A DNA stretch of 64,000 nucleotides from Stenotrophomonas indicatrix (lineage in GTDB: Bacteria > Pseudomonadota > Gammaproteobacteria > Xanthomonadales > Xanthomonadaceae): NCBI RefSeq assembly GCF_002750975.1, contig NZ_PEJS01000001.1:124001-188000 (forward strand). The letters run 5' to 3'. The notes below the pieces were generated by a model. It had not been told where the DNA came from. It did not search any database and saw only the letters and a program-made list of their open reading frames with translations. This document shows, in pieces, positions 1-64,000 of the stretch. The position numbers and the translations under genes are program-made. Every line of letters begins with the position of its first letter. Position 1 is the stretch's first letter.

Positions 1-723
1 GATGAAGGCAGCAACTATGAGAACGCCGAAGCGGTGACCCGAGCGATCAGCCGCCGCGTGGCTGACCAGCGCCGCGACGAGCAGGCCGCTGCCGAACAGA
101 CCCAGGTGGAAAAGGAACTGTCGGTCGCGCGCTTGAACCTGCTGCACGCGCAGGTCGAGCCGCACTTCCTGTACAACTCGCTGGCCAATGCACAGGTGCT
201 GACCCGCACCGACCCGGCGCGCGCCGAGCAGATGCTCGGCCACCTGATCCAGTACCTGCGCAGTTCGCTGCCGCAGGTGGACGAATCGGTTTCCACGCTG
301 GGCGTGGAGCTGGAACGCACCCGCGCCTATCTGGAAATCCTGCGTATCCGCATGGGCGCACGGCTGGCGGTGGAAGTGCAGGTGCCCACCGAGCTGCACG
401 AAGTGAAGATGCCGGCGATGGCGCTGCAGACCCTGGTCGAGAATGCGATCAAGCACGGCCTGGAGCCCAAGCCCGGCGGCGGCACGATCTGGATCCTCGC
501 GCGTGGTTTCGATGACCATGTCACCGTGACGGTCGCCGACGATGGGCTCGGTTTCGGACAGGGCACCAGCGGCACCGGCATCGGCCTGAAGAACCTGCGC
601 GAGCGCCTGCGGCTGACCTGCGGCGAGCAGGCCGGAGTGGCAATCGTGGCCAATTTCCCCAGTGGTGTAGCCGCTACCATGACCCTGCCGCAGTCGGCCA
701 AGGAGCCCAGCCATGCCGCTTGA
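1..723 (+). CDS. Sensor histidine kinase, LytS/YehU type (5' end outside window)
   Basis: Frame 1 is open from the first base, so the N-terminus, which normally carries membrane segments, lies outside; 240 codons are visible. The protein would autophosphorylate and pass phosphate to the regulator encoded next. Visible marks are the phospho-acceptor region PHFLYNSL (His codon at 163-165), an N-box ENAIKHG, and glycine boxes DDGLGFG and GTGIGLKNL, in the order of the LytS-type kinase and ATPase modules. Its TGA (721-723) lies 11 bases inside the next gene, so the two are translationally coupled. The signal sensed cannot be read from what is visible. Confidence 0.93.
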   Translation, partial: DEGSNYENAEAVTRAISRRVADQRRDEQAAAEQTQVEKELSVARLNLLHAQVEPHFLYNSLANAQVLTRTDPARAEQMLGHLIQYLRSSLPQVDESVSTLGVELERTRAYLEILRIRMGARLAVEVQVPTELHEVKMPAMALQTLVENAIKHGLEPKPGGGTIWILARGFDDHVTVTVADDGLGFGQGTSGTGIGLKNLRERLRLTCGEQAGVAIVANFPSGVAATMTLPQSAKEPSHAA

Positions 724-1483
724 AGCGCTGATCGCCGAAGACGAGGAGCTGCTGCGGCACTCGCTGGTCGAGCAGCTCGGGCGGCTGTGGCCGGAGCTGA
801 AGCTGGTGGCCGAATGCGAGGACGGTGCCAGTGCGCTGGAACAGCTGGCCGAGAAGCAGCCGGACATCGCCTTCCTCGACATCCGCATGCCCGGCATCAG
901 CGGCATCGAAGTGGCGCGGTCATTGGCCGAACTGAGCCCGCGCACGCAGGTGGTGTTCGTCACCGCCTACGACCAGTACGCCATCGATGCCTTCGAGCAG
1001 GGCGCGATGGATTACCTGCTCAAGCCGGTCAGTGACGAACGGCTGCTGGCCACGCGCGACCGCATTCTTTCGCGGCTGCCATCCACGCGCCAGGACGATG
1101 CGGTGCTGGAGCGCCTGCTGCAGCGCCTGGGTGCAGGCCCGGCCGCCAACGACCGGCCGCCCTTGGCCTGGATCACCGCCAGCAATGGCCGCGATACGCA
1201 GCTGATCATGCTCGACGATGTGATCTATTTCCGCGCTGACAACAAGTACACCACGGTGGTCACTGCCGCCGGCGAAAGCCTGCTGCGCACACCACTGCGC
1301 GAGCTGCTGGAAGTGCTCGATCCGCTGCACTTCCGCCAGGTACATCGCTCCACCATCGTCAACATGAAGGCGGTGGCAGCCGTCAGCCGCGACGATACCG
1401 GCCGTGGCGTGCTGCGCCTGCGCCAGCGTGCCGAAACCCTGGTGGTCAGCCAGCCGTTCATGAGCCTGTTCCGCGGCATGTAG
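713..1483 (+). CDS. LytTR-family response regulator
   Basis: A 256-residue regulator made of a receiver domain (residues 1-120) and a LytTR DNA-binding domain (about 145-250). Acidic residues EDEE sit near residue 11, the phospho-acceptor is Asp56 in FLDIRMPG, and the conserved receiver Lys is in LLKPVSD. The C-terminal half has the LytTR pattern (VIYFRADNKYTTV, then FRQVHRSTIVN). It is the partner of the overlapping LytS-type kinase. Such pairs act as transcription regulators on direct-repeat sites; no target is identifiable here. The ATG at 713 lies inside the kinase's last codons. Confidence 0.95.
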   Translation: MPLEALIAEDEELLRHSLVEQLGRLWPELKLVAECEDGASALEQLAEKQPDIAFLDIRMPGISGIEVARSLAELSPRTQVVFVTAYDQYAIDAFEQGAMDYLLKPVSDERLLATRDRILSRLPSTRQDDAVLERLLQRLGAGPAANDRPPLAWITASNGRDTQLIMLDDVIYFRADNKYTTVVTAAGESLLRTPLRELLEVLDPLHFRQVHRSTIVNMKAVAAVSRDDTGRGVLRLRQRAETLVVSQPFMSLFRGM

Positions 1484-1515
1484 CCGCAGCCATTGCCATC
1501 CACCGAGGAACGAAC

Positions 1516-1860
1516 ATGCGCCGTATCCTGCTTGTAGGTGTCGCCGTGCTGGCCATCGCCGGCTGCGAAAAGTCCAGCAACACGTCGATCACCCGCACCA
1601 ATGCCAATGGCGTGGACACGCTGTACAGCAAGAGCACGGTGGTCGATGGCGTGGCGCGTTTCGAATGCATCGCCAGCAGCAGTGGCCAATGCCATTACCT
1701 GGTGCTGGCGCCGGGCTGCAGCACCGACCCCGCTTGCGCGACGCCGCCGCTGCGCCGGTTCGCGGTGGCCGCAGGCAAGACCGAGCAGGTCAGTGGCCTG
1801 CCGAAGGACTTCCGCCAGTGCGTCAGCGACGTGCAGAAAGAACAATGCCACCGTGACTGA
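1516..1860 (+). CDS. Small predicted lipoprotein
   Basis: A 114-residue protein with a short hydrophobic signal ending in a lipobox-like AIAGC (Cys19), which predicts a lipid-anchored envelope protein. A GAGGAA ribosome site lies 6 bases before the ATG. The mature part has six further cysteines (around FECIA, GQCHY, PGCSTDPACATP, FRQCV and EQCHRD), suggesting disulfides in the periplasm. I do not recognise the family. It follows the two-component pair by 32 bases and may be co-transcribed with it. The stop codon sits in the loop of a strong hairpin (1842-1875). Confidence 0.75.
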   Translation: MRRILLVGVAVLAIAGCEKSSNTSITRTNANGVDTLYSKSTVVDGVARFECIASSSGQCHYLVLAPGCSTDPACATPPLRRFAVAAGKTEQVSGLPKDFRQCVSDVQKEQCHRD

Positions 1861-1875
1861 GCACGGTGGCATTGT
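1842..1875. terminator. Bidirectional hairpin with stop codon in its loop
   Basis: Arms 1842-1855 and 1862-1875 are perfect complements over 14 bp with a 6-base loop ACTGAG. The loop contains the TGA of the lipoprotein gene. It lies between two convergent genes and probably ends transcription of both; there is no long T run on either side. Confidence 0.6.
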
Positions 1876-1899
1876 GGCTCCCCCCGGATTGCGTTCGGC

Positions 1900-2514
1900 T
1901 CAGTAAGCCGGCTGCAGCGTCATGTCGTGATGGTGTTCGGTTTCACCGACATGATTCAGGCGACCCACCAGTTCGGAGTGCTGCTTCATGCGCCCGATCT
2001 CGGTCATGATGCGGATGTCCTCATGGCGCAGCTCGCGCTTGGCGGTGACCGCCTGCTTGTAGTCCAGCACTTCCGGATAGTGTTCAGCCAGGTCCAGCGC
2101 TTCGGCCACGTGCTCGACGCTGTCGGCCTTGGAGGTGATGCGCGCGCGGCTGTTGAAGGCCTTCATCCAGCGTTCGAAGCCCGCTGTGCGGTCGAACATG
2201 TTGGCCATGAACCAGATCACGAACAGGATCGAGATCCACGAGCCGAACACCACGACCACGCGGGTGAAGGTGATGTGGTAATCGTCGCGCCACAGGTAAT
2301 TGGTGATCAGGCCGAGGATCAGCAGCGAAGCCGCCTGCCATCCGACGATCGAAGTGATCAGCCATTGGCACTTGGCCTGGGCCAGCACCGCCACTTCATC
2401 GCGGATCTGCTGTTCGCTGAGGCTGCGCCAGTGCGCGACCTGTTTTTCGAACGGGCTGCTGTAGAGCTCGTTGTCGCGAAGCAGTAATCCCAAACCCTTG
2501 AACAAAGCAATCAT
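1900..2514 (-). CDS. Conserved inner-membrane protein, function unknown
   Basis: A 204-residue protein with two hydrophobic segments (about residues 50-75 and 85-108) separated by a short charged loop. Charged soluble regions flank them, and the tail is rich in helix formers and ends in His residues (ETEHHHD). The ATG at 2514 is preceded by AAGGAG at good spacing, which fixes the start; the same frame stays open far upstream without meaning. The family is not recognised. It converges on the lipoprotein gene and shares the 1842-1875 hairpin as an end signal. Confidence 0.8.
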   Translation of the reverse strand: MIALFKGLGLLLRDNELYSSPFEKQVAHWRSLSEQQIRDEVAVLAQAKCQWLITSIVGWQAASLLILGLITNYLWRDDYHITFTRVVVVFGSWISILFVIWFMANMFDRTAGFERWMKAFNSRARITSKADSVEHVAEALDLAEHYPEVLDYKQAVTAKRELRHEDIRIMTEIGRMKQHSELVGRLNHVGETEHHHDMTLQPAY

Positions 2515-2823
2515 GGCTGGCTCCTTGTGGAACGTGCGGCGATCTGCAGTGGACGGTGTGGCGGGTTCAGTTCTAGCACTTCCAGCGAGCGGTGCAATGG
2601 CCTCAAGGCCACGCGGCACAAGGGTTCTGTCTGAACAGGTGAATATTGTTGCGACGCAGCATTGCTCGCGTGGCCTGCGACAAGATGTCGCAGGGTGAAA
2701 TGTGCTGCGCGCGCACATGAAACCGACGCTGAGCGGATGGGCTCGCTGTGCCGGTCGTGATCGACCAGAATCGGGGTGGACCGCGCAGGACGTGGTCCGT
2801 CCCTCCGCCGATCTGGACCCGTG

Positions 2824-3753
2824 ATGCCGCCGTTGCTGCACCGTCTTTCCCGCCCCGTCACCGCGCCGATCCGGCGCTGGGTCCTGGATGCGTTTCCGCG
2901 TGGCCAGAGCGGCATCGACTACGACCATCCACTGGGCGATCCCGGCTGGTTCGGGCCGGACAGCGTGACCTGGCGGATGCACGCAGAGCTGCCCTCGATG
3001 CTGGCCGGCGGTCTGTGTGCGTTGATGCTGCAGACGCTGCATCCGCGCGCGCTGGCCGGTGTCTACGATCATTCCAATTTCCGCCAGGACCTGGTCGGCC
3101 GCCTGCGCCGTACCACTGCCTTCGTGGCCGGCACCAGCTACGCGCCGGCGCGCGAGGTGGAAGCGCTGGTGGCCAAGGTGCGGTGCATCCACGCGCAGGT
3201 CCGCGGGCATACCGCGCAGGGTGAGCCGTATGCCGCCGATGATCCGCACCTGCTGACGTGGGTGCACGTGACCGAGGCCTACGGCTTCCTGCAGGGCTAT
3301 CGCCGCTACGGGCGCGAGGTGCCTGCCGCGATCGCCGACCGCTATTACGACGAGTACCGCTGCGTGGCCGAAGCGCTGGGCGCGGTGGACGTACCACGCA
3401 GTGCAGCGGAAGTGGATGCGTATTTCTGTGCACGGCAGCCGGAGCTGGTGGTGGACGAACGCTCCCGCGAAGTGCTGCAGGTGCTGTCCGGCGTGCGCCT
3501 GCCGGTGCCGGTGCCCGGCCTGTCGCGCGAGATCTTCCTCGGTGCCGGTGCCGCGCTGCTGCCGGACTGGGCCGAGGGCATGCTCGAGCGCAGCACGCGC
3601 CAGCGTGCGCAGGCCGCAGCTTCGGCGAAGCTGATGCAGGGCATGGCGCCGCTGTTCCGCCGCGCGCTGCCCGACGGCCTGGCGAGCCGCGCCTGCGCCC
3701 GCGTGGGTGTGCCGGTGGAATCGTTGCGCGAGTGGCCGGCATTGCCCCGGTAA
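2824..3753 (+). CDS. MpaB/DUF2236-family oxygenase-like protein
   Basis: A 309-residue protein matching the DUF2236 family, which includes fungal MpaB and bacterial rubber oxygenases, often haem-binding. Family-like stretches are the N-terminal YDHPLGDPGWFGPDS, LQTLHPRALAGV with a conserved His, and LTWVHVTEAYGFL with a second His at about residue 149. There is no signal peptide, so it is probably cytosolic. A GTG directly before the ATG (2821) is an alternative start. The substrate is unknown. It stands alone, followed by a SMAG repeat and a convergent TetR gene. Confidence 0.8.
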   Translation: MPPLLHRLSRPVTAPIRRWVLDAFPRGQSGIDYDHPLGDPGWFGPDSVTWRMHAELPSMLAGGLCALMLQTLHPRALAGVYDHSNFRQDLVGRLRRTTAFVAGTSYAPAREVEALVAKVRCIHAQVRGHTAQGEPYAADDPHLLTWVHVTEAYGFLQGYRRYGREVPAAIADRYYDEYRCVAEALGAVDVPRSAAEVDAYFCARQPELVVDERSREVLQVLSGVRLPVPVPGLSREIFLGAGAALLPDWAEGMLERSTRQRAQAAASAKLMQGMAPLFRRALPDGLASRACARVGVPVESLREWPALPR

Positions 3754-3853
3754 ACGCCGACCTTCGGCACGCTGGCCGGCTGTGGTGGATGTGGACCTGG
3801 GACCGCACGCTTTGGCGCCCAGCCTCGTCCACGCCATTCGCGGATGGCACACG

Positions 3854-3876
3854 GTAGATCCACGCCATGCGTGGAT
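3854..3876. repeat. SMAG palindrome (GTAGATCCACGC type)
   Basis: GTAG followed by a hairpin with arms ATCCACGC and GCGTGGAT around CAT. It lies between the convergent oxygenase-like and TetR genes. Confidence 0.85.
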
Positions 3877-3881
3877 TGGCT

Positions 3882-4469
3882 TTACGTGGTCGACTTCAGC
3901 CCACGCAACAGCATCTCCAGTGCCGCCGTTGCTTGGCGAAGGCGCGCATCGCCATCTTCACCTTCGGCTATCCAGAACGCGGCCTCGGCCAGGCTGCCGT
4001 AGATCAGCGATGCCAGCGCCTGCGCGTCCACCGGCGCGACCAGGCCTTGCGCGATCAACTGTTCGATCAGGCGTTGCATCGAGTGCACGCAGTTCCGCTG
4101 CGATTCCGGCGATGCGCCACCGAGCACCGCACGTGCATCGCGCAGCACGATGCGCTGGATCTCTGGTTCCAGCGCCATCTCCAGGTAGGCACTACAGCGC
4201 CGCACGAAGCCGTCCCAGGTGTCGGCGGTACCATCGCTGATCGCCTGCAGGCGCGCGTCCATCTCATCGTCAAGCTGGACGACCACCGCCGCCAGCAGAC
4301 CCTTCTTGTCGCCGAAATGGTGATACAGCGCGCCGCGGGTCAGCCCAGCCTGGGCTGTCAGGTCGTCCATCGAGGCGGCGGCATAGCCCTGTTCGCTGAA
4401 CACGCGACGGGCGGTGGCCAGCAGATTGGCGCGCGTTTCTTCCATCTCGGCGCGGGTGCGACGGACCAT
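3882..4469 (-). CDS. TetR/AcrR-family repressor
   Basis: A 195-residue regulator. The N-terminal helix-turn-helix (about residues 10-55) shows the TetR pattern: LLATARRVFSEQGY, then MDDLTAQAGLTRGALYHHFGDKKGL. The C-terminal half, a presumed ligand pocket, is unremarkable. The start at 4469 is chosen because AGGAGA lies just before it; a start 9 codons earlier is possible. It is divergent from two MFS transporters, with two palindromes in the shared promoter region, so it very likely represses itself and the transporters and is released by an exported compound. Confidence 0.93.
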   Translation of the reverse strand: MVRRTRAEMEETRANLLATARRVFSEQGYAAASMDDLTAQAGLTRGALYHHFGDKKGLLAAVVVQLDDEMDARLQAISDGTADTWDGFVRRCSAYLEMALEPEIQRIVLRDARAVLGGASPESQRNCVHSMQRLIEQLIAQGLVAPVDAQALASLIYGSLAEAAFWIAEGEDGDARLRQATAALEMLLRGLKSTT

Positions 4470-4482
4470 CGGGATCTCCTTA

Positions 4483-4551
4483 CATACGACGTGCATGATT
4501 ATTTACATACGGAGCGTATGAATGTAGTCTCATATTCATACGTTCTGTATG
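4483..4551. promoter_or_regulatory. Tandem TetR operator sites
   Basis: Two clear palindromes of the form CATAC-N5-GTATG lie at 4506-4520 (CATACGGAGCGTATG, perfect) and 4537-4551 (CATACGTTCTGTATG). A weaker relative, CATACGACGTGCATG, is at 4483-4497. Site centres are 31 and 23 bases apart. They cover the region between the divergent TetR and MFS genes, where both promoters must lie. Confidence 0.75.
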
Positions 4552-4600
4552 TATTGTCGTGGCGCCGCGTGCGCCAGACAAGTCTGCCCTGGAGATTTCG

Positions 4601-5815
4601 ATGGCCACCCCGTATCGCGACCTGTTCGCAGCCCCAGGCACCACCGGCCTTGCCCTGGCCGGGCTGCTGGCACGCCTGCCCCTGCCGATGACCGGCATCG
4701 GCTTCATCACCTTGCTGTCGCAGCTGCGCGGCAGTTATGCGCTGGCCGGTGCGGTGTCGGCCACCTTCGTGCTGACCTATGCATTGCTGTCGCCGCAGGT
4801 GTCGCGTTGGGTCGACCGCCATGGGCAGCGCAGGGTTCTGCCGTGGGCCACCGCAGCCAGCGCTACAGGCCTGTTGCTCCTGCTGGCATGCACGCTGCTG
4901 CGGGCGCCGTACTGGACCTTGTTCGCCGCGGCGATCCTGGCCGGCTGCATGCCCAGCGTGTCTGCGATGGTGCGGGCGCGCTGGACCGCGATTCACCGCG
5001 GTCGCCCGCAACTGCAGACGGCCTATTCGCTGGAGACGGTGTTCGATGAGGTCACCTTCATCGCCGGGCCGCCGTTGTCGGTCGGGCTGTCGGTGGCTAT
5101 ATGGCCGCAGGCCGGCGTGCTGGCTGCCGCCCTGCTGCTGGTCGTCGGCGTGACGCTACTGGTGCTGCAGCGTGGCACCGAACCGCCGCTGCAGGCCTGC
5201 GAGGGCGGCGCACCTTCGCGCTCATTGCTGCGGCAACCGGAGATCTGCCTGCTCGCATTGCTGATGCTGGCGATGGGTGTGGTTGTCGGCACGGTCGACA
5301 TCACCAGCGTGGCCTTTGCCGAACAGCGAGGGCAGCCACTGGCAGCCAGCGCGGTGCTGTCGGCGTACGCACTTGGCAGCTGCGTGGCAGGGCTTCTGTT
5401 TGGTGCGCTGAAGCTGCAGGTGCCGTTGCAGCGCCTGTTGCTGCTGGGCGCAGGAGCAACCGCGTTGACCACATTGCCGCTGCTGTCGGTGGGCACCCTT
5501 CCTGCATTGGCCATTGTGGTGCTGCTGGCTGGGCTGTCCTTCGCGCCGACGATGATCGTGGCGATGTCGCTGGTGGAACAGCGCGTGCCCGAATGGCGCC
5601 TCACCGAGGGCATGACCTGGTTGCTGGCTGGCCTGAACATCGGCGTGGCACTGGGTGCCGCGTTGTCCGGACAGAGCGTTGATGCCGGTGGTGTGCGCAG
5701 CGGCTTCGTCGTCGCGTTGGTGGCAGGCAGCGTCGTGCTGCTGATCGCCCTGCTCGCGCAAGGTGCGCTACGCACTTCTGCTTCGTCCACCTCCTCTGCT
5801 GGGATGGTCCCGTGA
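4601..5815 (+). CDS. MFS transporter (first of a coupled pair)
   Basis: A 404-residue membrane transporter with about twelve hydrophobic segments and the MFS loop motif after TM2 (SRWVDRHGQRRVL, a form of GxxxDRxGRR). GGAGA lies 6 bases before the ATG at 4601, which favours it over an in-frame ATG 14 codons upstream. The substrate is unknown; control by a TetR repressor suggests efflux of a drug-like or toxic compound. Its TGA overlaps the GTG start of a second MFS gene. Confidence 0.9.
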   Translation: MATPYRDLFAAPGTTGLALAGLLARLPLPMTGIGFITLLSQLRGSYALAGAVSATFVLTYALLSPQVSRWVDRHGQRRVLPWATAASATGLLLLLACTLLRAPYWTLFAAAILAGCMPSVSAMVRARWTAIHRGRPQLQTAYSLETVFDEVTFIAGPPLSVGLSVAIWPQAGVLAAALLLVVGVTLLVLQRGTEPPLQACEGGAPSRSLLRQPEICLLALLMLAMGVVVGTVDITSVAFAEQRGQPLAASAVLSAYALGSCVAGLLFGALKLQVPLQRLLLLGAGATALTTLPLLSVGTLPALAIVVLLAGLSFAPTMIVAMSLVEQRVPEWRLTEGMTWLLAGLNIGVALGAALSGQSVDAGGVRSGFVVALVAGSVVLLIALLAQGALRTSASSTSSAGMVP

Positions 5816-6987
5816 GTACTTCATCGCCCGCGCAAGCGTCGCCTGTGCCTCGCCATCCGTGGTGGGCCACCTCCGCCGTCGGCCTCGCTACCTTCTCCGT
5901 GGTCACCACCGAAATGCTGCCGGTCGGCCTGCTGACCCCCATCGCCGACAGCCTCGGCGCATCCGTAGGCACCGCCGGTCTGATGATCTCCTTGCCGGCA
6001 CTGCTGGCGGCGCTGTTCGCACCGCTGGTGGTGATCGCAGCCGGTGGCATTGATCGTCGCCGCATCCTGTGCGCGTTGCTCGGCCTGCTGCTGGTGGCCA
6101 ACGTCGCCTCGGCACTGGCGCCAAGCATCGGAGGGTTGCTGGCCGCGCGCGTGCTGGTGGGCTTCTGCATGGGCGGCATATGGGCCATCGCCGGCGGACT
6201 GGCGGCGCGCCTGGTGCCGTCAGCGCGCATCGGCCTGGCCACCTCGATCATCTTCGGTGGCGTAGCCGCGGCCTCGGTGCTGGGCGTGCCGCTGGGTGCA
6301 CTGATTGGCGAGGCGCTGGGATGGCGTTGGGCCTTCGTGGTGATGGCTGCGTTCAGTGCAGCCGTCCTGCTGTTGCACCTGTGGGTGGTGCCAGCGTTGC
6401 CGGTGGACGGCTCGGTGCGCGCGCGCCAGTTCGTGCAGCAGCTCGGCAACCGCAGCCTGCAGCAGGGGCTGCTGCTGACCCTGCTGCTGGTGGCGGGGCA
6501 CTTCATCGCGTTCACCTACGTGCGGCCGCTGCTGACCACGCTGGCGAACATCGATGCGGCGTGGATCGGAGGCCTGCTGTTTGCCTATGGCATGGCCGGC
6601 ATCGTCGGCAACTTCATCGTTGGCCTGCTGGCGGCGCGACGTCCGCGCGGGTTGCTGCTGGCCATTGCGCTGGGGTTGCTGCTGACACCGCTGTTGTTCC
6701 TGTGGACCGGCGGCACGCCGGCCAGTGGCGCGGTGGTGTTGCTGTTGTGGGGCCTGGCCTATGGCGGGGTATCGGTGGGGTTGATGACGTGGATGATGAC
6801 GGCGGCCCCCAAGGCCGTGGAGATCGCTACGGCGCTTTACGTGGGCGTGTTCAACATCGGCATCGCGCTGGGCGCGTGGGGTGGGGGGCTGCTGCTGGAT
6901 GGCATCGGGCTGCGCGCCAATCTCTGGGTCGCAGCCGGGTTTGCGGCAGCGGCGACGTTGGTCGTGGCTGGTATGCGCAGGCAGTAG
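5812..6987 (+). CDS. MFS transporter, DHA1-like (second of the pair)
   Basis: A 391-residue, twelve-segment transporter with the DHA1-type N-terminus (FSVVTTEMLPVGLLTPIADSLG) seen in sugar-efflux and drug-efflux MFS proteins, and the loop motif GGIDRRRIL. It starts with GTG in a GTGA overlap with the upstream gene, so translation is coupled. Having two different MFS proteins in one operon is unusual, and they may serve the same inducer. The stop codon TAG lies inside the GTAG of a SMAG repeat. Confidence 0.9.
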   Translation: MSTSSPAQASPVPRHPWWATSAVGLATFSVVTTEMLPVGLLTPIADSLGASVGTAGLMISLPALLAALFAPLVVIAAGGIDRRRILCALLGLLLVANVASALAPSIGGLLAARVLVGFCMGGIWAIAGGLAARLVPSARIGLATSIIFGGVAAASVLGVPLGALIGEALGWRWAFVVMAAFSAAVLLLHLWVVPALPVDGSVRARQFVQQLGNRSLQQGLLLTLLLVAGHFIAFTYVRPLLTTLANIDAAWIGGLLFAYGMAGIVGNFIVGLLAARRPRGLLLAIALGLLLTPLLFLWTGGTPASGAVVLLLWGLAYGGVSVGLMTWMMTAAPKAVEIATALYVGVFNIGIALGAWGGGLLLDGIGLRANLWVAAGFAAAATLVVAGMRRQ

Positions 6988-7006
6988 ATCCACGCCACGT
7001 GTGGAT
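6984..7006. repeat. SMAG palindrome overlapping the MFS stop codon
   Basis: GTAG plus arms ATCCAC and GTGGAT. The TAG of GTAG (6985-6987) is the stop codon of the upstream MFS gene. Confidence 0.85.
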
Positions 7007-7017
7007 GGCGAAAAACT

Positions 7018-7039
7018 GCCAACCAAGGTTGGCACCTAC
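7018..7039. repeat. SMAG palindrome (GTAGGTGCCAACC type)
   Basis: Arms GCCAACC and GGTTGGC around AA, ending in CTAC, so the element reads from the minus strand. It lies next to the M13 peptidase terminator. Confidence 0.8.
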
Positions 7040-7050
7040 CGATGGAAATA

Positions 7051-7074
7051 AAACGGGCGCCTTTCGGCGCCCGT
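7051..7074 (-). terminator. Intrinsic terminator of the M13 peptidase gene
   Basis: Stem ACGGGCGCC/GGCGCCCGT (7053-7061 and 7066-7074). On the minus strand it is followed by TTTTATTT (just left of 7053). It lies 11 bases downstream of the M13 gene's stop. Confidence 0.8.
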
Positions 7075-7084
7075 CTGCGTTACA

Positions 7085-9196
7085 TCACCACACCTTGACC
7101 CGCTTGTCCGGGGCCAGGTACAGCTTCTGGCCTTCCTTCACTTCAAACGCCGGGTACCAGGCGTCGATGTTGCGCACCGTCAACGCGCGGAACTGGCCCG
7201 GTGCATGCACGTCGGTCAACAGCGAATTGCGCAGCGCCTGCTCGCGGCTCTTGCTGCGCCAGGCCTGGGCGAAGCCGAGGAAGAAGCGCTGGTCCGGGCT
7301 GAAACCTTCCAGGGTCTGGCCCGGCTTGCCCTGCAGCGACAGCTGGTAGGCGTCGTAGGCGGTACCCAGGCCGGCGACATCGGCGATGTTCTCGCCCAGC
7401 GTCAGCTTGCCGTTCACATGTACACCCGGGAACGGCTCGTAGCTGCTGAACTGCGCGGCCAGTGCATCGCCGGCCGCGTTGAACTGCTTGAGGTCTTCGG
7501 CCGTCCACCAGTTGTGCAGCTTGCCGGTGTCGTCGAACAACGCACCCGCGTTGTCGAAGCCATGGCTGATTTCGTGGCCGATCACCGCGCCGATCGCACC
7601 GTAGTTCACTGCGTCGTCGGCGGCACCGTCGAAGAACGGCGGCTGCAGGATCGCCGCCGGGAACACCAGGCGGTTCTCCAGCGGCACGTTCATCGCATTG
7701 ATGGTCTGCGGCAGCATCGCCCACTCGCTGTGGTCGACCGGCTTGCCCAGCTTGGCGATGTTGCGCTGGTACTCGAACAGCTCGGCGCGCTGCGCATTGC
7801 CCAGCGGATCGTCACGACGGATGTCCAGGCCGGTGTAGTCGCGCCACTTGTCCGGATAGCCCATGCCCACGGTCAGGCCGGCCACCTTGGCCTTGGCGCT
7901 GGCCTTGGTCTGCGGTGACATCCAGGCCAGTGCATCGATGCGCTTGGCGAAGGCGGCGATGATGTTCTTCGCCATCTCGTCGGCACGTTCCTTGGTTTTG
8001 GCATCGAAGTGCTTTTCGACGTAACGCTTGCCGATGGCCTCGCCGACGGCATGGTTGGCGTCATCCACGGCACGCTTCCAGCGGTCGCTCTGCTGCGGCG
8101 TACCGCTCAGCGCGGTGCCGTGGAAGGCGAAGCGCGCATCGGCAAACTTCTTCGGCAGGTAGGCAGCGGCGCGGTCCAGCGCGTGGAAGGTCATGTAGTC
8201 CTTCCAGGCATCCAGCGGCTCGGTGGCCACCAGCTTGGACAGGCCGGCCACGGCCTTGGGCTGCCACACGATGAAGTCCTGCTGCTGGCCAAGCTTGGCG
8301 GCGTCCAGGAACGCGGCCCAGTCCATGCCCGGGGCCTTGGCGTTGAAGTCGGCCTGGGTCCAGGGGTTGGCGCCCTTGGTCACGTCATTGGTTTCTTCCT
8401 GCGTGACATGCGCCTGGGCGATCTTCGTTTCCAGGGCGAGGATGCGCTGCGCCTTGCCGGCCGGGTCGGCCACGCCGGCCAGCTGCAGCACCTGCGCGAT
8501 GTAGGCCTGGTACTGCTTGCGCAGGTCGGCCATGCGGCCACCGCCCAGGTAGAAATCGCGGTCCGGCATGCCCAGGCCGCCCTGCACCAGGTACGGCGCG
8601 GTACGGTCCGGCTGCAGCAGGTCCACCGACACCCACAGGCCGAACAGGCGGTCGGTGTAGAAGTTGGTCGCATTGAGCAGGTCGACGTCCGCGCGCACGT
8701 CGCCGCCGAGGGCGCGCGCCAGGCCGGCCTTGTCGGCGATCGCATCGATGTTCTTCAGCTGCGGCTGCACCGGTGCCAGGCCGCGCTGCTCGATGCCGGC
8801 CTCGTCCATGTAGGCGGCGTAGTAGTCGCCGATCAGCTTGTCTTCGCCGCTGGCCTGGGCGTTGCCGGCAGCGCCTTCCAGGATCGCGCGGGTGTCGGCC
8901 TGGGTCTTCTCGGCAATCACGTTGAAGCTGCCGAAGCGCGAGCGGTCGGCCGGAATCTCGGTGTTCTTCACCCAGCTGCCGTTGGCGAAACCGAAGAAGT
9001 CGTCACCGGCGGCGATGCTGCGGTCCATGCCACTGGCATCGAAACCAAAGCTGCCCAGCATCGGCTTGGCGGCAGCGGGGGTCGCCTCGGTCGGTGCGGC
9101 GGTGCCGGCGGCCGGATCGGCCGGGCGGTCGCAGGCGGCCAGGGACAGGCTGGCAACGATGGCCAGTGCCAGGGTGGGGCGGCGCAGCTTGGACAT
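7085..9196 (-). CDS. M13 family zinc metallopeptidase, lipoprotein (PepO/neprilysin-like)
   Basis: A 703-residue peptidase of full M13 length. The signal peptide ends in a lipobox (SLSLAAC, Cys23), so it is probably a periplasmic lipoprotein that cleaves oligopeptides. Zinc ligands are visible: the HEXXH motif as GHEISHGFD in the C-terminal third, and the third ligand motif ENIADVAG about 55 residues later. The substrate-binding NAMN-type motif appears as TINAMNVP. It ends with the M13-type KVW, and a terminator follows. Xanthomonads carry several paralogues of this family. It is monocistronic as far as visible. Confidence 0.95.
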   Translation of the reverse strand: MSKLRRPTLALAIVASLSLAACDRPADPAAGTAAPTEATPAAAKPMLGSFGFDASGMDRSIAAGDDFFGFANGSWVKNTEIPADRSRFGSFNVIAEKTQADTRAILEGAAGNAQASGEDKLIGDYYAAYMDEAGIEQRGLAPVQPQLKNIDAIADKAGLARALGGDVRADVDLLNATNFYTDRLFGLWVSVDLLQPDRTAPYLVQGGLGMPDRDFYLGGGRMADLRKQYQAYIAQVLQLAGVADPAGKAQRILALETKIAQAHVTQEETNDVTKGANPWTQADFNAKAPGMDWAAFLDAAKLGQQQDFIVWQPKAVAGLSKLVATEPLDAWKDYMTFHALDRAAAYLPKKFADARFAFHGTALSGTPQQSDRWKRAVDDANHAVGEAIGKRYVEKHFDAKTKERADEMAKNIIAAFAKRIDALAWMSPQTKASAKAKVAGLTVGMGYPDKWRDYTGLDIRRDDPLGNAQRAELFEYQRNIAKLGKPVDHSEWAMLPQTINAMNVPLENRLVFPAAILQPPFFDGAADDAVNYGAIGAVIGHEISHGFDNAGALFDDTGKLHNWWTAEDLKQFNAAGDALAAQFSSYEPFPGVHVNGKLTLGENIADVAGLGTAYDAYQLSLQGKPGQTLEGFSPDQRFFLGFAQAWRSKSREQALRNSLLTDVHAPGQFRALTVRNIDAWYPAFEVKEGQKLYLAPDKRVKVW

Positions 9197-9481
9197 GGAC
9201 TTCTCTTGCGGCGGAAAACTCCAAGTCTAATCCGCTGCGGGCCGGCTGGACGTGCTCGACAGGGCCAGCACTGTGCGTGATCTGGCTGAACACGCCGCAG
9301 CGATCTTCACGCGGTCACCGGCGTGGTGCATGCTGCGGACTGGATGTCTGCAGCACCCGGGGGAGGGCGCATGCAGGACGGGTCGAGGCGTCAAGAATGG
9401 CGTCCGCCGGCCGTTGAGGTCGGGGATGTGGAGGAATCGTTCGCGCATGAAGCCAGCCGACTGCACAGGGAAGACCGACCG
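9197..9481. other. Intergenic region between divergent M13 peptidase and EAL genes
   Basis: Holds both promoters. I see no convincing operator, repeat or small gene. In-frame codons upstream of the EAL start (from 9323) are probably not translated, because the predicted membrane anchor begins after 9482. Confidence 0.4.
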
Positions 9482-12433
9482 ATGCCGGCGCTGAGACACG
9501 CGCTGGCCCGGCCGTTGCGTGCCATTACCTGGGGCGGCGTGGTGCTGGGCGTTCTGCTGGCGGCAGGCCTGGCCGCGATGCTGGCCAACGATTACCAGCG
9601 CCGGCTGGAAGCCGCGCAGCGGCAGAGCCGGGCGCTGGCGATAGGCAGCGAGCGCCTGCTGGCACTGGAGCTGCGCAACCTGGAACGGGCGATGGCCGGC
9701 ATCGCCGCCGATGCCGCCGAGCTGTTCCGCACGGTGCCTGCGCAGGCACCCGCGCTGCTGGACGCCGCCATAGCCGGCGTGCTGCGCCGGCACGCCGAGC
9801 TGCACAGCATCGTCGTGCTCGATACCTATGGCCGCGCCCTGACGGCCGGCAAGGGCGACCTGCAGCTGCCACTGTGGACCGATCCGCAGCGACGGGGGCA
9901 GGGCAGTGCGCTGTACATCGGGCCGCCGCAGCGTGCCAGCGACGGCGGCTGGGTGGTGCCGCTGGCGCTGCCGATGGCTGGCGATCGCTGGCTGCTGGCA
10001 CGGCTGCGCTGCGGCGAACTGCAGCGGATCGTGGGCGGTCTGGATGTGGGGCCCAGTGGCCTGGCCTCGATCAGCGACGCCGATGGCTACATGCTGGCCC
10101 GTGTCCCCGATCCGCACGGCACCGTCGGCCGCCGTTACACGCTGCCGGCACGCACGCTGCTGGGCCGGCAGGCAGTGGTCGAGCTGGGCAGCATTCCCGG
10201 CGCGGTGGACCAGATACCGCGCATCTCCACCATCAGCACCCTTGAGCGCAGTCCATTGGCGGTGCAGGTCGGCCTGGCAAACGAAGATGTGCTGAAGCCG
10301 TGGTGGCCGTATCTGCAGGCGGCGATTGCCATCATGCTGGCCTACGTGGCGCTGCTGCTGGTGCTGCTGTACGCGGTGCGCCGCAGCACGCACCGGCAGC
10401 AGTCGATGGCCGAAGAGCTGCGGACCGGCCACGCCGAGCTGCGCCTGGCCCATCAGGTGGGCCGCGTATGCACCTGGTATGTCGACGAAGACGCTGCGCT
10501 GCTGCGCTGGTCACCGCTGGCGCGCGAGATCTTCGGTGTGCAGACCGATGCGCTGCCGGTGGCCGAATTCTTCGCCCGCGTGCACCACGATGACAGCGCA
10601 CGCATGCAGCAGGCCTTCGATCAGGCCTTCGCCGGCAACGCTGTACTCGACGAAGAATTCCGCCTGGTGCTGCCCGGCGGTGCCGTGCGCTGGGTTGCCG
10701 CGCGTGGCCAGCGGGTAGCGGTGGTCGATCGGCAGCGGCGCATGATCGGCGCACTGACCGACCTCAGCGAGCGCTACCAGGCACGCGAGCAGATGCGCCA
10801 GGTTGAACGCCGCTTCCGCCTGTTGTTCGATCGCAACCCCGCGCCGTTCTGGGTGTTCGATCCGGACACCTTGCGCTTCATCGAGGTCAACGAGGCGGCT
10901 GTGCAGCAGTACGGCTACAGCCGCGATGAATTCCTGGCGATGAGCATCCTCGACATCCGCCCACGCGAGGGCTGGGACGAGGTCAAGGGCGCGATCGCGC
11001 AGGTGCGCAGTGGTGAACTGCAGGACGCTGCGGTGCGCCTGCACCAGCGCAAGGATGGCACGGTGTTCGAAGTGCGCGTGCACCTGTCGCAACTGGATTT
11101 CGATGGCCAGCCCGCGTGCCTGGTGCTGGCCGAAGATGTCAGCGAGCGGCTGGCCTACGAACGCGACCTGGCCTATCACGCACGCCACAACCCGGCCACC
11201 GGCCTGCTCAACGTGCGCGCACTGAGCGAACAGCTGGACGAGCAGGCCGGCGCCTACACCATCGCCTATGTGCAGCTGCGCGGGCTGCAGCTGGTGGCCG
11301 ATACGCTGGGCCGCGAGATCGGTGATGCGGTACTGCAGTCGATGGCCTCGCGCCTGGGCGGGCTGGGCGCGCGCTTCGGCCTGCTGGCGTTCCAGCCGGC
11401 GGAGGACTTCGTGCTGGCGATCGCGCCGGAACACAACACCCAGCGCGTGCTGGACGATCTGCTGCAGATCGTCTCGGCACCGATGCGCGGCCAGGATTCG
11501 CTGCACCAGTTCGAACCCCGCATTGGTGTGGCCGTACATGACGCCGATGCAGGCCACAGTGCCGAACAGGCGATCGGCATGGCCGCGCAGGCGGCGCACG
11601 CGGCCCGCGCCGAAGGCAACGTGGTGGCCTGGTTCGATGCGGCGGTGACCATCCGCCTGGCCGACCGCCTGCGCCTGGCCGGGCGCATCCACGCGGCCAT
11701 CGACAACGAATTCCAGCTGTACTTCCAGCCGATCCGGCACGCCAGCGATGGCAGCCCGGCGTCGCTGGAGGCGCTGTTGCGCTGGCCGCAGGCCGATGGC
11801 AGCTTCATCCCGCCCAGCGAGTTCATCCAGTTGTGCGAGGACACCGGCCTGATCCTGGCGTTGGGACGCTGGGTGATCCGCGCAGCGGCACAGGCGCAGC
11901 GGCGTCTGGTCGAAGCGGGGTGGGGCGAGCTGTCCATCGCAGTCAACGTGTCGGCGGTGCAGTTCTTCAACAGCGATCTGGTGGCCGAGTTCGCCCGCGC
12001 GCAGCAGGATTTCGGCCTGGCCCGTGGTGCACTGCACGTGGAACTGACCGAGAGCAGCCTGATGCGCAAGCCGGCACAGGCGATGCAGACCATGCAGCGC
12101 CTGCACGAGCAGGGCATCCGCGTGTCGCTGGACGATTTCGGTACCGGCTACTCGAGCATGTCCTACCTGCAGCACCTGCCGCTGGACGTCCTGAAGATCG
12201 ATCGCAGTTTTGTGGCCGACGTGGAAACCAATCCGCGCAACGCATCGATCTGCCGGGCACTGCTGTCGCTGGGCCACAGCATGGGGCTGACGATCATCGC
12301 CGAGGGCGTGGAAACGCCGGGGCAGCTGGACTGGCTGGCCGCGCATGGTTGCGACCAGGTGCAGGGCTACCTGCTGGGGCGGCCGGCACCGCTGGAAAAG
12401 ATCATCGCGCAGCTGGATGAGGTTGTCGCCTAG
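9482..12433 (+). CDS. Membrane-bound EAL phosphodiesterase with PAS and degenerate GGDEF domains
   Basis: A 983-residue c-di-GMP signalling protein. Order: TM1 (about residues 12-35), a periplasmic sensor region, TM2 (about 280-305), two PAS domains (about 320-570), a GGDEF-like domain (about 575-725), and an EAL domain (about 730-975). The GGDEF signature is replaced by PAEDF, so cyclase activity is unlikely. The EAL domain keeps its catalytic set (EALLRW, NVSAVQF, ELTES, DDFGTGYSS, LKIDRSF, EGVE), so it should hydrolyse c-di-GMP. An earlier in-frame start at 9323 is possible. It would lower c-di-GMP and favour motility over biofilm. Confidence 0.92.
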   Translation: MPALRHALARPLRAITWGGVVLGVLLAAGLAAMLANDYQRRLEAAQRQSRALAIGSERLLALELRNLERAMAGIAADAAELFRTVPAQAPALLDAAIAGVLRRHAELHSIVVLDTYGRALTAGKGDLQLPLWTDPQRRGQGSALYIGPPQRASDGGWVVPLALPMAGDRWLLARLRCGELQRIVGGLDVGPSGLASISDADGYMLARVPDPHGTVGRRYTLPARTLLGRQAVVELGSIPGAVDQIPRISTISTLERSPLAVQVGLANEDVLKPWWPYLQAAIAIMLAYVALLLVLLYAVRRSTHRQQSMAEELRTGHAELRLAHQVGRVCTWYVDEDAALLRWSPLAREIFGVQTDALPVAEFFARVHHDDSARMQQAFDQAFAGNAVLDEEFRLVLPGGAVRWVAARGQRVAVVDRQRRMIGALTDLSERYQAREQMRQVERRFRLLFDRNPAPFWVFDPDTLRFIEVNEAAVQQYGYSRDEFLAMSILDIRPREGWDEVKGAIAQVRSGELQDAAVRLHQRKDGTVFEVRVHLSQLDFDGQPACLVLAEDVSERLAYERDLAYHARHNPATGLLNVRALSEQLDEQAGAYTIAYVQLRGLQLVADTLGREIGDAVLQSMASRLGGLGARFGLLAFQPAEDFVLAIAPEHNTQRVLDDLLQIVSAPMRGQDSLHQFEPRIGVAVHDADAGHSAEQAIGMAAQAAHAARAEGNVVAWFDAAVTIRLADRLRLAGRIHAAIDNEFQLYFQPIRHASDGSPASLEALLRWPQADGSFIPPSEFIQLCEDTGLILALGRWVIRAAAQAQRRLVEAGWGELSIAVNVSAVQFFNSDLVAEFARAQQDFGLARGALHVELTESSLMRKPAQAMQTMQRLHEQGIRVSLDDFGTGYSSMSYLQHLPLDVLKIDRSFVADVETNPRNASICRALLSLGHSMGLTIIAEGVETPGQLDWLAAHGCDQVQGYLLGRPAPLEKIIAQLDEVVA

Positions 12434-12436
12434 GCC

Positions 12437-12653
12437 GCGCTTCGCGCTCGCCGGGCATGGCCCGGCGCTACCGTGTCATGGGCGCGCTTCGCGCTTCGCC
12501 GGGCATGGCCCGGCGCTGCCGTGTCATGGGCGCGCTTCGCCGGGCATGGCCTGGCGCTACCGTGTCATGGGCGCGCTTCGCGCTTCGCCGGGCATGGCCC
12601 GGCGCTGCCGTGTCATGGGCGCGTCTCTGGTAGCGCCGGGCCATGCCCGGCGG
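12437..12653. repeat. Tandem array of SMAG-containing units
   Basis: Four head-to-tail copies of a 41-48 base unit (CGCGCTTCGC..., then a CCGGGCATGGCCCGG palindrome, then CGTGTCATGGG), followed by one SMAG in the opposite orientation (12630-12652). The third unit lacks 7 bases. The units differ by single bases (CTACC or CTGCC), so they have begun to diverge. The array fills the gap between the EAL and LysR genes. Confidence 0.85.
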
Positions 12654-12661
12654 ACGCACGC

Positions 12662-13543
12662 TTACACCCCGGTTTCCACCAGGTAGTCGATGAAGCTGCG
12701 CACCTTGGGGGCGAGATGGCTGCGGCTGGTGTAGACGGCGAAGATGCCGATCGGCTCAGCTTCCCATCCGGGCAGGATGCGCACCAGGCGGCCATCGGCC
12801 AGCGCCTCGTGCAACAGGAAGTCCGGCTGCAGGATCACGCCCATGCCGGCAATCGCCGCTTCGCGCAGGACGTCGCCATTGTTGGCGCGCAGCAGGGTGG
12901 TCACTGCAACCTTCACTTCGCCACCCGGTCCCTGCAGGGGCCAGTGGTCGCCGGCGGCCCAGTAGCTGTAGCCGAGGCAGGCGTGGGTCTGCAGATCCTC
13001 GGGGGCCTGCGGCGTTCCGTGTGCGGCCAGGTAGGCCGGTGCGGCACACAGGCTGATCCGCGATTGGCCCAGGCGCCGCGCGATCAGGCTCGGGCCCGGT
13101 TCGCGGGTGATGCGGATGGCCACGTCGTAGCCTTCTTCGACCATGTCCACCAGGCGGTCGGACAGCGCCAGGTCCAGTTCGACCTGTGGGAAGCGCTCGC
13201 GGTAACCGGCCAGCAACGGGCCGAGGCGGGCGATGCCCCAGCTGACCGGTGCGTTGATGCGCAGCGTGCCGGACGGCTCCAGCGCCTGTGCGCCGATGCT
13301 GGCCTCAAGCGCATCGAACTCGGCCAGCAGGCGCACGCACTGCGCGTAGTAGGCGGCACCGGCGCTGGTCGGGCTGACCCGGCGGGTGGTGCGGTGGAGC
13401 AGGCGGGTGGACAGGCGCTTTTCCAGTGCGGCGACCTGGCGGGTGACACCGGCCGTGGACATGTCCAGCGCCTGTGCGGCGGCGCTGAAGCCGTTGCGTT
13501 CGACCACCGCGACGAACACGCGCATGGCATCCAGGGTGTCCAT
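12662..13543 (-). CDS. LysR-family regulator of the divergent doxX-dioxygenase genes
   Basis: A 293-residue LysR regulator. The N-terminal winged helix-turn-helix is visible (MRVFVAVVERNGFSAAAQAL, then MSTAGVTRQVAALEKRL), followed by a substrate-binding domain. The start at 13543 fits the family's usual N-terminus; the open frame above it is not used. It is divergent from doxX and a ring-cleavage dioxygenase gene with a 9-bp inverted repeat between them, which makes it their probable activator or repressor. A phenolic or quinone inducer would be expected from the context. Confidence 0.93.
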   Translation of the reverse strand: MDTLDAMRVFVAVVERNGFSAAAQALDMSTAGVTRQVAALEKRLSTRLLHRTTRRVSPTSAGAAYYAQCVRLLAEFDALEASIGAQALEPSGTLRINAPVSWGIARLGPLLAGYRERFPQVELDLALSDRLVDMVEEGYDVAIRITREPGPSLIARRLGQSRISLCAAPAYLAAHGTPQAPEDLQTHACLGYSYWAAGDHWPLQGPGGEVKVAVTTLLRANNGDVLREAAIAGMGVILQPDFLLHEALADGRLVRILPGWEAEPIGIFAVYTSRSHLAPKVRSFIDYLVETGV

Positions 13544-13559
13544 TGTTGCGCCTTCTGAA

Positions 13560-13587
13560 ATAAATACGGTCGATCCATCGTATTTAT
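13560..13587. promoter_or_regulatory. Probable LysR operator
   Basis: Perfect inverted repeat ATAAATACG (13560-13568) and CGTATTTAT (13579-13587), spaced by 10 bases, in the region between the divergent LysR and doxX genes. It contains several T-N11-A patterns. Confidence 0.65.
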
Positions 13588-13637
13588 CGGCAATGGAGGG
13601 CGCAATAACCTGTGCCCTGTCCCTGCCGAGGTACCCC

Positions 13638-14048
13638 ATGAACGCTACCGCCGCCCCCCTGTCCCCGCTCGCCCCGTACGCCGCGACCCTGCTGCGGTTG
13701 GCCCTGGGCGTGTTGTTCCTGGTCCATGCGCTGACCAAGCTGCTGGTGTTCACTCCGGCAGGTACCGCGGCCTTCTTCGAGTCGCTGGGCCTGCCCGGCG
13801 TGTTGGGCTACCTCACCATCGCCGTTGAACTGGCGATTTCCGCAGCGCTGCTGCTCGGCATCTACGCGCGCTGGATCGGCCTGCTCGGTGTGCCGCTGCT
13901 GCTGGGCACCATCGTGACGGTGCACGGCGCCAACGGTTTCAGCTTCGCCAATGCTGGCGGTGGCTGGGAATACCCGGCGTTCTGGGCGCTGGCCCTGGTC
14001 GTGCTGTTCCTGCTGGGCGATGGTCGCTGGACCCTGCGTTCGCGCTGA
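13638..14048 (+). CDS. DoxX-family membrane protein
   Basis: A 136-residue protein with four hydrophobic segments, the DoxX arrangement, including LRLALGVLFLVHALTKL at the N-terminus. DoxX proteins are inner-membrane proteins of loosely known redox roles, often beside dioxygenases, quinone detoxification genes and LysR regulators, as here. It precedes the ring-cleavage dioxygenase by 43 bases in the same direction and is probably in the same operon. The start at 13638 gives the family's normal N-terminus. Confidence 0.9.
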   Translation: MNATAAPLSPLAPYAATLLRLALGVLFLVHALTKLLVFTPAGTAAFFESLGLPGVLGYLTIAVELAISAALLLGIYARWIGLLGVPLLLGTIVTVHGANGFSFANAGGGWEYPAFWALALVVLFLLGDGRWTLRSR

Positions 14049-14091
14049 ACGTCCCCCGGCCCGCTGTCTGTTCCTGTGATTGGAGAAGATC

Positions 14092-14901
14092 ATGTCCCGC
14101 CTGTCTTCGCTGTACATCTCCCACGGCTCGCCGATGACCGCCCTGCATCCGGGCCAGGTCGGCGTGCGGCTGGCCGAGCTGGCCCGCGACCTGCCGACCC
14201 CGCGTGCGATCGTCATCGCCTCGGCGCATTGGCTGGCCCGGCAGCCGCTGGTCGGCAACCATCCGCAGCCGCCCACCCTCCACGATTTCGGCGGCTTCCC
14301 ACGCGAACTGTTCGCGCTGCAGTACCCGGCGCCCGGTGATCCGGCGTTGGCTGAAGAGGTGGCGGGCCGCATCGCCGCCGCCGGCCTGCCGGTGGCACTC
14401 GATCCGCAACGTGGCCTCGACCACGGCGCGTGGGTGCCGCTGCGCCTGCTGCACCCGCAGGCCGACATCCCGGTGGTGCCGGTGTCGATCCAGCCGATGC
14501 TGGGCCCGCAGCATCAGTTCGCGCTGGGCCGTGCGCTGGCGCCGCTGCGCGAACAGGGCGTGCTGCTGATCGGTTCGGGCAGCATCACCCACAACCTGCA
14601 CGACTGGGGCCACTACCAGGACGGCAAGCAAGCGCCCTACGTGCGCCCCTTCATCGACTGGGTGGAGCAGCGGCTGGCCGCCAATGACCGCGATGCCCTG
14701 TTCGACTACCGCCGACAGGCACCGTTCGCCGAGCGTGCGCATCCCACCGATGAGCATCTGCTGCCGCTGTACTTTGCGATGGGTGCGGCGGGGGAGGGTG
14801 GCTTCGGTGCCAAGCGCATCGATGCGGGTGTCGATGCCGGCTTCCTGGCGATGGACCTCTATCGCTTCGATGGTGAGGACCGCGCTCGGGACGCGGCATG
14901 A
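14092..14901 (+). CDS. Class III extradiol ring-cleavage dioxygenase (LigB/DODA family)
   Basis: A 269-residue protein of the LigB/DODA family, which opens catechol-type rings using Fe(II) or Zn(II). Metal and acid-base histidines appear in the expected places: ISHGSPM (His12), IASAHW (about His50), LDHGAWVPL and THNLHDWG. GGAGAAGATC precedes the ATG at 14092; the earlier ATG at 14080 is less likely. With doxX and the LysR gene it forms a small module for handling aromatic or quinone compounds. The exact substrate cannot be inferred. Confidence 0.9.
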   Translation: MSRLSSLYISHGSPMTALHPGQVGVRLAELARDLPTPRAIVIASAHWLARQPLVGNHPQPPTLHDFGGFPRELFALQYPAPGDPALAEEVAGRIAAAGLPVALDPQRGLDHGAWVPLRLLHPQADIPVVPVSIQPMLGPQHQFALGRALAPLREQGVLLIGSGSITHNLHDWGHYQDGKQAPYVRPFIDWVEQRLAANDRDALFDYRRQAPFAERAHPTDEHLLPLYFAMGAAGEGGFGAKRIDAGVDAGFLAMDLYRFDGEDRARDAA

Positions 14902-15029
14902 CCCCACCGCTGCTGCCAGGGCTGGAACGCCCTGCACAAGGACACGTGCAGGGCCGGTTGGCAGTGCTGCATGACGACGTGGCCAGCACGCCGGCCTGGA
15001 TCGGGCGGCGCTTGCTGTCGCGGTCCTGA
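14898..15029 (+). CDS. Possible 43-codon ORF overlapping the dioxygenase stop
   Basis: The ATG overlaps the dioxygenase stop as ATGA, the usual coupled arrangement here, and the frame runs to a TGA at 15027-15029. The product is basic and has no recognised motif. A hairpin (CCCTGCAC 14930-14937 with GTGCAGGG 14946-14953) lies inside it and may instead be an operon-end structure. Either reading is weak. Confidence 0.25.
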   Translation: MTPPLLPGLERPAQGHVQGRLAVLHDDVASTPAWIGRRLLSRS

Positions 15030-15139
15030 CGCGCATTCAGATGGCTGGGCGCAGTGGCGGCCTGCTGTGTTAAGTTTTTTCCCGTCCCCCGGCGCACTCC
15101 GGTTTTTCCGGCCCCACGCGCCGCTCCTGTGGAAGAAGC

Positions 15140-16783
15140 ATGCACACCATCGAAGTCGTCCTGGCGATGCTGGTGGCCGTTGTCGCCAGCGGTTACCTGG
15201 TTCGCGTCCTGCCATTCTCGTTGCCGCTGCCGCTGGTGCAGATCGGCCTCGGCGCGGTGATCGCCGGGGTATTCAACCGCGGCCATGCACTGGAACCGGA
15301 AGTGTTCTTCCTGCTGTTCCTGCCGCCACTGCTGTTCCTCGATGGCTGGCGCATTCCCAAGCAGGGCCTGTTCCGCGACAAGGGCGCGATCCTCGAACTG
15401 GCGTTCGGGCTGGTGGTATTCACCGTGATCGGCGCGGGCCTGCTGATCCACTGGATGATTCCGGTGATGCCACTGGCGGTGTGTTTCGCGCTGGCCGCGA
15501 TCGTGTCACCGACCGACCCGGTGGCGGTCGGCGCGATCGCTGCCAAGGCACCGATTCCCAAGCGCCTGATGCACATCCTGGAAGGCGAGTCGCTGCTCAA
15601 CGATGCCTCCGGCCTGGTCTGCTTCCGCTTCGCGGTGGCGGCGGTGATGACCGGTACCTTCTCGTTGGCGACCGCCTCGCTGACCTTCGTGTGGGTGGCG
15701 GTGGCCGGCCTGGCCGTCGGCGTGGCGGTCACCCTGGGCGTGTCCACGTTCCAGCGCTGGCTGTGGCGCCGTTTCGGCGAAGAGCCGGGCGCGGCGATGC
15801 TGGTCAACCTGCTGATCCCGTTCGCGGCGTACCTGCTGGCCGAAGAGATCAATGCTTCGGGCATCCTTGCTGCGGTCGCAGCGGGTATTTCGATGAGCTA
15901 CGTGGAAATGACCGGCCGTGTCTCCGGCAGCATGCGCGTGCAGCGCGCCGGCGTCTGGAACATGCTGCAGTTCAGCTTCAACGGCATCATGTTCGTGCTG
16001 CTGGGCGAGCAGCTGCCGGGCATCGTCGAACGCGCCACCACCACCATGAACGAGAGCGGCCACCAGAGCGCGTGGTGGCTGCTGGTGTACGTGCTGGTGA
16101 TCAACGCGACGCTGATCGCGCTGCGCCTGCTGTGGGTGTGGCTGTCGCTGCGCTGGAACCTGCTGCGTGCGCGTCGCCGCGGCCTGGAGCGTGGCGAGGC
16201 ACCGAACTGGCGCATCGTGGTGGCCACCTCGGTGGCGGGTGTGCGTGGTGCGATCACCCTGGCCGGCGTGTTGACGCTGCCGTTGTTCCTGCCCGATGGC
16301 AGCCCGTTCCCGGCACGCGACCTGGTGATCTTCCTGGCTGCTGCGGTGATCCTGTGCTCGCTGGTCGGCGCCAGCGTGGCGCTGCCGCAGCTGTTGAAGG
16401 GCCTGCAGCTGCCGGCCGATTCGGGTGAGCGCAAGGAAGAGGATCTCGCCCGCAAGCTGTCCTCGAAGGCCGCGTTGGCGGGCGTGGAGCGCATGCGCCA
16501 GCAGCTGGTGCTGAACCAGAACACCGAGAACGTGCAGCTGTACAACGACGCCGCATCGCGGGTGAGCCTGCTGTATCAGCGGCATCTGGACCGCGACAAC
16601 CCCGACGTGGACCCGGAGAAGGTGAACCGGATGGAGATGGGCTACCGCCAGCTGCGCAGCGCCGGCCTCAATGCCGAACGCGAGGAACTGTTCCGGCTGA
16701 CCCGCCGCGGCGTGGTGTCGGATGAGATCGCACGGCGGCTGATCCGCAACCTCGACCTGCTGGAATCGCGCAAGCGCGAGTGA
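15140..16783 (+). CDS. CPA1-family Na+/H+ antiporter (NhaP type)
   Basis: A 547-residue antiporter with about twelve hydrophobic segments and a soluble C-terminal tail of about 130 residues. CPA1 ion-site motifs are present: FLPPLLFLDGW, the unwound-helix motif SPTDPVAVGA, and GESLLNDASGLV with the acidic transport residue. It would exchange cytoplasmic Na+ or K+ for protons in pH and salt homeostasis. A GGAAGAAGC ribosome site lies just before the ATG. It appears monocistronic and is followed by a perfect 19-bp palindrome. Confidence 0.94.
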   Translation: MHTIEVVLAMLVAVVASGYLVRVLPFSLPLPLVQIGLGAVIAGVFNRGHALEPEVFFLLFLPPLLFLDGWRIPKQGLFRDKGAILELAFGLVVFTVIGAGLLIHWMIPVMPLAVCFALAAIVSPTDPVAVGAIAAKAPIPKRLMHILEGESLLNDASGLVCFRFAVAAVMTGTFSLATASLTFVWVAVAGLAVGVAVTLGVSTFQRWLWRRFGEEPGAAMLVNLLIPFAAYLLAEEINASGILAAVAAGISMSYVEMTGRVSGSMRVQRAGVWNMLQFSFNGIMFVLLGEQLPGIVERATTTMNESGHQSAWWLLVYVLVINATLIALRLLWVWLSLRWNLLRARRRGLERGEAPNWRIVVATSVAGVRGAITLAGVLTLPLFLPDGSPFPARDLVIFLAAAVILCSLVGASVALPQLLKGLQLPADSGERKEEDLARKLSSKAALAGVERMRQQLVLNQNTENVQLYNDAASRVSLLYQRHLDRDNPDVDPEKVNRMEMGYRQLRSAGLNAEREELFRLTRRGVVSDEIARRLIRNLDLLESRKRE

Positions 16784-16808
16784 ACGGTATGCCGATCGGG
16801 CTGCCGAT

Positions 16809-16849
16809 CGGGGTCAGATCCCTTTCCGCAGGAAAGGGATCTGACCCCG
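16809..16849. repeat. Perfect 19-bp palindrome, GGGGTCAGATCCC type, copy 1
   Basis: Arms 16809-16827 and 16831-16849 pair perfectly (core GGGGTCAGATCCCTTTCC) with a 3-base loop GCA. An almost identical palindrome with loop ATG is at 18689-18727. There is no T run, so terminator action is uncertain. Confidence 0.85.
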
Positions 16850-16864
16850 CCCCGGGACGGCCGG

Positions 16865-17113
16865 TTACTCCGGCTTCTGTTCCAGGAAATACGCCTCGAC
16901 CTTGCCCTTGACCTTGATGGTCATCGGATTGCCGCGACGGTCACGGGCCTTGCCGGCCTGCACGCGGATCCAGCCTTCGCTGACCGAGTATTCCTCGACG
17001 TTGTCGCGCTCGACATCGTTGAAGCGCACGCCGACGCCGCGCTCCAGGGCCTGCGCATCGTGGAAGGGGCTGGCCGGGTTGATCGCCAGGTGGTCGGGAG
17101 GGGTATCGCTCAT
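16865..17113 (-). CDS. DUF3297 family protein
   Basis: An 82-residue protein matching DUF3297, a small family common in Xanthomonadaceae and other proteobacteria. Recognisable stretches are MSDTPPDHL at the start, ALERGVGVRFN in the middle, and NPMTIKVKGKVEAYF near the end. It is cytosolic, of unknown function. The start at 17113 matches the family N-terminus; an ATG four codons earlier is possible. It is divergent from an acidic conserved gene with only 90 bases between them. Confidence 0.85.
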   Translation of the reverse strand: MSDTPPDHLAINPASPFHDAQALERGVGVRFNDVERDNVEEYSVSEGWIRVQAGKARDRRGNPMTIKVKGKVEAYFLEQKPE

Positions 17114-17203
17114 CGCTTCATTCACAGTGACGGCCACCACGGCCGGCTTCAGCGGTACAGGATAAACCGTAGAATGCCCCCCTGCTCCCGAGGACGTTCC
17201 GCC

Positions 17204-17746
17204 ATGCCTGACAACAGCGACTATTTCGACTTCGAGGAAGACGCCCACGATTTCGACGAGGACGACTTCGAGGCGCGGGTCTGGAACCTGCTCGTGCTGA
17301 TCAACCCCGGTGACGAAGAGCTGGCCCTGCAGCAGTTCAACCGCTGGCGCGAGCATCTGTCCGAGGACGGCCAGCCGCTGGAAGCCGACAGCGACTGGCT
17401 GCCGGCGCTGTTCACGGCCATCGCCTGGCAGTCGGGCTTCGAGGTCGAGCGTGATGACTTCGATTCGCTGCAGTCGGCGGTGAACGAGCTGTCGGCGCGC
17501 TTCAACCTGCAGCTGGACTGGGGTGGCGACCTGGACGACGAGGATTTCGCCGCGGACCTGGATGGGGTGCAGCTGATGAGCACCGCCTTCGACCGCCTGC
17601 GCGAGCACAACTACACGCTGTGGAGCGTGGATGCCGGCAACGACGGCTTCAGTGGCTGGATGGCGCTGACCCGCGATGACGACGCCCTGCTGGCGCTGTG
17701 CTCGCTGCTGAACGTGGAAGTGCGCCTGGGCAGCGACCCGTTCTGA
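17204..17746 (+). CDS. Acidic conserved protein (DUF6630-like)
   Basis: A 180-residue, very acidic cytosolic protein: the first 25 residues are mostly Asp, Glu and Phe (YFDFEEDAHDFDEDDFEA). Two further acidic clusters flank NLQLDWGGDLDDEDF. The C-terminal half (LREHNYTLWSVDAGNDGFSGWMAL) resembles DUF6630 proteins, an assignment I hold with moderate confidence. TAGAAT at about 17170 could be its -10 box. Function unknown. Confidence 0.75.
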   Translation: MPDNSDYFDFEEDAHDFDEDDFEARVWNLLVLINPGDEELALQQFNRWREHLSEDGQPLEADSDWLPALFTAIAWQSGFEVERDDFDSLQSAVNELSARFNLQLDWGGDLDDEDFAADLDGVQLMSTAFDRLREHNYTLWSVDAGNDGFSGWMALTRDDDALLALCSLLNVEVRLGSDPF

Positions 17747-17755
17747 GATTCACCG

Positions 17756-17778
17756 GTAGCGCCGGGCCATGCCCGGCG
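17756..17778. repeat. SMAG palindrome (GTAGCGCCGGG type)
   Basis: GTAG with arms CGCCGGGC and GCCCGGCG around CAT, directly after the acidic-protein gene. Confidence 0.85.
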
Positions 17779-17825
17779 GCTTCCCGCCGCGCTGCGTGCT
17801 CGCCGGGCGCGGCCCGGTGCCACCT

Positions 17826-17846
17826 GTACCAGCCTAGGGCTGGTAC
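17826..17846. terminator. Hairpin around the stop codon of the DUF4031 gene
   Basis: GTACCAGCC (17826-17834) and GGCTGGTAC (17838-17846) pair over 9 bp with loop TAG. The minus-strand stop (17834-17836) lies at the loop. There is no T run. Confidence 0.5.
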
Positions 17847-18109
17847 TGCGCCCTGGCGTTGGCGATCACCGCCTTCACCTGCGCCCGGTCCACATGCCGG
17901 GAAATGGCGACCGCACCCAGCGCGAGTGCCTGCGCACGCAGCTCGGCGGTGACATCGTAATGCGCCCCGCTGGCCTTGTTCTGGAAGGCCCGTGGAGGAA
18001 TGCCGAGCTGCGCCGCCATCGCGTGCAGCTCGGCCAGGGTATCGGCCATCAGGTGCGCCCAGCGCTGACCGCGCCAGGGATGCACCGCGTCATCGACGTA
18101 GACCGACAC
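17834..18109 (-). CDS. DUF4031 family protein (GTG start)
   Basis: Family-matching sequence begins VSVYVDDAVHPW, where DUF4031 proteins normally start, so I take the GTG at 18109 (91 residues) rather than upstream codons that overlap the neighbouring gene. Other conserved stretches are WAHLMADTLAELHAMA, GIPPRAFQNKASGAHYDV and the basic region ISRHVDRAQVKA. It is a small cytosolic protein of unknown role. It starts 13 bases after the stop of the upstream same-strand gene, so the two are probably one operon. Confidence 0.72.
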   Translation of the reverse strand: MSVYVDDAVHPWRGQRWAHLMADTLAELHAMAAQLGIPPRAFQNKASGAHYDVTAELRAQALALGAVAISRHVDRAQVKAVIANARAQYQP

Positions 18110-18122
18110 CGCCGCCGCCGGA

Positions 18123-18632
18123 TCAGGCCTGCGGCTTGCCGTCGGCGTCGGCGGCCGGAGTGGCCTCGGCGTCGGCAGCGCCTTCGGCGCCGGCAGTGTC
18201 TGCAGCCGCTTCATCGGACGCTTCGCCTTCAGCGGCTGCATCTTCAGCCTGCTCGCTGGCGAACTCGGCCACCAGCTTGTCCAGGTATTCCTCGGCGGTC
18301 TGGCCCGCTTCTTCGGCCAGGGTGTCGAGCAGCTTCTGCATCAGCTCGGAATATTCCAGGGTGACCTTGCGGCCTTCGGCTTCCTGCACGTTGGACAGGT
18401 GCTTGAGCATGGCCAGCATCGGCACCGGGTTGTCGGCGTTGCCCATGGTCTGGCCGCCGATGGCCAGCAGCCACTCGCGGCCCTGCAGGCCGATGGCGGC
18501 CACGGCCTGGCCGTCCTCGTTGACCAGCACGGCATGGTTCTGCACCTGCTGCTGGGCGTTCAGACGGAGGAACGGACGCTTGGTCTGCTGCTTCTTGCGC
18601 TTGTCGCGCTTGGCCTTGGACAACTTGGACAT
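18123..18632 (-). CDS. Conserved protein with basic N-terminus and acidic Ala-rich tail
   Basis: 169 residues. The first 20 are Lys/Arg-rich (SKAKRDKRKKQQTKR), the middle (about 25-120) is a compact domain with VLVNEDGQAVAAIGLQGREW, and the last 45 are an Ala/Glu/Asp low-complexity tail. The basic head and acidic tail suggest nucleic-acid or protein interaction, but I do not recognise the family. The ATG at 18632 is the only reasonable start. It is probably co-transcribed with the DUF4031 gene. Confidence 0.75.
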   Translation of the reverse strand: MSKLSKAKRDKRKKQQTKRPFLRLNAQQQVQNHAVLVNEDGQAVAAIGLQGREWLLAIGGQTMGNADNPVPMLAMLKHLSNVQEAEGRKVTLEYSELMQKLLDTLAEEAGQTAEEYLDKLVAEFASEQAEDAAAEGEASDEAAADTAGAEGAADAEATPAADADGKPQA

Positions 18633-18688
18633 GGGGGTGTGATCACCTGGAGTCGGAAAGACCGCCATTGTAGCGGCCGCGCGTAGGT

Positions 18689-18727
18689 GGGGTCAGATCC
18701 CTTTCCATGGGAAAGGGATCTGACCCC
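18689..18727. repeat. Perfect 18-bp palindrome, GGGGTCAGATCCC type, copy 2
   Basis: Arms 18689-18706 and 18710-18727 pair perfectly with loop ATG. The arm sequence is identical to the copy at 16809-16849. It lies between the motB end and the start of the basic/acidic protein gene. Confidence 0.85.
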
Positions 18728-18765
18728 GGTTCAGCGCTGTGCGGACCAGGGTCCGCACCCACGGA

Positions 18766-19704
18766 TTACTTTCCTGACCCCTGCGCGGCCTGCACGTCCG
18801 GGTCCACGGTGGTTGCCGACAGGCCTACCTGCGGCCCGGCGCCGGCCAGCGCAGCTTCCTCGGCGGCCTTGGTCATCACCACGATGCTGATGCGGCGGTT
18901 GATCGGGTTCTGCGGATCGGCCTTGTCAAACAGCACCGACGAAGACAGGCCGACCACGCGGGTGATCTTGCTGTCTTCCAGGCCGCCATCGATCAGCGCG
19001 CGGCGCGCGGCATTGGCGCGGTCGGCGCTCAGTTCCCAGTTGCCGTAACCGCGTGCGGCCGAATAGGCGGTGATGTCGGTGTGGCCGGTCAGGCTGATCC
19101 GGTTCGGCACGTGGTTCAGGTACTCGGCCAGTTCGTGCAGGATCTGCTGCGTGTACGGCTTCAGGGTGGCGCTGCCGAGGTCGAACATCGGCCGGTTCTG
19201 CTTGTCCACGATCTGGATGCGCAGGCCTTCCGGGGTCAGATCCAGCAGCAGCTGGTCCTTGAACGGTTCCAGCGCCTGGCTGCGGCTGATCGCTTCCTGC
19301 AGTTCCTTCATCAGCGCTTCCAGCTGCTGCTTGTCGCGCTGCTGCTCGTCCACCGGCTGCGGTATCGACTTCTGCTGGTTCTGGAAGGGATCGTTGCTGT
19401 TGCCGCGCGAAACATCGGTGGCGCCGCCGAGCTTGATCATCGAGGTGCTGGCACCGCCCGGCCCGGCCATGCCTGGCGCCGGCGTCGCGCTGGAGCCGAC
19501 CAGCGGGCTGGGGTTGCGGAAGTACTCGGAAATGGCTGCGCGCTCGGGCTTGCTGGTGCTGGCCATCAGCCACAGCACCAGGAAGAAAGCCATCATCGCG
19601 GTCACGAAGTCGGCATAGGCCACCTTCCACGAACCGCCATGGTGGGCGGCGTGGCCGGCCTTCTTGACCCGGCGGACGATGACGGTGGGCTTGGTCTCGG
19701 CCAT
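18766..19704 (-). CDS. motB: Flagellar motor stator protein MotB
   Basis: A 312-residue stator subunit that couples ion flow to flagellar rotation with MotA. The single N-terminal membrane segment (about 28-50, YADFVTAMMAFFLVLWLMAS) holds the essential Asp32 at the expected position. The C-terminal OmpA-like peptidoglycan-binding domain includes ISLTGHTDITAYS and LSADRANAARRAL. Its start lies 3 bases after the motA stop, so the genes are co-translated. A Gln-rich linker separates membrane and wall domains. The presence of Asp32 suggests a proton-type motor, but this is not proof. Confidence 0.96.
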   Translation of the reverse strand: MAETKPTVIVRRVKKAGHAAHHGGSWKVAYADFVTAMMAFFLVLWLMASTSKPERAAISEYFRNPSPLVGSSATPAPGMAGPGGASTSMIKLGGATDVSRGNSNDPFQNQQKSIPQPVDEQQRDKQQLEALMKELQEAISRSQALEPFKDQLLLDLTPEGLRIQIVDKQNRPMFDLGSATLKPYTQQILHELAEYLNHVPNRISLTGHTDITAYSAARGYGNWELSADRANAARRALIDGGLEDSKITRVVGLSSSVLFDKADPQNPINRRISIVVMTKAAEEAALAGAGPQVGLSATTVDPDVQAAQGSGK

Positions 19705-19707
19705 GGC

Positions 19708-20562
19708 TTACTTGACCGTCTTCAGGTGCTGCTCGAAGTCGGAGAACGCCGGGCGCACGTTCGACGGCAGCGTCTTGCGGGCGAACTCCAGCGCGATCTT
19801 CGGGTTGTAGCCGCGCAGGCAGGCCAGCAGGGCGGTCTTCACCGACTCGTAGATGCGGCTGTCCTGCTCGGCACGGGCTTCCATCGCCGAGGCCATCGGG
19901 CCGACGAAGCCATAGCCCAGCAGGATGCCGAGGAAGGTGCCGACCAGCGCGCCGGCCACATGGCCACCCACTTCGACGATGTCGCCGCCGATCGAGCCCA
20001 TGGTGATGACGATGCCCAGCACTGCCGCCACGATGCCGAAACCGGGCAGGCCGTCGGCGACCTTGGTCAGCACCTGTGACGGCGCCATCGCTTCGGCGTG
20101 GTGCTTTTCCAGCTCCAGCTCCAGCAGCGGCTCCAGCTCATGCGGCTCGATGTTGCTGCCGATCATCAGGCGCAGGCAGTCGGTGATGAAGTCGATCAGG
20201 TGGTGGTCGGCCTGCACCTTCGGGTAGTTCCCGAACAGCGCGCTTTCGGCCGGGCGCTCGACGTGGTCTTCCAGCGCCATGAAGCCTTCACGGCGGGCCT
20301 TGTTGAGCAGTTCGTAGACCAGGCTGAGGACGTCGATGTAGTCCTGCTGCTTGTAGCGCGGGCCCTTGAACACGCCGACCATGGCCTGCAGCGTCTGCTT
20401 GACCGTCTTGGCCGGGGTGCCGACCAGGAACGCACCCAGCGCGGCACCGCCGATGATGACCAGTTCGTAGGGCTGCCACAGCGCCCCAAGGCGGCCGTGT
20501 GCGCCGAGGTAGCCGCCCAGCACGCTGATGATGACGACCAGGAATCCAACGATGATGAGCAT
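19708..20562 (-). CDS. motA: Flagellar motor stator protein MotA
   Basis: 284 residues with four membrane segments: two near the N-terminus (LIIVGFLVVIISVLGGYLG and VIIGGAALGAFLVG) and two in the C-terminal half. It forms the ion-conducting stator with MotB. The conserved prolines of the channel are in DGLPGFGIVAAVLGIV and GYGFVGPMASAM. A TTG four codons upstream is an alternative start; the ATG at 20562 gives the usual MLIIVGF start. AAGGAG lies unusually far upstream (about 25 bases from this ATG), which leaves the start slightly uncertain. Confidence 0.95.
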   Translation of the reverse strand: MLIIVGFLVVIISVLGGYLGAHGRLGALWQPYELVIIGGAALGAFLVGTPAKTVKQTLQAMVGVFKGPRYKQQDYIDVLSLVYELLNKARREGFMALEDHVERPAESALFGNYPKVQADHHLIDFITDCLRLMIGSNIEPHELEPLLELELEKHHAEAMAPSQVLTKVADGLPGFGIVAAVLGIVITMGSIGGDIVEVGGHVAGALVGTFLGILLGYGFVGPMASAMEARAEQDSRIYESVKTALLACLRGYNPKIALEFARKTLPSNVRPAFSDFEQHLKTVK

Positions 20563-20663
20563 GGCGCGACGCAAGGAGGGGGGATATCTCCTTGTCGGCC
20601 TGACACCGGTGTTTCTGAAGAGGGAATTCTGTGAAGTCGGTCAGCGGGGCCTTGCGGCGCGTG

Positions 20664-21131
20664 TCAGCCCGCCACGCCGGCCTCCGCGCCGCCACGCTGC
20701 AGCGGATCGGGCCACGGCTCGCCTGTGCCGGTGAATGAAAGTGAGACCGAGTTCAGGCAGTGGCGCTCGTAGGTGGGCGGCGGACCGTCCGGGAACACGT
20801 GGCCCAGATGGCTGCCACAGCGGGCGCAGGTGATCTCGGTGCGGACCATGCCATGGCTGGTGTCGCGGATCTCGCGCACGTGCGACGGGTCGAACGGGGC
20901 GAAGAAACTGGGCCAGCCGGTGCCCGAATCGAACTTGGTGCTGGAGCGGAACAAGGGCAGGGCGCACAGCCGGCAGCAGTAGACGCCCTCGCGCTTGTTG
21001 TCGAGGAATACCCCGCAGAACGGCGCCTCGGTGCCGTGCTGCAGCAGCACGCGGCGCTCCTCGGCGCTGAGCCCGGCAACCAGGGCGTCGGTCTGCGTGG
21101 CGGTGGGGGGCGTCAGATCGAAAGCGCTCAT
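20664..21131 (-). CDS. msrB: Peptide methionine-R-sulfoxide reductase MsrB (cytosolic)
   Basis: 155 residues with no signal peptide. It reduces methionine-R-sulfoxide in proteins with thioredoxin as electron donor. Zinc-binding cysteine pairs are in CCRLCALP and [10 protein letters not shown], the substrate loop is TGWPSF, and the catalytic Cys is in [15 protein letters not shown] precedes the ATG at 21131. A second, exported MsrB is encoded at 48473-49048, so the cell has separate cytosolic and envelope enzymes. Confidence 0.95.
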
Positions 21132-21269
21132 GCCGGCTCTCCGTGGGGTTGTGGCTTGGGATGCCAGCAGACGTGGGGGTGTCGGCACACGCTTGCAAGT
21201 GTGATGGCCGTTCATGGCCGGCACACAGGGGCAGGCGCAGGGTAAGGCTGGCCCACCCTGGAGCGCGCG

Positions 21270-21644
21270 ATGAAACCCCGCCTAGTCCTGTTGCTGTCGG
21301 CCCTGGTGCCTCTGCTTGCCCAGGCGCAGGTTCCCACCGGCAGTCCGACCGCCACCCGCAGCAGCGCGACGGTGGCCTCGCCGCCTGTCGCCCCGCCACC
21401 GCAGGCGTCGCGCCCGCAGCCGCAGGTGCTGCCCTCGCCGCAGCCGGCACAGCCGATCCGATCGACCGGCCCGGCCCAGGTGACCCCCACGCCCGCGCCG
21501 GCGCTGCCGGACAAGGTCTACGACAGCAACGGCCGCATCGTTCCCGGCGTCAAACCGGTCGGCCCCAACCGCGTGTTCGACTCGCGCACCGGCCGCTACT
21601 ACGACAGCGTACCGACCGGCGACGGCCAGCAGATCAAGCGCTGA
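21270..21644 (+). CDS. Exported proline-rich protein
   Basis: 124 residues. A signal peptide (about residues 1-20, [16 protein letters not shown]) precedes a Pro/Ser/Ala/Gln-rich region (about 20-80), like an unstructured periplasmic linker. A conserved-looking C-terminal patch follows ([16 protein letters not shown], then [15 protein letters not shown]). The repeated VYDS/VFDS motif suggests a short duplicated unit. GGAGCGCG precedes the ATG, and a strong terminator follows. The family is not recognised. Confidence 0.78.
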
Positions 21645-21678
21645 CCCCAGCGCCCGCAACCAATCGCGCAACCCAAAG

Positions 21679-21713
21679 AGAGCGCAGCGACCCGCTGTCG
21701 CTCTTTTTTTTTC
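21679..21713 (+). terminator. Intrinsic terminator of the proline-rich protein gene
   Basis: Arms AGAGCGCAGCG (21679-21689) and CGCTG-T-CGCTCT (21693-21704), with one bulged T, are followed by a T run to 21712. Confidence 0.85.
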
Positions 21714-21749
21714 TTTTTCCGTGGCTGGCGCCCGCATGAACCTGTCAGA

Positions 21750-21853
21750 GGCCGGGCGGGTGGGGTCAGGCGGGGTGTCCGCGGCATGGATGCCGCGGCC
21801 AAGCCCCCAGGGACGGGTTCACGGCGTCCCCGCCTGACCCCACCCGCCCGGCC
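21750..21853 (+). repeat. GGA-loop structured element, family 1, copy a
   Basis: Outer arms 21750-21775 and 21828-21853 are perfect 26-bp complements. Inside are hairpin 1, CCGCGGC-ATGGAT-GCCGCGG (21779-21798), and hairpin 2 with loop AGGGAC at 21809-21814 between C-rich and G-rich arms. Both loops fit the RsmA/CsrA pattern ANGGA, and CATGGATG and CAGGGACG both fit CANGGANG. The conserved core continues to CACGGCGT. Related elements are at 35012, 62136 and 62393. No protein is coded. The rest of 21714-22060 shows nothing else. Confidence 0.75.
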
Positions 21854-22060
21854 CACTCGCAGCACCGCACCCGGCCCCAGCCACGAGGGGCTCAGCCGTT
21901 GGCAGGAAACCCGCCACCCACATGAACGCCGGAAAACAACCCCCGCCCTGCACACCCCGCATCACCCGTTTTTCGCCTGCGATTAACCGTGCCAGGACCA
22001 CGGTGGACCTGCGCCGGCATCCCTGTCGTCGCGCTTCCCTCGTCCCCTTGGAATACGATC

Positions 22061-22213
22061 ATGGCCAACCAGCAGAACCGTCATCCCGGCAAGGAACAGC
22101 AGAGCAAAACACCGCAGGAACAGCAGCGCCAGCAGCAACAGCAACAGCAGCCGAACGAGCAGCAGAAGAAGAATCCGCAACAGGGTTCCATGAAGAACCC
22201 GCAGCAGCGCTGA
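22061..22213 (+). CDS. Small glutamine-rich protein
   Basis: 50 residues, more than a third of them Gln, with Lys, Asn and Pro making up most of the rest (PQEQQRQQQQQQQPNEQQ). It is fully hydrophilic and has no signal peptide. Expected to be disordered. The ATG at 22061 starts the most compact frame; GGAATACGATC before it is a weak ribosome site. Similar small Gln/Lys-rich proteins exist in xanthomonads, but I cannot name the family. It is probably a real gene. Confidence 0.6.
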   Translation: MANQQNRHPGKEQQSKTPQEQQRQQQQQQQPNEQQKKNPQQGSMKNPQQR

Positions 22214-22270
22214 TGCAGCCAGGGGCCAGAGCCCGCGTTGCGGGGTCTGGTCCCGCTGCCGCCGGTCGGT

Positions 22271-22750
22271 TCAATCCGGAATCGGCAGCGCCCAGGTCTC
22301 CTTGACCTCTTCCATCACGATGTAGCTCTTCGACTCACGCACGTGTGGCAGGGTCAGCAGGGTGCTGCCCAGCAGCTTGCGATAGGACGCCATCTCGCTG
22401 ATCCGTGCCTTCAGCAGGTAATCGAAATCGCCCGACACCAGATGGCATTCCAGCACGTTGGGCAGCTTCAGCGCTGAACGCCGGAACTCCTCGAAGATGT
22501 CGCCGGACTTGTAGGCCAGGCTGATCTCCACGAATACCAGCAGGCTTGCTTTCAGCGCGCTGGGGTCCAGGTGCGCGTGGTAGCCGGTGATCACCGCTTC
22601 GCGCTCCAGCCGGCGCACCCGCTCGGTGCACGGGGTGGTCGACAGGCCGACCCGTTCGCCCAGCTCGGTGAAGGAAATGCGGCCTTCGGCCTGCAGGATG
22701 CGCAGGATCTTGCGGTCGATCTTGTCCAGCTCGCGGGGACGGGTGGCCAT
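22271..22750 (-). CDS. Lrp/AsnC-family regulator (DadR-like)
   Basis: 159 residues: an N-terminal helix-turn-helix (about 5-60, KIDRKILRILQAEGRISFTEL, then LSTTPCTERVRRLE) and a C-terminal RAM ligand-binding domain (about 70-150). It is divergent from dadA-alr, as DadR is in other gammaproteobacteria, where the protein responds to alanine and activates D-alanine catabolism. The start at 22750 gives the family N-terminus; the frame above runs through the promoter. A 24-base palindrome in the shared promoter region is its probable site. Confidence 0.93.
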   Translation of the reverse strand: MATRPRELDKIDRKILRILQAEGRISFTELGERVGLSTTPCTERVRRLEREAVITGYHAHLDPSALKASLLVFVEISLAYKSGDIFEEFRRSALKLPNVLECHLVSGDFDYLLKARISEMASYRKLLGSTLLTLPHVRESKSYIVMEEVKETWALPIPD

Positions 22751-22787
22751 GGGCGTCAAGCTCGGGGAATGAATCACAGGGAAATAT

Positions 22788-22811
22788 CCTGATTGAATTG
22801 CTGAAATCAGG
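22788..22811. promoter_or_regulatory. Probable DadR/Lrp operator
   Basis: Inverted repeat CCTGATT (22788-22794) and AATCAGG (22805-22811) with a 10-base A/T-rich spacer, between the divergent regulator and dadA. A -10-like TATACT is at 22835-22840 without a good -35, as expected for an activated promoter. Confidence 0.65.
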
Positions 22812-22899
22812 CAAATCATCTGGATACGGAAGAATATACTTCCCCGATTATGGCCCCTGCGCATGCAAATGCAGGGAATGATCGGGTTGGAGAATTCCC

Positions 22900-24204
22900 A
22901 TGCGAGTCCTAGTCCTCGGCAGCGGCGTGATCGGCACCACCAGTGCCTGGTACCTGCGACAGGCCGGGTTTGAAGTCACCGTCGTCGACCGCCAGCCCGG
23001 TCCCGCGCTGGAAACCAGCTTCGCCAATGCCGGCCAGTTGTCCTTCGGCTACACCTCGCCGTGGGCTGCTCCGGGCGTGCCGAAGAAGGCCATCGGCTGG
23101 TTGTTCGAAAAGCACGCACCGCTGGCGATCAAGCCGGGCATGGACCTGGCCCAGTACCGCTGGCTGTGGCAGATGCTGCGCAACTGCACCCACGAGCGCT
23201 ACGCGATCAACAAGGCGCGCATGGTGCGCATGTCCGAGTACAGCCGCGACTGCCTGAACGAGCTGCGTGCGCAGATCGGCATCGATTTCGAAGGGCGCGA
23301 CCTGGGCACCACCCAGTTGTTCCGCACCCAGCAGCAGCTGGATGCATCGGCGCAGGACATCGAGATCCTGGCCCAGTACGGTGTGCCGTACGAAGTGCTG
23401 GATCGCGCCGGCATCATCAAGGCCGAGCCTGCGTTGGCCCACGTCGATGGCCTGGTGGGTGCGCTGCGCCTGCCGCGCGACCAGACCGGCGATTGCCAGC
23501 TGTTCACCCGCCGCCTGGCGCAGATGGCGGCCGAAGCGGGGGTCGAGTTCCGTTACGACCAGGACATCACCGGCGTGGAATCCGACGGCGACCGCATCAC
23601 CGGCGTGCGCATCGGCGGCAAGCTGGAAACCGCAGACCGCTTCGTGGTCGCACTGGGCAGCTATTCGCCGGGACTGGTCGCGCCGCTGGGCATGCGCCTG
23701 CCGGTGTATCCGCTGAAGGGCTATTCGCTGACCCTGCCGATCACCGACCCGGCGATGGCGCCCACCTCGACCATCCTCGATGAGAGCTACAAGGTTGCGG
23801 TGACCCGCTTCGACAACCGCATCCGCGTCGGTGGCATGGCCGAGGTGGCCGGTTTCGACCTGTCGCTGTCGCCGCGCCGCCGCGAGACGCTGGAGCTGGT
23901 GGTGCGCGACCTGTACCCGAAGGGCGGTGACCTGGCCAAGGCCGAGTTCTGGACCGGCCTGCGCCCGGCCACGCCGGACGGCACGCCGGTGATCGGCGCC
24001 ACGCCGTTCCGCAACCTGTTCCTCAACACCGGCCACGGCACGCTGGGTTGGACCATGGCCTGCGGCTCGGGCCGCTACCTGGCCGACCTGATGAGCGCGC
24101 GCCAGCCGCAGATCAGCACCGAAGGCCTGGATATCTTCCGCTACGGCCAGTATCGCCACGCCCCGCAACATGAGAACCGCACATGCGTCCTGCCCGCGCG
24201 CTGA
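22900..24204 (+). CDS. dadA: D-amino acid dehydrogenase, small subunit
   Basis: A 434-residue FAD enzyme that oxidises D-alanine and other D-amino acids to 2-oxo acids, passing electrons to the respiratory chain at the inner membrane. The FAD-binding GxGxxG is at the N-terminus ([15 protein letters not shown]), followed by [22 protein letters not shown]. The C-terminal FAD contacts are in [14 protein letters not shown] and [20 protein letters not shown] precedes the ATG. It overlaps alr by 22 bases; together they convert L-alanine to pyruvate. It is longer at the C-terminus than needed for the fold. Confidence 0.97.
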
Positions 24205-25253
24205 TCGACCTGGGCGCACTGCGCAGCAACTATCGCCTGGCCCGTGAACTGGGCGGTGGCAAGGCGCTGGCGATCCTCAAGGCCGACGCCTATGGCCACG
24301 GTGCGGTGCGCTGTGCGCAGGCACTGGAAGGCGAGGCCGACGGCTTTGGCGTGGCCACCATCGAAGAAGCGCTGGAACTGCGCCAGGCCGGCATCCGTGC
24401 GCCGATCCTGCTGCTGGAAGGCATCTTCGAGCCCAGCGAAATGGCGCTGGTGGCCGAGCATGACCTGTGGTTCTCGGTCGGTTCGCCGTGGCAGCTGGAG
24501 GCGCTGGTCGCGTTCGACAGCCCGCGGCCGCTGACGGTGTGGCTGAAGCTGGACAGCGGCATGCACCGGCTGGGCCTGGACGTTCCTGGTTTCCGCACCG
24601 CGCACGCGCGTTTGTCTGCACTGCCGCAGGTGGCGCGCATCGTGATGATGACCCACCTGGCACGCGCCGATGAACTGGACAGCGAGCGTACCCGTGAGCA
24701 GGCCGCGACCTTCGTCGAGGCCATCGATGGTCTTGAAGGCGAGACCAGCATCTGCAATTCGCCGGCGCTTCTCGGCTGGCCGGACGTGCGCAGTGACTGG
24801 GTGCGCCCGGGCCTGATGCTGTACGGTGCCAATCCGCTGCCGGACAACAGTGAACTCACCGCGCGCCTGCGCCCGGTGATGACGATGCAGTCCAAGGTGT
24901 TCGCCGAGCGCTGGATCGAAGCCGGCGAGCCGGTCGGCTACGGTGCGCGCTTCGTGGCCAAGGCGCGCACACGCGTGGGCGTGGTCGCACTGGGCTATGC
25001 CGATGGTTATCCGCAGTTCGCCCCCAATGGCACGCCGGTGCTGATCGATGGCCAACCCGGTGGGCTGATCGGCCGCGTGTCGATGGACATGCTGACCGTG
25101 GACCTGACCGCGCATGCGCAGGCCGGTGTCGGCAGCGTGGTGGAACTGTGGGGTACGGCGCCGACGCTGTCCGAGCTGGCGCCGCGCTGCGGTGTCAGTG
25201 CCTACCAGCTGCCGTGCGGCGTCAAGCGCGTGGCACGCGTCTACCAGGACTGA
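24183..25253 (+). CDS. alr: Alanine racemase (catabolic, DadX role)
   Basis: 356 residues; a PLP enzyme interconverting L- and D-alanine. The PLP-binding Lys33 is in [10 protein letters not shown]. The second catalytic region, around [15 protein letters not shown] with its tyrosine, and DMLTVDLT are present. The start lies inside the end of dadA (22-base overlap), so translation is coupled. The location after dadA and near an Lrp-type regulator indicates the catabolic racemase, which supplies D-alanine to DadA. It can also provide D-alanine for peptidoglycan. SMAG repeats follow. Confidence 0.96.
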
Positions 25254-25262
25254 CCGGCTCTG

Positions 25263-25466
25263 GTAGCTGCCGACCTTGGTCGGCGCTGTGGCTGCGTGTC
25301 GACCAAGGTCGACACCTACCGGATCGGATCAGCGCTGCGCACGGCTCTGGTAGCTGCCGACCTTGGTCGGCGCTGTGAATGCGTGTCGACCAAGGTCGAC
25401 ACCTACCGGATCGGATCAAACCCTGGTCGGCGCTGCGAATGCGTGTCGACCAAGGTCGACACCTAC
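25263..25466. repeat. Tandem SMAG dimers
   Basis: Alternating GTAGCTGCCGACC and inverted GTGTCGACCAAGG palindromes form dimers with a period of about 87 bases (copies begin at 25263 and 25350), plus a third partial copy. The last CTAC includes the stop codon of the DUF3016 gene on the minus strand. Confidence 0.85.
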
Positions 25467-26029
25467 CGGGCAGCGGTAACGCGTGAGGTCAGCTGGCGCT
25501 TCACCCAGTCATCGATCAGGCGCTTTTCATAGCGCAGCGGATCGGTATCGCTCTTCAGGCCGATGTTGTGCAGGTAGCCGCTGTCGCTCAGGCGGGCGTC
25601 GCCTTCGTCGATGATGCGCCCGCTGGCGTCCTTCAGCGTGTACTGCAGGGTGATCCGCGGCGGGTAGATGTCGCGCATGATCCGGATGTCGCGGCCACGC
25701 GGGCCGTGCCAGGGCTCGTAGTCGCCTGCGCGCTTGACGTCCACCAGGGTCACCTCCAGCGTCTGCCCGGCCTGCAGGGGCTTGGCGGCGCTGGTCTGCA
25801 CGTAGCGTGCCAGCTGCTGCACCCAGTCCCCGCGTTCGGCCTCGAAGCGGTTGGTGCTCTGGCGGATCTCGGTGAACTTGGCCGGATCATTCCACTGCAC
25901 GCTGACCGGGCCATCGGCCTGTAGTGCGCGCGGCGCATCGGGCGCGGTTACCGTCCGCGGTGCGGCGGCCACGCTGCCCACGGCAAGCATGCCGGCCAGC
26001 AGCAGGGCGGTTGAAAGCGAACCTTTCAT
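25463..26029 (-). CDS. DUF3016 family exported protein
   Basis: 188 residues. A signal peptide (about 1-25, STALLLAGMLAVGSVAAA) predicts a periplasmic location. The mature part matches DUF3016: VSVQWNDPAKFTEIRQS, a long helix GDWVQQLARYVQ, and GRIIDEGDARLSDSGYL. AGGAGACTGCC precedes the ATG at 26029, which rules out upstream in-frame codons. The stop codon TAG is provided by the GTAG of the adjacent SMAG repeat. Role unknown. Confidence 0.85.
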   Translation of the reverse strand: MKGSLSTALLLAGMLAVGSVAAAPRTVTAPDAPRALQADGPVSVQWNDPAKFTEIRQSTNRFEAERGDWVQQLARYVQTSAAKPLQAGQTLEVTLVDVKRAGDYEPWHGPRGRDIRIMRDIYPPRITLQYTLKDASGRIIDEGDARLSDSGYLHNIGLKSDTDPLRYEKRLIDDWVKRQLTSRVTAAR

Positions 26030-26278
26030 GGCAGTCTCCTGCGTCCCCGAAGCGGGGAGGATGATGATCTCGGATCGAGTGTGATCCCGCTGCGGGGCCG
26101 CAGCAATGGCCAGTAGCGTCAAATGCGTCAACAGTTGCCGCCAATTCATGGTCGTCAACCCTGACTGACGGCGCTTGACGCTGTGAATACGCACTCTGGA
26201 AGATGCTGTACCTCCATCCGGTCTTTTCCTCCCACGCCCTTGTCCACACTGCCGCCCCTCGTGGAGCGCTCACCCTTG

Positions 26279-28264
26279 ATGGTGCCGACGCCCGAAACCG
26301 ACCTGCACCATGGCGTGCTTGAGCGCATCCACGCAGGTTTCTGTGTGATCCAGGTGCTGTTCGATGGCGACGAGGCGATCGACTACCGCTTCCTCGAGGT
26401 CAACGATGCCTTCGAGCGCCACACCGGCCTGAAGGATGCCTGTGGCAAGCGCATGAGCACGCTGGAGCCACACCACGAAGGTGACTGGTTCCGGATCTAC
26501 GGCGAAGTGGCGCGGACCGGGCGACCGGCCCAGTTCGAAATGGATGCCCGTGCTCTGGGGCGCACGTTCGCCGTGGATGCCGTGCGGGTTGGCCAGCCGG
26601 GCGAGGACAAGGTTGGCATCCTGTTCTTCGACGTGACCGCGCGCAAGCAGATGGAAGTGGAACTGGGCGAGAGCGAGGCCCGTTTCAGTGCGTTGGCCGA
26701 TGGCCTGCCGATGCCGGTGTGGGTACTGGACGAGCGCGGCCACGCCCGCTTCGTCAACAGTGCCTTCAGCGAGTTCTTCGGCGGCGACGAGAACCGGGTG
26801 CCGGAAGATGTCTGGCGCGGCCTGGTGCATCCCGACGATGCGTCGGTATTTGAGTACGAACTGCAGGAAGCACTGAAGGCACAGCGTTCGATGCATGCGT
26901 TGGTGCGTGCCCGTCGTGCCGATGGGCAGTGGCGCTGGCTGGAAATGAACGCACGTCCGCGCTTCTCGCGGATGGGCCGTTTCATCGGCCTGGCCGGCAG
27001 CAGCCCGGATGTCACCGAGCGCCGCGAGATCGAACTGGCGCGCGAGGAACTGCTGCAGTCCGAGCGTGCCGCGCGCAGTGCGGCCGAAAACATGGCGCGG
27101 CTGAAGGATGAATTCCTGGCCACGCTGTCGCACGAGCTGCGCACGCCGCTGACCACGATCCTGGGCTGGAGTGAACTGCTGCTGCAGCGCGTGGATTCCA
27201 CCAGCCCGCTGTACAAGGGCCTGGGCGTGATAGCCAACAGCGCGACCGCGCAGAAGCGGTTGATCTCGGACATGCTCGACCTCAGCAGCATGCTGCTGGG
27301 CAAGGTGCAGCTGGAAGTGGAAGTGCTGGACCTGCGCGACCAGTTGAACGAAGCGATGGGCGCACAGGAGCTGGTGGCCGAGGGCAAGGCGCTGGACGTC
27401 ACCCTGCAGCTGCCGGCACAGCCCTGCCAGGTGCTGGGCGATGCCACCCGGCTGCAGCAGGTGTTCTGGAACCTGTTGTCCAACGCGATCAAGTTCACCC
27501 CGGCCGAAGGCCGCATCGACGTGCAGCTGCAGGCCGATGGCAACTATTGGACGATCACCGTGCGCGATACCGGCGACGGCATCGCGCCGGAGTTCCTGAA
27601 CCATCTGTTCAGCCGCTTCCGCCAGGCCGACGGCACCACCACCCGCCGCCATGGCGGTCTGGGCCTGGGCCTGGCCATCGTGCAGCAGCTGGTCGAGCTG
27701 CACGGCGGTTCGGTCAGCGCGGCCAGCGATGGCCACGGTCACGGCTCCACCTTCACCGTGCGCCTGCCGCAGCATCTGCCCGATGCCGAACGGCGTCCGC
27801 TGCGCGAGGTCGTCAGCGGTCCTATCCTGGAACCGATGGTGGTCGAACCGTACCCGCTGCGCGGCCTGCATGTGCTGGCGGTGGAAGACCAGCCAGAAGT
27901 GCTGGAGTACCTGCGGCGCATGCTGGAAGAGCAGGGCGCGAGCGTGTCCGCCGCCAGTTCGGCGGGCGAAGCGCTGGCGCTGCTGGCCGACAATGGCCAC
28001 CTGCAGTACCAGGTGCTGCTGACCGACATCGGCATGCCGGGCATGGATGGCTATGGCCTGGTAAGCACGTTGCGGCAGGACCTGGGCGTAGACGCGGCAG
28101 CGCTGCCGGCGGTGGCGGTGACTGCGCTGGCGCGTGCCGATGACCGTCGCCGTGCGTTGGCCTCTGGCTTCCAGGAGCATGTGGCCAAGCCGTATTCGGT
28201 GGCCCAGCTGGTGGGCGTGGTGCGGCGCGTGCAGGCCACGCGCGGGGACAGCCTGCTGCACTGA
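26279..28264 (+). CDS. PAS-domain hybrid histidine kinase
   Basis: 661 residues with no membrane segment, so a cytosolic sensor. Order: PAS-like domain (about 5-120), second PAS domain with PAC (about 130-250, LADGLPMPVWVLDERG), HisKA with phospho-acceptor His285 (LATLSHELRTPLTT), ATPase domain (NLLSNAIKFTPAEG, DTGDGIAP, GGLGLGLAIV), and a C-terminal receiver with Asp583 in TDIGMPGMDG. The internal receiver suggests a phosphorelay or self-regulation; the output partner is not nearby. A GTG start at 26183 would add 32 poor-quality residues, so I prefer 26279. Confidence 0.92.
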   Translation: MVPTPETDLHHGVLERIHAGFCVIQVLFDGDEAIDYRFLEVNDAFERHTGLKDACGKRMSTLEPHHEGDWFRIYGEVARTGRPAQFEMDARALGRTFAVDAVRVGQPGEDKVGILFFDVTARKQMEVELGESEARFSALADGLPMPVWVLDERGHARFVNSAFSEFFGGDENRVPEDVWRGLVHPDDASVFEYELQEALKAQRSMHALVRARRADGQWRWLEMNARPRFSRMGRFIGLAGSSPDVTERREIELAREELLQSERAARSAAENMARLKDEFLATLSHELRTPLTTILGWSELLLQRVDSTSPLYKGLGVIANSATAQKRLISDMLDLSSMLLGKVQLEVEVLDLRDQLNEAMGAQELVAEGKALDVTLQLPAQPCQVLGDATRLQQVFWNLLSNAIKFTPAEGRIDVQLQADGNYWTITVRDTGDGIAPEFLNHLFSRFRQADGTTTRRHGGLGLGLAIVQQLVELHGGSVSAASDGHGHGSTFTVRLPQHLPDAERRPLREVVSGPILEPMVVEPYPLRGLHVLAVEDQPEVLEYLRRMLEEQGASVSAASSAGEALALLADNGHLQYQVLLTDIGMPGMDGYGLVSTLRQDLGVDAAALPAVAVTALARADDRRRALASGFQEHVAKPYSVAQLVGVVRRVQATRGDSLLH

Positions 28265-28308
28265 GCATTCACGGACGATCGGCGACCCTGCAGTTCAGGA
28301 GGCCGCCG

Positions 28309-28599
28309 ATGTCCCGTATTGCTCCCCGTATCCATACTGATTCCGCGCAGATCGCGCGCCTGGAAGCCCTGTTGCCGCAGTTGCAGGGGGAAACCGAGGT
28401 GCAGCTGACCCTGCACGATGGCCGACGCCTGCTGGGCACGGTTGCGGTGCAGCCGACGCTGCAGCAGTACCGCAACGACGCCGGCGACGAAGGCAGCAAT
28501 GGCCAGCTGCGGCTGGACGATCTTGATGCGCCGGTGCAGCAGCATCACGTGTGGCTGGATGAAATCGCCAGCATCCGCAGGTTGCCGCCGAGGCTCTGA
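28309..28599 (+). CDS. DUF3247 family protein (Sm-like fold family)
   Basis: 96 residues matching DUF3247, known mainly from Xanthomonas and Stenotrophomonas. A Xanthomonas member has been reported to adopt a variant Sm-like fold. Visible are RLEALLPQLQGETEVQLTLHDG and the beta-rich GTVAVQPTLQQYRNDAG, then HHVWLDEIASIRRL. If the Sm-like fold holds, it may bind RNA or nucleotides, but that is inference. It follows the hybrid kinase by 44 bases, and a SMAG array lies right after it. Confidence 0.85.
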   Translation: MSRIAPRIHTDSAQIARLEALLPQLQGETEVQLTLHDGRRLLGTVAVQPTLQQYRNDAGDEGSNGQLRLDDLDAPVQQHHVWLDEIASIRRLPPRL

Positions 28600-28618
28600 C
28601 GGCAACTGCAGATGGCTG

Positions 28619-28807
28619 CATCCACGCATGGCGTGGATCTACTGTAGAGCCACGCCACGCGTGGCCGCGATGATCATTCGAGCAGTAGAGCCACGCCATG
28701 CGTGGCTGCGATGATCATTACAACAGTAGAGCCACGCCATGCGTGGCTGCGATGGTCATTCGAACAGTAGAGCCACGCCATGCGTGGCTGCGATGGTCAA
28801 TGTTCGA
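28619..28807. repeat. Tandem array of 41-bp SMAG units
   Basis: One inverted SMAG (28619-28643), then four head-to-tail 41-base units starting at 28644, 28685, 28726 and 28767. Each unit is GTAGAGCCACGCC..., then GATGATCATT or GATGGTCATT, then a 6-base tail. The fourth unit runs into the 3' end of the minus-strand gene at 28797. Confidence 0.9.
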
Positions 28808-29060
28808 ACAGCGTTGCCGTCGCTTCGAACCTGCGCGCATACGCGCGCTCCTCGGCTACCCGGGTCACTTCATCGTCTGCCAGATCCGGCGCGCCATAGA
28901 CGGCGTAGGCCACGCTGCCATCGGCGCCGTGACCAACCTGGTGCAGGCGGTAGCGGGAATGGCCGCCGCCGGTGTCCTCCGGGTAATGCACGGGGGGATG
29001 GCTGCCTTCCAGGTCCATTTCACTGTTGTCGACGACACCTCCGACGAACAAGGCACGCAT
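28797..29060 (-). CDS. Small conserved protein, function unknown
   Basis: 87 residues, hydrophilic, with no signal peptide. The N-terminus MRALFVGGVVDNSEMDLEG is followed by a Gly/His-rich stretch (HPPVHYPEDTGGGHSRYRL) and an acidic-to-basic C-terminal helix (DDEVTRVAEERAYARRF). TGGAGATCC precedes the ATG. The last codons and TGA lie in the final unit of the neighbouring SMAG array, so its C-terminal end may have been reshaped by repeat insertion. The family is not recognised. Confidence 0.7.
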   Translation of the reverse strand: MRALFVGGVVDNSEMDLEGSHPPVHYPEDTGGGHSRYRLHQVGHGADGSVAYAVYGAPDLADDEVTRVAEERAYARRFEATATLFEH

Positions 29061-29184
29061 GCAGGATCTCCAGGGGTTGCGGGGGAGCTTCTACCCTGAA
29101 CGCTGGCATGTTGCTGCGGCATCAAGGCAACGTTGAAGTTTCGCAAAGCGGTGGCCGGGGCCGGGGCCGGGGCGGACAAGCCGG

Positions 29185-29190
29185 TACAAT
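29185..29190 (+). promoter_or_regulatory. -10 box of the rsmC operon
   Basis: TACAAT inside GTACAATGGACGGCC, 33 bases before the rsmC ATG. Nearly the same 15 bases occur before gph (38853-38867), which suggests a shared promoter type; the -35 region is poor. Confidence 0.45.
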
Positions 29191-29222
29191 GGACGGCCCT
29201 CACGCTTCCAGTACCCGCGCCG

Positions 29223-30293
29223 ATGGCATCCAGCGACGACGCCCCCCTGCAGACCCTGTTCCTGCCGTTCTCCAGCGGCGCCCTGCGCTGGCCGGAGGGC
29301 CCGGTGGCCTTCCTGCGCGCCCGTGACGGCTGGCCACTGCGCGAGCAGGCCGGCGGCCGCCAGGTGGATTGCGAGCAGAGCTTCGCCCCGTTCGCGCAGC
29401 CGCTGCAGCAGGCCACTGGCTGGACCGTCAGCGGGCAGCTGGATGATGTTGCCGGCCGCGGCCGTTACCCGCTGGTGCTGGTGCTGCCGCCGCGCCAGCG
29501 CGAGGAAGCCCGCGCGCTGTTCGCCCGCGCCCTGGCGCTGGTCGCCGAGGGTGGCCGCATCGTGGCCTGCCAGCACAACAACGAAGGTGCCCGCTCCGGC
29601 GAAGGCGACCTCAAGCAGCTGGCCGGCCTCGGCGGCAGCCTGACCAAGAACCACTGCCGCGTGTTCTGGACCGCTCCGCTGCAGGGCCAGCACGATGTGG
29701 ACGTAGCCAAGCGCTGGGGCGCGCTGGACGCGGTGCGGCCGATCGTCGGCGGCCGTTTCCTCAGCCGTCCGGGCGTGTTCGCCTGGGACCGCATCGACCC
29801 GGCGTCGGCCCTGCTGGCCGAGCATCTGCCGGCCGACCTGGCCGGGCGTGCAGCTGACCTCGGTGCCGGTTACGGCTACCTGTCGCGTGAACTGCTGGAG
29901 CGCTGCCCGAAGATCACCGCGCTGGACCTGTACGAGGCCGAGAAGCGCGCGCTGGACCTGGCCGAACTCAATCTGGCACCGCCACCGCGCCCCGTGCCGC
30001 TGCGCTTCCTGTGGCGCGACGTCACCGCCGGTATCGAGCCGGACTACGACGTCATCATCAGCAACCCGCCGTTCCACACGCCCTCGCGTGCGGATCGCCC
30101 GGACATCGGCCAGCGCTTCATCGCCGTGGCCGCGCAGGCGCTGCGCCCGGGTGGGCGCCTGTACGTGGTGGCCAACCGCCACCTGCCCTACGAGTACACG
30201 CTCAACGAGAGCTTCGGCGCGGTGCGCGTGGTTGCCGAGCGCGATGGCTTCAAGCTGGTCGAAGCGGTGAAGGGCAAGGGGAAGGGCCGGTGA
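29223..30293 (+). CDS. rsmC: 16S rRNA (guanine-N2) methyltransferase RsmC-like
   Basis: 356 residues. The N-terminal half is a degenerate methyltransferase-like domain and the C-terminal half is the active SAM domain, the RsmC layout. The SAM motif ADLGAGYGYLS lies near residue 210 and the catalytic NPPF motif in VIISNPPFHTP. It would methylate guanine 1207 of 16S rRNA. ATG 29223 is preferred to one 30 codons upstream in the promoter. It overlaps rsuA as GTGA, grouping two 16S rRNA modification enzymes in one operon. Confidence 0.88.
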   Translation: MASSDDAPLQTLFLPFSSGALRWPEGPVAFLRARDGWPLREQAGGRQVDCEQSFAPFAQPLQQATGWTVSGQLDDVAGRGRYPLVLVLPPRQREEARALFARALALVAEGGRIVACQHNNEGARSGEGDLKQLAGLGGSLTKNHCRVFWTAPLQGQHDVDVAKRWGALDAVRPIVGGRFLSRPGVFAWDRIDPASALLAEHLPADLAGRAADLGAGYGYLSRELLERCPKITALDLYEAEKRALDLAELNLAPPPRPVPLRFLWRDVTAGIEPDYDVIISNPPFHTPSRADRPDIGQRFIAVAAQALRPGGRLYVVANRHLPYEYTLNESFGAVRVVAERDGFKLVEAVKGKGKGR

Positions 30294-30991
30294 AGCTGGT
30301 CAAGCACATCGCCAACCTCGGCTACGGCAGCCGCAAGCAGGTGCAGTGGATGTTCCGCGAAGGCCGCGTCACCGACGCCGACGGCGAGGTGCTGTATGCC
30401 GACGACCAGGTGCCGCATGAAGCGGTGCGGGTGGACGGCGAGCCACTGGACCCGCCGGTGGGCCTGTCGCTGGCGATGTACAAGCCGGCCGGCTACACCT
30501 GTTCGACCAAGGACAAGGGCCGCCTGATCTACGACCTGCTGCCGCCGCGCTTCCGCGACCGCGACCCGGTGCTGTCCACCGTCGGCCGTCTGGACCGTGA
30601 GACCAGCGGCCTGTTGCTGCTGACCGACGACGGCAACCTGCTGCATCGGATCATTTCGCCGAAGTCGAAGCTGCCCAAGGTCTACGAAGTGGAGCTGGCC
30701 GAAGACCTGCGTGGTGACGAGGTGGCGCTGTTTGCCAGCGGCACGCTGATGCTGGAAGCGGAGAAGACGCCCCTGCTGCCGGCTGAACTGCAGGTGCTCG
30801 GGCCGCGCAAGGCGCGACTGGTACTGCACGAAGGCCGCTACCATCAGGTACGCCGCATGTTCGCTGCCGCAGGCAACCATGTGCAGGCACTGCATCGCAG
30901 CCGTGTTGGTGGCCTGGACCTGCAGGGACTGGCCGAAGGGCAATGGCGGCTGCTGACCTCCACCGATCTGGATACGTTGTTCGCTCCATGA
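30290..30991 (+). CDS. rsuA: 16S rRNA pseudouridine synthase, RsuA family
   Basis: 233 residues. An N-terminal S4-type RNA-binding domain (about 1-50, KHIANLGYGSRKQVQWMFREG) precedes a pseudouridine synthase domain with catalytic Asp in VGRLDRETSGLLLLTDDG and the conserved EGRYHQVRRM. Family members modify U516 of 16S rRNA (RsuA) or 23S positions (RluE/RluB); pairing with rsmC favours the 16S role. It starts with GTG in a 4-base overlap with rsmC and overlaps the HAD gene by ATGA. Confidence 0.88.
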   Translation: MKLVKHIANLGYGSRKQVQWMFREGRVTDADGEVLYADDQVPHEAVRVDGEPLDPPVGLSLAMYKPAGYTCSTKDKGRLIYDLLPPRFRDRDPVLSTVGRLDRETSGLLLLTDDGNLLHRIISPKSKLPKVYEVELAEDLRGDEVALFASGTLMLEAEKTPLLPAELQVLGPRKARLVLHEGRYHQVRRMFAAAGNHVQALHRSRVGGLDLQGLAEGQWRLLTSTDLDTLFAP

Positions 30992-31671
30992 CCTCCATCG
31001 CTGCGCTGCCGTTCCTGCCCGACGCCGTCATCTTCGACATGGACGGCCTGATGATCGACAGCGAGCGTGTGTCGCTTGCATGCTGGAGCGAGGCGGCGGA
31101 GGAATTCGGCCTGCCCCTGGATGCCAGCTTCTTCGTGCGCATGGTCGGCCTTGGCGACCGCGACAGCCAGGCGCTGCTGCGCCAGCAGGGTATCGAAGAC
31201 AGCATGATCGAGGCCATGGCCGCGCGTTGCCATGATCTGTACGAGGAGCGCACGCAGACCGGGCTGCCGCTGCGGCCGGGCATCCTGGAACTGCTGGAGC
31301 TGCTGAAGGCGCATGCGGTGCCGCGCGCGGTAGCGACCACTACGCGGCAGCCGCGGGCCAACCGCAAGCTGGCTGCAGCCGGGCTGCTGCCATACTTCGA
31401 TGCGGTGATCACCAGTGGCGATGTGGCGCGGCCGAAGCCGGCGCCGGACATCTACCTGCTGGCCGCGCAGCGGCTGGGACAGGCGCCGGAACGTTGCCTG
31501 GCGCTGGAGGATTCGCCGGCGGGAACCCGTGCCGCGCTGGCCGCCGGCATGACCGTGATCCAGGTACCGGACCTGGTGCATCCCGATGAAGAACTGCGCG
31601 CGCTCGGCCACCGCATCGTCGGCTCGCTGGTGGACGCGCACGCCTTGCTGCTGCCGTTGTTGCCGAGGTAA
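30988..31671 (+). CDS. HAD-superfamily phosphatase (phosphoglucomutase-like subfamily)
   Basis: 227 residues of the HAD subfamily IA. The nucleophile motif is VIFDMDGLMIDSE near the N-terminus, motif II is VATTTR, and motif III/IV are ITSGDVARPKPAPDIY and CLALEDSPAGTRAA. DMDGLMIDSE resembles small sugar-phosphate phosphatases such as YniC and YfbT; the substrate is unknown. It is the last gene of the rsmC-rsuA operon, with an ATGA overlap. SMAG repeats follow. Confidence 0.88.
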   Translation: MTSIAALPFLPDAVIFDMDGLMIDSERVSLACWSEAAEEFGLPLDASFFVRMVGLGDRDSQALLRQQGIEDSMIEAMAARCHDLYEERTQTGLPLRPGILELLELLKAHAVPRAVATTTRQPRANRKLAAAGLLPYFDAVITSGDVARPKPAPDIYLLAAQRLGQAPERCLALEDSPAGTRAALAAGMTVIQVPDLVHPDEELRALGHRIVGSLVDAHALLLPLLPR

Positions 31672-31683
31672 CGGTGGGGGATG

Positions 31684-31905
31684 GTGGGTGCCGACCGTTG
31701 GCCGGCACGCTTCACCGTTCTCGCCGGGCATGGCCCGGCGCTACCGCCCTGGCAGGTGCCAACCTTGAACCCGGTGGTGCCACCTTGAACCTGGTGGTGC
31801 CACCTTGAACCTGGTGGGTGCCGACCGTTGGCCGGCACGCTTCACCGCTCTCGCCGGGCATGGCCCGGCGCTACCGCTCTGGTAGGTGCCAACCTTGGTT
31901 GGCAC
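31684..31905. repeat. SMAG cluster with two 64-base direct repeats
   Basis: Nearly identical 64-base segments begin at 31684 and 31814 (GTGGGTGCCGACCGTTGG..., ending in a GCCGGGCATGGCCCGG palindrome and CTACC). Between them GGTGGTGCCACCTTGAACC-like units repeat three times. A last SMAG (31882-31905) abuts the fabB end. The 243-base gap holds only these repeats. Confidence 0.85.
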
Positions 31906-31914
31906 GCTTTCAGA

Positions 31915-33123
31915 TCACACTCTGCCGAACACCAGCGCCGCGTTGGTGCCACCGAAGCCGAAGCTGTTGGACATCACCGTATCCAGCTTCTGCTCGCGGC
32001 TTTCGCGCAGGATCGGGAAGCCTTCCACCCTCGGGTCCAGCTCGCCGATGTTGGCCGAACCGGCCACGAAGCCATCGCGCATCATCAGCAGGCAGTAGAT
32101 CGCTTCATGCACGCTGGCGGCGCCCAGCGAATGGCCCGACAGCGCCTTGGTCGAGGACAGCGGCGGAATCGCATCGCCGAACACCTCGCGGATCGCACCC
32201 AGCTCGGTCACATCGCCCAGCGGGGTCGAGGTGCCGTGGGTGTTGAGGTAATCCAGCGGACGGTCGACGTTCTGCAGCGCCATCTTCATGCAGCGCACGG
32301 CGCCTTCGCCGGATGGCGCGACCATGTCGGCGCCATCGGAGGTCACGCCATAGCCGATCAGCTCGGCATGGATGTGCGCGCCACGTGCCACCGCGTGGTC
32401 GTAGTCCTCCAGCACCAGCACGCCGCCACCGCCGGCGATGACGAAGCCATCGCGGTCCTTGTCATACGGGCGCGAGGCGCTGGCGGGGGTGTCGTTGAAG
32501 CTGGTGGACAGTGCGCCCATCGCATCGAACATCACGCTCATCGACCAGTGCAGGTCTTCACCGCCGCCGGCGAACATGATGTCCTGCGCGCCGTGGCGGA
32601 TGAGGTCGGCAGCCGCACCGATGCAGTGCGCCGAGGTCGCGCAGGCGGCCGACAGCGAGTAGCTGACGCCCTTGATCTGGAATGCGGTGGCCAGGCAGGC
32701 CGACACGGTCGAGCACATCGTGCGCGGCACCATGTACGGACCCACCTTGCGCACGCCACGGCTGCGCAGCAGATCCACCGCACCCACCTGCCATTCGCTG
32801 GAGCCACCGCCGGAACCGGCGATCAGGCCGGTGCGCAGGCCGCTGACCTGTTCCGGGGTCAGGCCCGCATCGGTGATGGCATCGGCCATCGCCAGGTAGG
32901 CGAAGGCAGCGGCATCGCTCATGAAGCGCTTCTGCTTGCGGTCGATCAGCGCATCCAGATCGAGGTCGACGCGACCGCCGACCTGGCTGCGCAGGCCGGC
33001 TTCGGCGTGGTCGGCCAGCGCGGTGATGCCGGCGCGGCTTTCACGCAGGGCGGCCGAAACGGTATCCAGATCATTGCCGAGGCAGGAGGTGATGCCCATG
33101 CCGGTGATGACGACGCGACGCAT
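31915..33123 (-). CDS. fabB: 3-oxoacyl-ACP synthase I
   Basis: 402 residues. Beta-ketoacyl-ACP synthase that extends the cis-3-decenoyl product of FabA in unsaturated fatty acid synthesis. The catalytic Cys161 is in [12 protein letters not shown], the two histidines in [12 protein letters not shown] and [11 protein letters not shown], and the C-terminal loop in [12 protein letters not shown]. Its ATG shares one base with the fabA stop (TGATG), so it is translationally coupled and made with FabA. A SMAG cluster lies just past the stop. Confidence 0.97.
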
Positions 33124-33638
33124 CAGAAGCTCCCGGTTTCGGTGAACAGGCCCACGCGCAGGTCGCGGGCGTTGTAGATCTCGCGGTCGTCCACGTACAT
33201 GCGTGCGTCGGACTGGGCCATCACCAGCTTGCGGTTGATGACGCGGCTGATGTCGATCTCGTAGCGCACCAGTTTGGCGTCGGGCAGCACCTGGCCGGTG
33301 AACTTCACTTCGCCGCAGCCCAGGGCGCGGCCCTTGCCGGGGGCACCCAGCCAGGTCAGGAAGAAGCCGGTCAGCTGCCACATGGCATCCAGGCCCAGGC
33401 AGCCGGGCATCACCGGGTCGCCGATGAAGTGGCAGCCGAAGAACCACAGGTCCGGGCGGATATCCAGTTCGGCGCGTACCATGCCCTTGCCATGCGGTCC
33501 GCCGTCCTCGCGGATTTCGGTGATGCGGTCGAACATCAGCATCGGGTCGTTGGGCAACCGGCCGGCGGCAGCGCCGAACAGTTCACCGCGTGCGCTGGCC
33601 AGCAGCTGGTCGCGGTTGAACGCGTGGAGACGAGTCAT
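33123..33638 (-). CDS. fabA: 3-hydroxydecanoyl-ACP dehydratase/isomerase
   Basis: 171 residues. It makes trans-2-decenoyl-ACP and isomerises it to the cis-3 form, the entry point to unsaturated fatty acids. The active-site residues are at the classical positions: His70 in [14 protein letters not shown] and Asp84 in LGLDAMWQL. The start at 33638 gives the normal N-terminus ([13 protein letters not shown]). It is the first gene of fabA-fabB and divergent from dinB across a 191-base promoter region. Confidence 0.97.
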
Positions 33639-33829
33639 GGAAAGCGCAATCCTGGAAGCGAAAACAAGGCAACGAGTTCCCGAGGATGCACGACGGATCA
33701 GGCGGATATCAAACCGCGTCTCCGTACGCGTGCGTAGTGTTTTCAGCTGAAACCACGCATCCCGTTGATGCACAACGACCATACTTCGGCGTCTGGACCG
33801 GTACGGTGCGGGTATCATGTGGGCCAACC

Positions 33830-34924
33830 ATGAACGCACTGCGCAAGATCATCCACGTCGACATGGACGCCTTCTACGCGTCGGTGGAGCAGCGTGACGA
33901 TCCGTCACTGCGCGGCAAGCCGGTGGTGGTGGCATGGCGTGGTGCGCGTTCAGTGGTGTGTGCCGCTTCGTACGAGGCGCGCGTGTTCGGTGTGCGTTCG
34001 GCGATGCCGGCACTGCGCGCCGAGCGCCTGTGCCCGGACGCGGTCTTCGTGCCACCGGACTTCGCGCGTTACAAGGCGGTATCGCGCCACGTGCGCGAGA
34101 TCTTCCTGCGCCATACCGACTTGGTCGAGCCGCTGTCCTTGGACGAGGCCTACCTGGACGTGACCGAGCCGAAGAGTGGCATCGAACTGGCCACCGACAT
34201 CGCCCGCACCATCCGCGCGCAGATCCGCGAGGAAACCAACCTGACCGCTTCAGCCGGGATCGCGCCGAACAAGTTCCTGGCCAAGATCGCCTCGGACTGG
34301 CGCAAGCCCGACGGCCAGTTCGTGATTCCGCCGCAGCGGGTGGACGCATTCCTGCTGCCGCTGCCGGTGAACCGCGTGCCCGGCGTGGGCAAGGTGATGG
34401 AAGGGAAGCTGGCGGCGCGCGGCATCGTCACCTGCGGCGACCTGCGGCAATGGACGCTGCCGGACCTGGAAGACGCCTTCGGCAGCTTCGGGCGCAGCCT
34501 GTACAACCGCGCACGTGGTGTCGACGAGCGGCCGGTCGAACCGGACCAGCAGGTGCAGTCGATCTCTTCGGAGGACACCTTCGCCGAGGACCTGCTGCTG
34601 GAAGACCTGAGCGAGGCGATCGTGCAGCTGGCCGGGAAGACCTGGCAGGCCACGCGCAAGACCGAACGTATCGGCCACACGGTGGTGCTGAAACTGAAGA
34701 CCGCGCAGTTCCGCATCCTCACCCGCAGCTTCACCCCCGAACGCCCGCCCGAGTCGATGGAAGAACTGCGCGACATCGCGCTTTCATTGCGCGCCCGCGT
34801 AGATCTACCCGCCGACACTCGCTATCGGCTGGTCGGCGTCGGCCTCGGCGGTTTCCGCGAAAAGGAAGCCGTGGTGCAGGGCGAATTGTTCGAGCACGCA
34901 ACGAACGATTCCCCACGGACCTGA
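33830..34924 (+). CDS. dinB: DNA polymerase IV
   Basis: A 364-residue Y-family polymerase for translesion synthesis. Catalytic acids are visible in [12 protein letters not shown] and [11 protein letters not shown]. The helix-hairpin-helix region [20 protein letters not shown] and the little-finger domain follow. The C-terminus lacks an obvious beta-clamp-binding consensus, although VVQGELFEH resembles one loosely. Its family is often LexA-controlled; I did not find a clear LexA box, but TATCAT at about 33813 could be the -10. A SMAG repeat follows immediately. Confidence 0.96.
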
Positions 34925-34929
34925 TACAT

Positions 34930-34953
34930 GTGTCGACCAAGGTCGACACCTAC
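34930..34953. repeat. SMAG palindrome after dinB
   Basis: Arms GTGTCGACC and GGTCGACAC around AA, ending CTAC. Another degenerate palindrome (GTGCCGACC, then GGTCAGCAC) follows to about 34990. Confidence 0.8.
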
Positions 34954-35011
34954 CAACAGCCGCGTGCCGACCAACGGTCAGCACCCACCAACAGCAGCGG
35001 GAACCTGTCGA

Positions 35012-35189
35012 AGGCGGGGTGGGTCCGGTTGCGGGGGTGTCCGCGGCATGGATGCCGCGGCCAAGCCCCCAAGGGTGAGGGCGCTTTGCTTGCGAAGCAC
35101 TGCTTCGCAAGCGCCCGAACGCACAGCCGCCAGCGGCTGGGCCGGTCTGGGGGTTTACGGCGTCCCCCGCAACCGGACCCACCCCGCCT
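35012..35189 (+). repeat. GGA-loop structured element, family 1, copy b (76-base insert in hairpin 2)
   Basis: Outer arms 35012-35037 and 35164-35189 pair perfectly over 26 bp and differ wholly from those of copy a. Hairpin 1 is again CCGCGGC-ATGGAT-GCCGCGG (35041-35060). Hairpin 2 keeps its stem (AAGCCCCCA 35063-35071 with TGGGGGTTT 35148-35156, one G-T pair), but the loop holds a 76-base insert that forms its own hairpins (GGGCGCTT..., then ...AAGCGCCC). The core ends with TTACGGCGT. The remainder of 34925-35295 holds only SMAG repeats. Confidence 0.75.
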
Positions 35190-35224
35190 ACCCACGGAAT
35201 GCCTGCTGTTGCTTTGGCTTTGAG

Positions 35225-35249
35225 GTTGCCGGCCAGCGGCCGGCACTAC
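35225..35249. repeat. SMAG palindrome (GCCGGCCAGCGGCCGGC type)
   Basis: GTTGCCGGCC..., ending in GGCACTAC. The same sequence is found in the bioD/MocR repeat at 44316-44340. Confidence 0.8.
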
Positions 35250-35295
35250 CGTTTCGGCGGGTGCAGGGCGCAGCCCTGCAAAAGAACCCCCTACC

Positions 35296-36207
35296 TTACG
35301 GCCACTGCATCTCGCCCTTGGCCACCTTCGCACTCAACTCCAGCGACGCCACGCCCGCCAGCTGCGGATAGCGCGCCTGCATCGCCTTCACCAACGCAGC
35401 GCTGTCCTTGGCCTTGGCGGTTTCAACATCGAAGGCACGGATGTAATCCGCGGTGAAGCGCAACGCACTGGCATCCAGTGGCGCCCCCTCCGCGTAATGA
35501 CCGGGCACCACCACCTTCGGCTTCAGCGCCTGCAGCTGCTGCAGCGTGCGCAGCCAATCGGCATGCGACTGCGGCGTCTGCGTATCGGCCATCCACACGT
35601 GCTCGCCGGCCACCACCGGAATGCCACCGACGATCGCGCGCAGCGACGGCACCCACAGCACGCTGCGGTCCGGCGTCGGGCCATCCAGGCCGATCAACGG
35701 CAGGCGCTGGCCTTCCAGCTGCAGTGCATCGCCTTCCAGCACTGCGGGCACCACGATGCGTGCGGGAGCGTCGGCGCCCATCTTCGGCCCCCAGTACGCC
35801 AGCTTGCCGGCCTGGGATTCACGGATGTGCGCCACGGTCTGCGCGGTGGCGACGATGCGCGCCTGCGGGAACGCATCCTGCACGGTGGCCAGGCCGAAGT
35901 AATAGTCCGGATCGCCATGGCTGATGTAGATGGTGGTCAGCCGCTTGCCGCTGGCACGGATCTGCTCGACCAGCCGGCGTGCATCGCCGGCAGCAAACTG
36001 CGCGTTGACCAGGATCGCGTCGTTGCGCCCTTCGATCAGCACCGAGGACACCGAGAACATTGCCTGCGGGCCGGGATGGAAGGTCTGCAGGTGCAGCTGG
36101 GATTTTGCAGCGCTGGCGGGTGCAGGCGCGGCCGGTGCGGCCAGCAGCGGGGCGCTGGTGAAGCTGGCAGCCAGCGCGAGAGGAAGCAGCAGGGCAGCAG
36201 TACGCAT
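35296..36207 (-). CDS. Exported metallo-beta-lactamase-fold protein with altered metal motif
   Basis: 303 residues with a signal peptide (about 1-24) and an MBL fold. The usual HxHxDH metal motif reads HGDPDY (in TIYISHGDPDYYFGL), so the second and third histidines are Asp and Tyr. Later MBL positions are WVPSLRAIVGGIPV and VVVPGHYAEG with a conserved His. It may bind a different metal or only one ion; the substrate is unknown. A lactonase, lactamase or hydrolase role is possible. It is monocistronic. ATG 36207 begins the signal peptide; codons upstream are not used. Confidence 0.82.
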   Translation of the reverse strand: MRTAALLLPLALAASFTSAPLLAAPAAPAPASAAKSQLHLQTFHPGPQAMFSVSSVLIEGRNDAILVNAQFAAGDARRLVEQIRASGKRLTTIYISHGDPDYYFGLATVQDAFPQARIVATAQTVAHIRESQAGKLAYWGPKMGADAPARIVVPAVLEGDALQLEGQRLPLIGLDGPTPDRSVLWVPSLRAIVGGIPVVAGEHVWMADTQTPQSHADWLRTLQQLQALKPKVVVPGHYAEGAPLDASALRFTADYIRAFDVETAKAKDSAALVKAMQARYPQLAGVASLELSAKVAKGEMQWP

Positions 36208-36292
36208 GGGAGGTGTCCTTGGAGTGTCGAGCCGAGCGTTGGCTATGCCGGGCGTCCTTGCCCGGCCCCCTACGGGCCGTCGCAAGCGACGT

Positions 36293-36314
36293 TGGCAACG
36301 GCTCCTGCCGTTGC
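36293..36314. terminator. Hairpin GGCAACGG/CCGTTGCC
   Basis: Perfect 8-bp stem with loop CTCCTG, followed by TTCGGCTTT on the plus strand. It lies between the MBL gene and the NmrA-type gene, upstream of the former and downstream of the latter, so it may be only a repeat. Confidence 0.4.
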
Positions 36315-36332
36315 CTTCGGCTTTACAGGTGG

Positions 36333-36355
36333 GTAGCGCCGGGCCATGCCCGGCG
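36333..36355. repeat. SMAG palindrome (GTAGCGCCGGG type)
   Basis: Same sequence as at 17756 and 39569. It lies 25 bases past the end of the NmrA-type gene. Confidence 0.85.
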
Positions 36356-36380
36356 GGCGGTCAGGCCGGCGAGTGCGCGA

Positions 36381-37019
36381 TCAGTACGCCGCCGTGATGA
36401 TCTGCCTGGGGTGCTTGTGCGCTTCCAGTTCGGCGACGAACGCGGCGCCGTAGTCGGCGTAGCTGATGCGGCTGTGGCCGCTGGCATCGGCGAGGAAGGC
36501 CTTGGGCTGCACGCGGTACTGCCCACGCTCTTCACCTGGGCCGATTTCGGCGGCCGGCGAGAAGAAGGTCCAGTCCAGGTCATCCACCGCCTGCAGGCGG
36601 TTGAACGCTTCGCGGTGGGCAAGCGCGTAGGGCTTGTAGGCCTCCGGGAAGGTGGGAGTGTCGACCAGCTGCACGCCGGGGGCGACTTCCAGGCTGCCGG
36701 CGCCGCCGACCACGACCAGGCGCGGCACGTTGGCCTTGCGGGCGGCGTTGGCCAGTTGTGCGGCAACCTCGCCGACGCGACCGATGTCGTCGCCCGGGCG
36801 CGGGCCGTAGGCGCTGGCCAGCACATCGTGGCCGGTGATGGCGGCGACCAGGGCGTCCTGGTCATCCAGCGAGGCGATGACCGGATGGGCACCGGCCAGC
36901 TCGGCCGGCAGGTCCTGCGCGCTGCGCACGATGACGGTCAGTTGATGGCCGTTGGCCAGCGCGTGGCGGGCGATCTGGCGGCCGATGTTGCCGGTGGCAC
37001 CGACGAGGGCGATCTTCAT
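36381..37019 (-). CDS. NAD(P)-binding oxidoreductase (NmrA/YwnB type)
   Basis: 212 residues with a Rossmann fold: the N-terminal dinucleotide motif is ALVGATGNIGRQIARHAL. Later parts (VVVGGAGSLEVAPGV, DWTFFSPAAEIGPG) match atypical short-chain dehydrogenases related to NmrA and YwnB. Substrate unknown; such proteins are often induced by oxidative or electrophile stress. It is divergent from a LysR regulator with an imperfect palindrome between them, so the regulator probably controls it. Confidence 0.88.
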   Translation of the reverse strand: MKIALVGATGNIGRQIARHALANGHQLTVIVRSAQDLPAELAGAHPVIASLDDQDALVAAITGHDVLASAYGPRPGDDIGRVGEVAAQLANAARKANVPRLVVVGGAGSLEVAPGVQLVDTPTFPEAYKPYALAHREAFNRLQAVDDLDWTFFSPAAEIGPGEERGQYRVQPKAFLADASGHSRISYADYGAAFVAELEAHKHPRQIITAAY

Positions 37020-37082
37020 GGCAGGACTCCGTGGGGTGGTGGCTGGGAATGGGGCCACTGTAGGCCGCTGCAGTCGCTCGAA

Positions 37083-37106
37083 AAACAGCGTATAACGCGC
37101 TTGTTT
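37083..37106. promoter_or_regulatory. Probable LysR operator
   Basis: Imperfect inverted repeat AAACAGCG (37083-37090) and CGCTTGTTT (37098-37106) around TATAACG, between the divergent oxidoreductase and LysR genes. Confidence 0.5.
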
Positions 37107-37124
37107 GTTGCATGGATCGAGCAG

Positions 37125-38054
37125 ATGGACCGATTGACCGCCATGACCGTATTCGTCGAAGTTGCCGAGCGCGGCAGCCTGACCGCCGCCGCCGAGGTGC
37201 TGGACATGTCGCGGGCGATGGTCAGCCGCTACCTGGCCGAGGTGGAGGGCTGGCTGGGCGCGCGGCTGCTGCACCGGACCACGCGGCGGGTCAGCCTGAC
37301 CGGGGCCGGTGAAGCCGCGCTGGCGCGTTTCCGGCAGATGCTGGCGATCGGCGAGGAACTGCAGGGTGAGCTGGCCAGCGACGATCCCGAGCCACACGGC
37401 ACGCTGCGCATCACCGCCAGCGTGTCGTTCGGGCAGAGCCATCTGGCGCGTGCGGTGGCCGCCTTCGTGCAGCGCCATCCGGCCGCACGCATCGAACTGC
37501 TGCTGGTCGACCGCATGGTCAACCTGGTGGAGGAGCGCGTCGACCTGGCCGTGCGCATCGCGCGGCAGATCGATCCCAGCCTGATCGCACGTCGTTTGGC
37601 GATCTGCCGTTCGGTGCTGTGCGCGACGCCGGCCTACCTGCAGGCGCGTGGCACGCCGACCGCGCCCGAACACCTCGCCGTGCACAACTGCCTGACCCAT
37701 CACTACGTCGGCAAAAGCCTGTGGCAGCTGCATCGCGAAGGGCGCTCGCTGTCGGTGGCGGTGGGCGGCAACATCAGTGCCAATGAAGCATCCCTGTTGC
37801 TGGAGGCGGTGCGCGCCAATGCCGGTATTGCCATGTTGCCGACCTACCAGGTCGCACCGTTGCTGCGCAGTGGTGAGCTGATCGAACTGCTGCCCGAGTA
37901 CAGCCTGGACGAGCTGGGCATTCATGCCGTATACGCCTCGCGCCGGCAACAGCCCGTTATCATGCGGCGATTCCTGGATTTCCTCGCCGAGTGCTTCGCC
38001 AGCCCGGCCTTCCAGGATCTGGACTGGCGCCCTTCGGGCAAGGAGAACACATGA
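37125..38054 (+). CDS. LysR-family regulator
   Basis: 309 residues. Winged helix-turn-helix at the N-terminus (MTVFVEVAERGSLTAAAEVL, then SRYLAEVEGWLG), then a type-2 periplasmic-binding-fold effector domain. It belongs to the DhcR/AaeR-like LysR group common beside oxidoreductases. It is divergent from the NmrA-type gene and overlaps a methyltransferase gene by ATGA, an unusual coupling of a regulator with an enzyme. The ATG at 37125 starts the family N-terminus. Confidence 0.93.
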   Translation: MDRLTAMTVFVEVAERGSLTAAAEVLDMSRAMVSRYLAEVEGWLGARLLHRTTRRVSLTGAGEAALARFRQMLAIGEELQGELASDDPEPHGTLRITASVSFGQSHLARAVAAFVQRHPAARIELLLVDRMVNLVEERVDLAVRIARQIDPSLIARRLAICRSVLCATPAYLQARGTPTAPEHLAVHNCLTHHYVGKSLWQLHREGRSLSVAVGGNISANEASLLLEAVRANAGIAMLPTYQVAPLLRSGELIELLPEYSLDELGIHAVYASRRQQPVIMRRFLDFLAECFASPAFQDLDWRPSGKENT

Positions 38055-38842
38055 ACCATGGACAGGCGTTGATCGACCACAACCGTGCTGCCTGGGACCG
38101 CCAGGCCAGCGAGGTGCGCGAGTGGTCGCGACCGGTGGATGCCGAAACGATTGCCGCCGCACGCGAGGGACGCTGGCAGGTACACCTGACGCCGCGTGCG
38201 TTGCCGCTGGATTGGCTGGGCGATGTGCGTGGCAGGCGCATCCTGTGCCTGGCCTCGGCCGGTGGCCAACAGGCACCCGTGCTTGCCGCGGCAGGCGCCG
38301 AGGTGACCGTGTTCGATCTTTCCGACGGGCAGCTGGCGCAGGACCGCGCCGTCGCCGACCGCGACGGTCTGTCGCTGCGCACCGTTCAGGGTGACATGCG
38401 TGATCTGCAGGCCTTTGCCAGCGACAGCTTCGACGTGGTGTTCCATCCCATATCGAACCTGTACGTGCCCGACGTGCGTCCGGTGTGGGCCGAGTGCCGC
38501 CGGGTGCTGGCACGCGATGGCCTGCTGATGGCCAGCTTCTACAATCCGGTGGTGTTCGTTGCTGCGCGTGATGCACAGCTGAGCGAGCAGGGCCTGATCC
38601 GCCCGCAGTACGCGATTCCCTATTCCGACCTGGAAGACCTGGAGCCCGCCGCGCGCGAGGCCAAGCTGGCCCGTGGCGAAGCGTTGACATTCGGCCACAG
38701 CCTGGGGGATCTGATCGCCGGGCAGCTGGATGCCGGGTTCGTCATCGACCGCTTCATGGAAGACTGGCAGCCGCAGCCGCGCTTCCTGATCGACCGTTAC
38801 CTGCCGACCTTCCTGGCCACCCGCGCACGCCGGATCGGCTGA
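38051..38842 (+). CDS. Class I SAM-dependent methyltransferase
   Basis: 263 residues. The SAM-binding motif is degenerate (RILCLASAGGQQAPVLAAAG in place of DxGxGxG), followed by VTVFDLSDGQLAQDRAVA and the acidic motif in VQGDMRDL. It is soluble, with an unknown small-molecule or protein substrate. AGGAGAACAC precedes the ATG, which overlaps the LysR stop. The coupling suggests that the regulator and methyltransferase are made in step. Confidence 0.87.
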   Translation: MNHGQALIDHNRAAWDRQASEVREWSRPVDAETIAAAREGRWQVHLTPRALPLDWLGDVRGRRILCLASAGGQQAPVLAAAGAEVTVFDLSDGQLAQDRAVADRDGLSLRTVQGDMRDLQAFASDSFDVVFHPISNLYVPDVRPVWAECRRVLARDGLLMASFYNPVVFVAARDAQLSEQGLIRPQYAIPYSDLEDLEPAAREAKLARGEALTFGHSLGDLIAGQLDAGFVIDRFMEDWQPQPRFLIDRYLPTFLATRARRIG

Positions 38843-38853
38843 AGACGCGGGCG

Positions 38854-38859
38854 TACAAT
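38854..38859 (+). promoter_or_regulatory. -10 box of gph
   Basis: TACAAT within GTACAATGGGCGGCC, 21 bases before the GTG start. It matches the rsmC promoter at 29184-29198 in 14 of 15 positions. Confidence 0.45.
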
Positions 38860-38880
38860 GGGCGGCCCCACGTTTCACGA

Positions 38881-39561
38881 GTGAGCCGTCCCTTGTCGTA
38901 TCCCTATCCGCTGGTCGTGTTCGACCTCGATGGCACGCTGGTCGACAGCGCCGCCGATATCGCCGAAGCACTGAACCGCACGCTGGAAGACATCGGCCTG
39001 GCGCGCGTACCCGAAGCCACCGTGCTGGGCTGGATCGGCGACGGCGTGCGCCGGCTGGTCGAACAGGCCGTGCAGGCCGCCGGGCGTCAGATCGATCTGG
39101 CAGCGGTGATGCCGACCTTCATGGTCCATTACCGCGAATGCCTGCTGCGCAGCCCGCAGCTGTTCGCTGGCGTAGTGGACGCGCTGGCGCAGTTGCGCGC
39201 GTTGAACGTGCCGCTGGCCATCTGCACCAACAAGCCGGCCGCGCTGGTGCCGCCGTTGCTGCAGCACCTGGGCATCGCCGATGCCTTTGCGCTGGTGCTG
39301 GGTGGTGATTCGCTGCCGCAGCGCAAGCCCAGTGGTGAGCCGTTGCGGCATATCGCCGCGCACTTCGAACTGCCCGTCGATGCGTGCCTGATGGTTGGCG
39401 ATTCGCTCACCGACTATCGTGCTGCCGAGGACGCCGGCATGCCGATCGCGCTGGTGCGCTACGGCTATCCGCGAGGACTGGACCTGGAAAACGCGCAGGC
39501 CGTCGCGGTAATCGACGACCTGCGTGAACTGCCGGGATTGGCTGCGGTATCGGCGACCTGA
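38881..39561 (+). CDS. gph: Phosphoglycolate phosphatase
   Basis: 226 residues; a HAD-IA phosphatase. Motif I is VVFDLDGTLVDSA (nucleophile and acid Asp), motif II ICTNKP, and motif III/IV are QRKPSGEPL and MVGDSLTDYRAAEDAG. It removes 2-phosphoglycolate formed mainly from repair of DNA 3'-phosphoglycolate ends. It starts with GTG at 38881; a TTG four codons later is possible. The TACAAT promoter lies just upstream. It converges on btuB across a pair of inverted SMAG repeats. Confidence 0.92.
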   Translation: MSRPLSYPYPLVVFDLDGTLVDSAADIAEALNRTLEDIGLARVPEATVLGWIGDGVRRLVEQAVQAAGRQIDLAAVMPTFMVHYRECLLRSPQLFAGVVDALAQLRALNVPLAICTNKPAALVPPLLQHLGIADAFALVLGGDSLPQRKPSGEPLRHIAAHFELPVDACLMVGDSLTDYRAAEDAGMPIALVRYGYPRGLDLENAQAVAVIDDLRELPGLAAVSAT

Positions 39562-39568
39562 CCCGCCG

Positions 39569-39636
39569 GTAGCGCCGGGCCATGCCCGGCGGCCCTTCGA
39601 TCTGGCGCCCCGACGCCGGGCATGGCCCGGCGCTAC
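39569..39636. repeat. Inverted SMAG pair between gph and btuB
   Basis: SMAG at 39569-39591 and its inverted partner at 39614-39636 can fold together as a long stem between two convergent genes, and may act as their common transcript end. Confidence 0.8.
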
Positions 39637-39639
39637 CAC

Positions 39640-41481
39640 TTACCTGGGCTGGTAACGCACGCTCAGCTGATACTCGCGGCCTGGCTGGTTGAACCACGCC
39701 ACGGTTTCGTACTCGCGGTCGAACACATTGGCCACCCGCGCCAGCACCGACCATGCCGGGGTCAGCGCGTATTCGGCGCGCAGATCCAGCGTGCCGTAGC
39801 CGCCGACCTTCACCGCGTTGGCGGCATCGTCGTAGCGCTTGCCCGCGCCCTGTACGGTCAGGCCGGTGCGGAAATCACCGAAACGGCGGTCGATGTCCAG
39901 GCGCGCGGTCTGCTGCGCACGGCGTGCCAGCCAGTTGTCGAACTGCGCGCTGCCGTTGGTGCGGTTGCGCGGGTCGGTGAAACTCAGCTGCGCGTTGATG
40001 TCGAAGCCGGCCACGGTGGCGCCGCCGGTCAATTCCGCACCGCGGATGCGTGCCTTTTCGACCTGCTGCATGCGGAAGGTGGCCGCGTCGTAGGTGATCA
40101 GGTCATCGATGCGGGTTTCGTACACGTCCAGGCCCCAGCGCCAGCCCTGGCCCTGCTGCGAGATGCCGAGATTGGCACTCTTGGACTTTTCCGGGTCCAG
40201 CGTCGGCACGCCGCTCCACGGGTCGTACAGGTCGCTGAAGGTCGGTGCCTTGAACGCGGTGCCGTAGCTGGCGTTGACGCGCAGGCCGTGGCCCAGCTCC
40301 ATCGCCCAGCCGAGGCTGCCGGTGGCATGGTTGCCGAACTGCTGGTTGTCATCATTGCGTGCGCTGGCCTGCAGCTGGTGACGGCCGAAGCGCGCCTGGT
40401 ACTGCAGGAACACGCCGGTGTTGCGACGGCTGTCGACCAGGTAACCGGCGCTGCTGCCATCCAGGTTGTCCTCGCTCCAGTCCACGCCGGCGCTGAGCAG
40501 CTGGCCTTCGGCAATACCGATGTCGGCCTGCAGCGAAGCGCTGTCGCGGTGCGTCTGTGCGCTGCCGCGTGCACCGAAATCACCGAAGTTGTCGGACTCG
40601 TTGTCGCTGCGGCCGACGTTGGCGGTCAGCGTCAACTGCTCGGACGGGGTGTAGCGCACCTTGCCGGCCAGCACCTGCTGGCGGGTCTCGGAGTAGTTGT
40701 AGTAGCCGTCGTAGTGGTTCTTGCCGTCGGCACGCAGGGCGCTGCCTTCCACGGTCCACTGGTCGCTCAGGTTGTAACCACCGCGCAGGCTCTTGGACAG
40801 GTTGCGGTAGCCATCGCGGTCGGGTTCATCGGCAAAGCAGCCGGTGAACAGCGTGGCCGAACCGCGGCAGGCATCGATGCCATCCGAATGCTGGTAGGCG
40901 ATGTCGGCGCCGAACCAGCCGCGTTCGGTGCCGCCACCGATGCCGCCGCTGGCTTCACGCAGGCCATTGCTGCCGCCGCCCAGCTGGAAGTGCGGAGCGA
41001 AATCACCCTGGTTGCGGCGGGTGAAGATCTGGATCACGCCGCCGATGGCGTCGGCACCGTACAGGCTGGACTGCGGGCCGCGCACGATTTCCACGCGCTC
41101 GATCTGTGCCAGCGGCAGATCCTGGTACATCGCCAGGCCGAGGTCGGCGCTGTTGATGCGCACGCCATCGACCAGCACCACGGTATGCGAGGAATTGGTG
41201 CCACGCAGGAACAGCGAGCTCTGCTTGCCCAGGCCACCGGCATTGGTCAGGTTGATGCCGGCGCGGCCCTGCAGCAGTTCCTGCAGGGAGGTGGCCTGGC
41301 TGGATTCGATCTGCGCGCGGTCGATCACCTGCGCAGGCGCAATGCTGTCCTGCAGGGCGATCGGAGTACGGGTAGCGGTGACCAGCACCTGGTCGAGGTC
41401 GGCGGCGCCATCATCGGCCAGGGCCAATGCAGGAAGTGCGGCCAGCACGGCCAGGGACAGCATTCGGGACTGCAGTTTCAT
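39640..41481 (-). CDS. btuB: TonB-dependent vitamin B12 receptor
   Basis: 613 residues. Signal peptide (about 1-22), TonB box region (LDQVLVTATRTPI), plug domain (ELLQGRAGINLTNAGGLG, FLRGTNSSHTVVLVDGVRIN, RVEIVRGPQSSLYGADAIGGVI) and a 22-strand barrel. The outer-membrane transporter imports cobalamin using TonB energy. A cobalamin riboswitch lies in the leader and should switch expression off when B12 is plentiful. GGAG precedes the ATG at 41481. The open frame above it passes through the riboswitch and is not coding. Confidence 0.96.
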   Translation of the reverse strand: MKLQSRMLSLAVLAALPALALADDGAADLDQVLVTATRTPIALQDSIAPAQVIDRAQIESSQATSLQELLQGRAGINLTNAGGLGKQSSLFLRGTNSSHTVVLVDGVRINSADLGLAMYQDLPLAQIERVEIVRGPQSSLYGADAIGGVIQIFTRRNQGDFAPHFQLGGGSNGLREASGGIGGGTERGWFGADIAYQHSDGIDACRGSATLFTGCFADEPDRDGYRNLSKSLRGGYNLSDQWTVEGSALRADGKNHYDGYYNYSETRQQVLAGKVRYTPSEQLTLTANVGRSDNESDNFGDFGARGSAQTHRDSASLQADIGIAEGQLLSAGVDWSEDNLDGSSAGYLVDSRRNTGVFLQYQARFGRHQLQASARNDDNQQFGNHATGSLGWAMELGHGLRVNASYGTAFKAPTFSDLYDPWSGVPTLDPEKSKSANLGISQQGQGWRWGLDVYETRIDDLITYDAATFRMQQVEKARIRGAELTGGATVAGFDINAQLSFTDPRNRTNGSAQFDNWLARRAQQTARLDIDRRFGDFRTGLTVQGAGKRYDDAANAVKVGGYGTLDLRAEYALTPAWSVLARVANVFDREYETVAWFNQPGREYQLSVRYQPR

Positions 41482-41602
41482 CGGGGGACTCCAGGTGCCG
41501 CGCACGCCCGCGCAGCGAAGGGGAGGAGTCACAACAGGCAGGCACGCGCCGATGCCGCGGCCATCGCCACAGACATCCAGCGCCATGCCCACCGCATCGC
41601 GA

Positions 41603-41795
41603 CCTGAGGCTTCCGGGCCGGTCTCCGGGCTCGCCGCCGGGTGGCCCGAGGCCACCGTCCAGGCGCCTTCCCATGCCTGCGGCACAGTGGCGGGTTGCCT
41701 GGAATTGACGTGCTTACCGTTGCGGGGGCAGCGCCGGCATGGCGTGTTGTCACGCGTCACCGGCTTCCCGTTTCAACCTGCCGGCAGGGCCGCAG
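41603..41795 (-). promoter_or_regulatory. Cobalamin (AdoCbl) riboswitch
   Basis: On the minus strand, in order: GTTGAAACGGGAAGCCGGTGA (split by me at conserved GGGAA and GCCGGTG), GCTGCCCCCGCAACGGTAA, GCCACTG, GGGAAGG, and the B12 box AGCCCGGAGACCGGCC (41616-41631). This is the standard conserved series of cobalamin riboswitches, 120 bases before the btuB ATG. The remaining bases up to 41995 show only a possible -10 (TAGAAT, 41910-41915) for the divergent gene. Confidence 0.95.
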
Positions 41796-41995
41796 GTCAC
41801 CTGGAAGTGCGCGCAGTCTACGGCATCGCGGCCGGCCCGTAGCGTCGAACCCGCACGACTGAGCAGGCGCGGATGCACCTGCACGGTGCAGCAGACCTGC
41901 GCCAGCGCCTAGAATGCAGCTCGAATTATCGTGGTGCCGTTGCCGATGTCCGTCTGTTTTCCGCTGTTCCCGCGCCGCCCTGACTGGGCACGCGC

Positions 41996-42574
41996 ATGAT
42001 CCTCGACCTGGTCCGCCATGCCGGCAACGGTCGCGATGAGTTCCTCGATGGCCGCAGCGATCCGCCGCAGCTGGCCCGCCTGCCGCAGGAGCTGGTCGAT
42101 GCCTATGCCGGGCAGTCGTGGGAACGGGTGATCAGTTCGCCGCGCCTGCGCTCGCTGCATACGGCGATGGCACTGGCCACACCGCGCGCGCTGGATGTTG
42201 AGGCCGACGAGGAGTGGGAAGAGCTGGATTTCGGCGACTGGGATGGCCAATCGTTGTTCGATCTGCCGGAAGAGGCGTTGGCCGCGTTCCACGCCGATCC
42301 GCACGCGTTTCCGCCGCCGCATGGCGAAAGCTGGGGCCACTTCGAACGGCGCATCGCACGCGCGCTGGATCGCCTGCTGGATGACGACGACCCGCCGCCG
42401 ACGGTCGTGGTCAGCCACGGCGGCCCGCTGCGCATGGTGCTGTCGCTGGTGTGCGGCCTGCCGATGTCGCTGTGCTGGGCGCTGCGCATCGACCACGGCA
42501 CGCGCCTGCGCGTGTGGGTCGAGCGCGGTGAAGCGGGGCTGGTGGGCGAGCTGCTGGAGCTGCAGCAATCCTGA
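41996..42574 (+). CDS. Histidine phosphatase family protein (CobC-like)
   Basis: 192 residues of the phosphoglycerate-mutase-like superfamily. The RHG motif is LVRHAGNGR near the N-terminus (Ala-Gly instead of the usual Gly-Glu after His), the second conserved region is ISSPRLRSLHTA, and the C-terminal catalytic His is in VVVSHGGPLRMVL. WEELDFGDWDGQS matches the alpha-ribazole phosphatase pattern. Its position opposite the riboswitch-controlled btuB supports a role in cobalamin nucleotide-loop assembly. The altered motif leaves some doubt. Confidence 0.8.
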   Translation: MILDLVRHAGNGRDEFLDGRSDPPQLARLPQELVDAYAGQSWERVISSPRLRSLHTAMALATPRALDVEADEEWEELDFGDWDGQSLFDLPEEALAAFHADPHAFPPPHGESWGHFERRIARALDRLLDDDDPPPTVVVSHGGPLRMVLSLVCGLPMSLCWALRIDHGTRLRVWVERGEAGLVGELLELQQS

Positions 42575-42582
42575 CGAATCCG

Positions 42583-42609
42583 GTAGCGCCGGGCCATGCC
42601 CGGCGCTAC
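42583..42609. repeat. Symmetric SMAG (GTAG at both ends)
   Basis: GTAGCGCCGGG, then CAT-type centre, then CCCGGCGCTAC: a full palindrome between convergent genes. A second palindrome (GCCGGCC, then GGCCGGC) follows at about 42630-42650. Confidence 0.8.
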
Positions 42610-42670
42610 CGATCACGCATCACAGTGGTGGTGCCGGCCGGTGGCCGGCATTCCCAGCAACGCGGAGGCC

Positions 42671-43033
42671 TCAATCCTCGTCGGCGCTTTCGGCCGTGCT
42701 TTCTTCGCCGTCGTCCTCGGCGTCGAAGCGCTGCTCATGCACCGGGCCCGATGCCGGACCTGCCGCCTTCAGCGGATGCACGGCAATGCGCGCTTCGTAG
42801 TCCTGCACCAGCGCCGTACGCTGCGGCTCGCTCAATTCCTGCCAGTGGCAGTCCAGCAGCGCACCTTCCAGCGAATACAGCAGGTTGAGGCTGGGCTTGA
42901 AGCCGGCACGCTTGACCTTGACGAAGGCACCAACGGCACCGATGGCAACCAGGTCCTCGCGGCTGCGCAGGCCCACCTGGCGCAGCCATGCCGCACTCTT
43001 CGGGCCGATGTTGCGCAGCTTGACCGCGCTCAC
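42671..43033 (-). CDS. TfoX C-terminal-domain protein
   Basis: 120 residues. The N-terminal 80 match the TfoX/Sxy C-terminal domain, a helix-hairpin-helix-like fold (LRNIGPKSAAWLRQVGLRS, then FKPSLNLLYSLEGALLDCHW). An acidic tail ends the protein. It starts with GTG in a GTGA overlap with the upstream fRMsr gene, so they are coupled. TfoX relatives affect competence in other bacteria, but this truncated form lacks the N-terminal domain and its role is unknown. Confidence 0.85.
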   Translation of the reverse strand: MSAVKLRNIGPKSAAWLRQVGLRSREDLVAIGAVGAFVKVKRAGFKPSLNLLYSLEGALLDCHWQELSEPQRTALVQDYEARIAVHPLKAAGPASGPVHEQRFDAEDDGEESTAESADED

Positions 43034-43512
43034 GGCAACGCCCCGACGAACACCTCGGCGATGGCTTCCAGGCCGGCCTGGTCCTCGGCATCGAAGCGGC
43101 CAACGACCGGGCTGTCGATATCGAACACGCCGATCAGCTCCCCACCGCGGAGCAACGGCACCACCAGTTCCGAGCGCGATGCGGCGTCGCAGGCGATATG
43201 GCCGGGGAAGGCGTCCACATCTTCGATCCGCTGGGTAACGCGCTGGCTGGCGGCCGCACCGCACACGCCCTTGTCCAGCGGAATGCGTACGCAGGCCGGC
43301 AGGCCCTGGAACGGACCGACCACCAGTTCCTTGCCGTCGTACAGGTAGAAGCCCACCCAGTTCAGGTCGGGCAGGGCGTGGTAGACCAGTGCAGCGAGGT
43401 TGGCCGCATTGGCGATGCGGTCGGACTCGCCGTAGACCAGGCCACGGGCCTGTTCCAGCAGCTGGGCGTATTGTTCCGGCTTGCTGCCGGTGAGCGAGGC
43501 GTTGGCGAACAT
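43030..43512 (-). CDS. msrC: Free methionine-(R)-sulfoxide reductase (GAF domain)
   Basis: 160 residues forming a single GAF domain of the fRMsr/YebR type, which reduces free methionine-R-sulfoxide with thioredoxin. The family's cysteines are present in LPACVRIPLDKGVCGAA and HIACDAASRSE, and the acidic substrate residues in IGVFDIDSP. It is translationally coupled with the TfoX-C gene. It adds a third methionine-sulfoxide activity to the MsrA and MsrB enzymes in this window. Confidence 0.92.
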   Translation of the reverse strand: MFANASLTGSKPEQYAQLLEQARGLVYGESDRIANAANLAALVYHALPDLNWVGFYLYDGKELVVGPFQGLPACVRIPLDKGVCGAAASQRVTQRIEDVDAFPGHIACDAASRSELVVPLLRGGELIGVFDIDSPVVGRFDAEDQAGLEAIAEVFVGALP

Positions 43513-43578
43513 GGCCGCAGTCTAGCAAGCGTGCCGGGCCAGCGATAATGGGGCTCTGTTGCCCCGCTGGAGCCTGTG

Positions 43579-44271
43579 ATGTCCCTGCCTGCCACGTTGC
43601 CGACGGTCCTGTTCGTCACCGGCACCGATACCGAGATCGGCAAGACCGCCGCCAGTACCGCGCTGCTGCACGCGCTGCGCCGGCGCGGCCTGCGCGCGGT
43701 GGGCATGAAGCCGGTGGCCAGCGGCAGCCATGACGCGGGGCAGGGGCTGCGCAACGACGACGCGCTGGCATTGCAGGCCGCCAGCCTCCCGGTGCCTGAC
43801 TACGCCGATCTGAACCCCTACGCATTGCGCCAGCCGTTGGCGCCCGAACTGGCGGCCGCAGAAGATGGCGTGCGCATCGAACTGGCCCCGATCGTGGCGG
43901 CCTTCGAACGCCTGCGCGCACAGGCCGACGTGGTGGTGGTCGAAGGCGTGGGCGGCTGGCTGGCGCCGTTGTCGGCGCAGCTGGACCAGCTTGACCTGGT
44001 ACGTGCGCTGCGGCTGCCGGTGGTGCTGGTGGTCGGCATGCGCCTGGGCTGCGTCAACCATGCGCGGTTGACCGCACACGCGCTGCAGGCCAGTGGCGTG
44101 GAGTGCCTGGGCTGGATCGGCAACCACATCGATCCGTCGATGCAGCGCCAGGATGAGAATTTCGCGACCTTGCAGCAGCGTCTGCCGATGCCCTGCTGGG
44201 GCCGGCTGCCGCATCTGCCGGGCGCCGATGGTGAAGCGTTGAGCGCGTATCTGCACAGCGACCACAGGTAG
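43579..44271 (+). CDS. bioD: Dethiobiotin synthetase
   Basis: 230 residues. The ATP-dependent ligase closes the ureido ring of dethiobiotin in biotin synthesis. The P-loop is VTGTDTEIGKT, switch Lys in MKPVASG, and VEGVGGWLAPLS is the second nucleotide loop. The start is the ATG at 43579 with GGAG 8 bases upstream; GTG directly before it is an alternative. GATAAT (43544-43549) is a good -10. It stands apart from other bio genes here. Its TAG stop is provided by the GTAG of a SMAG repeat. Confidence 0.95.
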   Translation: MSLPATLPTVLFVTGTDTEIGKTAASTALLHALRRRGLRAVGMKPVASGSHDAGQGLRNDDALALQAASLPVPDYADLNPYALRQPLAPELAAAEDGVRIELAPIVAAFERLRAQADVVVVEGVGGWLAPLSAQLDQLDLVRALRLPVVLVVGMRLGCVNHARLTAHALQASGVECLGWIGNHIDPSMQRQDENFATLQQRLPMPCWGRLPHLPGADGEALSAYLHSDHR

Positions 44272-44340
44272 TGCCGGCCGCTGGCCGGCAACTGCACGCG
44301 TTTCACCACCTCGAGGTTGCCGGCCAGCGGCCGGCACTAC
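44268..44340. repeat. Inverted SMAG pair carrying two stop codons
   Basis: 25-bp arms 44268-44292 and 44316-44340 are perfect complements. The TAG of the left GTAG ends bioD; the TAG of the right GTAG, on the minus strand, ends the MocR gene. The pair probably folds into a common transcript end for both convergent genes. Confidence 0.9.
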
Positions 44341-45785
44341 CGTGTTGCCGCCACCAGCTCCCGTGCGATCGCACCCAGCCGTTCCACCGCAGCGATGAAG
44401 CGCGCGTCCAGGGTCTGGCAGCACGACAACCGCAGGCAATGCCGGTAGCGCGCGCCACGCGAATACACCTGGCCCGGCATGAACACGATGTCCTCTGCCA
44501 ATGCGCGCTCGAACAGCTCCCGGGTGTCTACGCCAGGCAGCTCCAGCCACAGCAGGAATCCTCCCTGCGGCTCGGTGGCGCAGGTGCCGGCCGGGAAATG
44601 CTCGGCCACCAGTTGCCGCAGGCGACCGACCTGTTCGCGGTACAACCGGCGCATGCGATGCAGGTGGTGCTCGTAGCTGCCCGCTTCCAGGTAGGCCGCC
44701 ACCGCATCACCGAGCAGCTGCGGTTCGCCGCCGGTGGACTGGAATTTGAGCAGCGCGATGCGTTCGGCGAAGCGGCCGCCATCGAGCCAGCCGATGCGGT
44801 AGTCCGGTGCCAGCGTCTTCGAGAATCCACCGACCACCATCACCCAACCGTCGCGGTCGAACGCCTTCAGCAACGGCGCCGGCGGCTCGCTGAACTGCAG
44901 TTCGGCATACACCGCGTCTTCGATCAGCGGCAGCTGGCGTGCGTTGACCAGCTCGGCCAGGCGCTGCTTGTCGGCGATCGGCATCGTGCAGCCCAGCGGG
45001 TTGTGCACGGTCGGCATCACCACCAGCGCCGCAAGAGGGGTGTGCTCCAGCAGTGCTTCCAGCGCATCCACGTCCAGGCCGCGCTGCGGATGGGTGGGCA
45101 GTTCGATCGGCTGCAGGCCCAGCGTGGTCAGCAGGGGATACAGGTTGAAGTACGAGGGTGCTTCGATGCCGACTGCATCGCCGGGTTGGGTGACCGCGCG
45201 CAGTGCCAGTTGCAGTGCTTCCATCGCACCATGGGTCAGCAGCAGGCGTTCGGGGTGGGTATGCAGGCCCATCCGCGGGCCACGCCGCACGATCTGCGCC
45301 AGCAGGCGTGGCGAACCATTGGGACGGGCGTAGGTCTCCACGGTCTGCTGGCCATGGCGCAGTACCTGCGCGGTGTGCCGGGCCAGCTGCGCACCCGGGT
45401 AGAACTGGCGCCCACGCGGGCCGGCAAAGGCGAGGTCGATCACGCCGGGGCGCCGCTGCGCTTCCAGCACCCGCGCCATCAGCACCTGCTGCAGCGGGGC
45501 GGTGGGCGCCGACGGCGCATCGCGCAGCGAGCGCTGCGGAACCGACAGTCGCGGCGCGACTTCGAAGCCGGCCTTGGGTCGCGGAATGACCAGACCGGCG
45601 TCTTCCAGCTGACGGTAGGCCGCGATCACCGTGTTCAGGCTGAGCTGGCGCTGCGATGCCATCTGCCGCAGCGACGGTAGCCGGCTGCCGACCGGCAGGC
45701 GCCCGCCGTGGATGGCTTCAGCCAGCTCGTCCGATAGCCGCTGGTAGCGGGGAGGAATCATCGTGGTGGCGTCTTCTGTATCCAT
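44337..45785 (-). CDS. MocR-type regulator (GntR helix-turn-helix fused to aminotransferase-like domain)
   Basis: 482 residues. GntR winged helix-turn-helix (about 10-75: LSDELAEAIHGGRLPVGSRL, then SLNTVIAAYRQLEDAGLVI) is followed by a fold-type-I aminotransferase domain with PLP Lys in VVGGFSKTLAPDYRIGW and YARPNGSPRLL. MocR proteins bind PLP and regulate genes for PLP, amino acid or amine metabolism; the target is not visible. Starts at 45836 or 45761 are possible alternatives. It ends within the SMAG pair shared with bioD. Confidence 0.92.
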   Translation of the reverse strand: MDTEDATTMIPPRYQRLSDELAEAIHGGRLPVGSRLPSLRQMASQRQLSLNTVIAAYRQLEDAGLVIPRPKAGFEVAPRLSVPQRSLRDAPSAPTAPLQQVLMARVLEAQRRPGVIDLAFAGPRGRQFYPGAQLARHTAQVLRHGQQTVETYARPNGSPRLLAQIVRRGPRMGLHTHPERLLLTHGAMEALQLALRAVTQPGDAVGIEAPSYFNLYPLLTTLGLQPIELPTHPQRGLDVDALEALLEHTPLAALVVMPTVHNPLGCTMPIADKQRLAELVNARQLPLIEDAVYAELQFSEPPAPLLKAFDRDGWVMVVGGFSKTLAPDYRIGWLDGGRFAERIALLKFQSTGGEPQLLGDAVAAYLEAGSYEHHLHRMRRLYREQVGRLRQLVAEHFPAGTCATEPQGGFLLWLELPGVDTRELFERALAEDIVFMPGQVYSRGARYRHCLRLSCCQTLDARFIAAVERLGAIARELVAATR

Positions 45786-45954
45786 CGACCTGGCCCACAT
45801 CTGGTTCTGTACCCATGATGCTGACGAGCCTAGCATGTCGTTGTCGGCCGGGCCTGATCGGGGCCGGGTCGATACTTCCCAAGCGCACGGCCCTGTGGCC
45901 GTGCGTCTTTTTCATGCCGTGGTGGTGGCCAGCGGCCGGCCCCACCATGGGGTG

Positions 45955-46692
<738 letters not shown>

Positions 46693-46706
46693 CGTGTGCT
46701 CCCGGT

Positions 46707-48473
46707 TCAACCGAAGGTGAAGGCGTAGGCCTGCACGCCTGCGTCGAGGAATTCGATCTCGAAACGATGCGGACCGATCGTGCCGCGCTGGCGGATCAGC
46801 TGGTACAGGCGGTGCTCGTTGACGGTGCCGGTGCCATCGGCGGCCACGTCGGCGCCGGCATCGGCCGCGGGCAGTGGCTTGCCATCGAGCAGCACGCGGA
46901 AGCGCACCGGCTTGCCGTCCTCGCCCGGTGCCAGCACCAGATGCAGGTCGCGGGCGTGGAACTGGAACGCGATGCGGCCGCCGGCCTGCTGCAGTTGTGC
47001 AGCCTCATCGTTGACCCGCCACTGTCCGGACAGGCCCCATTGGTTCAGCGCCAGGGTGGACGGCAGCGTGTAGCCGAATGCTGCGTCGGCGCGCTGCCCG
47101 CCCGGCGAGGCGAACTGCTCGGCTCGTGCGTGGCCCAGGTAGGTTTCCGGCGAGCGCAGGTTGCCCATGTCGGCCTGCGTGGCCACGCCCTGCAGGTCAG
47201 CCGCGGCCGGATCAGCAGGCGGCGGCAGCTCGGTCTGCCCGGCTTCCACCAGCAGGCGGCGGATCACCTGTTCGGAGTGCGCGTAGTTGCCCTCGCCGAA
47301 CTGATGCCCGCGGATGTTGCCCTGCGCATCGACGAAGTAGTGCGCCGGCCAGTAGCGGTTGTTGAACGCGCGCCAGATCGCATACTGGTTGTCGAGTGCG
47401 ACCGGGTACTCGACCTTCAGCTGCTGCACGGCCTTCATCACGTTGCGCGGGTCGCGCTCGAACGCGAATTCCGGGGTGTGCACGCCGATCACCACCAGGC
47501 CATGGTCGCGGTAGCGCTGCGCCCATTCGTGCACGAACGGCATCGCACGCAGGCAGTTGATGCAGGAATAGGTCCAGAAGTCGATCAGCACGACCTTGCC
47601 ATGCAGCTGCTCGCGGCTCAGCGGCGGGCTGTTGAGCCACCCGGTGGCGCCGTCCAGCGTGGGTAGCGTTCCTTCCACCGGCAGCGGCGCGCCTGCCTGG
47701 CCGGCTGCCATCATCATCATCGGTGGTGCTGCCGGCTGCGTGCCGGGCACGGCATCGAGCAGGCCCTGTTCGATGCGTGCGGTACTGACCGCGGACAGGC
47801 GGGTCAGCAGGCCGGTGTCCCAGCCCAGGCCGATCGCCACAACCGCCAGCAGCGCGGCCACGCCGAGCACCCGGCGCACCACATTGCCCAGGCCGAGCCG
47901 GGCCTGCAGTGCGCGGAACACACGGCCGCCCACCCACACCGCCAGCGCCAGTGCGGTGACGGCGCCCAGCGCGTAGGCCAGCAACAGCGAACTGGTGCCG
48001 ACACTGGCGCCGTTCAGGGCGGCACCGGTCAGCACCAGGCCGAGAATCGGACCGGCGCAGGGGGCCCACAGCAGGCCAGTGGCGATGCCGATCAGCAGCG
48101 AGGTCCAGGCGCCGCCACGGCCAGCCGCATCCGCGGCGTCGGCACGTGCGCTCAGGCGCGCGCCGATGCGCTGGAACGGCGCCAGCAGGTGGTCGGCCAG
48201 GGTCGGCCACAGCAGCGCGATGGCGAACACCGCCATCAGTACCAGTGCCACCCAGCGGCCGACCTGGTTGGCCTGCGCCACCCACTGGCTGCCGACCGCC
48301 GCCAGACTGGCGACCACGGTGAAGGTCAGTGCCATGCCCAGCAGCAGCGGCAGGGTGCTGCGCAGGAAAGGACGATCAGCGCGTGCGAACACGAACGGCA
48401 GCACCGGCAGGATGCACGGGCTGAGCAGGGTCAGCACGCCGCCGAGATAGGCAAGCAGCAACAGCAGCATCAT
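46707..48473 (-). CDS. dipZ: DipZ-type disulfide transport protein (CcdA domain + thioredoxin domain)
   Basis: 588 residues. An N-terminal CcdA/DsbD-like membrane domain (about 1-250) carries the two electron-transfer cysteines in LLSPCILPVLPF and LLWAPCAGPILG. A periplasmic thioredoxin domain (about 280-420) has the CxxC active site in YSCINCLRAMPF, and a C-terminal beta-rich domain ends the protein. It would carry electrons from cytosolic thioredoxin to envelope enzymes. Its ATG overlaps the msrB stop (TGATG) and msrA follows 14 bases later, so it is the probable reductant for both Msr enzymes. Confidence 0.92.
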   Translation of the reverse strand: MMLLLLLAYLGGVLTLLSPCILPVLPFVFARADRPFLRSTLPLLLGMALTFTVVASLAAVGSQWVAQANQVGRWVALVLMAVFAIALLWPTLADHLLAPFQRIGARLSARADAADAAGRGGAWTSLLIGIATGLLWAPCAGPILGLVLTGAALNGASVGTSSLLLAYALGAVTALALAVWVGGRVFRALQARLGLGNVVRRVLGVAALLAVVAIGLGWDTGLLTRLSAVSTARIEQGLLDAVPGTQPAAPPMMMMAAGQAGAPLPVEGTLPTLDGATGWLNSPPLSREQLHGKVVLIDFWTYSCINCLRAMPFVHEWAQRYRDHGLVVIGVHTPEFAFERDPRNVMKAVQQLKVEYPVALDNQYAIWRAFNNRYWPAHYFVDAQGNIRGHQFGEGNYAHSEQVIRRLLVEAGQTELPPPADPAAADLQGVATQADMGNLRSPETYLGHARAEQFASPGGQRADAAFGYTLPSTLALNQWGLSGQWRVNDEAAQLQQAGGRIAFQFHARDLHLVLAPGEDGKPVRFRVLLDGKPLPAADAGADVAADGTGTVNEHRLYQLIRQRGTIGPHRFEIEFLDAGVQAYAFTFG

Positions 48474-49048
48474 CAGGCTCCAGAAGCAGGGGAAGAACCG
48501 ACCGGCACGCGCCAGCCGCCAGCGGCGTCCTGTTGCGCAGTCCCGGGCATGAACGCCATCGCGGCGCCGTTCATGCAGTAGCGCAGTCCGGTCGGCCGCG
48601 GGCCGTCGTTGAACACGTGGCCGAGATGGCCGCCACAGCGGCGGCAATGTGCTTCCACCCGCAACATGCCGAAGGTGGTGTCACGGTCCTCGCCGATGGC
48701 GTTGTGCAGCGGCGCCCAGAAGCTGGGCCAGCCGGTGTGGCTTTCGAACTTGGTGGACGAAGAGAACAGCGGCAACGCACAGCCGGCACAGGCGAACGTG
48801 CCCTGCCGATGTTCCTTGTTCATCGGGCTGCTCCAGGGGCGCTCGGTGGCCTGCTGGCGCAGCACGGCGTACTGCGCCGGGCTCAGCAGCCGGCGCCACT
48901 CGGCATCGCTGCGGACCACCTCGAACTGTCGCGCAGGCCGTGCCTCGGCAGCGGCCGGGGCCGCGCGGCTGCACGCGCCCAGGCCCAGCAGGCCGGCGGC
49001 GGTGACAGCACCGCCCAGGCCCAGCAGATGGCGGCGGGTGAGGGACAT
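48473..49048 (-). CDS. Exported MsrB (Tat/lipoprotein signal)
   Basis: 191 residues. The N-terminus MSLTRRHLLGLGG has a twin-arginine motif, and GLGACS looks like a lipobox (Cys26), so it is exported and possibly lipid-anchored. Zinc cysteine pairs are in FACAGCALP and HCRRCGGHLGH, TGWPSFW is the substrate loop, and the catalytic Cys is in RYCMNGAAM. It is the first gene of the envelope methionine-sulfoxide repair operon, divergent from an OmpR-type two-component system. The start at 49048 gives an intact signal. Confidence 0.93.
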   Translation of the reverse strand: MSLTRRHLLGLGGAVTAAGLLGLGACSRAAPAAAEARPARQFEVVRSDAEWRRLLSPAQYAVLRQQATERPWSSPMNKEHRQGTFACAGCALPLFSSSTKFESHTGWPSFWAPLHNAIGEDRDTTFGMLRVEAHCRRCGGHLGHVFNDGPRPTGLRYCMNGAAMAFMPGTAQQDAAGGWRVPVGSSPASGA

Positions 49049-49102
49049 GGTGGACTCCGGGAAGGGGCGACGGGGCCATGCTGCGCCCCCTCCGGTCAAC
49101 GA

Positions 49103-49133
49103 ATCCTCACGCAGGATTCAATTTTTCGTGAGG
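49103..49133. promoter_or_regulatory. Nested inverted repeats between msr operon and two-component genes
   Basis: AATCCT-CACGC-AGGATT (49103-49119) and CCTCACG (49105-49111) with CGTGAGG (49127-49133) overlap in the 144-base divergent promoter region. A regulator site for both directions is plausible. Confidence 0.5.
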
Positions 49134-49192
49134 TATCCACGTCGCTCCCGCGCCACAATGCGGGCAGCCTCCCCACTGGCCCGAAGCTGCCG

Positions 49193-49912
49193 ATGTCCGC
49201 CAAACGTGTCCTGATCGTTGAAGACGATGCCCACATCGCCGACCTGCTGCGCATGCACCTGGGTGATGAGGGCTATGAAGTCGCACACGCCGCCAGCGGC
49301 GATGCCGGCCTGCGCCTGATCGAACAGGAAGGTCCGTGGGATGCACTGGTACTGGACGTGATGCTGCCGGGCGTGGACGGCCTGCAGGTCTGCCAGCGCG
49401 CACGGGCGATGGCGCGCTACGTGCCGATCATCATCATCAGCGCACGTGGCAGCGAAACCCAGCGCATCGTCGGCCTGGAACTGGGCGCGGACGACTACCT
49501 GGCCAAGCCGTTCTCGATGCCGGAACTGGTGGCGCGCGTGCGTGCGCTGCTGCGCCGCGCCGAAGCCATGGCACAGAACGCGCGCATCGATGCCGGGGCG
49601 ATCGAACTCGGGGGGCTGCGGCTGGACCCGGTCGCGCGTACTGCCGCCGTCGATGGCAATGCACTGGAACTGACCCCGCGCGAGTTCGAACTGCTGCTGT
49701 TCTTCGCCCGCCACCCGGACCAGGTGTTTGCGCGGATGGAACTGCTCAACCAGGTCTGGGGCTACCAGCACGACGGTTACGAGCACACGGTCAACACCCA
49801 CATCAACCGCCTGCGCAGCAAGATCGAGACCGACCCGGGCAACCCGCGGCGCCTGCTGACGGTGTGGGGGCGCGGTTACAAGCTGGTCGACCCGGCCGGG
49901 GCGGCCGCATGA
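49193..49912 (+). CDS. OmpR-family response regulator
   Basis: 239 residues: a receiver domain (1-120; EDDAH near the start, phospho-acceptor Asp55 in LVLDVMLPG, Lys in LAKPFSM) and a winged-helix DNA-binding domain (about 135-235; LTPREFELLLFFARHPDQVF, then YEHTVNTHINRLRSKIE). It overlaps its kinase gene by ATGA. It is divergent from the envelope msrB-dipZ-msrA operon, which makes a role in envelope oxidative stress an attractive guess, by analogy with the HprSR-msrPQ pairing of E. coli. Confidence 0.95.
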   Translation: MSAKRVLIVEDDAHIADLLRMHLGDEGYEVAHAASGDAGLRLIEQEGPWDALVLDVMLPGVDGLQVCQRARAMARYVPIIIISARGSETQRIVGLELGADDYLAKPFSMPELVARVRALLRRAEAMAQNARIDAGAIELGGLRLDPVARTAAVDGNALELTPREFELLLFFARHPDQVFARMELLNQVWGYQHDGYEHTVNTHINRLRSKIETDPGNPRRLLTVWGRGYKLVDPAGAAA

Positions 49913-51381
49913 TCAAGCCGAACCTGTGGCAGAAACTGGCGCTGGTGATGTCGGCGCTGATGCTGACGTGCTGCATGGCGCTGCTGGCGTGGCAGATGCG
50001 CACCAATACCCGGCATGAGCAGGAAGTGGTGCAGCGCCTGTCGCTTGGATTGGCCGAGCACATCGCCCAGCGCAGCGAACTGATGGACACCAGCGGCATG
50101 CGCGATGCAGCGGTGCGCGCATTGTTCGGCCAGCTGATGGCGGTCAACCCCAGTGTCGAGGTGTACCTGCTGGATGAGCAGGGTCGCATCCTCGGCCACG
50201 ATGCGCCCAGCGGCCACCTGGTGCGCAGCCGGGTGGACGTGGCACCGCTGCGGCGCCTGCTGTCCGGTGCGCCGCTGCCGATCCTCGGTGACGATCCCCG
50301 CAGTGCCGATGGCCGCAAGGTGTTCAGTGTCGCGCCGCTGGTGGTGCAGGGTCGGCAGGCGGGTTACGTGTACGTGGTACTGGTGGGCGAACACCGGCAG
50401 ATGCTGGCCGACGATCTGGCCGCCGGCAGCCAATGGCACACCACGCTGTGGTCGGTGCTGTTGATCGGCGGGCTGGGCCTGCTTGCCGGCCTGGTGGCCT
50501 TCTACTGGGTGACCCGGCCCCTGCGCCAGGTCACCCGGCGCATACAGGCCTTCGACATCGACGCACCGACGCCACTGCCCGCGCCGGTACCGCTGCGCGC
50601 GGGTGAGCGCGATGAACTGAAGATCCTCGAACATGCCCATTCGCAGATGGCACAGCGGCTGGGCGAGCAGTGGCAGCAGCTGCGCCAGCAGGACCTGCAG
50701 CGCCGCGAACTGGTGGCCAACATCTCGCACGACCTGCGCACGCCGTTGTCCTCGCTGCACGGTTACCTGGAAACGCTGGCGCTGAAAGAAGCCACGCTGT
50801 CGCCGCAGGAGCGTCGTCGCTATCTCGGTATCGCGCTGGCGCAGAGCGCCAAGGTCGGCCGTCTGGCCCGGGCGTTGTTTGAACTGGCGCGGCTGGAGCA
50901 CGGTGAAGTGCGGCTGGAGTGGGAAGTGTTCGCGCTGCCGGAACTGCTGCAGGACGTACTGCAGAAGTTCGAGCTGGCCGCGCAGGCACGTGGGCAGCGC
51001 CTGCACGCTGATTTCCCGCCGGGCCTGCCGCTGGTGCGCGCCGACCTGGGTCTTGTGGAGCGCGTGCTGACAAATCTGCTCGACAACGCGCTGCGGCATG
51101 CCCCGGACGGGGGCCGTGTGCAGGTGCAGCTGTCGGCGCTGCCCGACAGTGTGCAGGTGGCGGTGCAGGACGATGGCCCCGGGGTGCCGCCGGCGCTGCG
51201 TGGGCAACTGTTCCAGGCGCCGGCGGCACTGGGCGCGCGGCGTGGCGAGAACGGCGGGCTCGGCCTGCTGATCGTGCAGCGCATCGTGCAGTTGCATGGC
51301 CGCCGTATCGAACTGCGCGACAGCGAACAGGGCGCGCTGTTCGTGTTCGCTTTGCCGCGTGCCGATGCCGAGGCGAACTAG
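49909..51381 (+). CDS. Membrane histidine kinase, partner of the preceding regulator
   Basis: 490 residues. TM1 (about 8-28), a periplasmic sensor (about 30-175), TM2 (about 180-205), HAMP, HisKA with His274 (VANISHDLRTPLSSL), and ATPase motifs LLDNALRHAPDGG, DDGPGVPP and GGLGLLIVQRI. The G2 box is GGLGLLI rather than the common GLGLxI form, a mild change. It starts in an ATGA overlap with the regulator. The TAG stop shares its bases with the stop of the convergent kinase gene (CTAG, 51378-51381). Confidence 0.94.
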   Translation: MIKPNLWQKLALVMSALMLTCCMALLAWQMRTNTRHEQEVVQRLSLGLAEHIAQRSELMDTSGMRDAAVRALFGQLMAVNPSVEVYLLDEQGRILGHDAPSGHLVRSRVDVAPLRRLLSGAPLPILGDDPRSADGRKVFSVAPLVVQGRQAGYVYVVLVGEHRQMLADDLAAGSQWHTTLWSVLLIGGLGLLAGLVAFYWVTRPLRQVTRRIQAFDIDAPTPLPAPVPLRAGERDELKILEHAHSQMAQRLGEQWQQLRQQDLQRRELVANISHDLRTPLSSLHGYLETLALKEATLSPQERRRYLGIALAQSAKVGRLARALFELARLEHGEVRLEWEVFALPELLQDVLQKFELAAQARGQRLHADFPPGLPLVRADLGLVERVLTNLLDNALRHAPDGGRVQVQLSALPDSVQVAVQDDGPGVPPALRGQLFQAPAALGARRGENGGLGLLIVQRIVQLHGRRIELRDSEQGALFVFALPRADAEAN

Positions 51382-52721
51382 ACGTTGTCTGCCGGTGGCG
51401 GCACACCGCTTTCCATCGGCAGCAGCAGCCGGATGCAGGCACCGCCGAGCACCGAATCGGCCACTTCCACGTGGCCGCGATGCTTGTCCGCCACCACCTG
51501 CACCAGCGCCAGGCCCAGCCCGAAGCCCGGGCTGGCCAGGTCCAGCCGCACGTAGGGCTGCAGCACCTGGCTGCGCAGTTCGACGGCGATGCCGGGGCCG
51601 TCGTCCTCCACCTGCAGGCACAGCCATCCCTCGTTGAGCGTGCTGACGATGCGGATCTGCCGGCGCGCATAGCGCAGCGCGTTGCCCAGCAGGTTGCGCA
51701 GCGCCAGTTCCAGCATGTGCCGGTTGACGTTGACCAGCCCTGCCGGTGACAGGTCCTGCTGCACCGGTATCGTCAGTGGTGCGAACTGCTCGACCACGCC
51801 GCGTACCAGCGCGGCCAGTTGCAGGCGCTGCCGGGTGACCTGATGGCAGCGGCCGAGCGCGGCGTACTCGACACCCGCATCGGTCAAGTGCTGCAACCGG
51901 TCGATGTCGATGCGCAGGCCGGACAGCGCATCGCGCTGGGCGTCGTCCAGTCCGGTGTCTTCCAGGTCGGCCAGGCCGAAGCGCATGCGTGCCAGCGGTG
52001 TGCGTACTTCGTGCGCCACCGCCTGGGCCAGCACGCGCTGGCTGTCCAGCAGCAGCTGCAGCTGTTCGGCCATGTGGTTGAACGCCTTGGCCAATGGCCG
52101 CACCAGCGCGGTACCGGCGCGTGGCGCCCGGCTGTCGAGTTGGCCATCGCGCATCCGTCGTGCGGTCTGCGCCAGCTGCGAGACATCGCGCCACAACCGG
52201 TAGACCATCACGTACATCGGCAATGCCACCGCCACCATCAGGATCAGCAGGATGATGGCCACGCCGGAGGCTTCGCTGTCCTGCCAGCCTTCTTCGGGCA
52301 GGGCCTGGTCCAGCGGCCCCAGGATCAGCGCACTGCTGCTGTTGCCGACGCGCTGCAGGCTGCGCATGCTGTCCAGCTCGATCTGCACGTGTCCGTTGAG
52401 CAGGCCCTTGCGCTGTTTCGCCGGCAGTATCGCGGCAGCTTCGGTCAGCGGCATCAGCTGCAGCGGATAGGCGAAATCGCTGTCCAACTGTTGCGCCAGG
52501 GCTGGCCACTGCGCCGGCGGCGTTTCGGCGAAGCGATGTTGCAGCATGGCGTGCGGGCCGCGCATTTCCGCCTGCAGGCTGGCCTCGGTGCGGTCTTCCA
52601 GCAGCGCATCCCAGGCCCACAGCCCGAGCACGATCAGCAGCAGATGGGCGGTGAGGAAACCGATGCCGTAGCGCAGGAAGTGGAAGGCATGGCCACGCAT
52701 GGCCGACGACGGATGCTTCAT
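51378..52721 (-). CDS. Membrane histidine kinase, RstB-like
   Basis: 447 residues. TM1 (about 18-38), periplasmic sensor (about 40-150), TM2 (about 153-175), HAMP, HisKA with His237 (LAQAVAHEVRTPLARMRFGL), and ATPase motifs LLGNALRYARRQI, DDGPGIAV and GFGLGLALVQVV. LARMRFGL after the His is typical of RstB-type kinases. The start at 52721 overlaps the regulator stop as ATGA; one two codons earlier is possible. It is convergent with the other kinase and shares the CTAG stop bases, leaving no room for a terminator. Confidence 0.93.
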   Translation of the reverse strand: MKHPSSAMRGHAFHFLRYGIGFLTAHLLLIVLGLWAWDALLEDRTEASLQAEMRGPHAMLQHRFAETPPAQWPALAQQLDSDFAYPLQLMPLTEAAAILPAKQRKGLLNGHVQIELDSMRSLQRVGNSSSALILGPLDQALPEEGWQDSEASGVAIILLILMVAVALPMYVMVYRLWRDVSQLAQTARRMRDGQLDSRAPRAGTALVRPLAKAFNHMAEQLQLLLDSQRVLAQAVAHEVRTPLARMRFGLADLEDTGLDDAQRDALSGLRIDIDRLQHLTDAGVEYAALGRCHQVTRQRLQLAALVRGVVEQFAPLTIPVQQDLSPAGLVNVNRHMLELALRNLLGNALRYARRQIRIVSTLNEGWLCLQVEDDGPGIAVELRSQVLQPYVRLDLASPGFGLGLALVQVVADKHRGHVEVADSVLGGACIRLLLPMESGVPPPADNV

Positions 52722-53407
52722 CCCCATGCCGATCGGCTGAACAGGTAACCACGGCCGCGCACGGTCTTGATCCGCTCGGGCTGCTCCGGGTTGTCGCCGA
52801 GCTTGCGCCGCAGGCGCGAGATGCGTGCGTCGATCGACCGATCCAGGCCATCGAAGGCGATGCCGCGCAGGCCACGCAGCAGCGCATCGCGGTCGAGGAT
52901 CTGGCCCGCGTTGCCGGCCAGCAGGAACAGCAGGTCGAACTCGGCGGTGGTCAGCTCCAGCAGGCGGCCCTGCAGGTGCACGTTGCGGGTGGACGGGTCG
53001 ATGCTCAGTTCACCGAAACGCAGGGCGCCATCGCGTGGCTCGACCCGGCGGTGGCGGCGCAGGTGGGCGCGCAGCCGGGCCAGCAGCACCCGTGGTTCGA
53101 TCGGCTTGTCGATGTAGTCGTCGGCGCCCAGCTCCAGCCCCAGCACCTGGTCGATGTTGTCGGTGCGGGCGCTCAGCACGCAGATGATCCCGTCATAGTG
53201 GGGCCGGATCTGCCGACACACTTCGAAACCATCCTGGCCCGGCAGACCGATGTCGAGCAGGACCAGCGCCGGCTTCTCGCTGAGGATCCGGGCGATCGCG
53301 CGCTGGCCGCAGCGTTCGTGGGCGACCTGGTAACCGTGGCGCTTCAGGTAGTCGCTGACCATCGTGCCCAGCCGAGCGTCGTCTTCAACCAGTACGATAT
53401 CCAGCAT
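52718..53407 (-). CDS. OmpR-family response regulator, RstA-like
   Basis: 229 residues. Receiver with EDDAR near the start, Asp52 in LVLLDIGLPGQDG and Lys in YIDKPIEP; winged helix (about 130-225) with LTTAEFDLLFLLAGNAGQIL and RSIDARISRLRRKLGDN. RstA-type regulators are the nearest relatives I recognise. It is divergent from an asparagine-synthetase-like gene across a 345-base region that contains a GTTAC direct repeat, a likely binding site controlling both. Confidence 0.93.
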   Translation of the reverse strand: MLDIVLVEDDARLGTMVSDYLKRHGYQVAHERCGQRAIARILSEKPALVLLDIGLPGQDGFEVCRQIRPHYDGIICVLSARTDNIDQVLGLELGADDYIDKPIEPRVLLARLRAHLRRHRRVEPRDGALRFGELSIDPSTRNVHLQGRLLELTTAEFDLLFLLAGNAGQILDRDALLRGLRGIAFDGLDRSIDARISRLRRKLGDNPEQPERIKTVRGRGYLFSRSAWG

Positions 53408-53578
53408 CTACAAGGCCTCCGGGGTGCTTCCGTACCGCCGTGGCACGAGCGCGGCGATGCTATCCCAGCTGCCGGGCCGCTCGGGTCCAGGGAGCGGGCG
53501 CCATTCAGCCGGGGTTGCTGGCGCGCGGGCCGGGCCTCAGGCCGGGCAACGACTTGGCCGCACGGTAGCAATCGGGTT

Positions 53579-53593
53579 GTTACAAAACGTTAC
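53579..53593. promoter_or_regulatory. GTTAC direct repeat, probable OmpR/RstA-type box
   Basis: GTTAC at 53579-53583 and again at 53589-53593, one helical turn apart (GTTACAAAACGTTAC). E. coli RstA recognises a GTTACA-containing site. It lies between the RstA-like gene and the asparagine-synthetase-like gene. The rest of 53408-53752 shows no other clear feature. Confidence 0.6.
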
Positions 53594-53752
53594 GCAAGCC
53601 GCGCCTGCGGTGACGGTCGCTGACAGCGCTACGACTGACGTGGCGCTCGGCGGGGCCGAGCATGGCAGCTCTCCCCATCCGCGTGCCGTCCTCATGCCGT
53701 CCGCCTCCTGTCCCGCGCTTTTCCTTGAATGCCCTTGCCATGGAGGCCAGCG

Positions 53753-55654
53753 ATGAGCGGCGTGGTCGGGGCCTGGCTGCCGCCTGCCGACGATGAGCAG
53801 CTGCTGCAGCAGCTGGCGCCGATGCTGCGGGCGCTGCAGCAGCGCGGCCGCGGTCGCATCGGGTACTGGACCGATGCCGACGCAGGGCTGGCCCTCGGTC
53901 ATTGCCGTGCGCCGACCGACATGCCGTTGCAGCCGCTCAGCTCCAGCTGCGGGCGCTACGTGCTGTGCCTGGATGGCCGCATCTACAACCGCGCGGCCCT
54001 GCAGTCGCAGCTGCGCGACCTGCCACGCAGTTGCGCCGATGCACGCCTGTTGCTGCAGGCCGTCGTCGAGTGGGGCGTGCAGCGTGCGCTGTCGCGCATC
54101 GAAGGGGCATTTGCGTTCAGCGTCTGGGACCGCCACGCGCATGAGCTCTGGCTGGCGCGCGACCCGGTCGGCGAACGGCCGTTGTATTACGGCTGGTACC
54201 AGGGCCAGTTCCTGTTCGCTTCGGAGTTGAAGGCGCTGCAGGCCTTTGCCGGATTCGCTCCCAGCATCGACCAGGATGCATTGAGCCTGCTGTTGCGCCA
54301 TGACTATGTGCCGGCGCCGCACACCATCTATCGCGGCATCCGCAAGCTGGTGGCCGGGGCGATGCTGCGCGTGGACCTCAACGATCATGCCGCCGGCGGA
54401 TCAATGCAGGCCACGCAGGGCGGCCATCGCTACTGGTGCGCGCGCGATGCGATGCAATCCGCGCTGCAGCAGCCGTTGCAGCCGGCGCCCAGCCTGGAGC
54501 AGGCCACCGACCAGTTGGAGGTGGTGCTGCAGCAGGCGATCGCCACGCGCATGCATTCACCCGTGGCCTGCGGTGCATTCCTGTCCGGTGGCACCGATTC
54601 GTCGCTGGTGGTGGCGATGATGCAGGCGCAGTCGGCGTTGCCGGTGGAAGCATGGACGGTGGGTTTCGACGACCCCGGTCACGACGAGAGCGACTGGGCC
54701 TCGCAGGTGGCCCGCCACCTGGGCGTGCATCACCACCTGCACAGGATGGACAGCCGGCAGGGCCTGGAACTGCTGCAACGCTTGCCGCAGGTCTGGTGCG
54801 AACCGTTCGCCGATGCCTCGCAGCTGCCCACCCTGCTGGCCAGCGAGCTGCTCGGCGCGCGCAAGCCGGTGGCGCTGACCGGCGACGGCGGCGATGAGCT
54901 GTTCTTCGGCCACCCCAGCTATGGCCGCGCGCTGCGCAATGCGCGCCTGTGCGGTGGCCTGCCGGACTGGGTACGTGATCTTGCGCGGCGTGGCAGCAGC
55001 CGCTTGAACGTCGAGCGTGGTCGGCTTGGCGGTTGGCGCGCACTGGTGGCCGAGGTGGCCGCCAACGACGTGGAGGGGCATTACCTGCAGCGCGTCACCC
55101 GCTGGCGGCAACCGACCCAGGTGGTATTGGGGGCGCGCGAGCCGGCGACGATCTTCCAGCAGCAGGACACCGCACTGCCGGCGGAAGCGCGCATCCAGCT
55201 GCTGGATTTCCGCATGGACCTGGCCGAGGGGATCCTTGCCAAGGTCGACCGTGCCGGCATGGCGGCCGGCGTGGAGACGCGCTCGCCGTTGCTGGACATG
55301 GAGGTCATACGCCTGGCCTGGCGCCTGCCGCAGCACTTGAAGTACCACGACGGTGAGCACAAGCGGATCCTCAAGCATCTGCTGGCGCGCTACCTGCCCG
55401 CGCCGCTGGTCTATCGCCCCAAGCGCGGTTTCGGCCCACCGATGGCACGCTGGCTGGCCGGCCCGCTGCGCGACTGGGCGGAAGCGTTGCTCGACCCGCA
55501 GCTGCTGCGCAACCAGGGATGCTTCGATGCGGTACGCGTGCGCGCGATCTGGGAGGCGTTCCTGCGCGGCGAGCGCAAATGGCATACGCACCTGTGGAAC
55601 GTGTTGATGTTCCAGGCGTGGTACCAGCACTGGCACGGCAATCGCGGGCGCTGA
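53753..55654 (+). CDS. Asparagine-synthetase-like protein lacking the N-terminal Cys
   Basis: 633 residues, the usual AsnB length. An N-terminal glutaminase-like domain (about 1-205) precedes the ATP-pyrophosphatase synthetase domain, with P-loop FLSGGTDSSLVV and GDGGDELFFGHPSY. The normal nucleophile Cys2 (MCGI) is Ser here (MSGVVG), so glutamine-derived ammonia is unlikely. GGAGG before the ATG at 53753 fixes this start. It may use free ammonia or another nucleophile, as amide-forming relatives in secondary metabolism do. It is divergent from an RstA-like regulator with a shared operator candidate. Confidence 0.88.
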   Translation: MSGVVGAWLPPADDEQLLQQLAPMLRALQQRGRGRIGYWTDADAGLALGHCRAPTDMPLQPLSSSCGRYVLCLDGRIYNRAALQSQLRDLPRSCADARLLLQAVVEWGVQRALSRIEGAFAFSVWDRHAHELWLARDPVGERPLYYGWYQGQFLFASELKALQAFAGFAPSIDQDALSLLLRHDYVPAPHTIYRGIRKLVAGAMLRVDLNDHAAGGSMQATQGGHRYWCARDAMQSALQQPLQPAPSLEQATDQLEVVLQQAIATRMHSPVACGAFLSGGTDSSLVVAMMQAQSALPVEAWTVGFDDPGHDESDWASQVARHLGVHHHLHRMDSRQGLELLQRLPQVWCEPFADASQLPTLLASELLGARKPVALTGDGGDELFFGHPSYGRALRNARLCGGLPDWVRDLARRGSSRLNVERGRLGGWRALVAEVAANDVEGHYLQRVTRWRQPTQVVLGAREPATIFQQQDTALPAEARIQLLDFRMDLAEGILAKVDRAGMAAGVETRSPLLDMEVIRLAWRLPQHLKYHDGEHKRILKHLLARYLPAPLVYRPKRGFGPPMARWLAGPLRDWAEALLDPQLLRNQGCFDAVRVRAIWEAFLRGERKWHTHLWNVLMFQAWYQHWHGNRGR

Positions 55655-55693
55655 GCGTGCCTTCGTGGCGCCCGGTTGATCCATTCTGCGCAG

Positions 55694-55789
55694 CGCAGGG
55701 CGGAGGCCCTTGCGTGCGAATGTCCTCCGGCGCCGGCCTGCGGCCACCGCCTCCCCCTTTACTTCGCACGCAAGGGCCTCCGCCCTGCG
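55694..55789 (-). repeat. Purine-core structured element, family 2, copy A
   Basis: Outer arms 55694-55720 and 55763-55789 pair perfectly over 27 bp. The 42-base core, read on the minus strand, begins GTAAAGGGGGAGGCGG, contains GGCC-GCA-GGCC, and ends CCGGAGGACA. It is matched by copy B (55863-55968) at about 35 of 42 positions while the arms are unrelated. The core is rich in GGAGG-like motifs. Confidence 0.75.
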
Positions 55790-55862
55790 TCCGGAGCTCG
55801 TCGGCGTCTCATTGAAGGGCCGTCGCGAGCGCTGCATCTGCGCGCCTGGTGCCGCAAGCCGA

Positions 55863-55968
55863 GCCTCGTCGGGGCAGGTGGGGGTTTGGGCAAAGTAAAG
55901 GAGGAGGTGGCGGCCAACGGCCGGCGCCGGGGGACATTTGCCCAGGCCCCCACCTGCCCCGACGGGGC
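55863..55968 (+). repeat. Purine-core structured element, family 2, copy B
   Basis: Outer arms 55863-55894 and 55937-55968 pair over 32 bp, with three G-T pairs. The core 55895-55936 begins GTAAAGGAGGAGGTGG, contains GGCC-AAC-GGCC, and ends CCGGGGGACA. It is in opposite orientation to copy A, 73 bases away. The G-T pairs favour a structure in plus-strand RNA. Confidence 0.75.
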
Positions 55969-56023
55969 CCTTCAGATCGCAGAGACCCGGACGAAGACGC
56001 GCTCGAGAATCCAGACGCCAGGC

Positions 56024-56156
56024 AAAAAAAGACCCGGCAGAGGGAGGGATCTGCCGGGTCCGGATTGCATGGGGGGAGGGACCCATGCAATGAGCGTGGG
56101 CGTCGCGCCAGTGGCTGTTGCCTGCCAGTCGCATCCGCCGTGCATTTGCATTGATG
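56024..56156 (-). ncRNA. Candidate small RNA with twin C-rich loops
   Basis: Minus-strand promoter TTGCAT (56185-56190), 16-base spacer, TATGCT (56163-56168); expected start near 56156. Hairpin 1 is ATTGCATGGG/CCCATGCAAT (56064-56073 and 56082-56091) and hairpin 2 is GACCCGGCAGA/TCTGCCGGGTC (56031-56041 and 56050-56060). Both have exactly the same 8-base loop, TCCCTCCC. A run of seven T follows hairpin 2. C-rich loops of this kind pair with ribosome-binding sites in known sRNAs such as Xanthomonas sX13 and rhizobial C-rich-loop RNAs. No ORF of note. Confidence 0.55.
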
Positions 56157-56201
56157 CAATGCAGCATACGCCGATCATGCGGCAATGCAACAAAAATCAC
56201 G

Positions 56202-56223
56202 AAGGCGCCATCTCTGGCGCCTT
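56202..56223 (-). terminator. Intrinsic terminator of queD
   Basis: Arms AAGGCGCC (56202-56209) and GGCGCCTT (56216-56223) with a 6-base loop. On the minus strand they are followed, after five bases, by TTTTT. It lies 25 bases past the queD stop and upstream of the candidate sRNA promoter. Confidence 0.75.
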
Positions 56224-56248
56224 GAGGCCTTTCAGATCAATGGGTTGA

Positions 56249-56611
56249 TCAGGCGGCGGGGCCGCGGAAACGGCAGCCCGAGGTGCAGGTTTCGTGCACG
56301 GTGATCTCGCTCAATGCCGGCAGGGTGGGCTTGAGCTCGTTCCAGATCCACACGGCCAGGTTTTCGCTGGTCGGGTTCTCCAGGCCGGGGATGTCATTGA
56401 GGTAATGGTGGTCCAGGCGGTCGTAGATCGGCTGGAAAGCCGCCTTCACGTCACCGAAATCCATGATCCAGCCGGTCTGCGCGCCCGGCTCGCCCTCGAC
56501 TTTCAGTTCCACCCGGAAGGAGTGGCCGTGCAGGCGCGCGCACTTGTGCCCCGGCGGCACGTTGGGGAGGCGGTGCGCCGCCTCGAGCATGAAGACTTTG
56601 AAGATTTCCAT
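56249..56611 (-). CDS. queD: 6-carboxytetrahydropterin synthase
   Basis: 120 residues; converts 7,8-dihydroneopterin triphosphate to 6-carboxytetrahydropterin in the queuosine tRNA-base pathway. Zinc histidines are in [10 protein letters not shown] and RLHGHSFRV, the catalytic Cys in [10 protein letters not shown], and [11 protein letters not shown] and [12 protein letters not shown] are family motifs. The start at 56611 is the normal N-terminus (MEIFKVF). It appears monocistronic here, with its own terminator downstream. Confidence 0.96.
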
Positions 56612-56682
56612 GGCGCGATTGTACGCCGCGGGCGGCCGATCAGCCCGGCTTTGCGTTGCCTTCCCGTGAAGAAATTCTTTCC

Positions 56683-56730
56683 ATCCGGATGAAGAGATGA
56701 TAGTTTCTCTTATATCCGTATGAAGAGATG
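56683..56730 (+). promoter_or_regulatory. Direct repeat ATCCGKATGAAGAGATG before a TonB receptor gene
   Basis: ATCCGGATGAAGAGATG (56683-56699) and ATCCGTATGAAGAGATG (56714-56730) are 31 bases apart, three helical turns. An inverted AGAGA...TCTCT (56693-56710) lies between, as does the A/T-rich TTATAT, a possible -10. It looks like a two-site operator for the receptor gene. Confidence 0.5.
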
Positions 56731-56806
56731 TTATTGGCCGCGCCCCGGCCAGGCATGGATTACTGCGGAACTTACCTCGTCCTTCCACTACCTCCCCCAC
56801 ATCGTC

Positions 56807-59446
56807 ATGCCCCAGCACACCCTGCTCGTGGCGGCCCTGGCCGTCGCTCTGGCCGCGCCTTTGTCTGCCGCCGCCGAAATCACCGCCGACGCCAGTGGCG
56901 AAGCCAGCACCCTGGCTGCCGTGCGCGTCACCGGTTCCAACATCAAACGCGCCGATACCGAAGCCTCCAACCCGGTGCAGGTGATCGGCCGCCAGCAGCT
57001 GGAACAGACCGCCAAGGCCACCGTGGCCGATGTGCTGCGCTCGATCTCGGCCAACACCGGCAACGCCAGCAACGAGACCACCAACAACGGTTGGGCCTCG
57101 GGCTCGGCCGGCATCGGCCTGCGCGGTCTTTCGCAGAAGAACACGCTGGTGCTGCTCAACGGCCGCCGCCTTGCCAACTACGGCTTCCCGGCCGGCGGCC
57201 TGTCGGACACCTTCGTCGATCTCAACGCGCTGCCGCTGGTGGCCGTCGAACGCATCGAAGTGCTCAAGGACGGTGCATCGGCGGTGTACGGCAGCGATGC
57301 GGTGGCCGGCGTGGTCAACATCATCACCCGGCAGAACTTCGAAGGCGCCGAGATCGGCGGCAGCTTCGGCGGCGCCGACCAGGGCGGCCTGCACGAGCAG
57401 AACCTGAAGTTCGTCGGTGGCCTGGGCGACATCGACAAGGACGGCTACAACATCCTCTTCAGCCTGCAGGGCTACAACCGCGAGCGTCTGGACCAGGACG
57501 AGCGCAATCTGACCACGAGCGGCATCTACAGCGACCAGCCCGGCGGCCGCTGGAACGGCTGGTCGGCCAAGGGTGCACGCTATCTGGTCAACGGCAACTC
57601 CGTGCCGATGCTCGATGCCAACGGCAACTGCCCCACCGGCACCACCCGCGTGGCCAGCGCGCCGATAGACGGCCTGGCCGGTGATACCTGCGGCTTCAAC
57701 CAGGCCCCGTACACCACCCTGATTCCCTCCACCAAGCGCTACCAGGCCTACGCCAACGGCACGTTCCGCCTCGGCGACAACGTCGAAGCGTTCGGCGAAG
57801 TGCTGTACAGCCAGATCAAGAGTGCTGCCTGGTTCGGCAGCAGCCCGTTCTTCACCCTGGAAAGCGGTCGCTTCGCACTGAACGCGCAGACCGGCCTGGC
57901 CGAGCCGGTGTCGTCCAACCTGCCGGCCAGCAACCCGTACAACCCGTACGGCCGCGCGATCCCGATCGAATACACCTTCTTCGACCTCGGCGGCACCATC
58001 AAGACCAACCGGTCCACCGCCTATCGCGGTGTGTTCGGGCTGCGTGGCAACACCGAGAAGTGGGACTGGGAAGTGGCCGCGTTCGGCGCGCGCAGCAGCG
58101 AGCGCGAAACCGTCTCCGGCGGCTTCGCCAACCGCTGGGCGCTGGCCAACGCACTGGCCACCGGCAGCTACAACCTGCTGAACCCGGCCGCGACGCCGCA
58201 GTCGGTGCGCGATTCGATCAACATCGCCACCCTGCGTCCGGCCGAGTCGGTGCTGCAGGGCATCGATGCGAAGATCTCCGGCAGTCTCGGCCACACCTGG
58301 GCCGGCGACATCGGTTTCGCCGCCGGTGCCGAATGGCGCCGCGAGAAGCTTGATTCGAACAACCCGTGGCAGATCGATGCCGGCCTGCAGGTGCGCCCGG
58401 CAATCGCCGAAGTGCATGGCGAGCGCAAGGTCAGCGCCGCCTACGCCGAGGTCAACGTGCCGCTGGCCTCGACCCTGGAACTGTCCGCCGCCGCCCGCGC
58501 CGATCATTACGACGATTTCGGCGACGCGTTCTCGCCCAAGCTCGGCCTGCGCTGGCAGCCGCTGGATTTCCTGCTGGTGCGTGCCTCCGCGTCGAAGGGC
58601 TTCCGTGCACCGTCGCTGTCGGAGAACTCCAACAGCACCAGCATCGCCTACGGCAGCGTGGTCGATCCGCGTGATCCGGACGTGCCGGGCTCGCGGCAGA
58701 ACCCGACCTTCTTCACCGTCGGCAACAGCGACCTGAAGCCGGAGCGCACCAAGAGCGTGAACTTCGGCGTGGTGCTGTCGCCATGGGCGAACACCAACCT
58801 GAGCATCGACTATTACCGTATCCAGCTGGACAACCTGGTCGGTACCAACAACACCCAGACCCTGGTCAACGACAACGTCGCCGGTGCCGTGCAGCGCGAT
58901 GAGCGCGGCAAGCTGCAGGCGGTCTACAACCGCTACCAGAACCTGAGCGAGCTGAAGACTTCGGGCATCGACGTCGAGCTGCGCCAGCGCATCCCGACCA
59001 CCGCCTTCGGTGACTTCACCGTGACCTCGGCCTACACCCACGTGCGCGACTACCGGCGCCCGACCGTGGTCGGTGGCCCGCTGGTGGACTATGCCGGCAG
59101 CAACCTCGGCGCCACCCTGCCGAAGAACAAGGCCACCACCACCCTGGACTGGAAGTACAGCGACTACACCGCCGCGGTGACCTGGTACTACACCAGTGGC
59201 TACGACCAGAAGGCCAGCACCGCTGCCGCTGCGGTGCAGAGCCGCGTAGACGCCTACAACCAGTTCGATCTCTACCTGGGCTACACCGGCATCGACAACC
59301 TGACCGTGTACGCCAAGGTGCAGAACCTGGGTGACAAGACACCGCCGTACGATGCCTCGTTCCCGGGCATCCGCGCGCCGTACGACTTCAGCCAGTACGA
59401 CCTGCGTGGCCGCTACTTCACGCTGGGCTTCGACTACCGCTTCTGA
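56807..59446 (+). CDS. TonB-dependent outer-membrane receptor
   Basis: 879 residues. Signal peptide (about 1-25, [18 protein letters not shown]), TonB-box region ([12 protein letters not shown]), plug ([54 protein letters not shown]) and a barrel ending in Phe ([10 protein letters not shown]). The start at 56807 is placed by the signal peptide although no good ribosome site precedes it; 56720 is an alternative. Substrate unknown. The M14 peptidase encoded right after it suggests peptide uptake. Confidence 0.93.
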
Positions 59447-59510
59447 TCCACCCGCCGCGGCCGGCCACCCTGTGTGGCCGGCCGTGTTGCCATGTTCCAG
59501 GGGAGTCACC

Positions 59511-62105
59511 GTGTCCTTCCACCGCCGTGCCGTTTTCCCGTTGTTGCTCGCCGTCGCCACCGCCGTATCGTTGCCGCCGGCGGTACATGCGCAGAGCGGC
59601 TATTTCTTCCCGCAGACCACCGATGCCGCGGCATTCGATACCGCCATTCCCACGCCGGAGCAGTTCCTCGGCTATCCGATCGGCAGCCGCTACACCCGCC
59701 ATGACCAGCTGGTGGCTTACTTCCAGGAGCTGGCCAAGCACTCGGACAAGATCAGCGTGCGCGAGATCGGCCGCAGCTATGAGGGCCGACCGCTGCTGAT
59801 CGCCACGGTCACTGCTGCAGGCAACCACGCGCGGCTGGAACAGATCCGCCAGCAGCACGCGACCCTGGCCGATCCGGCGCAGCCGCGCAGCGCTGCCGGT
59901 GGCAGCCCGGTGGTGGTGTGGCTGGGCTACAGCGTGCACGGCAACGAGACCTCCAGCGGCGAAGCGGCGATGCTGACCGCCTACTACCTGGTGGCCAACC
60001 GCAGCGCGGAAACGCAGCAGTGGCTGCAGCAGGCAGTGGTGCTGTTCGACCCGGCGCAGAATCCCGACGGCCGCGATCGCGCCGCCAACTGGCACAACGC
60101 CTGGGCGTCCGATCCGGCCTCGGCCGATCCGGCCGACAAGGAACACGTCGAACCGTTCCCGCAGGGCCGTACCAACCACTACTTCACCGATCTCAACCGC
60201 GATTGGCTGGCACTGACACAGCAGGATTCGCGGCCGAAGGTGGCGCAGTTCCACCAGTGGTACCCGAACGTGCAGATCGACTTCCACGAAATGGGCAAGG
60301 ACAGCACGTACTACTTCGAGCCATCGCCGAAGAGCATGCATAGTCCGTTGATCCCGGCAGCATCGTACGAGTTCAACAAGACCCTGGCCAAGTACCACGC
60401 CCAGGCGCTCGATGCGCTGGGTTCGCTGTACTACACCGGTGAGAACTTCGACAATTTCTCGCCCGTGTACGGCTCGACCTATCCGGATTTCCACGGCGCG
60501 GTCGGCGTCACGGTGGAGCAGGCCAGTTCGCGCGGTCGCGTGCAGGAATCGGTGAATGGCCTGCTGACGTTCCCGTTCACCATCCGCAACCAGGTTGCCA
60601 CCGGGTTGGGTACGGTGCGCGGTGCGGTGACCGAGCGCAGCGCGCTGTTCGATCTGCAGAAGAGTTTCTTCCAGAGCGCGCTGAAGCAGGCCGCACAACA
60701 GCCGGTGAAGAGCTTCGTGTTCGGCGACGCGCATGATCCGGCATTGACCCGACGCCTGCTGGAACTGCTGTTGCTGCACAGGATTGAAGTGCATGCACTG
60801 GACCGCGCTGTCAGCGTAGATGGCCAGCGTTTCGAAGCGGGCAGCGCCTACGTGGTGCCGGTGCAGCAGGCGCAGTTCCGCCTGGTCCATTCGATCTTCG
60901 CCGAGACCCCGCCGATCAAGGGCGACGTGTTCTACGGCAGCACCAGCTACGCGATCGCCCCGGCCTACGGCGTGGCTTTTGCCGGCAGCCGCAGCCGCAT
61001 CGATGGCGGCGCCCGCGTGGTCGAGGTTCCCGCAGTGCAGGGCGGGCTGACCGGCGGTGAAGCGGGCTTCGCCTACGTGATCGACTGGCGCGACTACAAC
61101 GCGGGCCGCGCACTGGCCGCCCTGCAGGCCAAGGGCTTGTCCACGCGTGCCACCTTCCAGCCGTTCACCGCGGCCACCGCACAAGGTGAGGTGGCCTTTG
61201 CCGGGGGCAGCATCGTGGTACCGGTGTCCGGGCAGCCGCTGCAGGGTGCGGCGTTGCAGGAGGCGGTCGCCGCCGCCGCGCGGGCCGCCGGTGTGCAGGT
61301 GCATGCGCTGGCCAGCGGTCGCAGCCGCGATGGCATCGACCTTGGCAGTGACGGCGTCAAGGCACTGCGCAAGCCCGCCGTCGCGCTGGTGATGGGCGAG
61401 GGCGTGGCAGCCACCGAAATCGGTTCGGCCTGGTTCCTGCTCGACCAGCAGCTGCGCCTGCCGGCCAGCAAGCTGGACCCGCAGCAGTTGGGCAAGGTAT
61501 CGCTGGACCGCTACACCACGATCGTGCTGTCCGGCGGCACCTATGCCGGCATCGACGCGGGCGCGGTAGCGGCATTGAAGCGCTGGATCCAGGCCGGCGG
61601 GTCACTGGTCACCTATGGCAGCGCGTCGAAGTGGGCGATCGAACAGAAACTTGCCGACGGCGAGAAGCTGGGCAAGGACGAGGAAGCAACAGACACCGCG
61701 CGCCGCGCCTTCGGTGACCAGCGCGATATCGCCGCGATCGAGCGTGTCAGCGGCAACATCCTCAGCGCCGACGTCGACCCCAGTCATCCTTTGGCGTTCG
61801 GCGTGCCGCGCCGGCAACTGGCGATCAACAAGGAGAACACGGTCATCCTGCAGCCGAGCACGAACGGGTTTTCCACGGTGGTGCGGATCGACGACACACC
61901 GCGGGTGAACGGGTATCTGTCCGAGCGCAACCGCAGTCGCGTAGCGGGCAGCGCGTGGCTGCTGGTGTCAGCGCAGGGGCAGGGCAACGTGATCCTGTTT
62001 GCTGATGATCCGGCGCATCGCAAGTACTGGCATGGCACTGATCGGATGCTGATCAACGCGGTCTTCTTCGGGAATCTGGTGAATCCGAGTAAAGCGCGGG
62101 GTTGA
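59511..62105 (+). CDS. Exported M14-family zinc carboxypeptidase
   Basis: 864 residues. Signal peptide (about 1-28), then an M14 catalytic domain with zinc site [13 protein letters not shown] and second His in [13 protein letters not shown] long C-terminal region (about 380-864) includes [12 protein letters not shown] and [11 protein letters not shown], like a glutamine-amidotransferase-type domain. It starts with GTG preceded by GGGGAGTCACC. It lies 64 bases after the TonB receptor gene with a small hairpin (GGCCGGCC, then GGCCGGCC) between. It probably cleaves peptides in the periplasm or at the surface for uptake. Confidence 0.9.
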
Positions 62106-62135
62106 GGCATTACGCGCCGAACTGACGCTGGGATT

Positions 62136-62239
62136 GGGAGGACGGATGGGCCGCGCAGGACACGCCGCAAGTACGTCCGTGTAGGCTCGTAGGCGCCATC
62201 CATGGCGCCTGCGGTCCTGCGCGGCCCATCCGTCCTCCC
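62136..62239 (-). repeat. GGA-loop structured element, family 1, copy c
   Basis: Arms 62136-62161 and 62214-62239 pair perfectly over 26 bp. Read on the minus strand: hairpin 1 is AGGCGCC-ATGGAT-GGCGCCT (62191-62210), and hairpin 2 is TAC-ACGGAC-GTA (62172-62183). Both loops fit ANGGA; ACACGGACGT and CATGGATG fit the RsmA consensus. The core ends in GCGGCGTG. It faces copy d. Confidence 0.75.
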
Positions 62240-62293
62240 CAGACAGTTTCCTGCGGGCGCGGATGCATCAAACCCAAGGCGGGAGCAAGGGCA

Positions 62294-62331
62294 AAAGCAA
62301 AAGCTGGAATTCCGGCTTTTGCTTTTGTCTT
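62294..62331. terminator. A/T-rich hairpin between two family-1 elements
   Basis: CAAAAGCAAAAGC and GCTTTTGCTTTTG form a 13-bp stem around TGGAATTCCG, with T-rich sequence after it on the plus strand. It may terminate transcription through the M14 peptidase gene. No gene in 62106-62701. Confidence 0.5.
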
Positions 62332-62392
62332 TGAATTGATCCTTCTTCTCTCGGCTACCCGGCGGGACAAGTAGGCGCTGGAAATGTCTGAA

Positions 62393-62579
62393 GCGTTGGG
62401 GAGCGGGGGCGGTGCAAAACCGCAGGCGCCATGGGCCCGAGGCATGCCCCGGGCGGGTTGGGCAGGACGCCCAACCCCGGTCTTGCCGTGTGCGCAGGAC
62501 AGCGCACACGAGCAAGGCGCCTACGAGCTTACATGGATGTATCTACAGCGTGTTCTGCGTCGCCCCCGCTCCTTAACGC
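62393..62579 (+). repeat. GGA-loop structured element, family 1, copy d (85-base insert in hairpin 1)
   Basis: Arms 62393-62411 and 62561-62579 pair over 19 bp with two G-T pairs. Hairpin 1 keeps its stem (AGGCGCC 62424-62430, GGCGCCT 62516-62522), but an 85-base insert replaces the loop. The insert has two more hairpins with GGA in the loop: GGGTTGGGC-AGGAC-GCCCAACCC and CGTGTGCGC-AGGACA-GCGCACACG. Hairpin 2 is TAC-ATGGAT-GTA (62530-62541), an exact CANGGANG site. Confidence 0.75.
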
Positions 62580-62624
62580 CCACACAGAACCAACCGCGTG
62601 CTCTCACACCGGGTAGCCAGCAAC

Positions 62625-62652
62625 AAAAAAGGACGGCGCGTCAGCGCCGTCC
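62625..62652 (-). terminator. Intrinsic terminator of the DEAD-box helicase gene
   Basis: Arms GGACGGCGC (62631-62639) and GCGCCGTCC (62644-62652). On the minus strand a run of six T follows (62625-62630). Confidence 0.85.
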
Positions 62653-62701
62653 CTCGATAAGCCCCCCGCGCAGCGGGAGACGCCGTCCCTGTCAGCTGGG
62701 A

Positions 62702-64000
<1,299 letters not shown>

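Follow-up and report, generated by a model that had tools for sequence, protein, structure and literature searches.

TwoAYGGAY, a catalogued yet unexplained RNA family, is among the most repeated structured elements of the Stenotrophomonas indicatrix genome, with at least 149 matches to a covariance model built here. Four dispersed elements in the window (the whole 64,000-nucleotide stretch of this genome that was analyzed) are real, conserved RNAs of this catalogued kind, which is greatly expanded in the source genome; we filed them as a variant of the TwoAYGGAY kind, not as formal members of Rfam family RF01731. On balance, the best overall explanation is probably that these dispersed TwoAYGGAY-type RNAs would each dock one RsmA/CsrA dimer and act as a local mark on outgoing transcripts, with buffering of RsmA in addition.

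The earlier note, made from the sequence alone, described four elements with RsmA/CsrA-type GGA hairpin loops in the window, and these proved to be real and correctly placed. R1, a covariance model trained on 23 copies of the 72-nt core from the source genome, finds all four. The training copies include E1 and E3, so that their scores of 94.7 bits (core 21766-21837, plus strand) and 84.5 bits (core 62152-62223, minus strand), respectively, in part reflect the training itself; outside the training set, E2 and E4 scored 43.9 bits (core 35028-35096, plus strand) and 33.8 bits (core 62491-62561, plus strand). The runner-up in the window, at 23.3 bits, was E3 read on its reverse strand, followed by the best unrelated match (17.2 bits).

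Element E1 (21750..21853, plus strand), supported by the covariance model, folding, and sequence reading, consists of a left arm (21750-21775), a hairpin-1 loop CATGGATG (21785-21792), a hairpin-2 loop CAGGGACG (21808-21815), and a right arm (21828-21853); an intrinsic-terminator-like hairpin with a T run was recognized by eye directly before it (21680..21712, plus strand). The same three lines of evidence identify E3 (62136..62239, minus strand), with the left arm at 62214-62239, hairpin-1 loop CATGGATG at 62197-62204, hairpin-2 loop CACGGACG at 62174-62181, and right arm at 62136-62161. The folding energy of both elements was better than that of 200/200 dinucleotide shuffles (z of -8.7 for E1 and -12.3 for E3); hairpin 2 as drawn is absent from their unconstrained folds, and its support is comparative. 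E2 (35012..35189, plus strand) and E4 (62393..62579, plus strand) were identified by the covariance model and sequence reading. E2 comprises a left arm (35012-35037), a hairpin-1 loop CATGGATG (35047-35054), a hairpin 2 that is long, bears an insert, and has no GGA loop, and a right arm (35164-35189). In E4, the arms lie at about 62393-62416 and about 62556-62579, an insert takes the place of hairpin 1 and carries two AGGA loops, their GGA at 62465 and 62497, and the hairpin-2 loop reads CATGGATG (62532-62539). The loop letters given in the earlier note were correctly read, with qualifications: E2 retains a single canonical GGA loop, its second hairpin being replaced by the insert-bearing one, and in E4 the insert replaces the first hairpin. 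Among the outer stems given as 26, 26, 26, and 19 bp, those of E1, E2, and E3 are indeed 26 bp long, whereas that of E4 is about 24 bp with mismatches. The middle segment between the outward-facing E3 (minus) and E4 (plus), 62240..62392, without strand, contains a perfect, terminator-like palindrome at about 62292-62328, seen by eye.

The insert modules of E2 and E4 recur in other loci and species (L107, L125, L026, and L034), at hairpin 2 in the E2 type or at hairpin 1 in the E4 type, which adds two AGGA-loop hairpins. Short REP-like palindromes adjoin E2 (window about 34930-34990 and 35233-35257). Most elements of the source genome have a GGAAACTGTC-like box directly before the outer stem, at the 5' edge (e.g., window 62240-62251, minus strand); this box was present in the copies inspected from Stenotrophomonas and not seen in those inspected from other genera. 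Elsewhere in the window, a cobalamin riboswitch (41599-41819, minus strand, 92 bits) is the sole Rfam match above cut-off, and a long, near-perfect inverted repeat with 27-bp arms occupies 55694-55789, where a match to a microRNA model is due to chance.

The complete element follows a constant order: an outer stem of ~26 bp, then three bases, hairpin 1, whose loop is C-ATGGAT-G, four bases, hairpin 2 with the loop C-ANGGAN-G, two bases, and the second arm. In the stem of hairpin 2, GCY pairs with RGC around three more pairs and a YTYAC bulge. This is a conserved RNA structure in which pairing is kept through compensatory stem changes. The stems covary strongly: the fraction of paired cells was 98.4% of 506 (101 two-sided) in 22 distinct copies from the source genome, 98.8% of 574 (171 two-sided) in 25 copies from distant loci, and 97.6% of 960 (250 two-sided) in 42 distinct copies, the latter two alignments having been fitted to the R1 model, and the covariation score was reached by 0/500 shuffles in each of the three. 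Two weaker measures were unexceptional in the 22-copy alignment, with the number of pairs showing two-sided change reached by 38/500 shuffles and that of further pair types by 265/500. The outer-stem sequences, said to be unrelated, are so between genera; within the source genome, a few stem families hold the 142 copies (46, 20, 14, 10, 6, 5, and 5 copies, plus smaller families). Stem length is held at 25-28 bp in 130/146 copies of the source genome and is mostly 25-34 bp elsewhere.

The loops are more constant than the stems: in both hairpins, the A, the GGA, and the closing C-G pair hardly change, unlike the stem sequences. Among the 142 copies of exactly 72 nt in the source genome, hairpin 1 reads CATGGATG in 138 and hairpin 2 reads C-ANGGAN-G in 139; in other families, the respective loops are kept in 57/58 and 58/58 copies. 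Common versions of the second loop are AGGGAY and AAGGAY. Two CANGGANG motifs are present in 141/146 cores of the source genome, and 30/167 distinct cores in the pooled foreign set have one only. A distance of 23 nt separates the starts of the two loop octamers in 261 of the 276 two-site cores. These features agree with those of CsrA/RsmA sites in the available part of PMC7652899, where the RsmE hexaloop is ANGGAN, one dimer bridges two sites 10-63 nt apart, the SELEX consensus is RUACARGGAUGU, and 44/55 ligands have six-base loops: the element has C-G-closed ANGGAN hexaloops at a spacing within the reach of one dimer. The exact SELEX consensus occurs in 21/167 distinct foreign cores, part of that set having been fetched by a pattern that contains hairpin 2. 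Most SELEX hairpins in the same portion of PMC7652899 have four pairs or fewer, unlike hairpin 1 here, many stems of which are long and GC-rich. The best reading of the loops is that they would bind RsmA/CsrA, and each element could then hold one dimer.

Copy numbers are high and uneven. In the source genome, 150 of the 6327 first-look candidates were scored, giving at least 149 R1 matches, with E4 as one copy beyond these; most counts below refer to 146 of the 149, three insert-bearing matches of 43-44 bits, including E2, being excluded, and those on gene orientation and the 3' side to the set with E2 and E4 added and 2/148 dropped. R1 matches were found in 23 of 41 genomes of a set of relatives that includes the source genome, in 20/25 Stenotrophomonas genomes (0 to at least 121 copies per genome), and, with stricter filters and at most 17 candidates scored per genome, in 52/281 genomes across the class. 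Records with the core pattern, among the matches listed, included ones from Marinobacter, Rheinheimera, Marinimicrobium, Microbulbifer, and Aquisalimonas. The csrA gene (PF02599) was found in 249 of the 281 class genomes, namely, in 51/52 with the element vs 198/229 without it (Fisher p=0.014, uncorrected for kinship). The genome lacking a CsrA match, G232, is in 270 contigs and has nine element matches; it represents either an assembly gap or a useful test case, and it speaks against the RsmA/CsrA reading as it stands.

The stem mismatches were used to ask which strand is the functional RNA: wherever one RNA forms G.U, the RNA of the opposite strand has an A.C mismatch. Counting distinct events, without tree correction, the outer stems in the source genome show 76 G.T vs 18 A.C on the GGA strand (p=1.2e-9). 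On the GGA strand of foreign copies, the ratio was 55:11 in 66 copies from other families and 79:21 in 96 further copies, two sets that may share genomes. The 96-copy set was fetched by a pattern containing the hairpin-2 loop, so that its loops are not independent evidence; it omits the Stenotrophomonas locus L311, and its counts rest on the matches listed and are to be read as "at least." G.U is rare for a structured RNA, at 79/3911 outer-stem positions in the source genome, and the excess of G.T is not significant in some subsets, such as copies between same-strand genes (17:7, p=0.064) and one genome quarter (3:3). The inner hairpins of the source genome have 3 G.T vs 10 A.C, few events and opposite to the GGA-strand reading. 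The excess of G.T over A.C in the outer stems indicates that selection probably acts on the GGA-strand RNA. It could instead come from a mutation bias, that is, more C to T changes on the GGA strand, for example via transcription, without selection for G.U, and the stem changes go in this direction (34 C>T vs 16 G>A). Such a bias is nevertheless highly unlikely as the explanation: in stem families of at least six copies, substitutions towards G.U vs A.C stand at 40:19 in stems but are balanced at 31:31 in the flanks (20 C>T, 14 G>A, 11 A>G, and 17 T>C; small numbers), with 7:13 in the core, and the asymmetry holds for plus-strand (41:11) and minus-strand (37:8) copies alike.

Elements on opposite strands face outward. 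The 103 sites in the source genome include 42 with opposite-strand pairs (<1000 bp apart), of which 42 are (-,+) and none (+,-); one site is (-,-). Together with 5/5 pairs elsewhere (four from G264) and 11/11 in the 96-copy foreign set (<600 bp apart), all 58/58 nearby opposite-strand pairs face outward. One foreign (+,-) neighbor pair, L366, is about 1.2 kb apart, beyond the pair limit. Same-strand neighbors were observed once in the source genome, three times in the 96-copy foreign set, and at L298 and L300; in L298 (G327), three same-strand elements form a series about 105 bp apart. REP-like repeats fill the middle of many outward pairs and, like the palindromes next to E2, are presumably SMAG-like.

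Copies in the source genome lie between convergent genes in 58 cases and between divergent genes in 15. For copies flanked by tandem genes, the GGA strand is sense in 33 and antisense in 40, which argues against ordinary 3'-UTR control. The proposal that the elements are RsmA-binding RNA repeats gains from the conserved structure, the RsmA/CsrA-type hexaloops at fixed spacing, the mismatch pattern of the GGA strand, and the co-occurrence with csrA, but its variant in which they are plain 3'-UTR control sites is not supported by the orientation counts, and we do not favor it. The 3' side of the element is the one nearer a gene in 133/146 copies of the source genome (82/86 paired and 51/60 unpaired, where an unpaired copy may have an overlooked insert-bearing partner, and the gene calls miss short open reading frames, e.g., after E1). 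This tendency, strong as it is in the source genome, is not a general rule: in other genera, it was seen in 37/67 copies, with cruder ORF calls and 38/105 copies dropped for an ORF-internal or edge position.

No general promoter belonging to the element was detected among 158 foreign and 146 source-genome copies: with hand-entered hexamer weights, sigma-70 scores on the 5' side are not above those of shuffles (mean rank 0.45 and 0.61, respectively), and an own promoter was not accepted as a general feature. With the same weights, sense did not differ significantly from antisense on the 5' side (p=0.079 in foreign copies and 0.144 in the source genome), and 5'-side sense scores exceeded 3'-side sense scores (p=0.007 in other genera and 0.047 in the source genome). 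Another possibility is a global sponge, in which all copies combined would be transcribed strongly enough to titrate RsmA/CsrA, amounting to a genome-wide, scattered counterpart of CsrB or RsmZ. The at least 149 matches, nearly all with two loops, and the lack of orientation bias between tandem genes would fit a sponge; with no own promoter found, and with copy numbers within the genus anywhere between 0 and at least 121, odd for an essential titrator, we consider it unlikely.

Nor do the elements resemble terminators, as TTTT follows the right arm in only 4/146 copies of the source genome and 8/155 others. A terminator-like site in sense orientation precedes 25/146 and 6/155 copies, respectively, and an initial idea, that every copy comes after a terminator, was abandoned. 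In the source genome, 98/146 copies face the stop of an opposite-strand gene, which, along with the held stem length and the pairing kept through sequence change, would be expected of a CsrA-independent barrier at transcript ends or boundaries, where the outer stem would stop exonucleases or serve as an RNase III cleavage site, and the loops would have some other binding partner or contribute to folding. This barrier is rather improbable, given the near invariance of the loop A, the GGA, and the closing C-G pair next to variable stems and given that 142/146 copies have no U tract after the right arm.

Orthologous sites within the genus differ en bloc. The E1 site is occupied in three of 30 loci, those of the source genome, G074, and G021, the last with a different stem and core; the other loci inspected have neither the element nor the adjoining terminator. 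At the E3 site, a core was found by script in 20/30 loci, 13 of these 20 with stems pairing at 26/26 positions, in three stem types that mainly share their ends; the 10 loci without a core by script include an insert-bearing copy recognized by eye (L107) and a contig edge (L114). Whole stems differ at this site between species, and also between the source genome and G074, which points to stem evolution by exchange between copies as well as by point change. Copies are lost through deletions that leave part of an arm (source genome/G074 and, by eye, L111, L121, and L125), and the one presence/absence difference in the stretch compared between the source genome and G074 looks like a deletion in the former. 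We saw no empty site carrying just one arm, and an origin of the outer stem from target duplication is not supported. Such block differences, the high copy number, the patchy occurrence in the genus, the opposite-orientation pairs, and the presumably SMAG-like repeats inside many pairs could all mark a selfish or structural DNA repeat of the REP/BIME type with a secondary RNA fold. This is very improbable in view of the G.T:A.C asymmetry on one strand, the conservation of the element over 52/281 class genomes, and the lack of any insertion with a clean empty site among the sites seen.

The structure and its covariation, the loops, their spacing, the copy number, the outward pairing, and the GGA-strand surplus of G.T relative to A.C are computed results. 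From these, the docking and local marking of outgoing transcripts can be pictured as follows. Polymerase would run outward through the intergenic region, presumably in read-through, antisense, or other non-coding transcription, and the GGA-strand RNA would fold, with the outer stem of about 25-30 bp isolating the two-hairpin core. One RsmA/CsrA dimer would probably bridge the C-G-closed ANGGAN hexaloops 23 nt apart, and RNase III may cut the outer stem. Most likely, the element would locally mark transcripts as they exit intergenic regions, would be bound by RsmA and processed, and some 300 predicted sites per genome might also buffer free RsmA. A broader version, in which outward-facing elements, each able to dock one RsmA/CsrA dimer, bracket intergenic regions of many Gammaproteobacteria and tag any read-through, antisense, or other non-coding transcript on its way out, forming a genome-wide, strand-directional RNA boundary system and RsmA buffer, is tentative and doubtful as it stands. 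If RsmA/CsrA does bind, those some 300 predicted sites per genome would have to be reckoned with whenever RsmA availability is considered. The function of the element has become testable through its high copy number, its orientation, and the way its two strands evolve, and the strand test and outward pairing offer direct, cheap ways to do so.

The statement in the earlier note that elements in this role had not been described is contradicted by RF01731, RF02770, and PMC4333381. TwoAYGGAY (RF01731, clan CL00106) likewise has two AYGGAY-type hairpins inside a poorly conserved outer stem, an architecture shared by the present elements, apart from E2, which lacks the second loop; the difference is that the loops here are ANGGAN. 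E3 aligned end to end with RF01731 at 31.6 bits (E 0.54), and no copy in the window reached the gathering cut-off of 43 bits; in the whole source genome, nine matches had E<=0.001 and a single copy, at 43.2 bits, passed the cut-off. A second Rfam family, RF02770 (Ysr224, a Yersinia sRNA), gave 105 matches at E<=0.01 (best 40.5 bits, none over the 70-bit cut-off), and 105/105 overlap an R1 match on the opposite strand. RF02770 and RF01731 describe opposite strands of one element. In the available portions of the respective papers, transcripts of several Ysr224 copies were detected by RNA-seq in Yersinia ruckeri (PMC12112432, strand unchecked), Ysr224 is among the most often annotated sRNAs (PMC9029176), TwoAYGGAY is regarded as probably an RNA and probably not cis-regulatory (PMC2864571), and TwoAYGGAY is touched on for structure only (PMC11701678 and PMC7657543).

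CsrA antagonists of the CsrB/RsmY/RsmZ type share repeated GGA hairpins for CsrA/RsmA, according to the available text of PMC7652899. The present elements differ from these in that each has two loops, copies are numerous and dispersed, and the search for a promoter signal found none. Xanthomonas campestris belongs to the same order-level group as the source genome. Its RsmU, in the accessible part of PMC7694677, is an RsmA-binding sRNA derived from a 3' UTR, likewise untranslated sequence, and is set apart by description as a single locus with no Rfam homolog reported there. REP/BIME and GTAG repeats, as portrayed in part of PMC3733652, are similarly high-copy intergenic palindromes, often in opposite orientation; the element analyzed here is longer, with a two-hairpin core bearing conserved GGA loops and no GTAG tag in the core consensus. 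The idea that the TwoAYGGAY family binds CsrA is already in print in the accessible text of PMC4333381 (2014), which predicts such binding and calls for tests. High copy number, outward pairs, and a strand test do not appear in the available portions of the TwoAYGGAY literature, and among the literature listed, with subscription papers mostly outside its scope, there is no account of the dispersed paired organization, the strand test, or the RF01731/RF02770 identity. The present analysis adds the genome-wide abundance, the occurrence across the class, the 23-nt loop spacing, the compensatory stem changes, the strand asymmetry, and the outward pairing.
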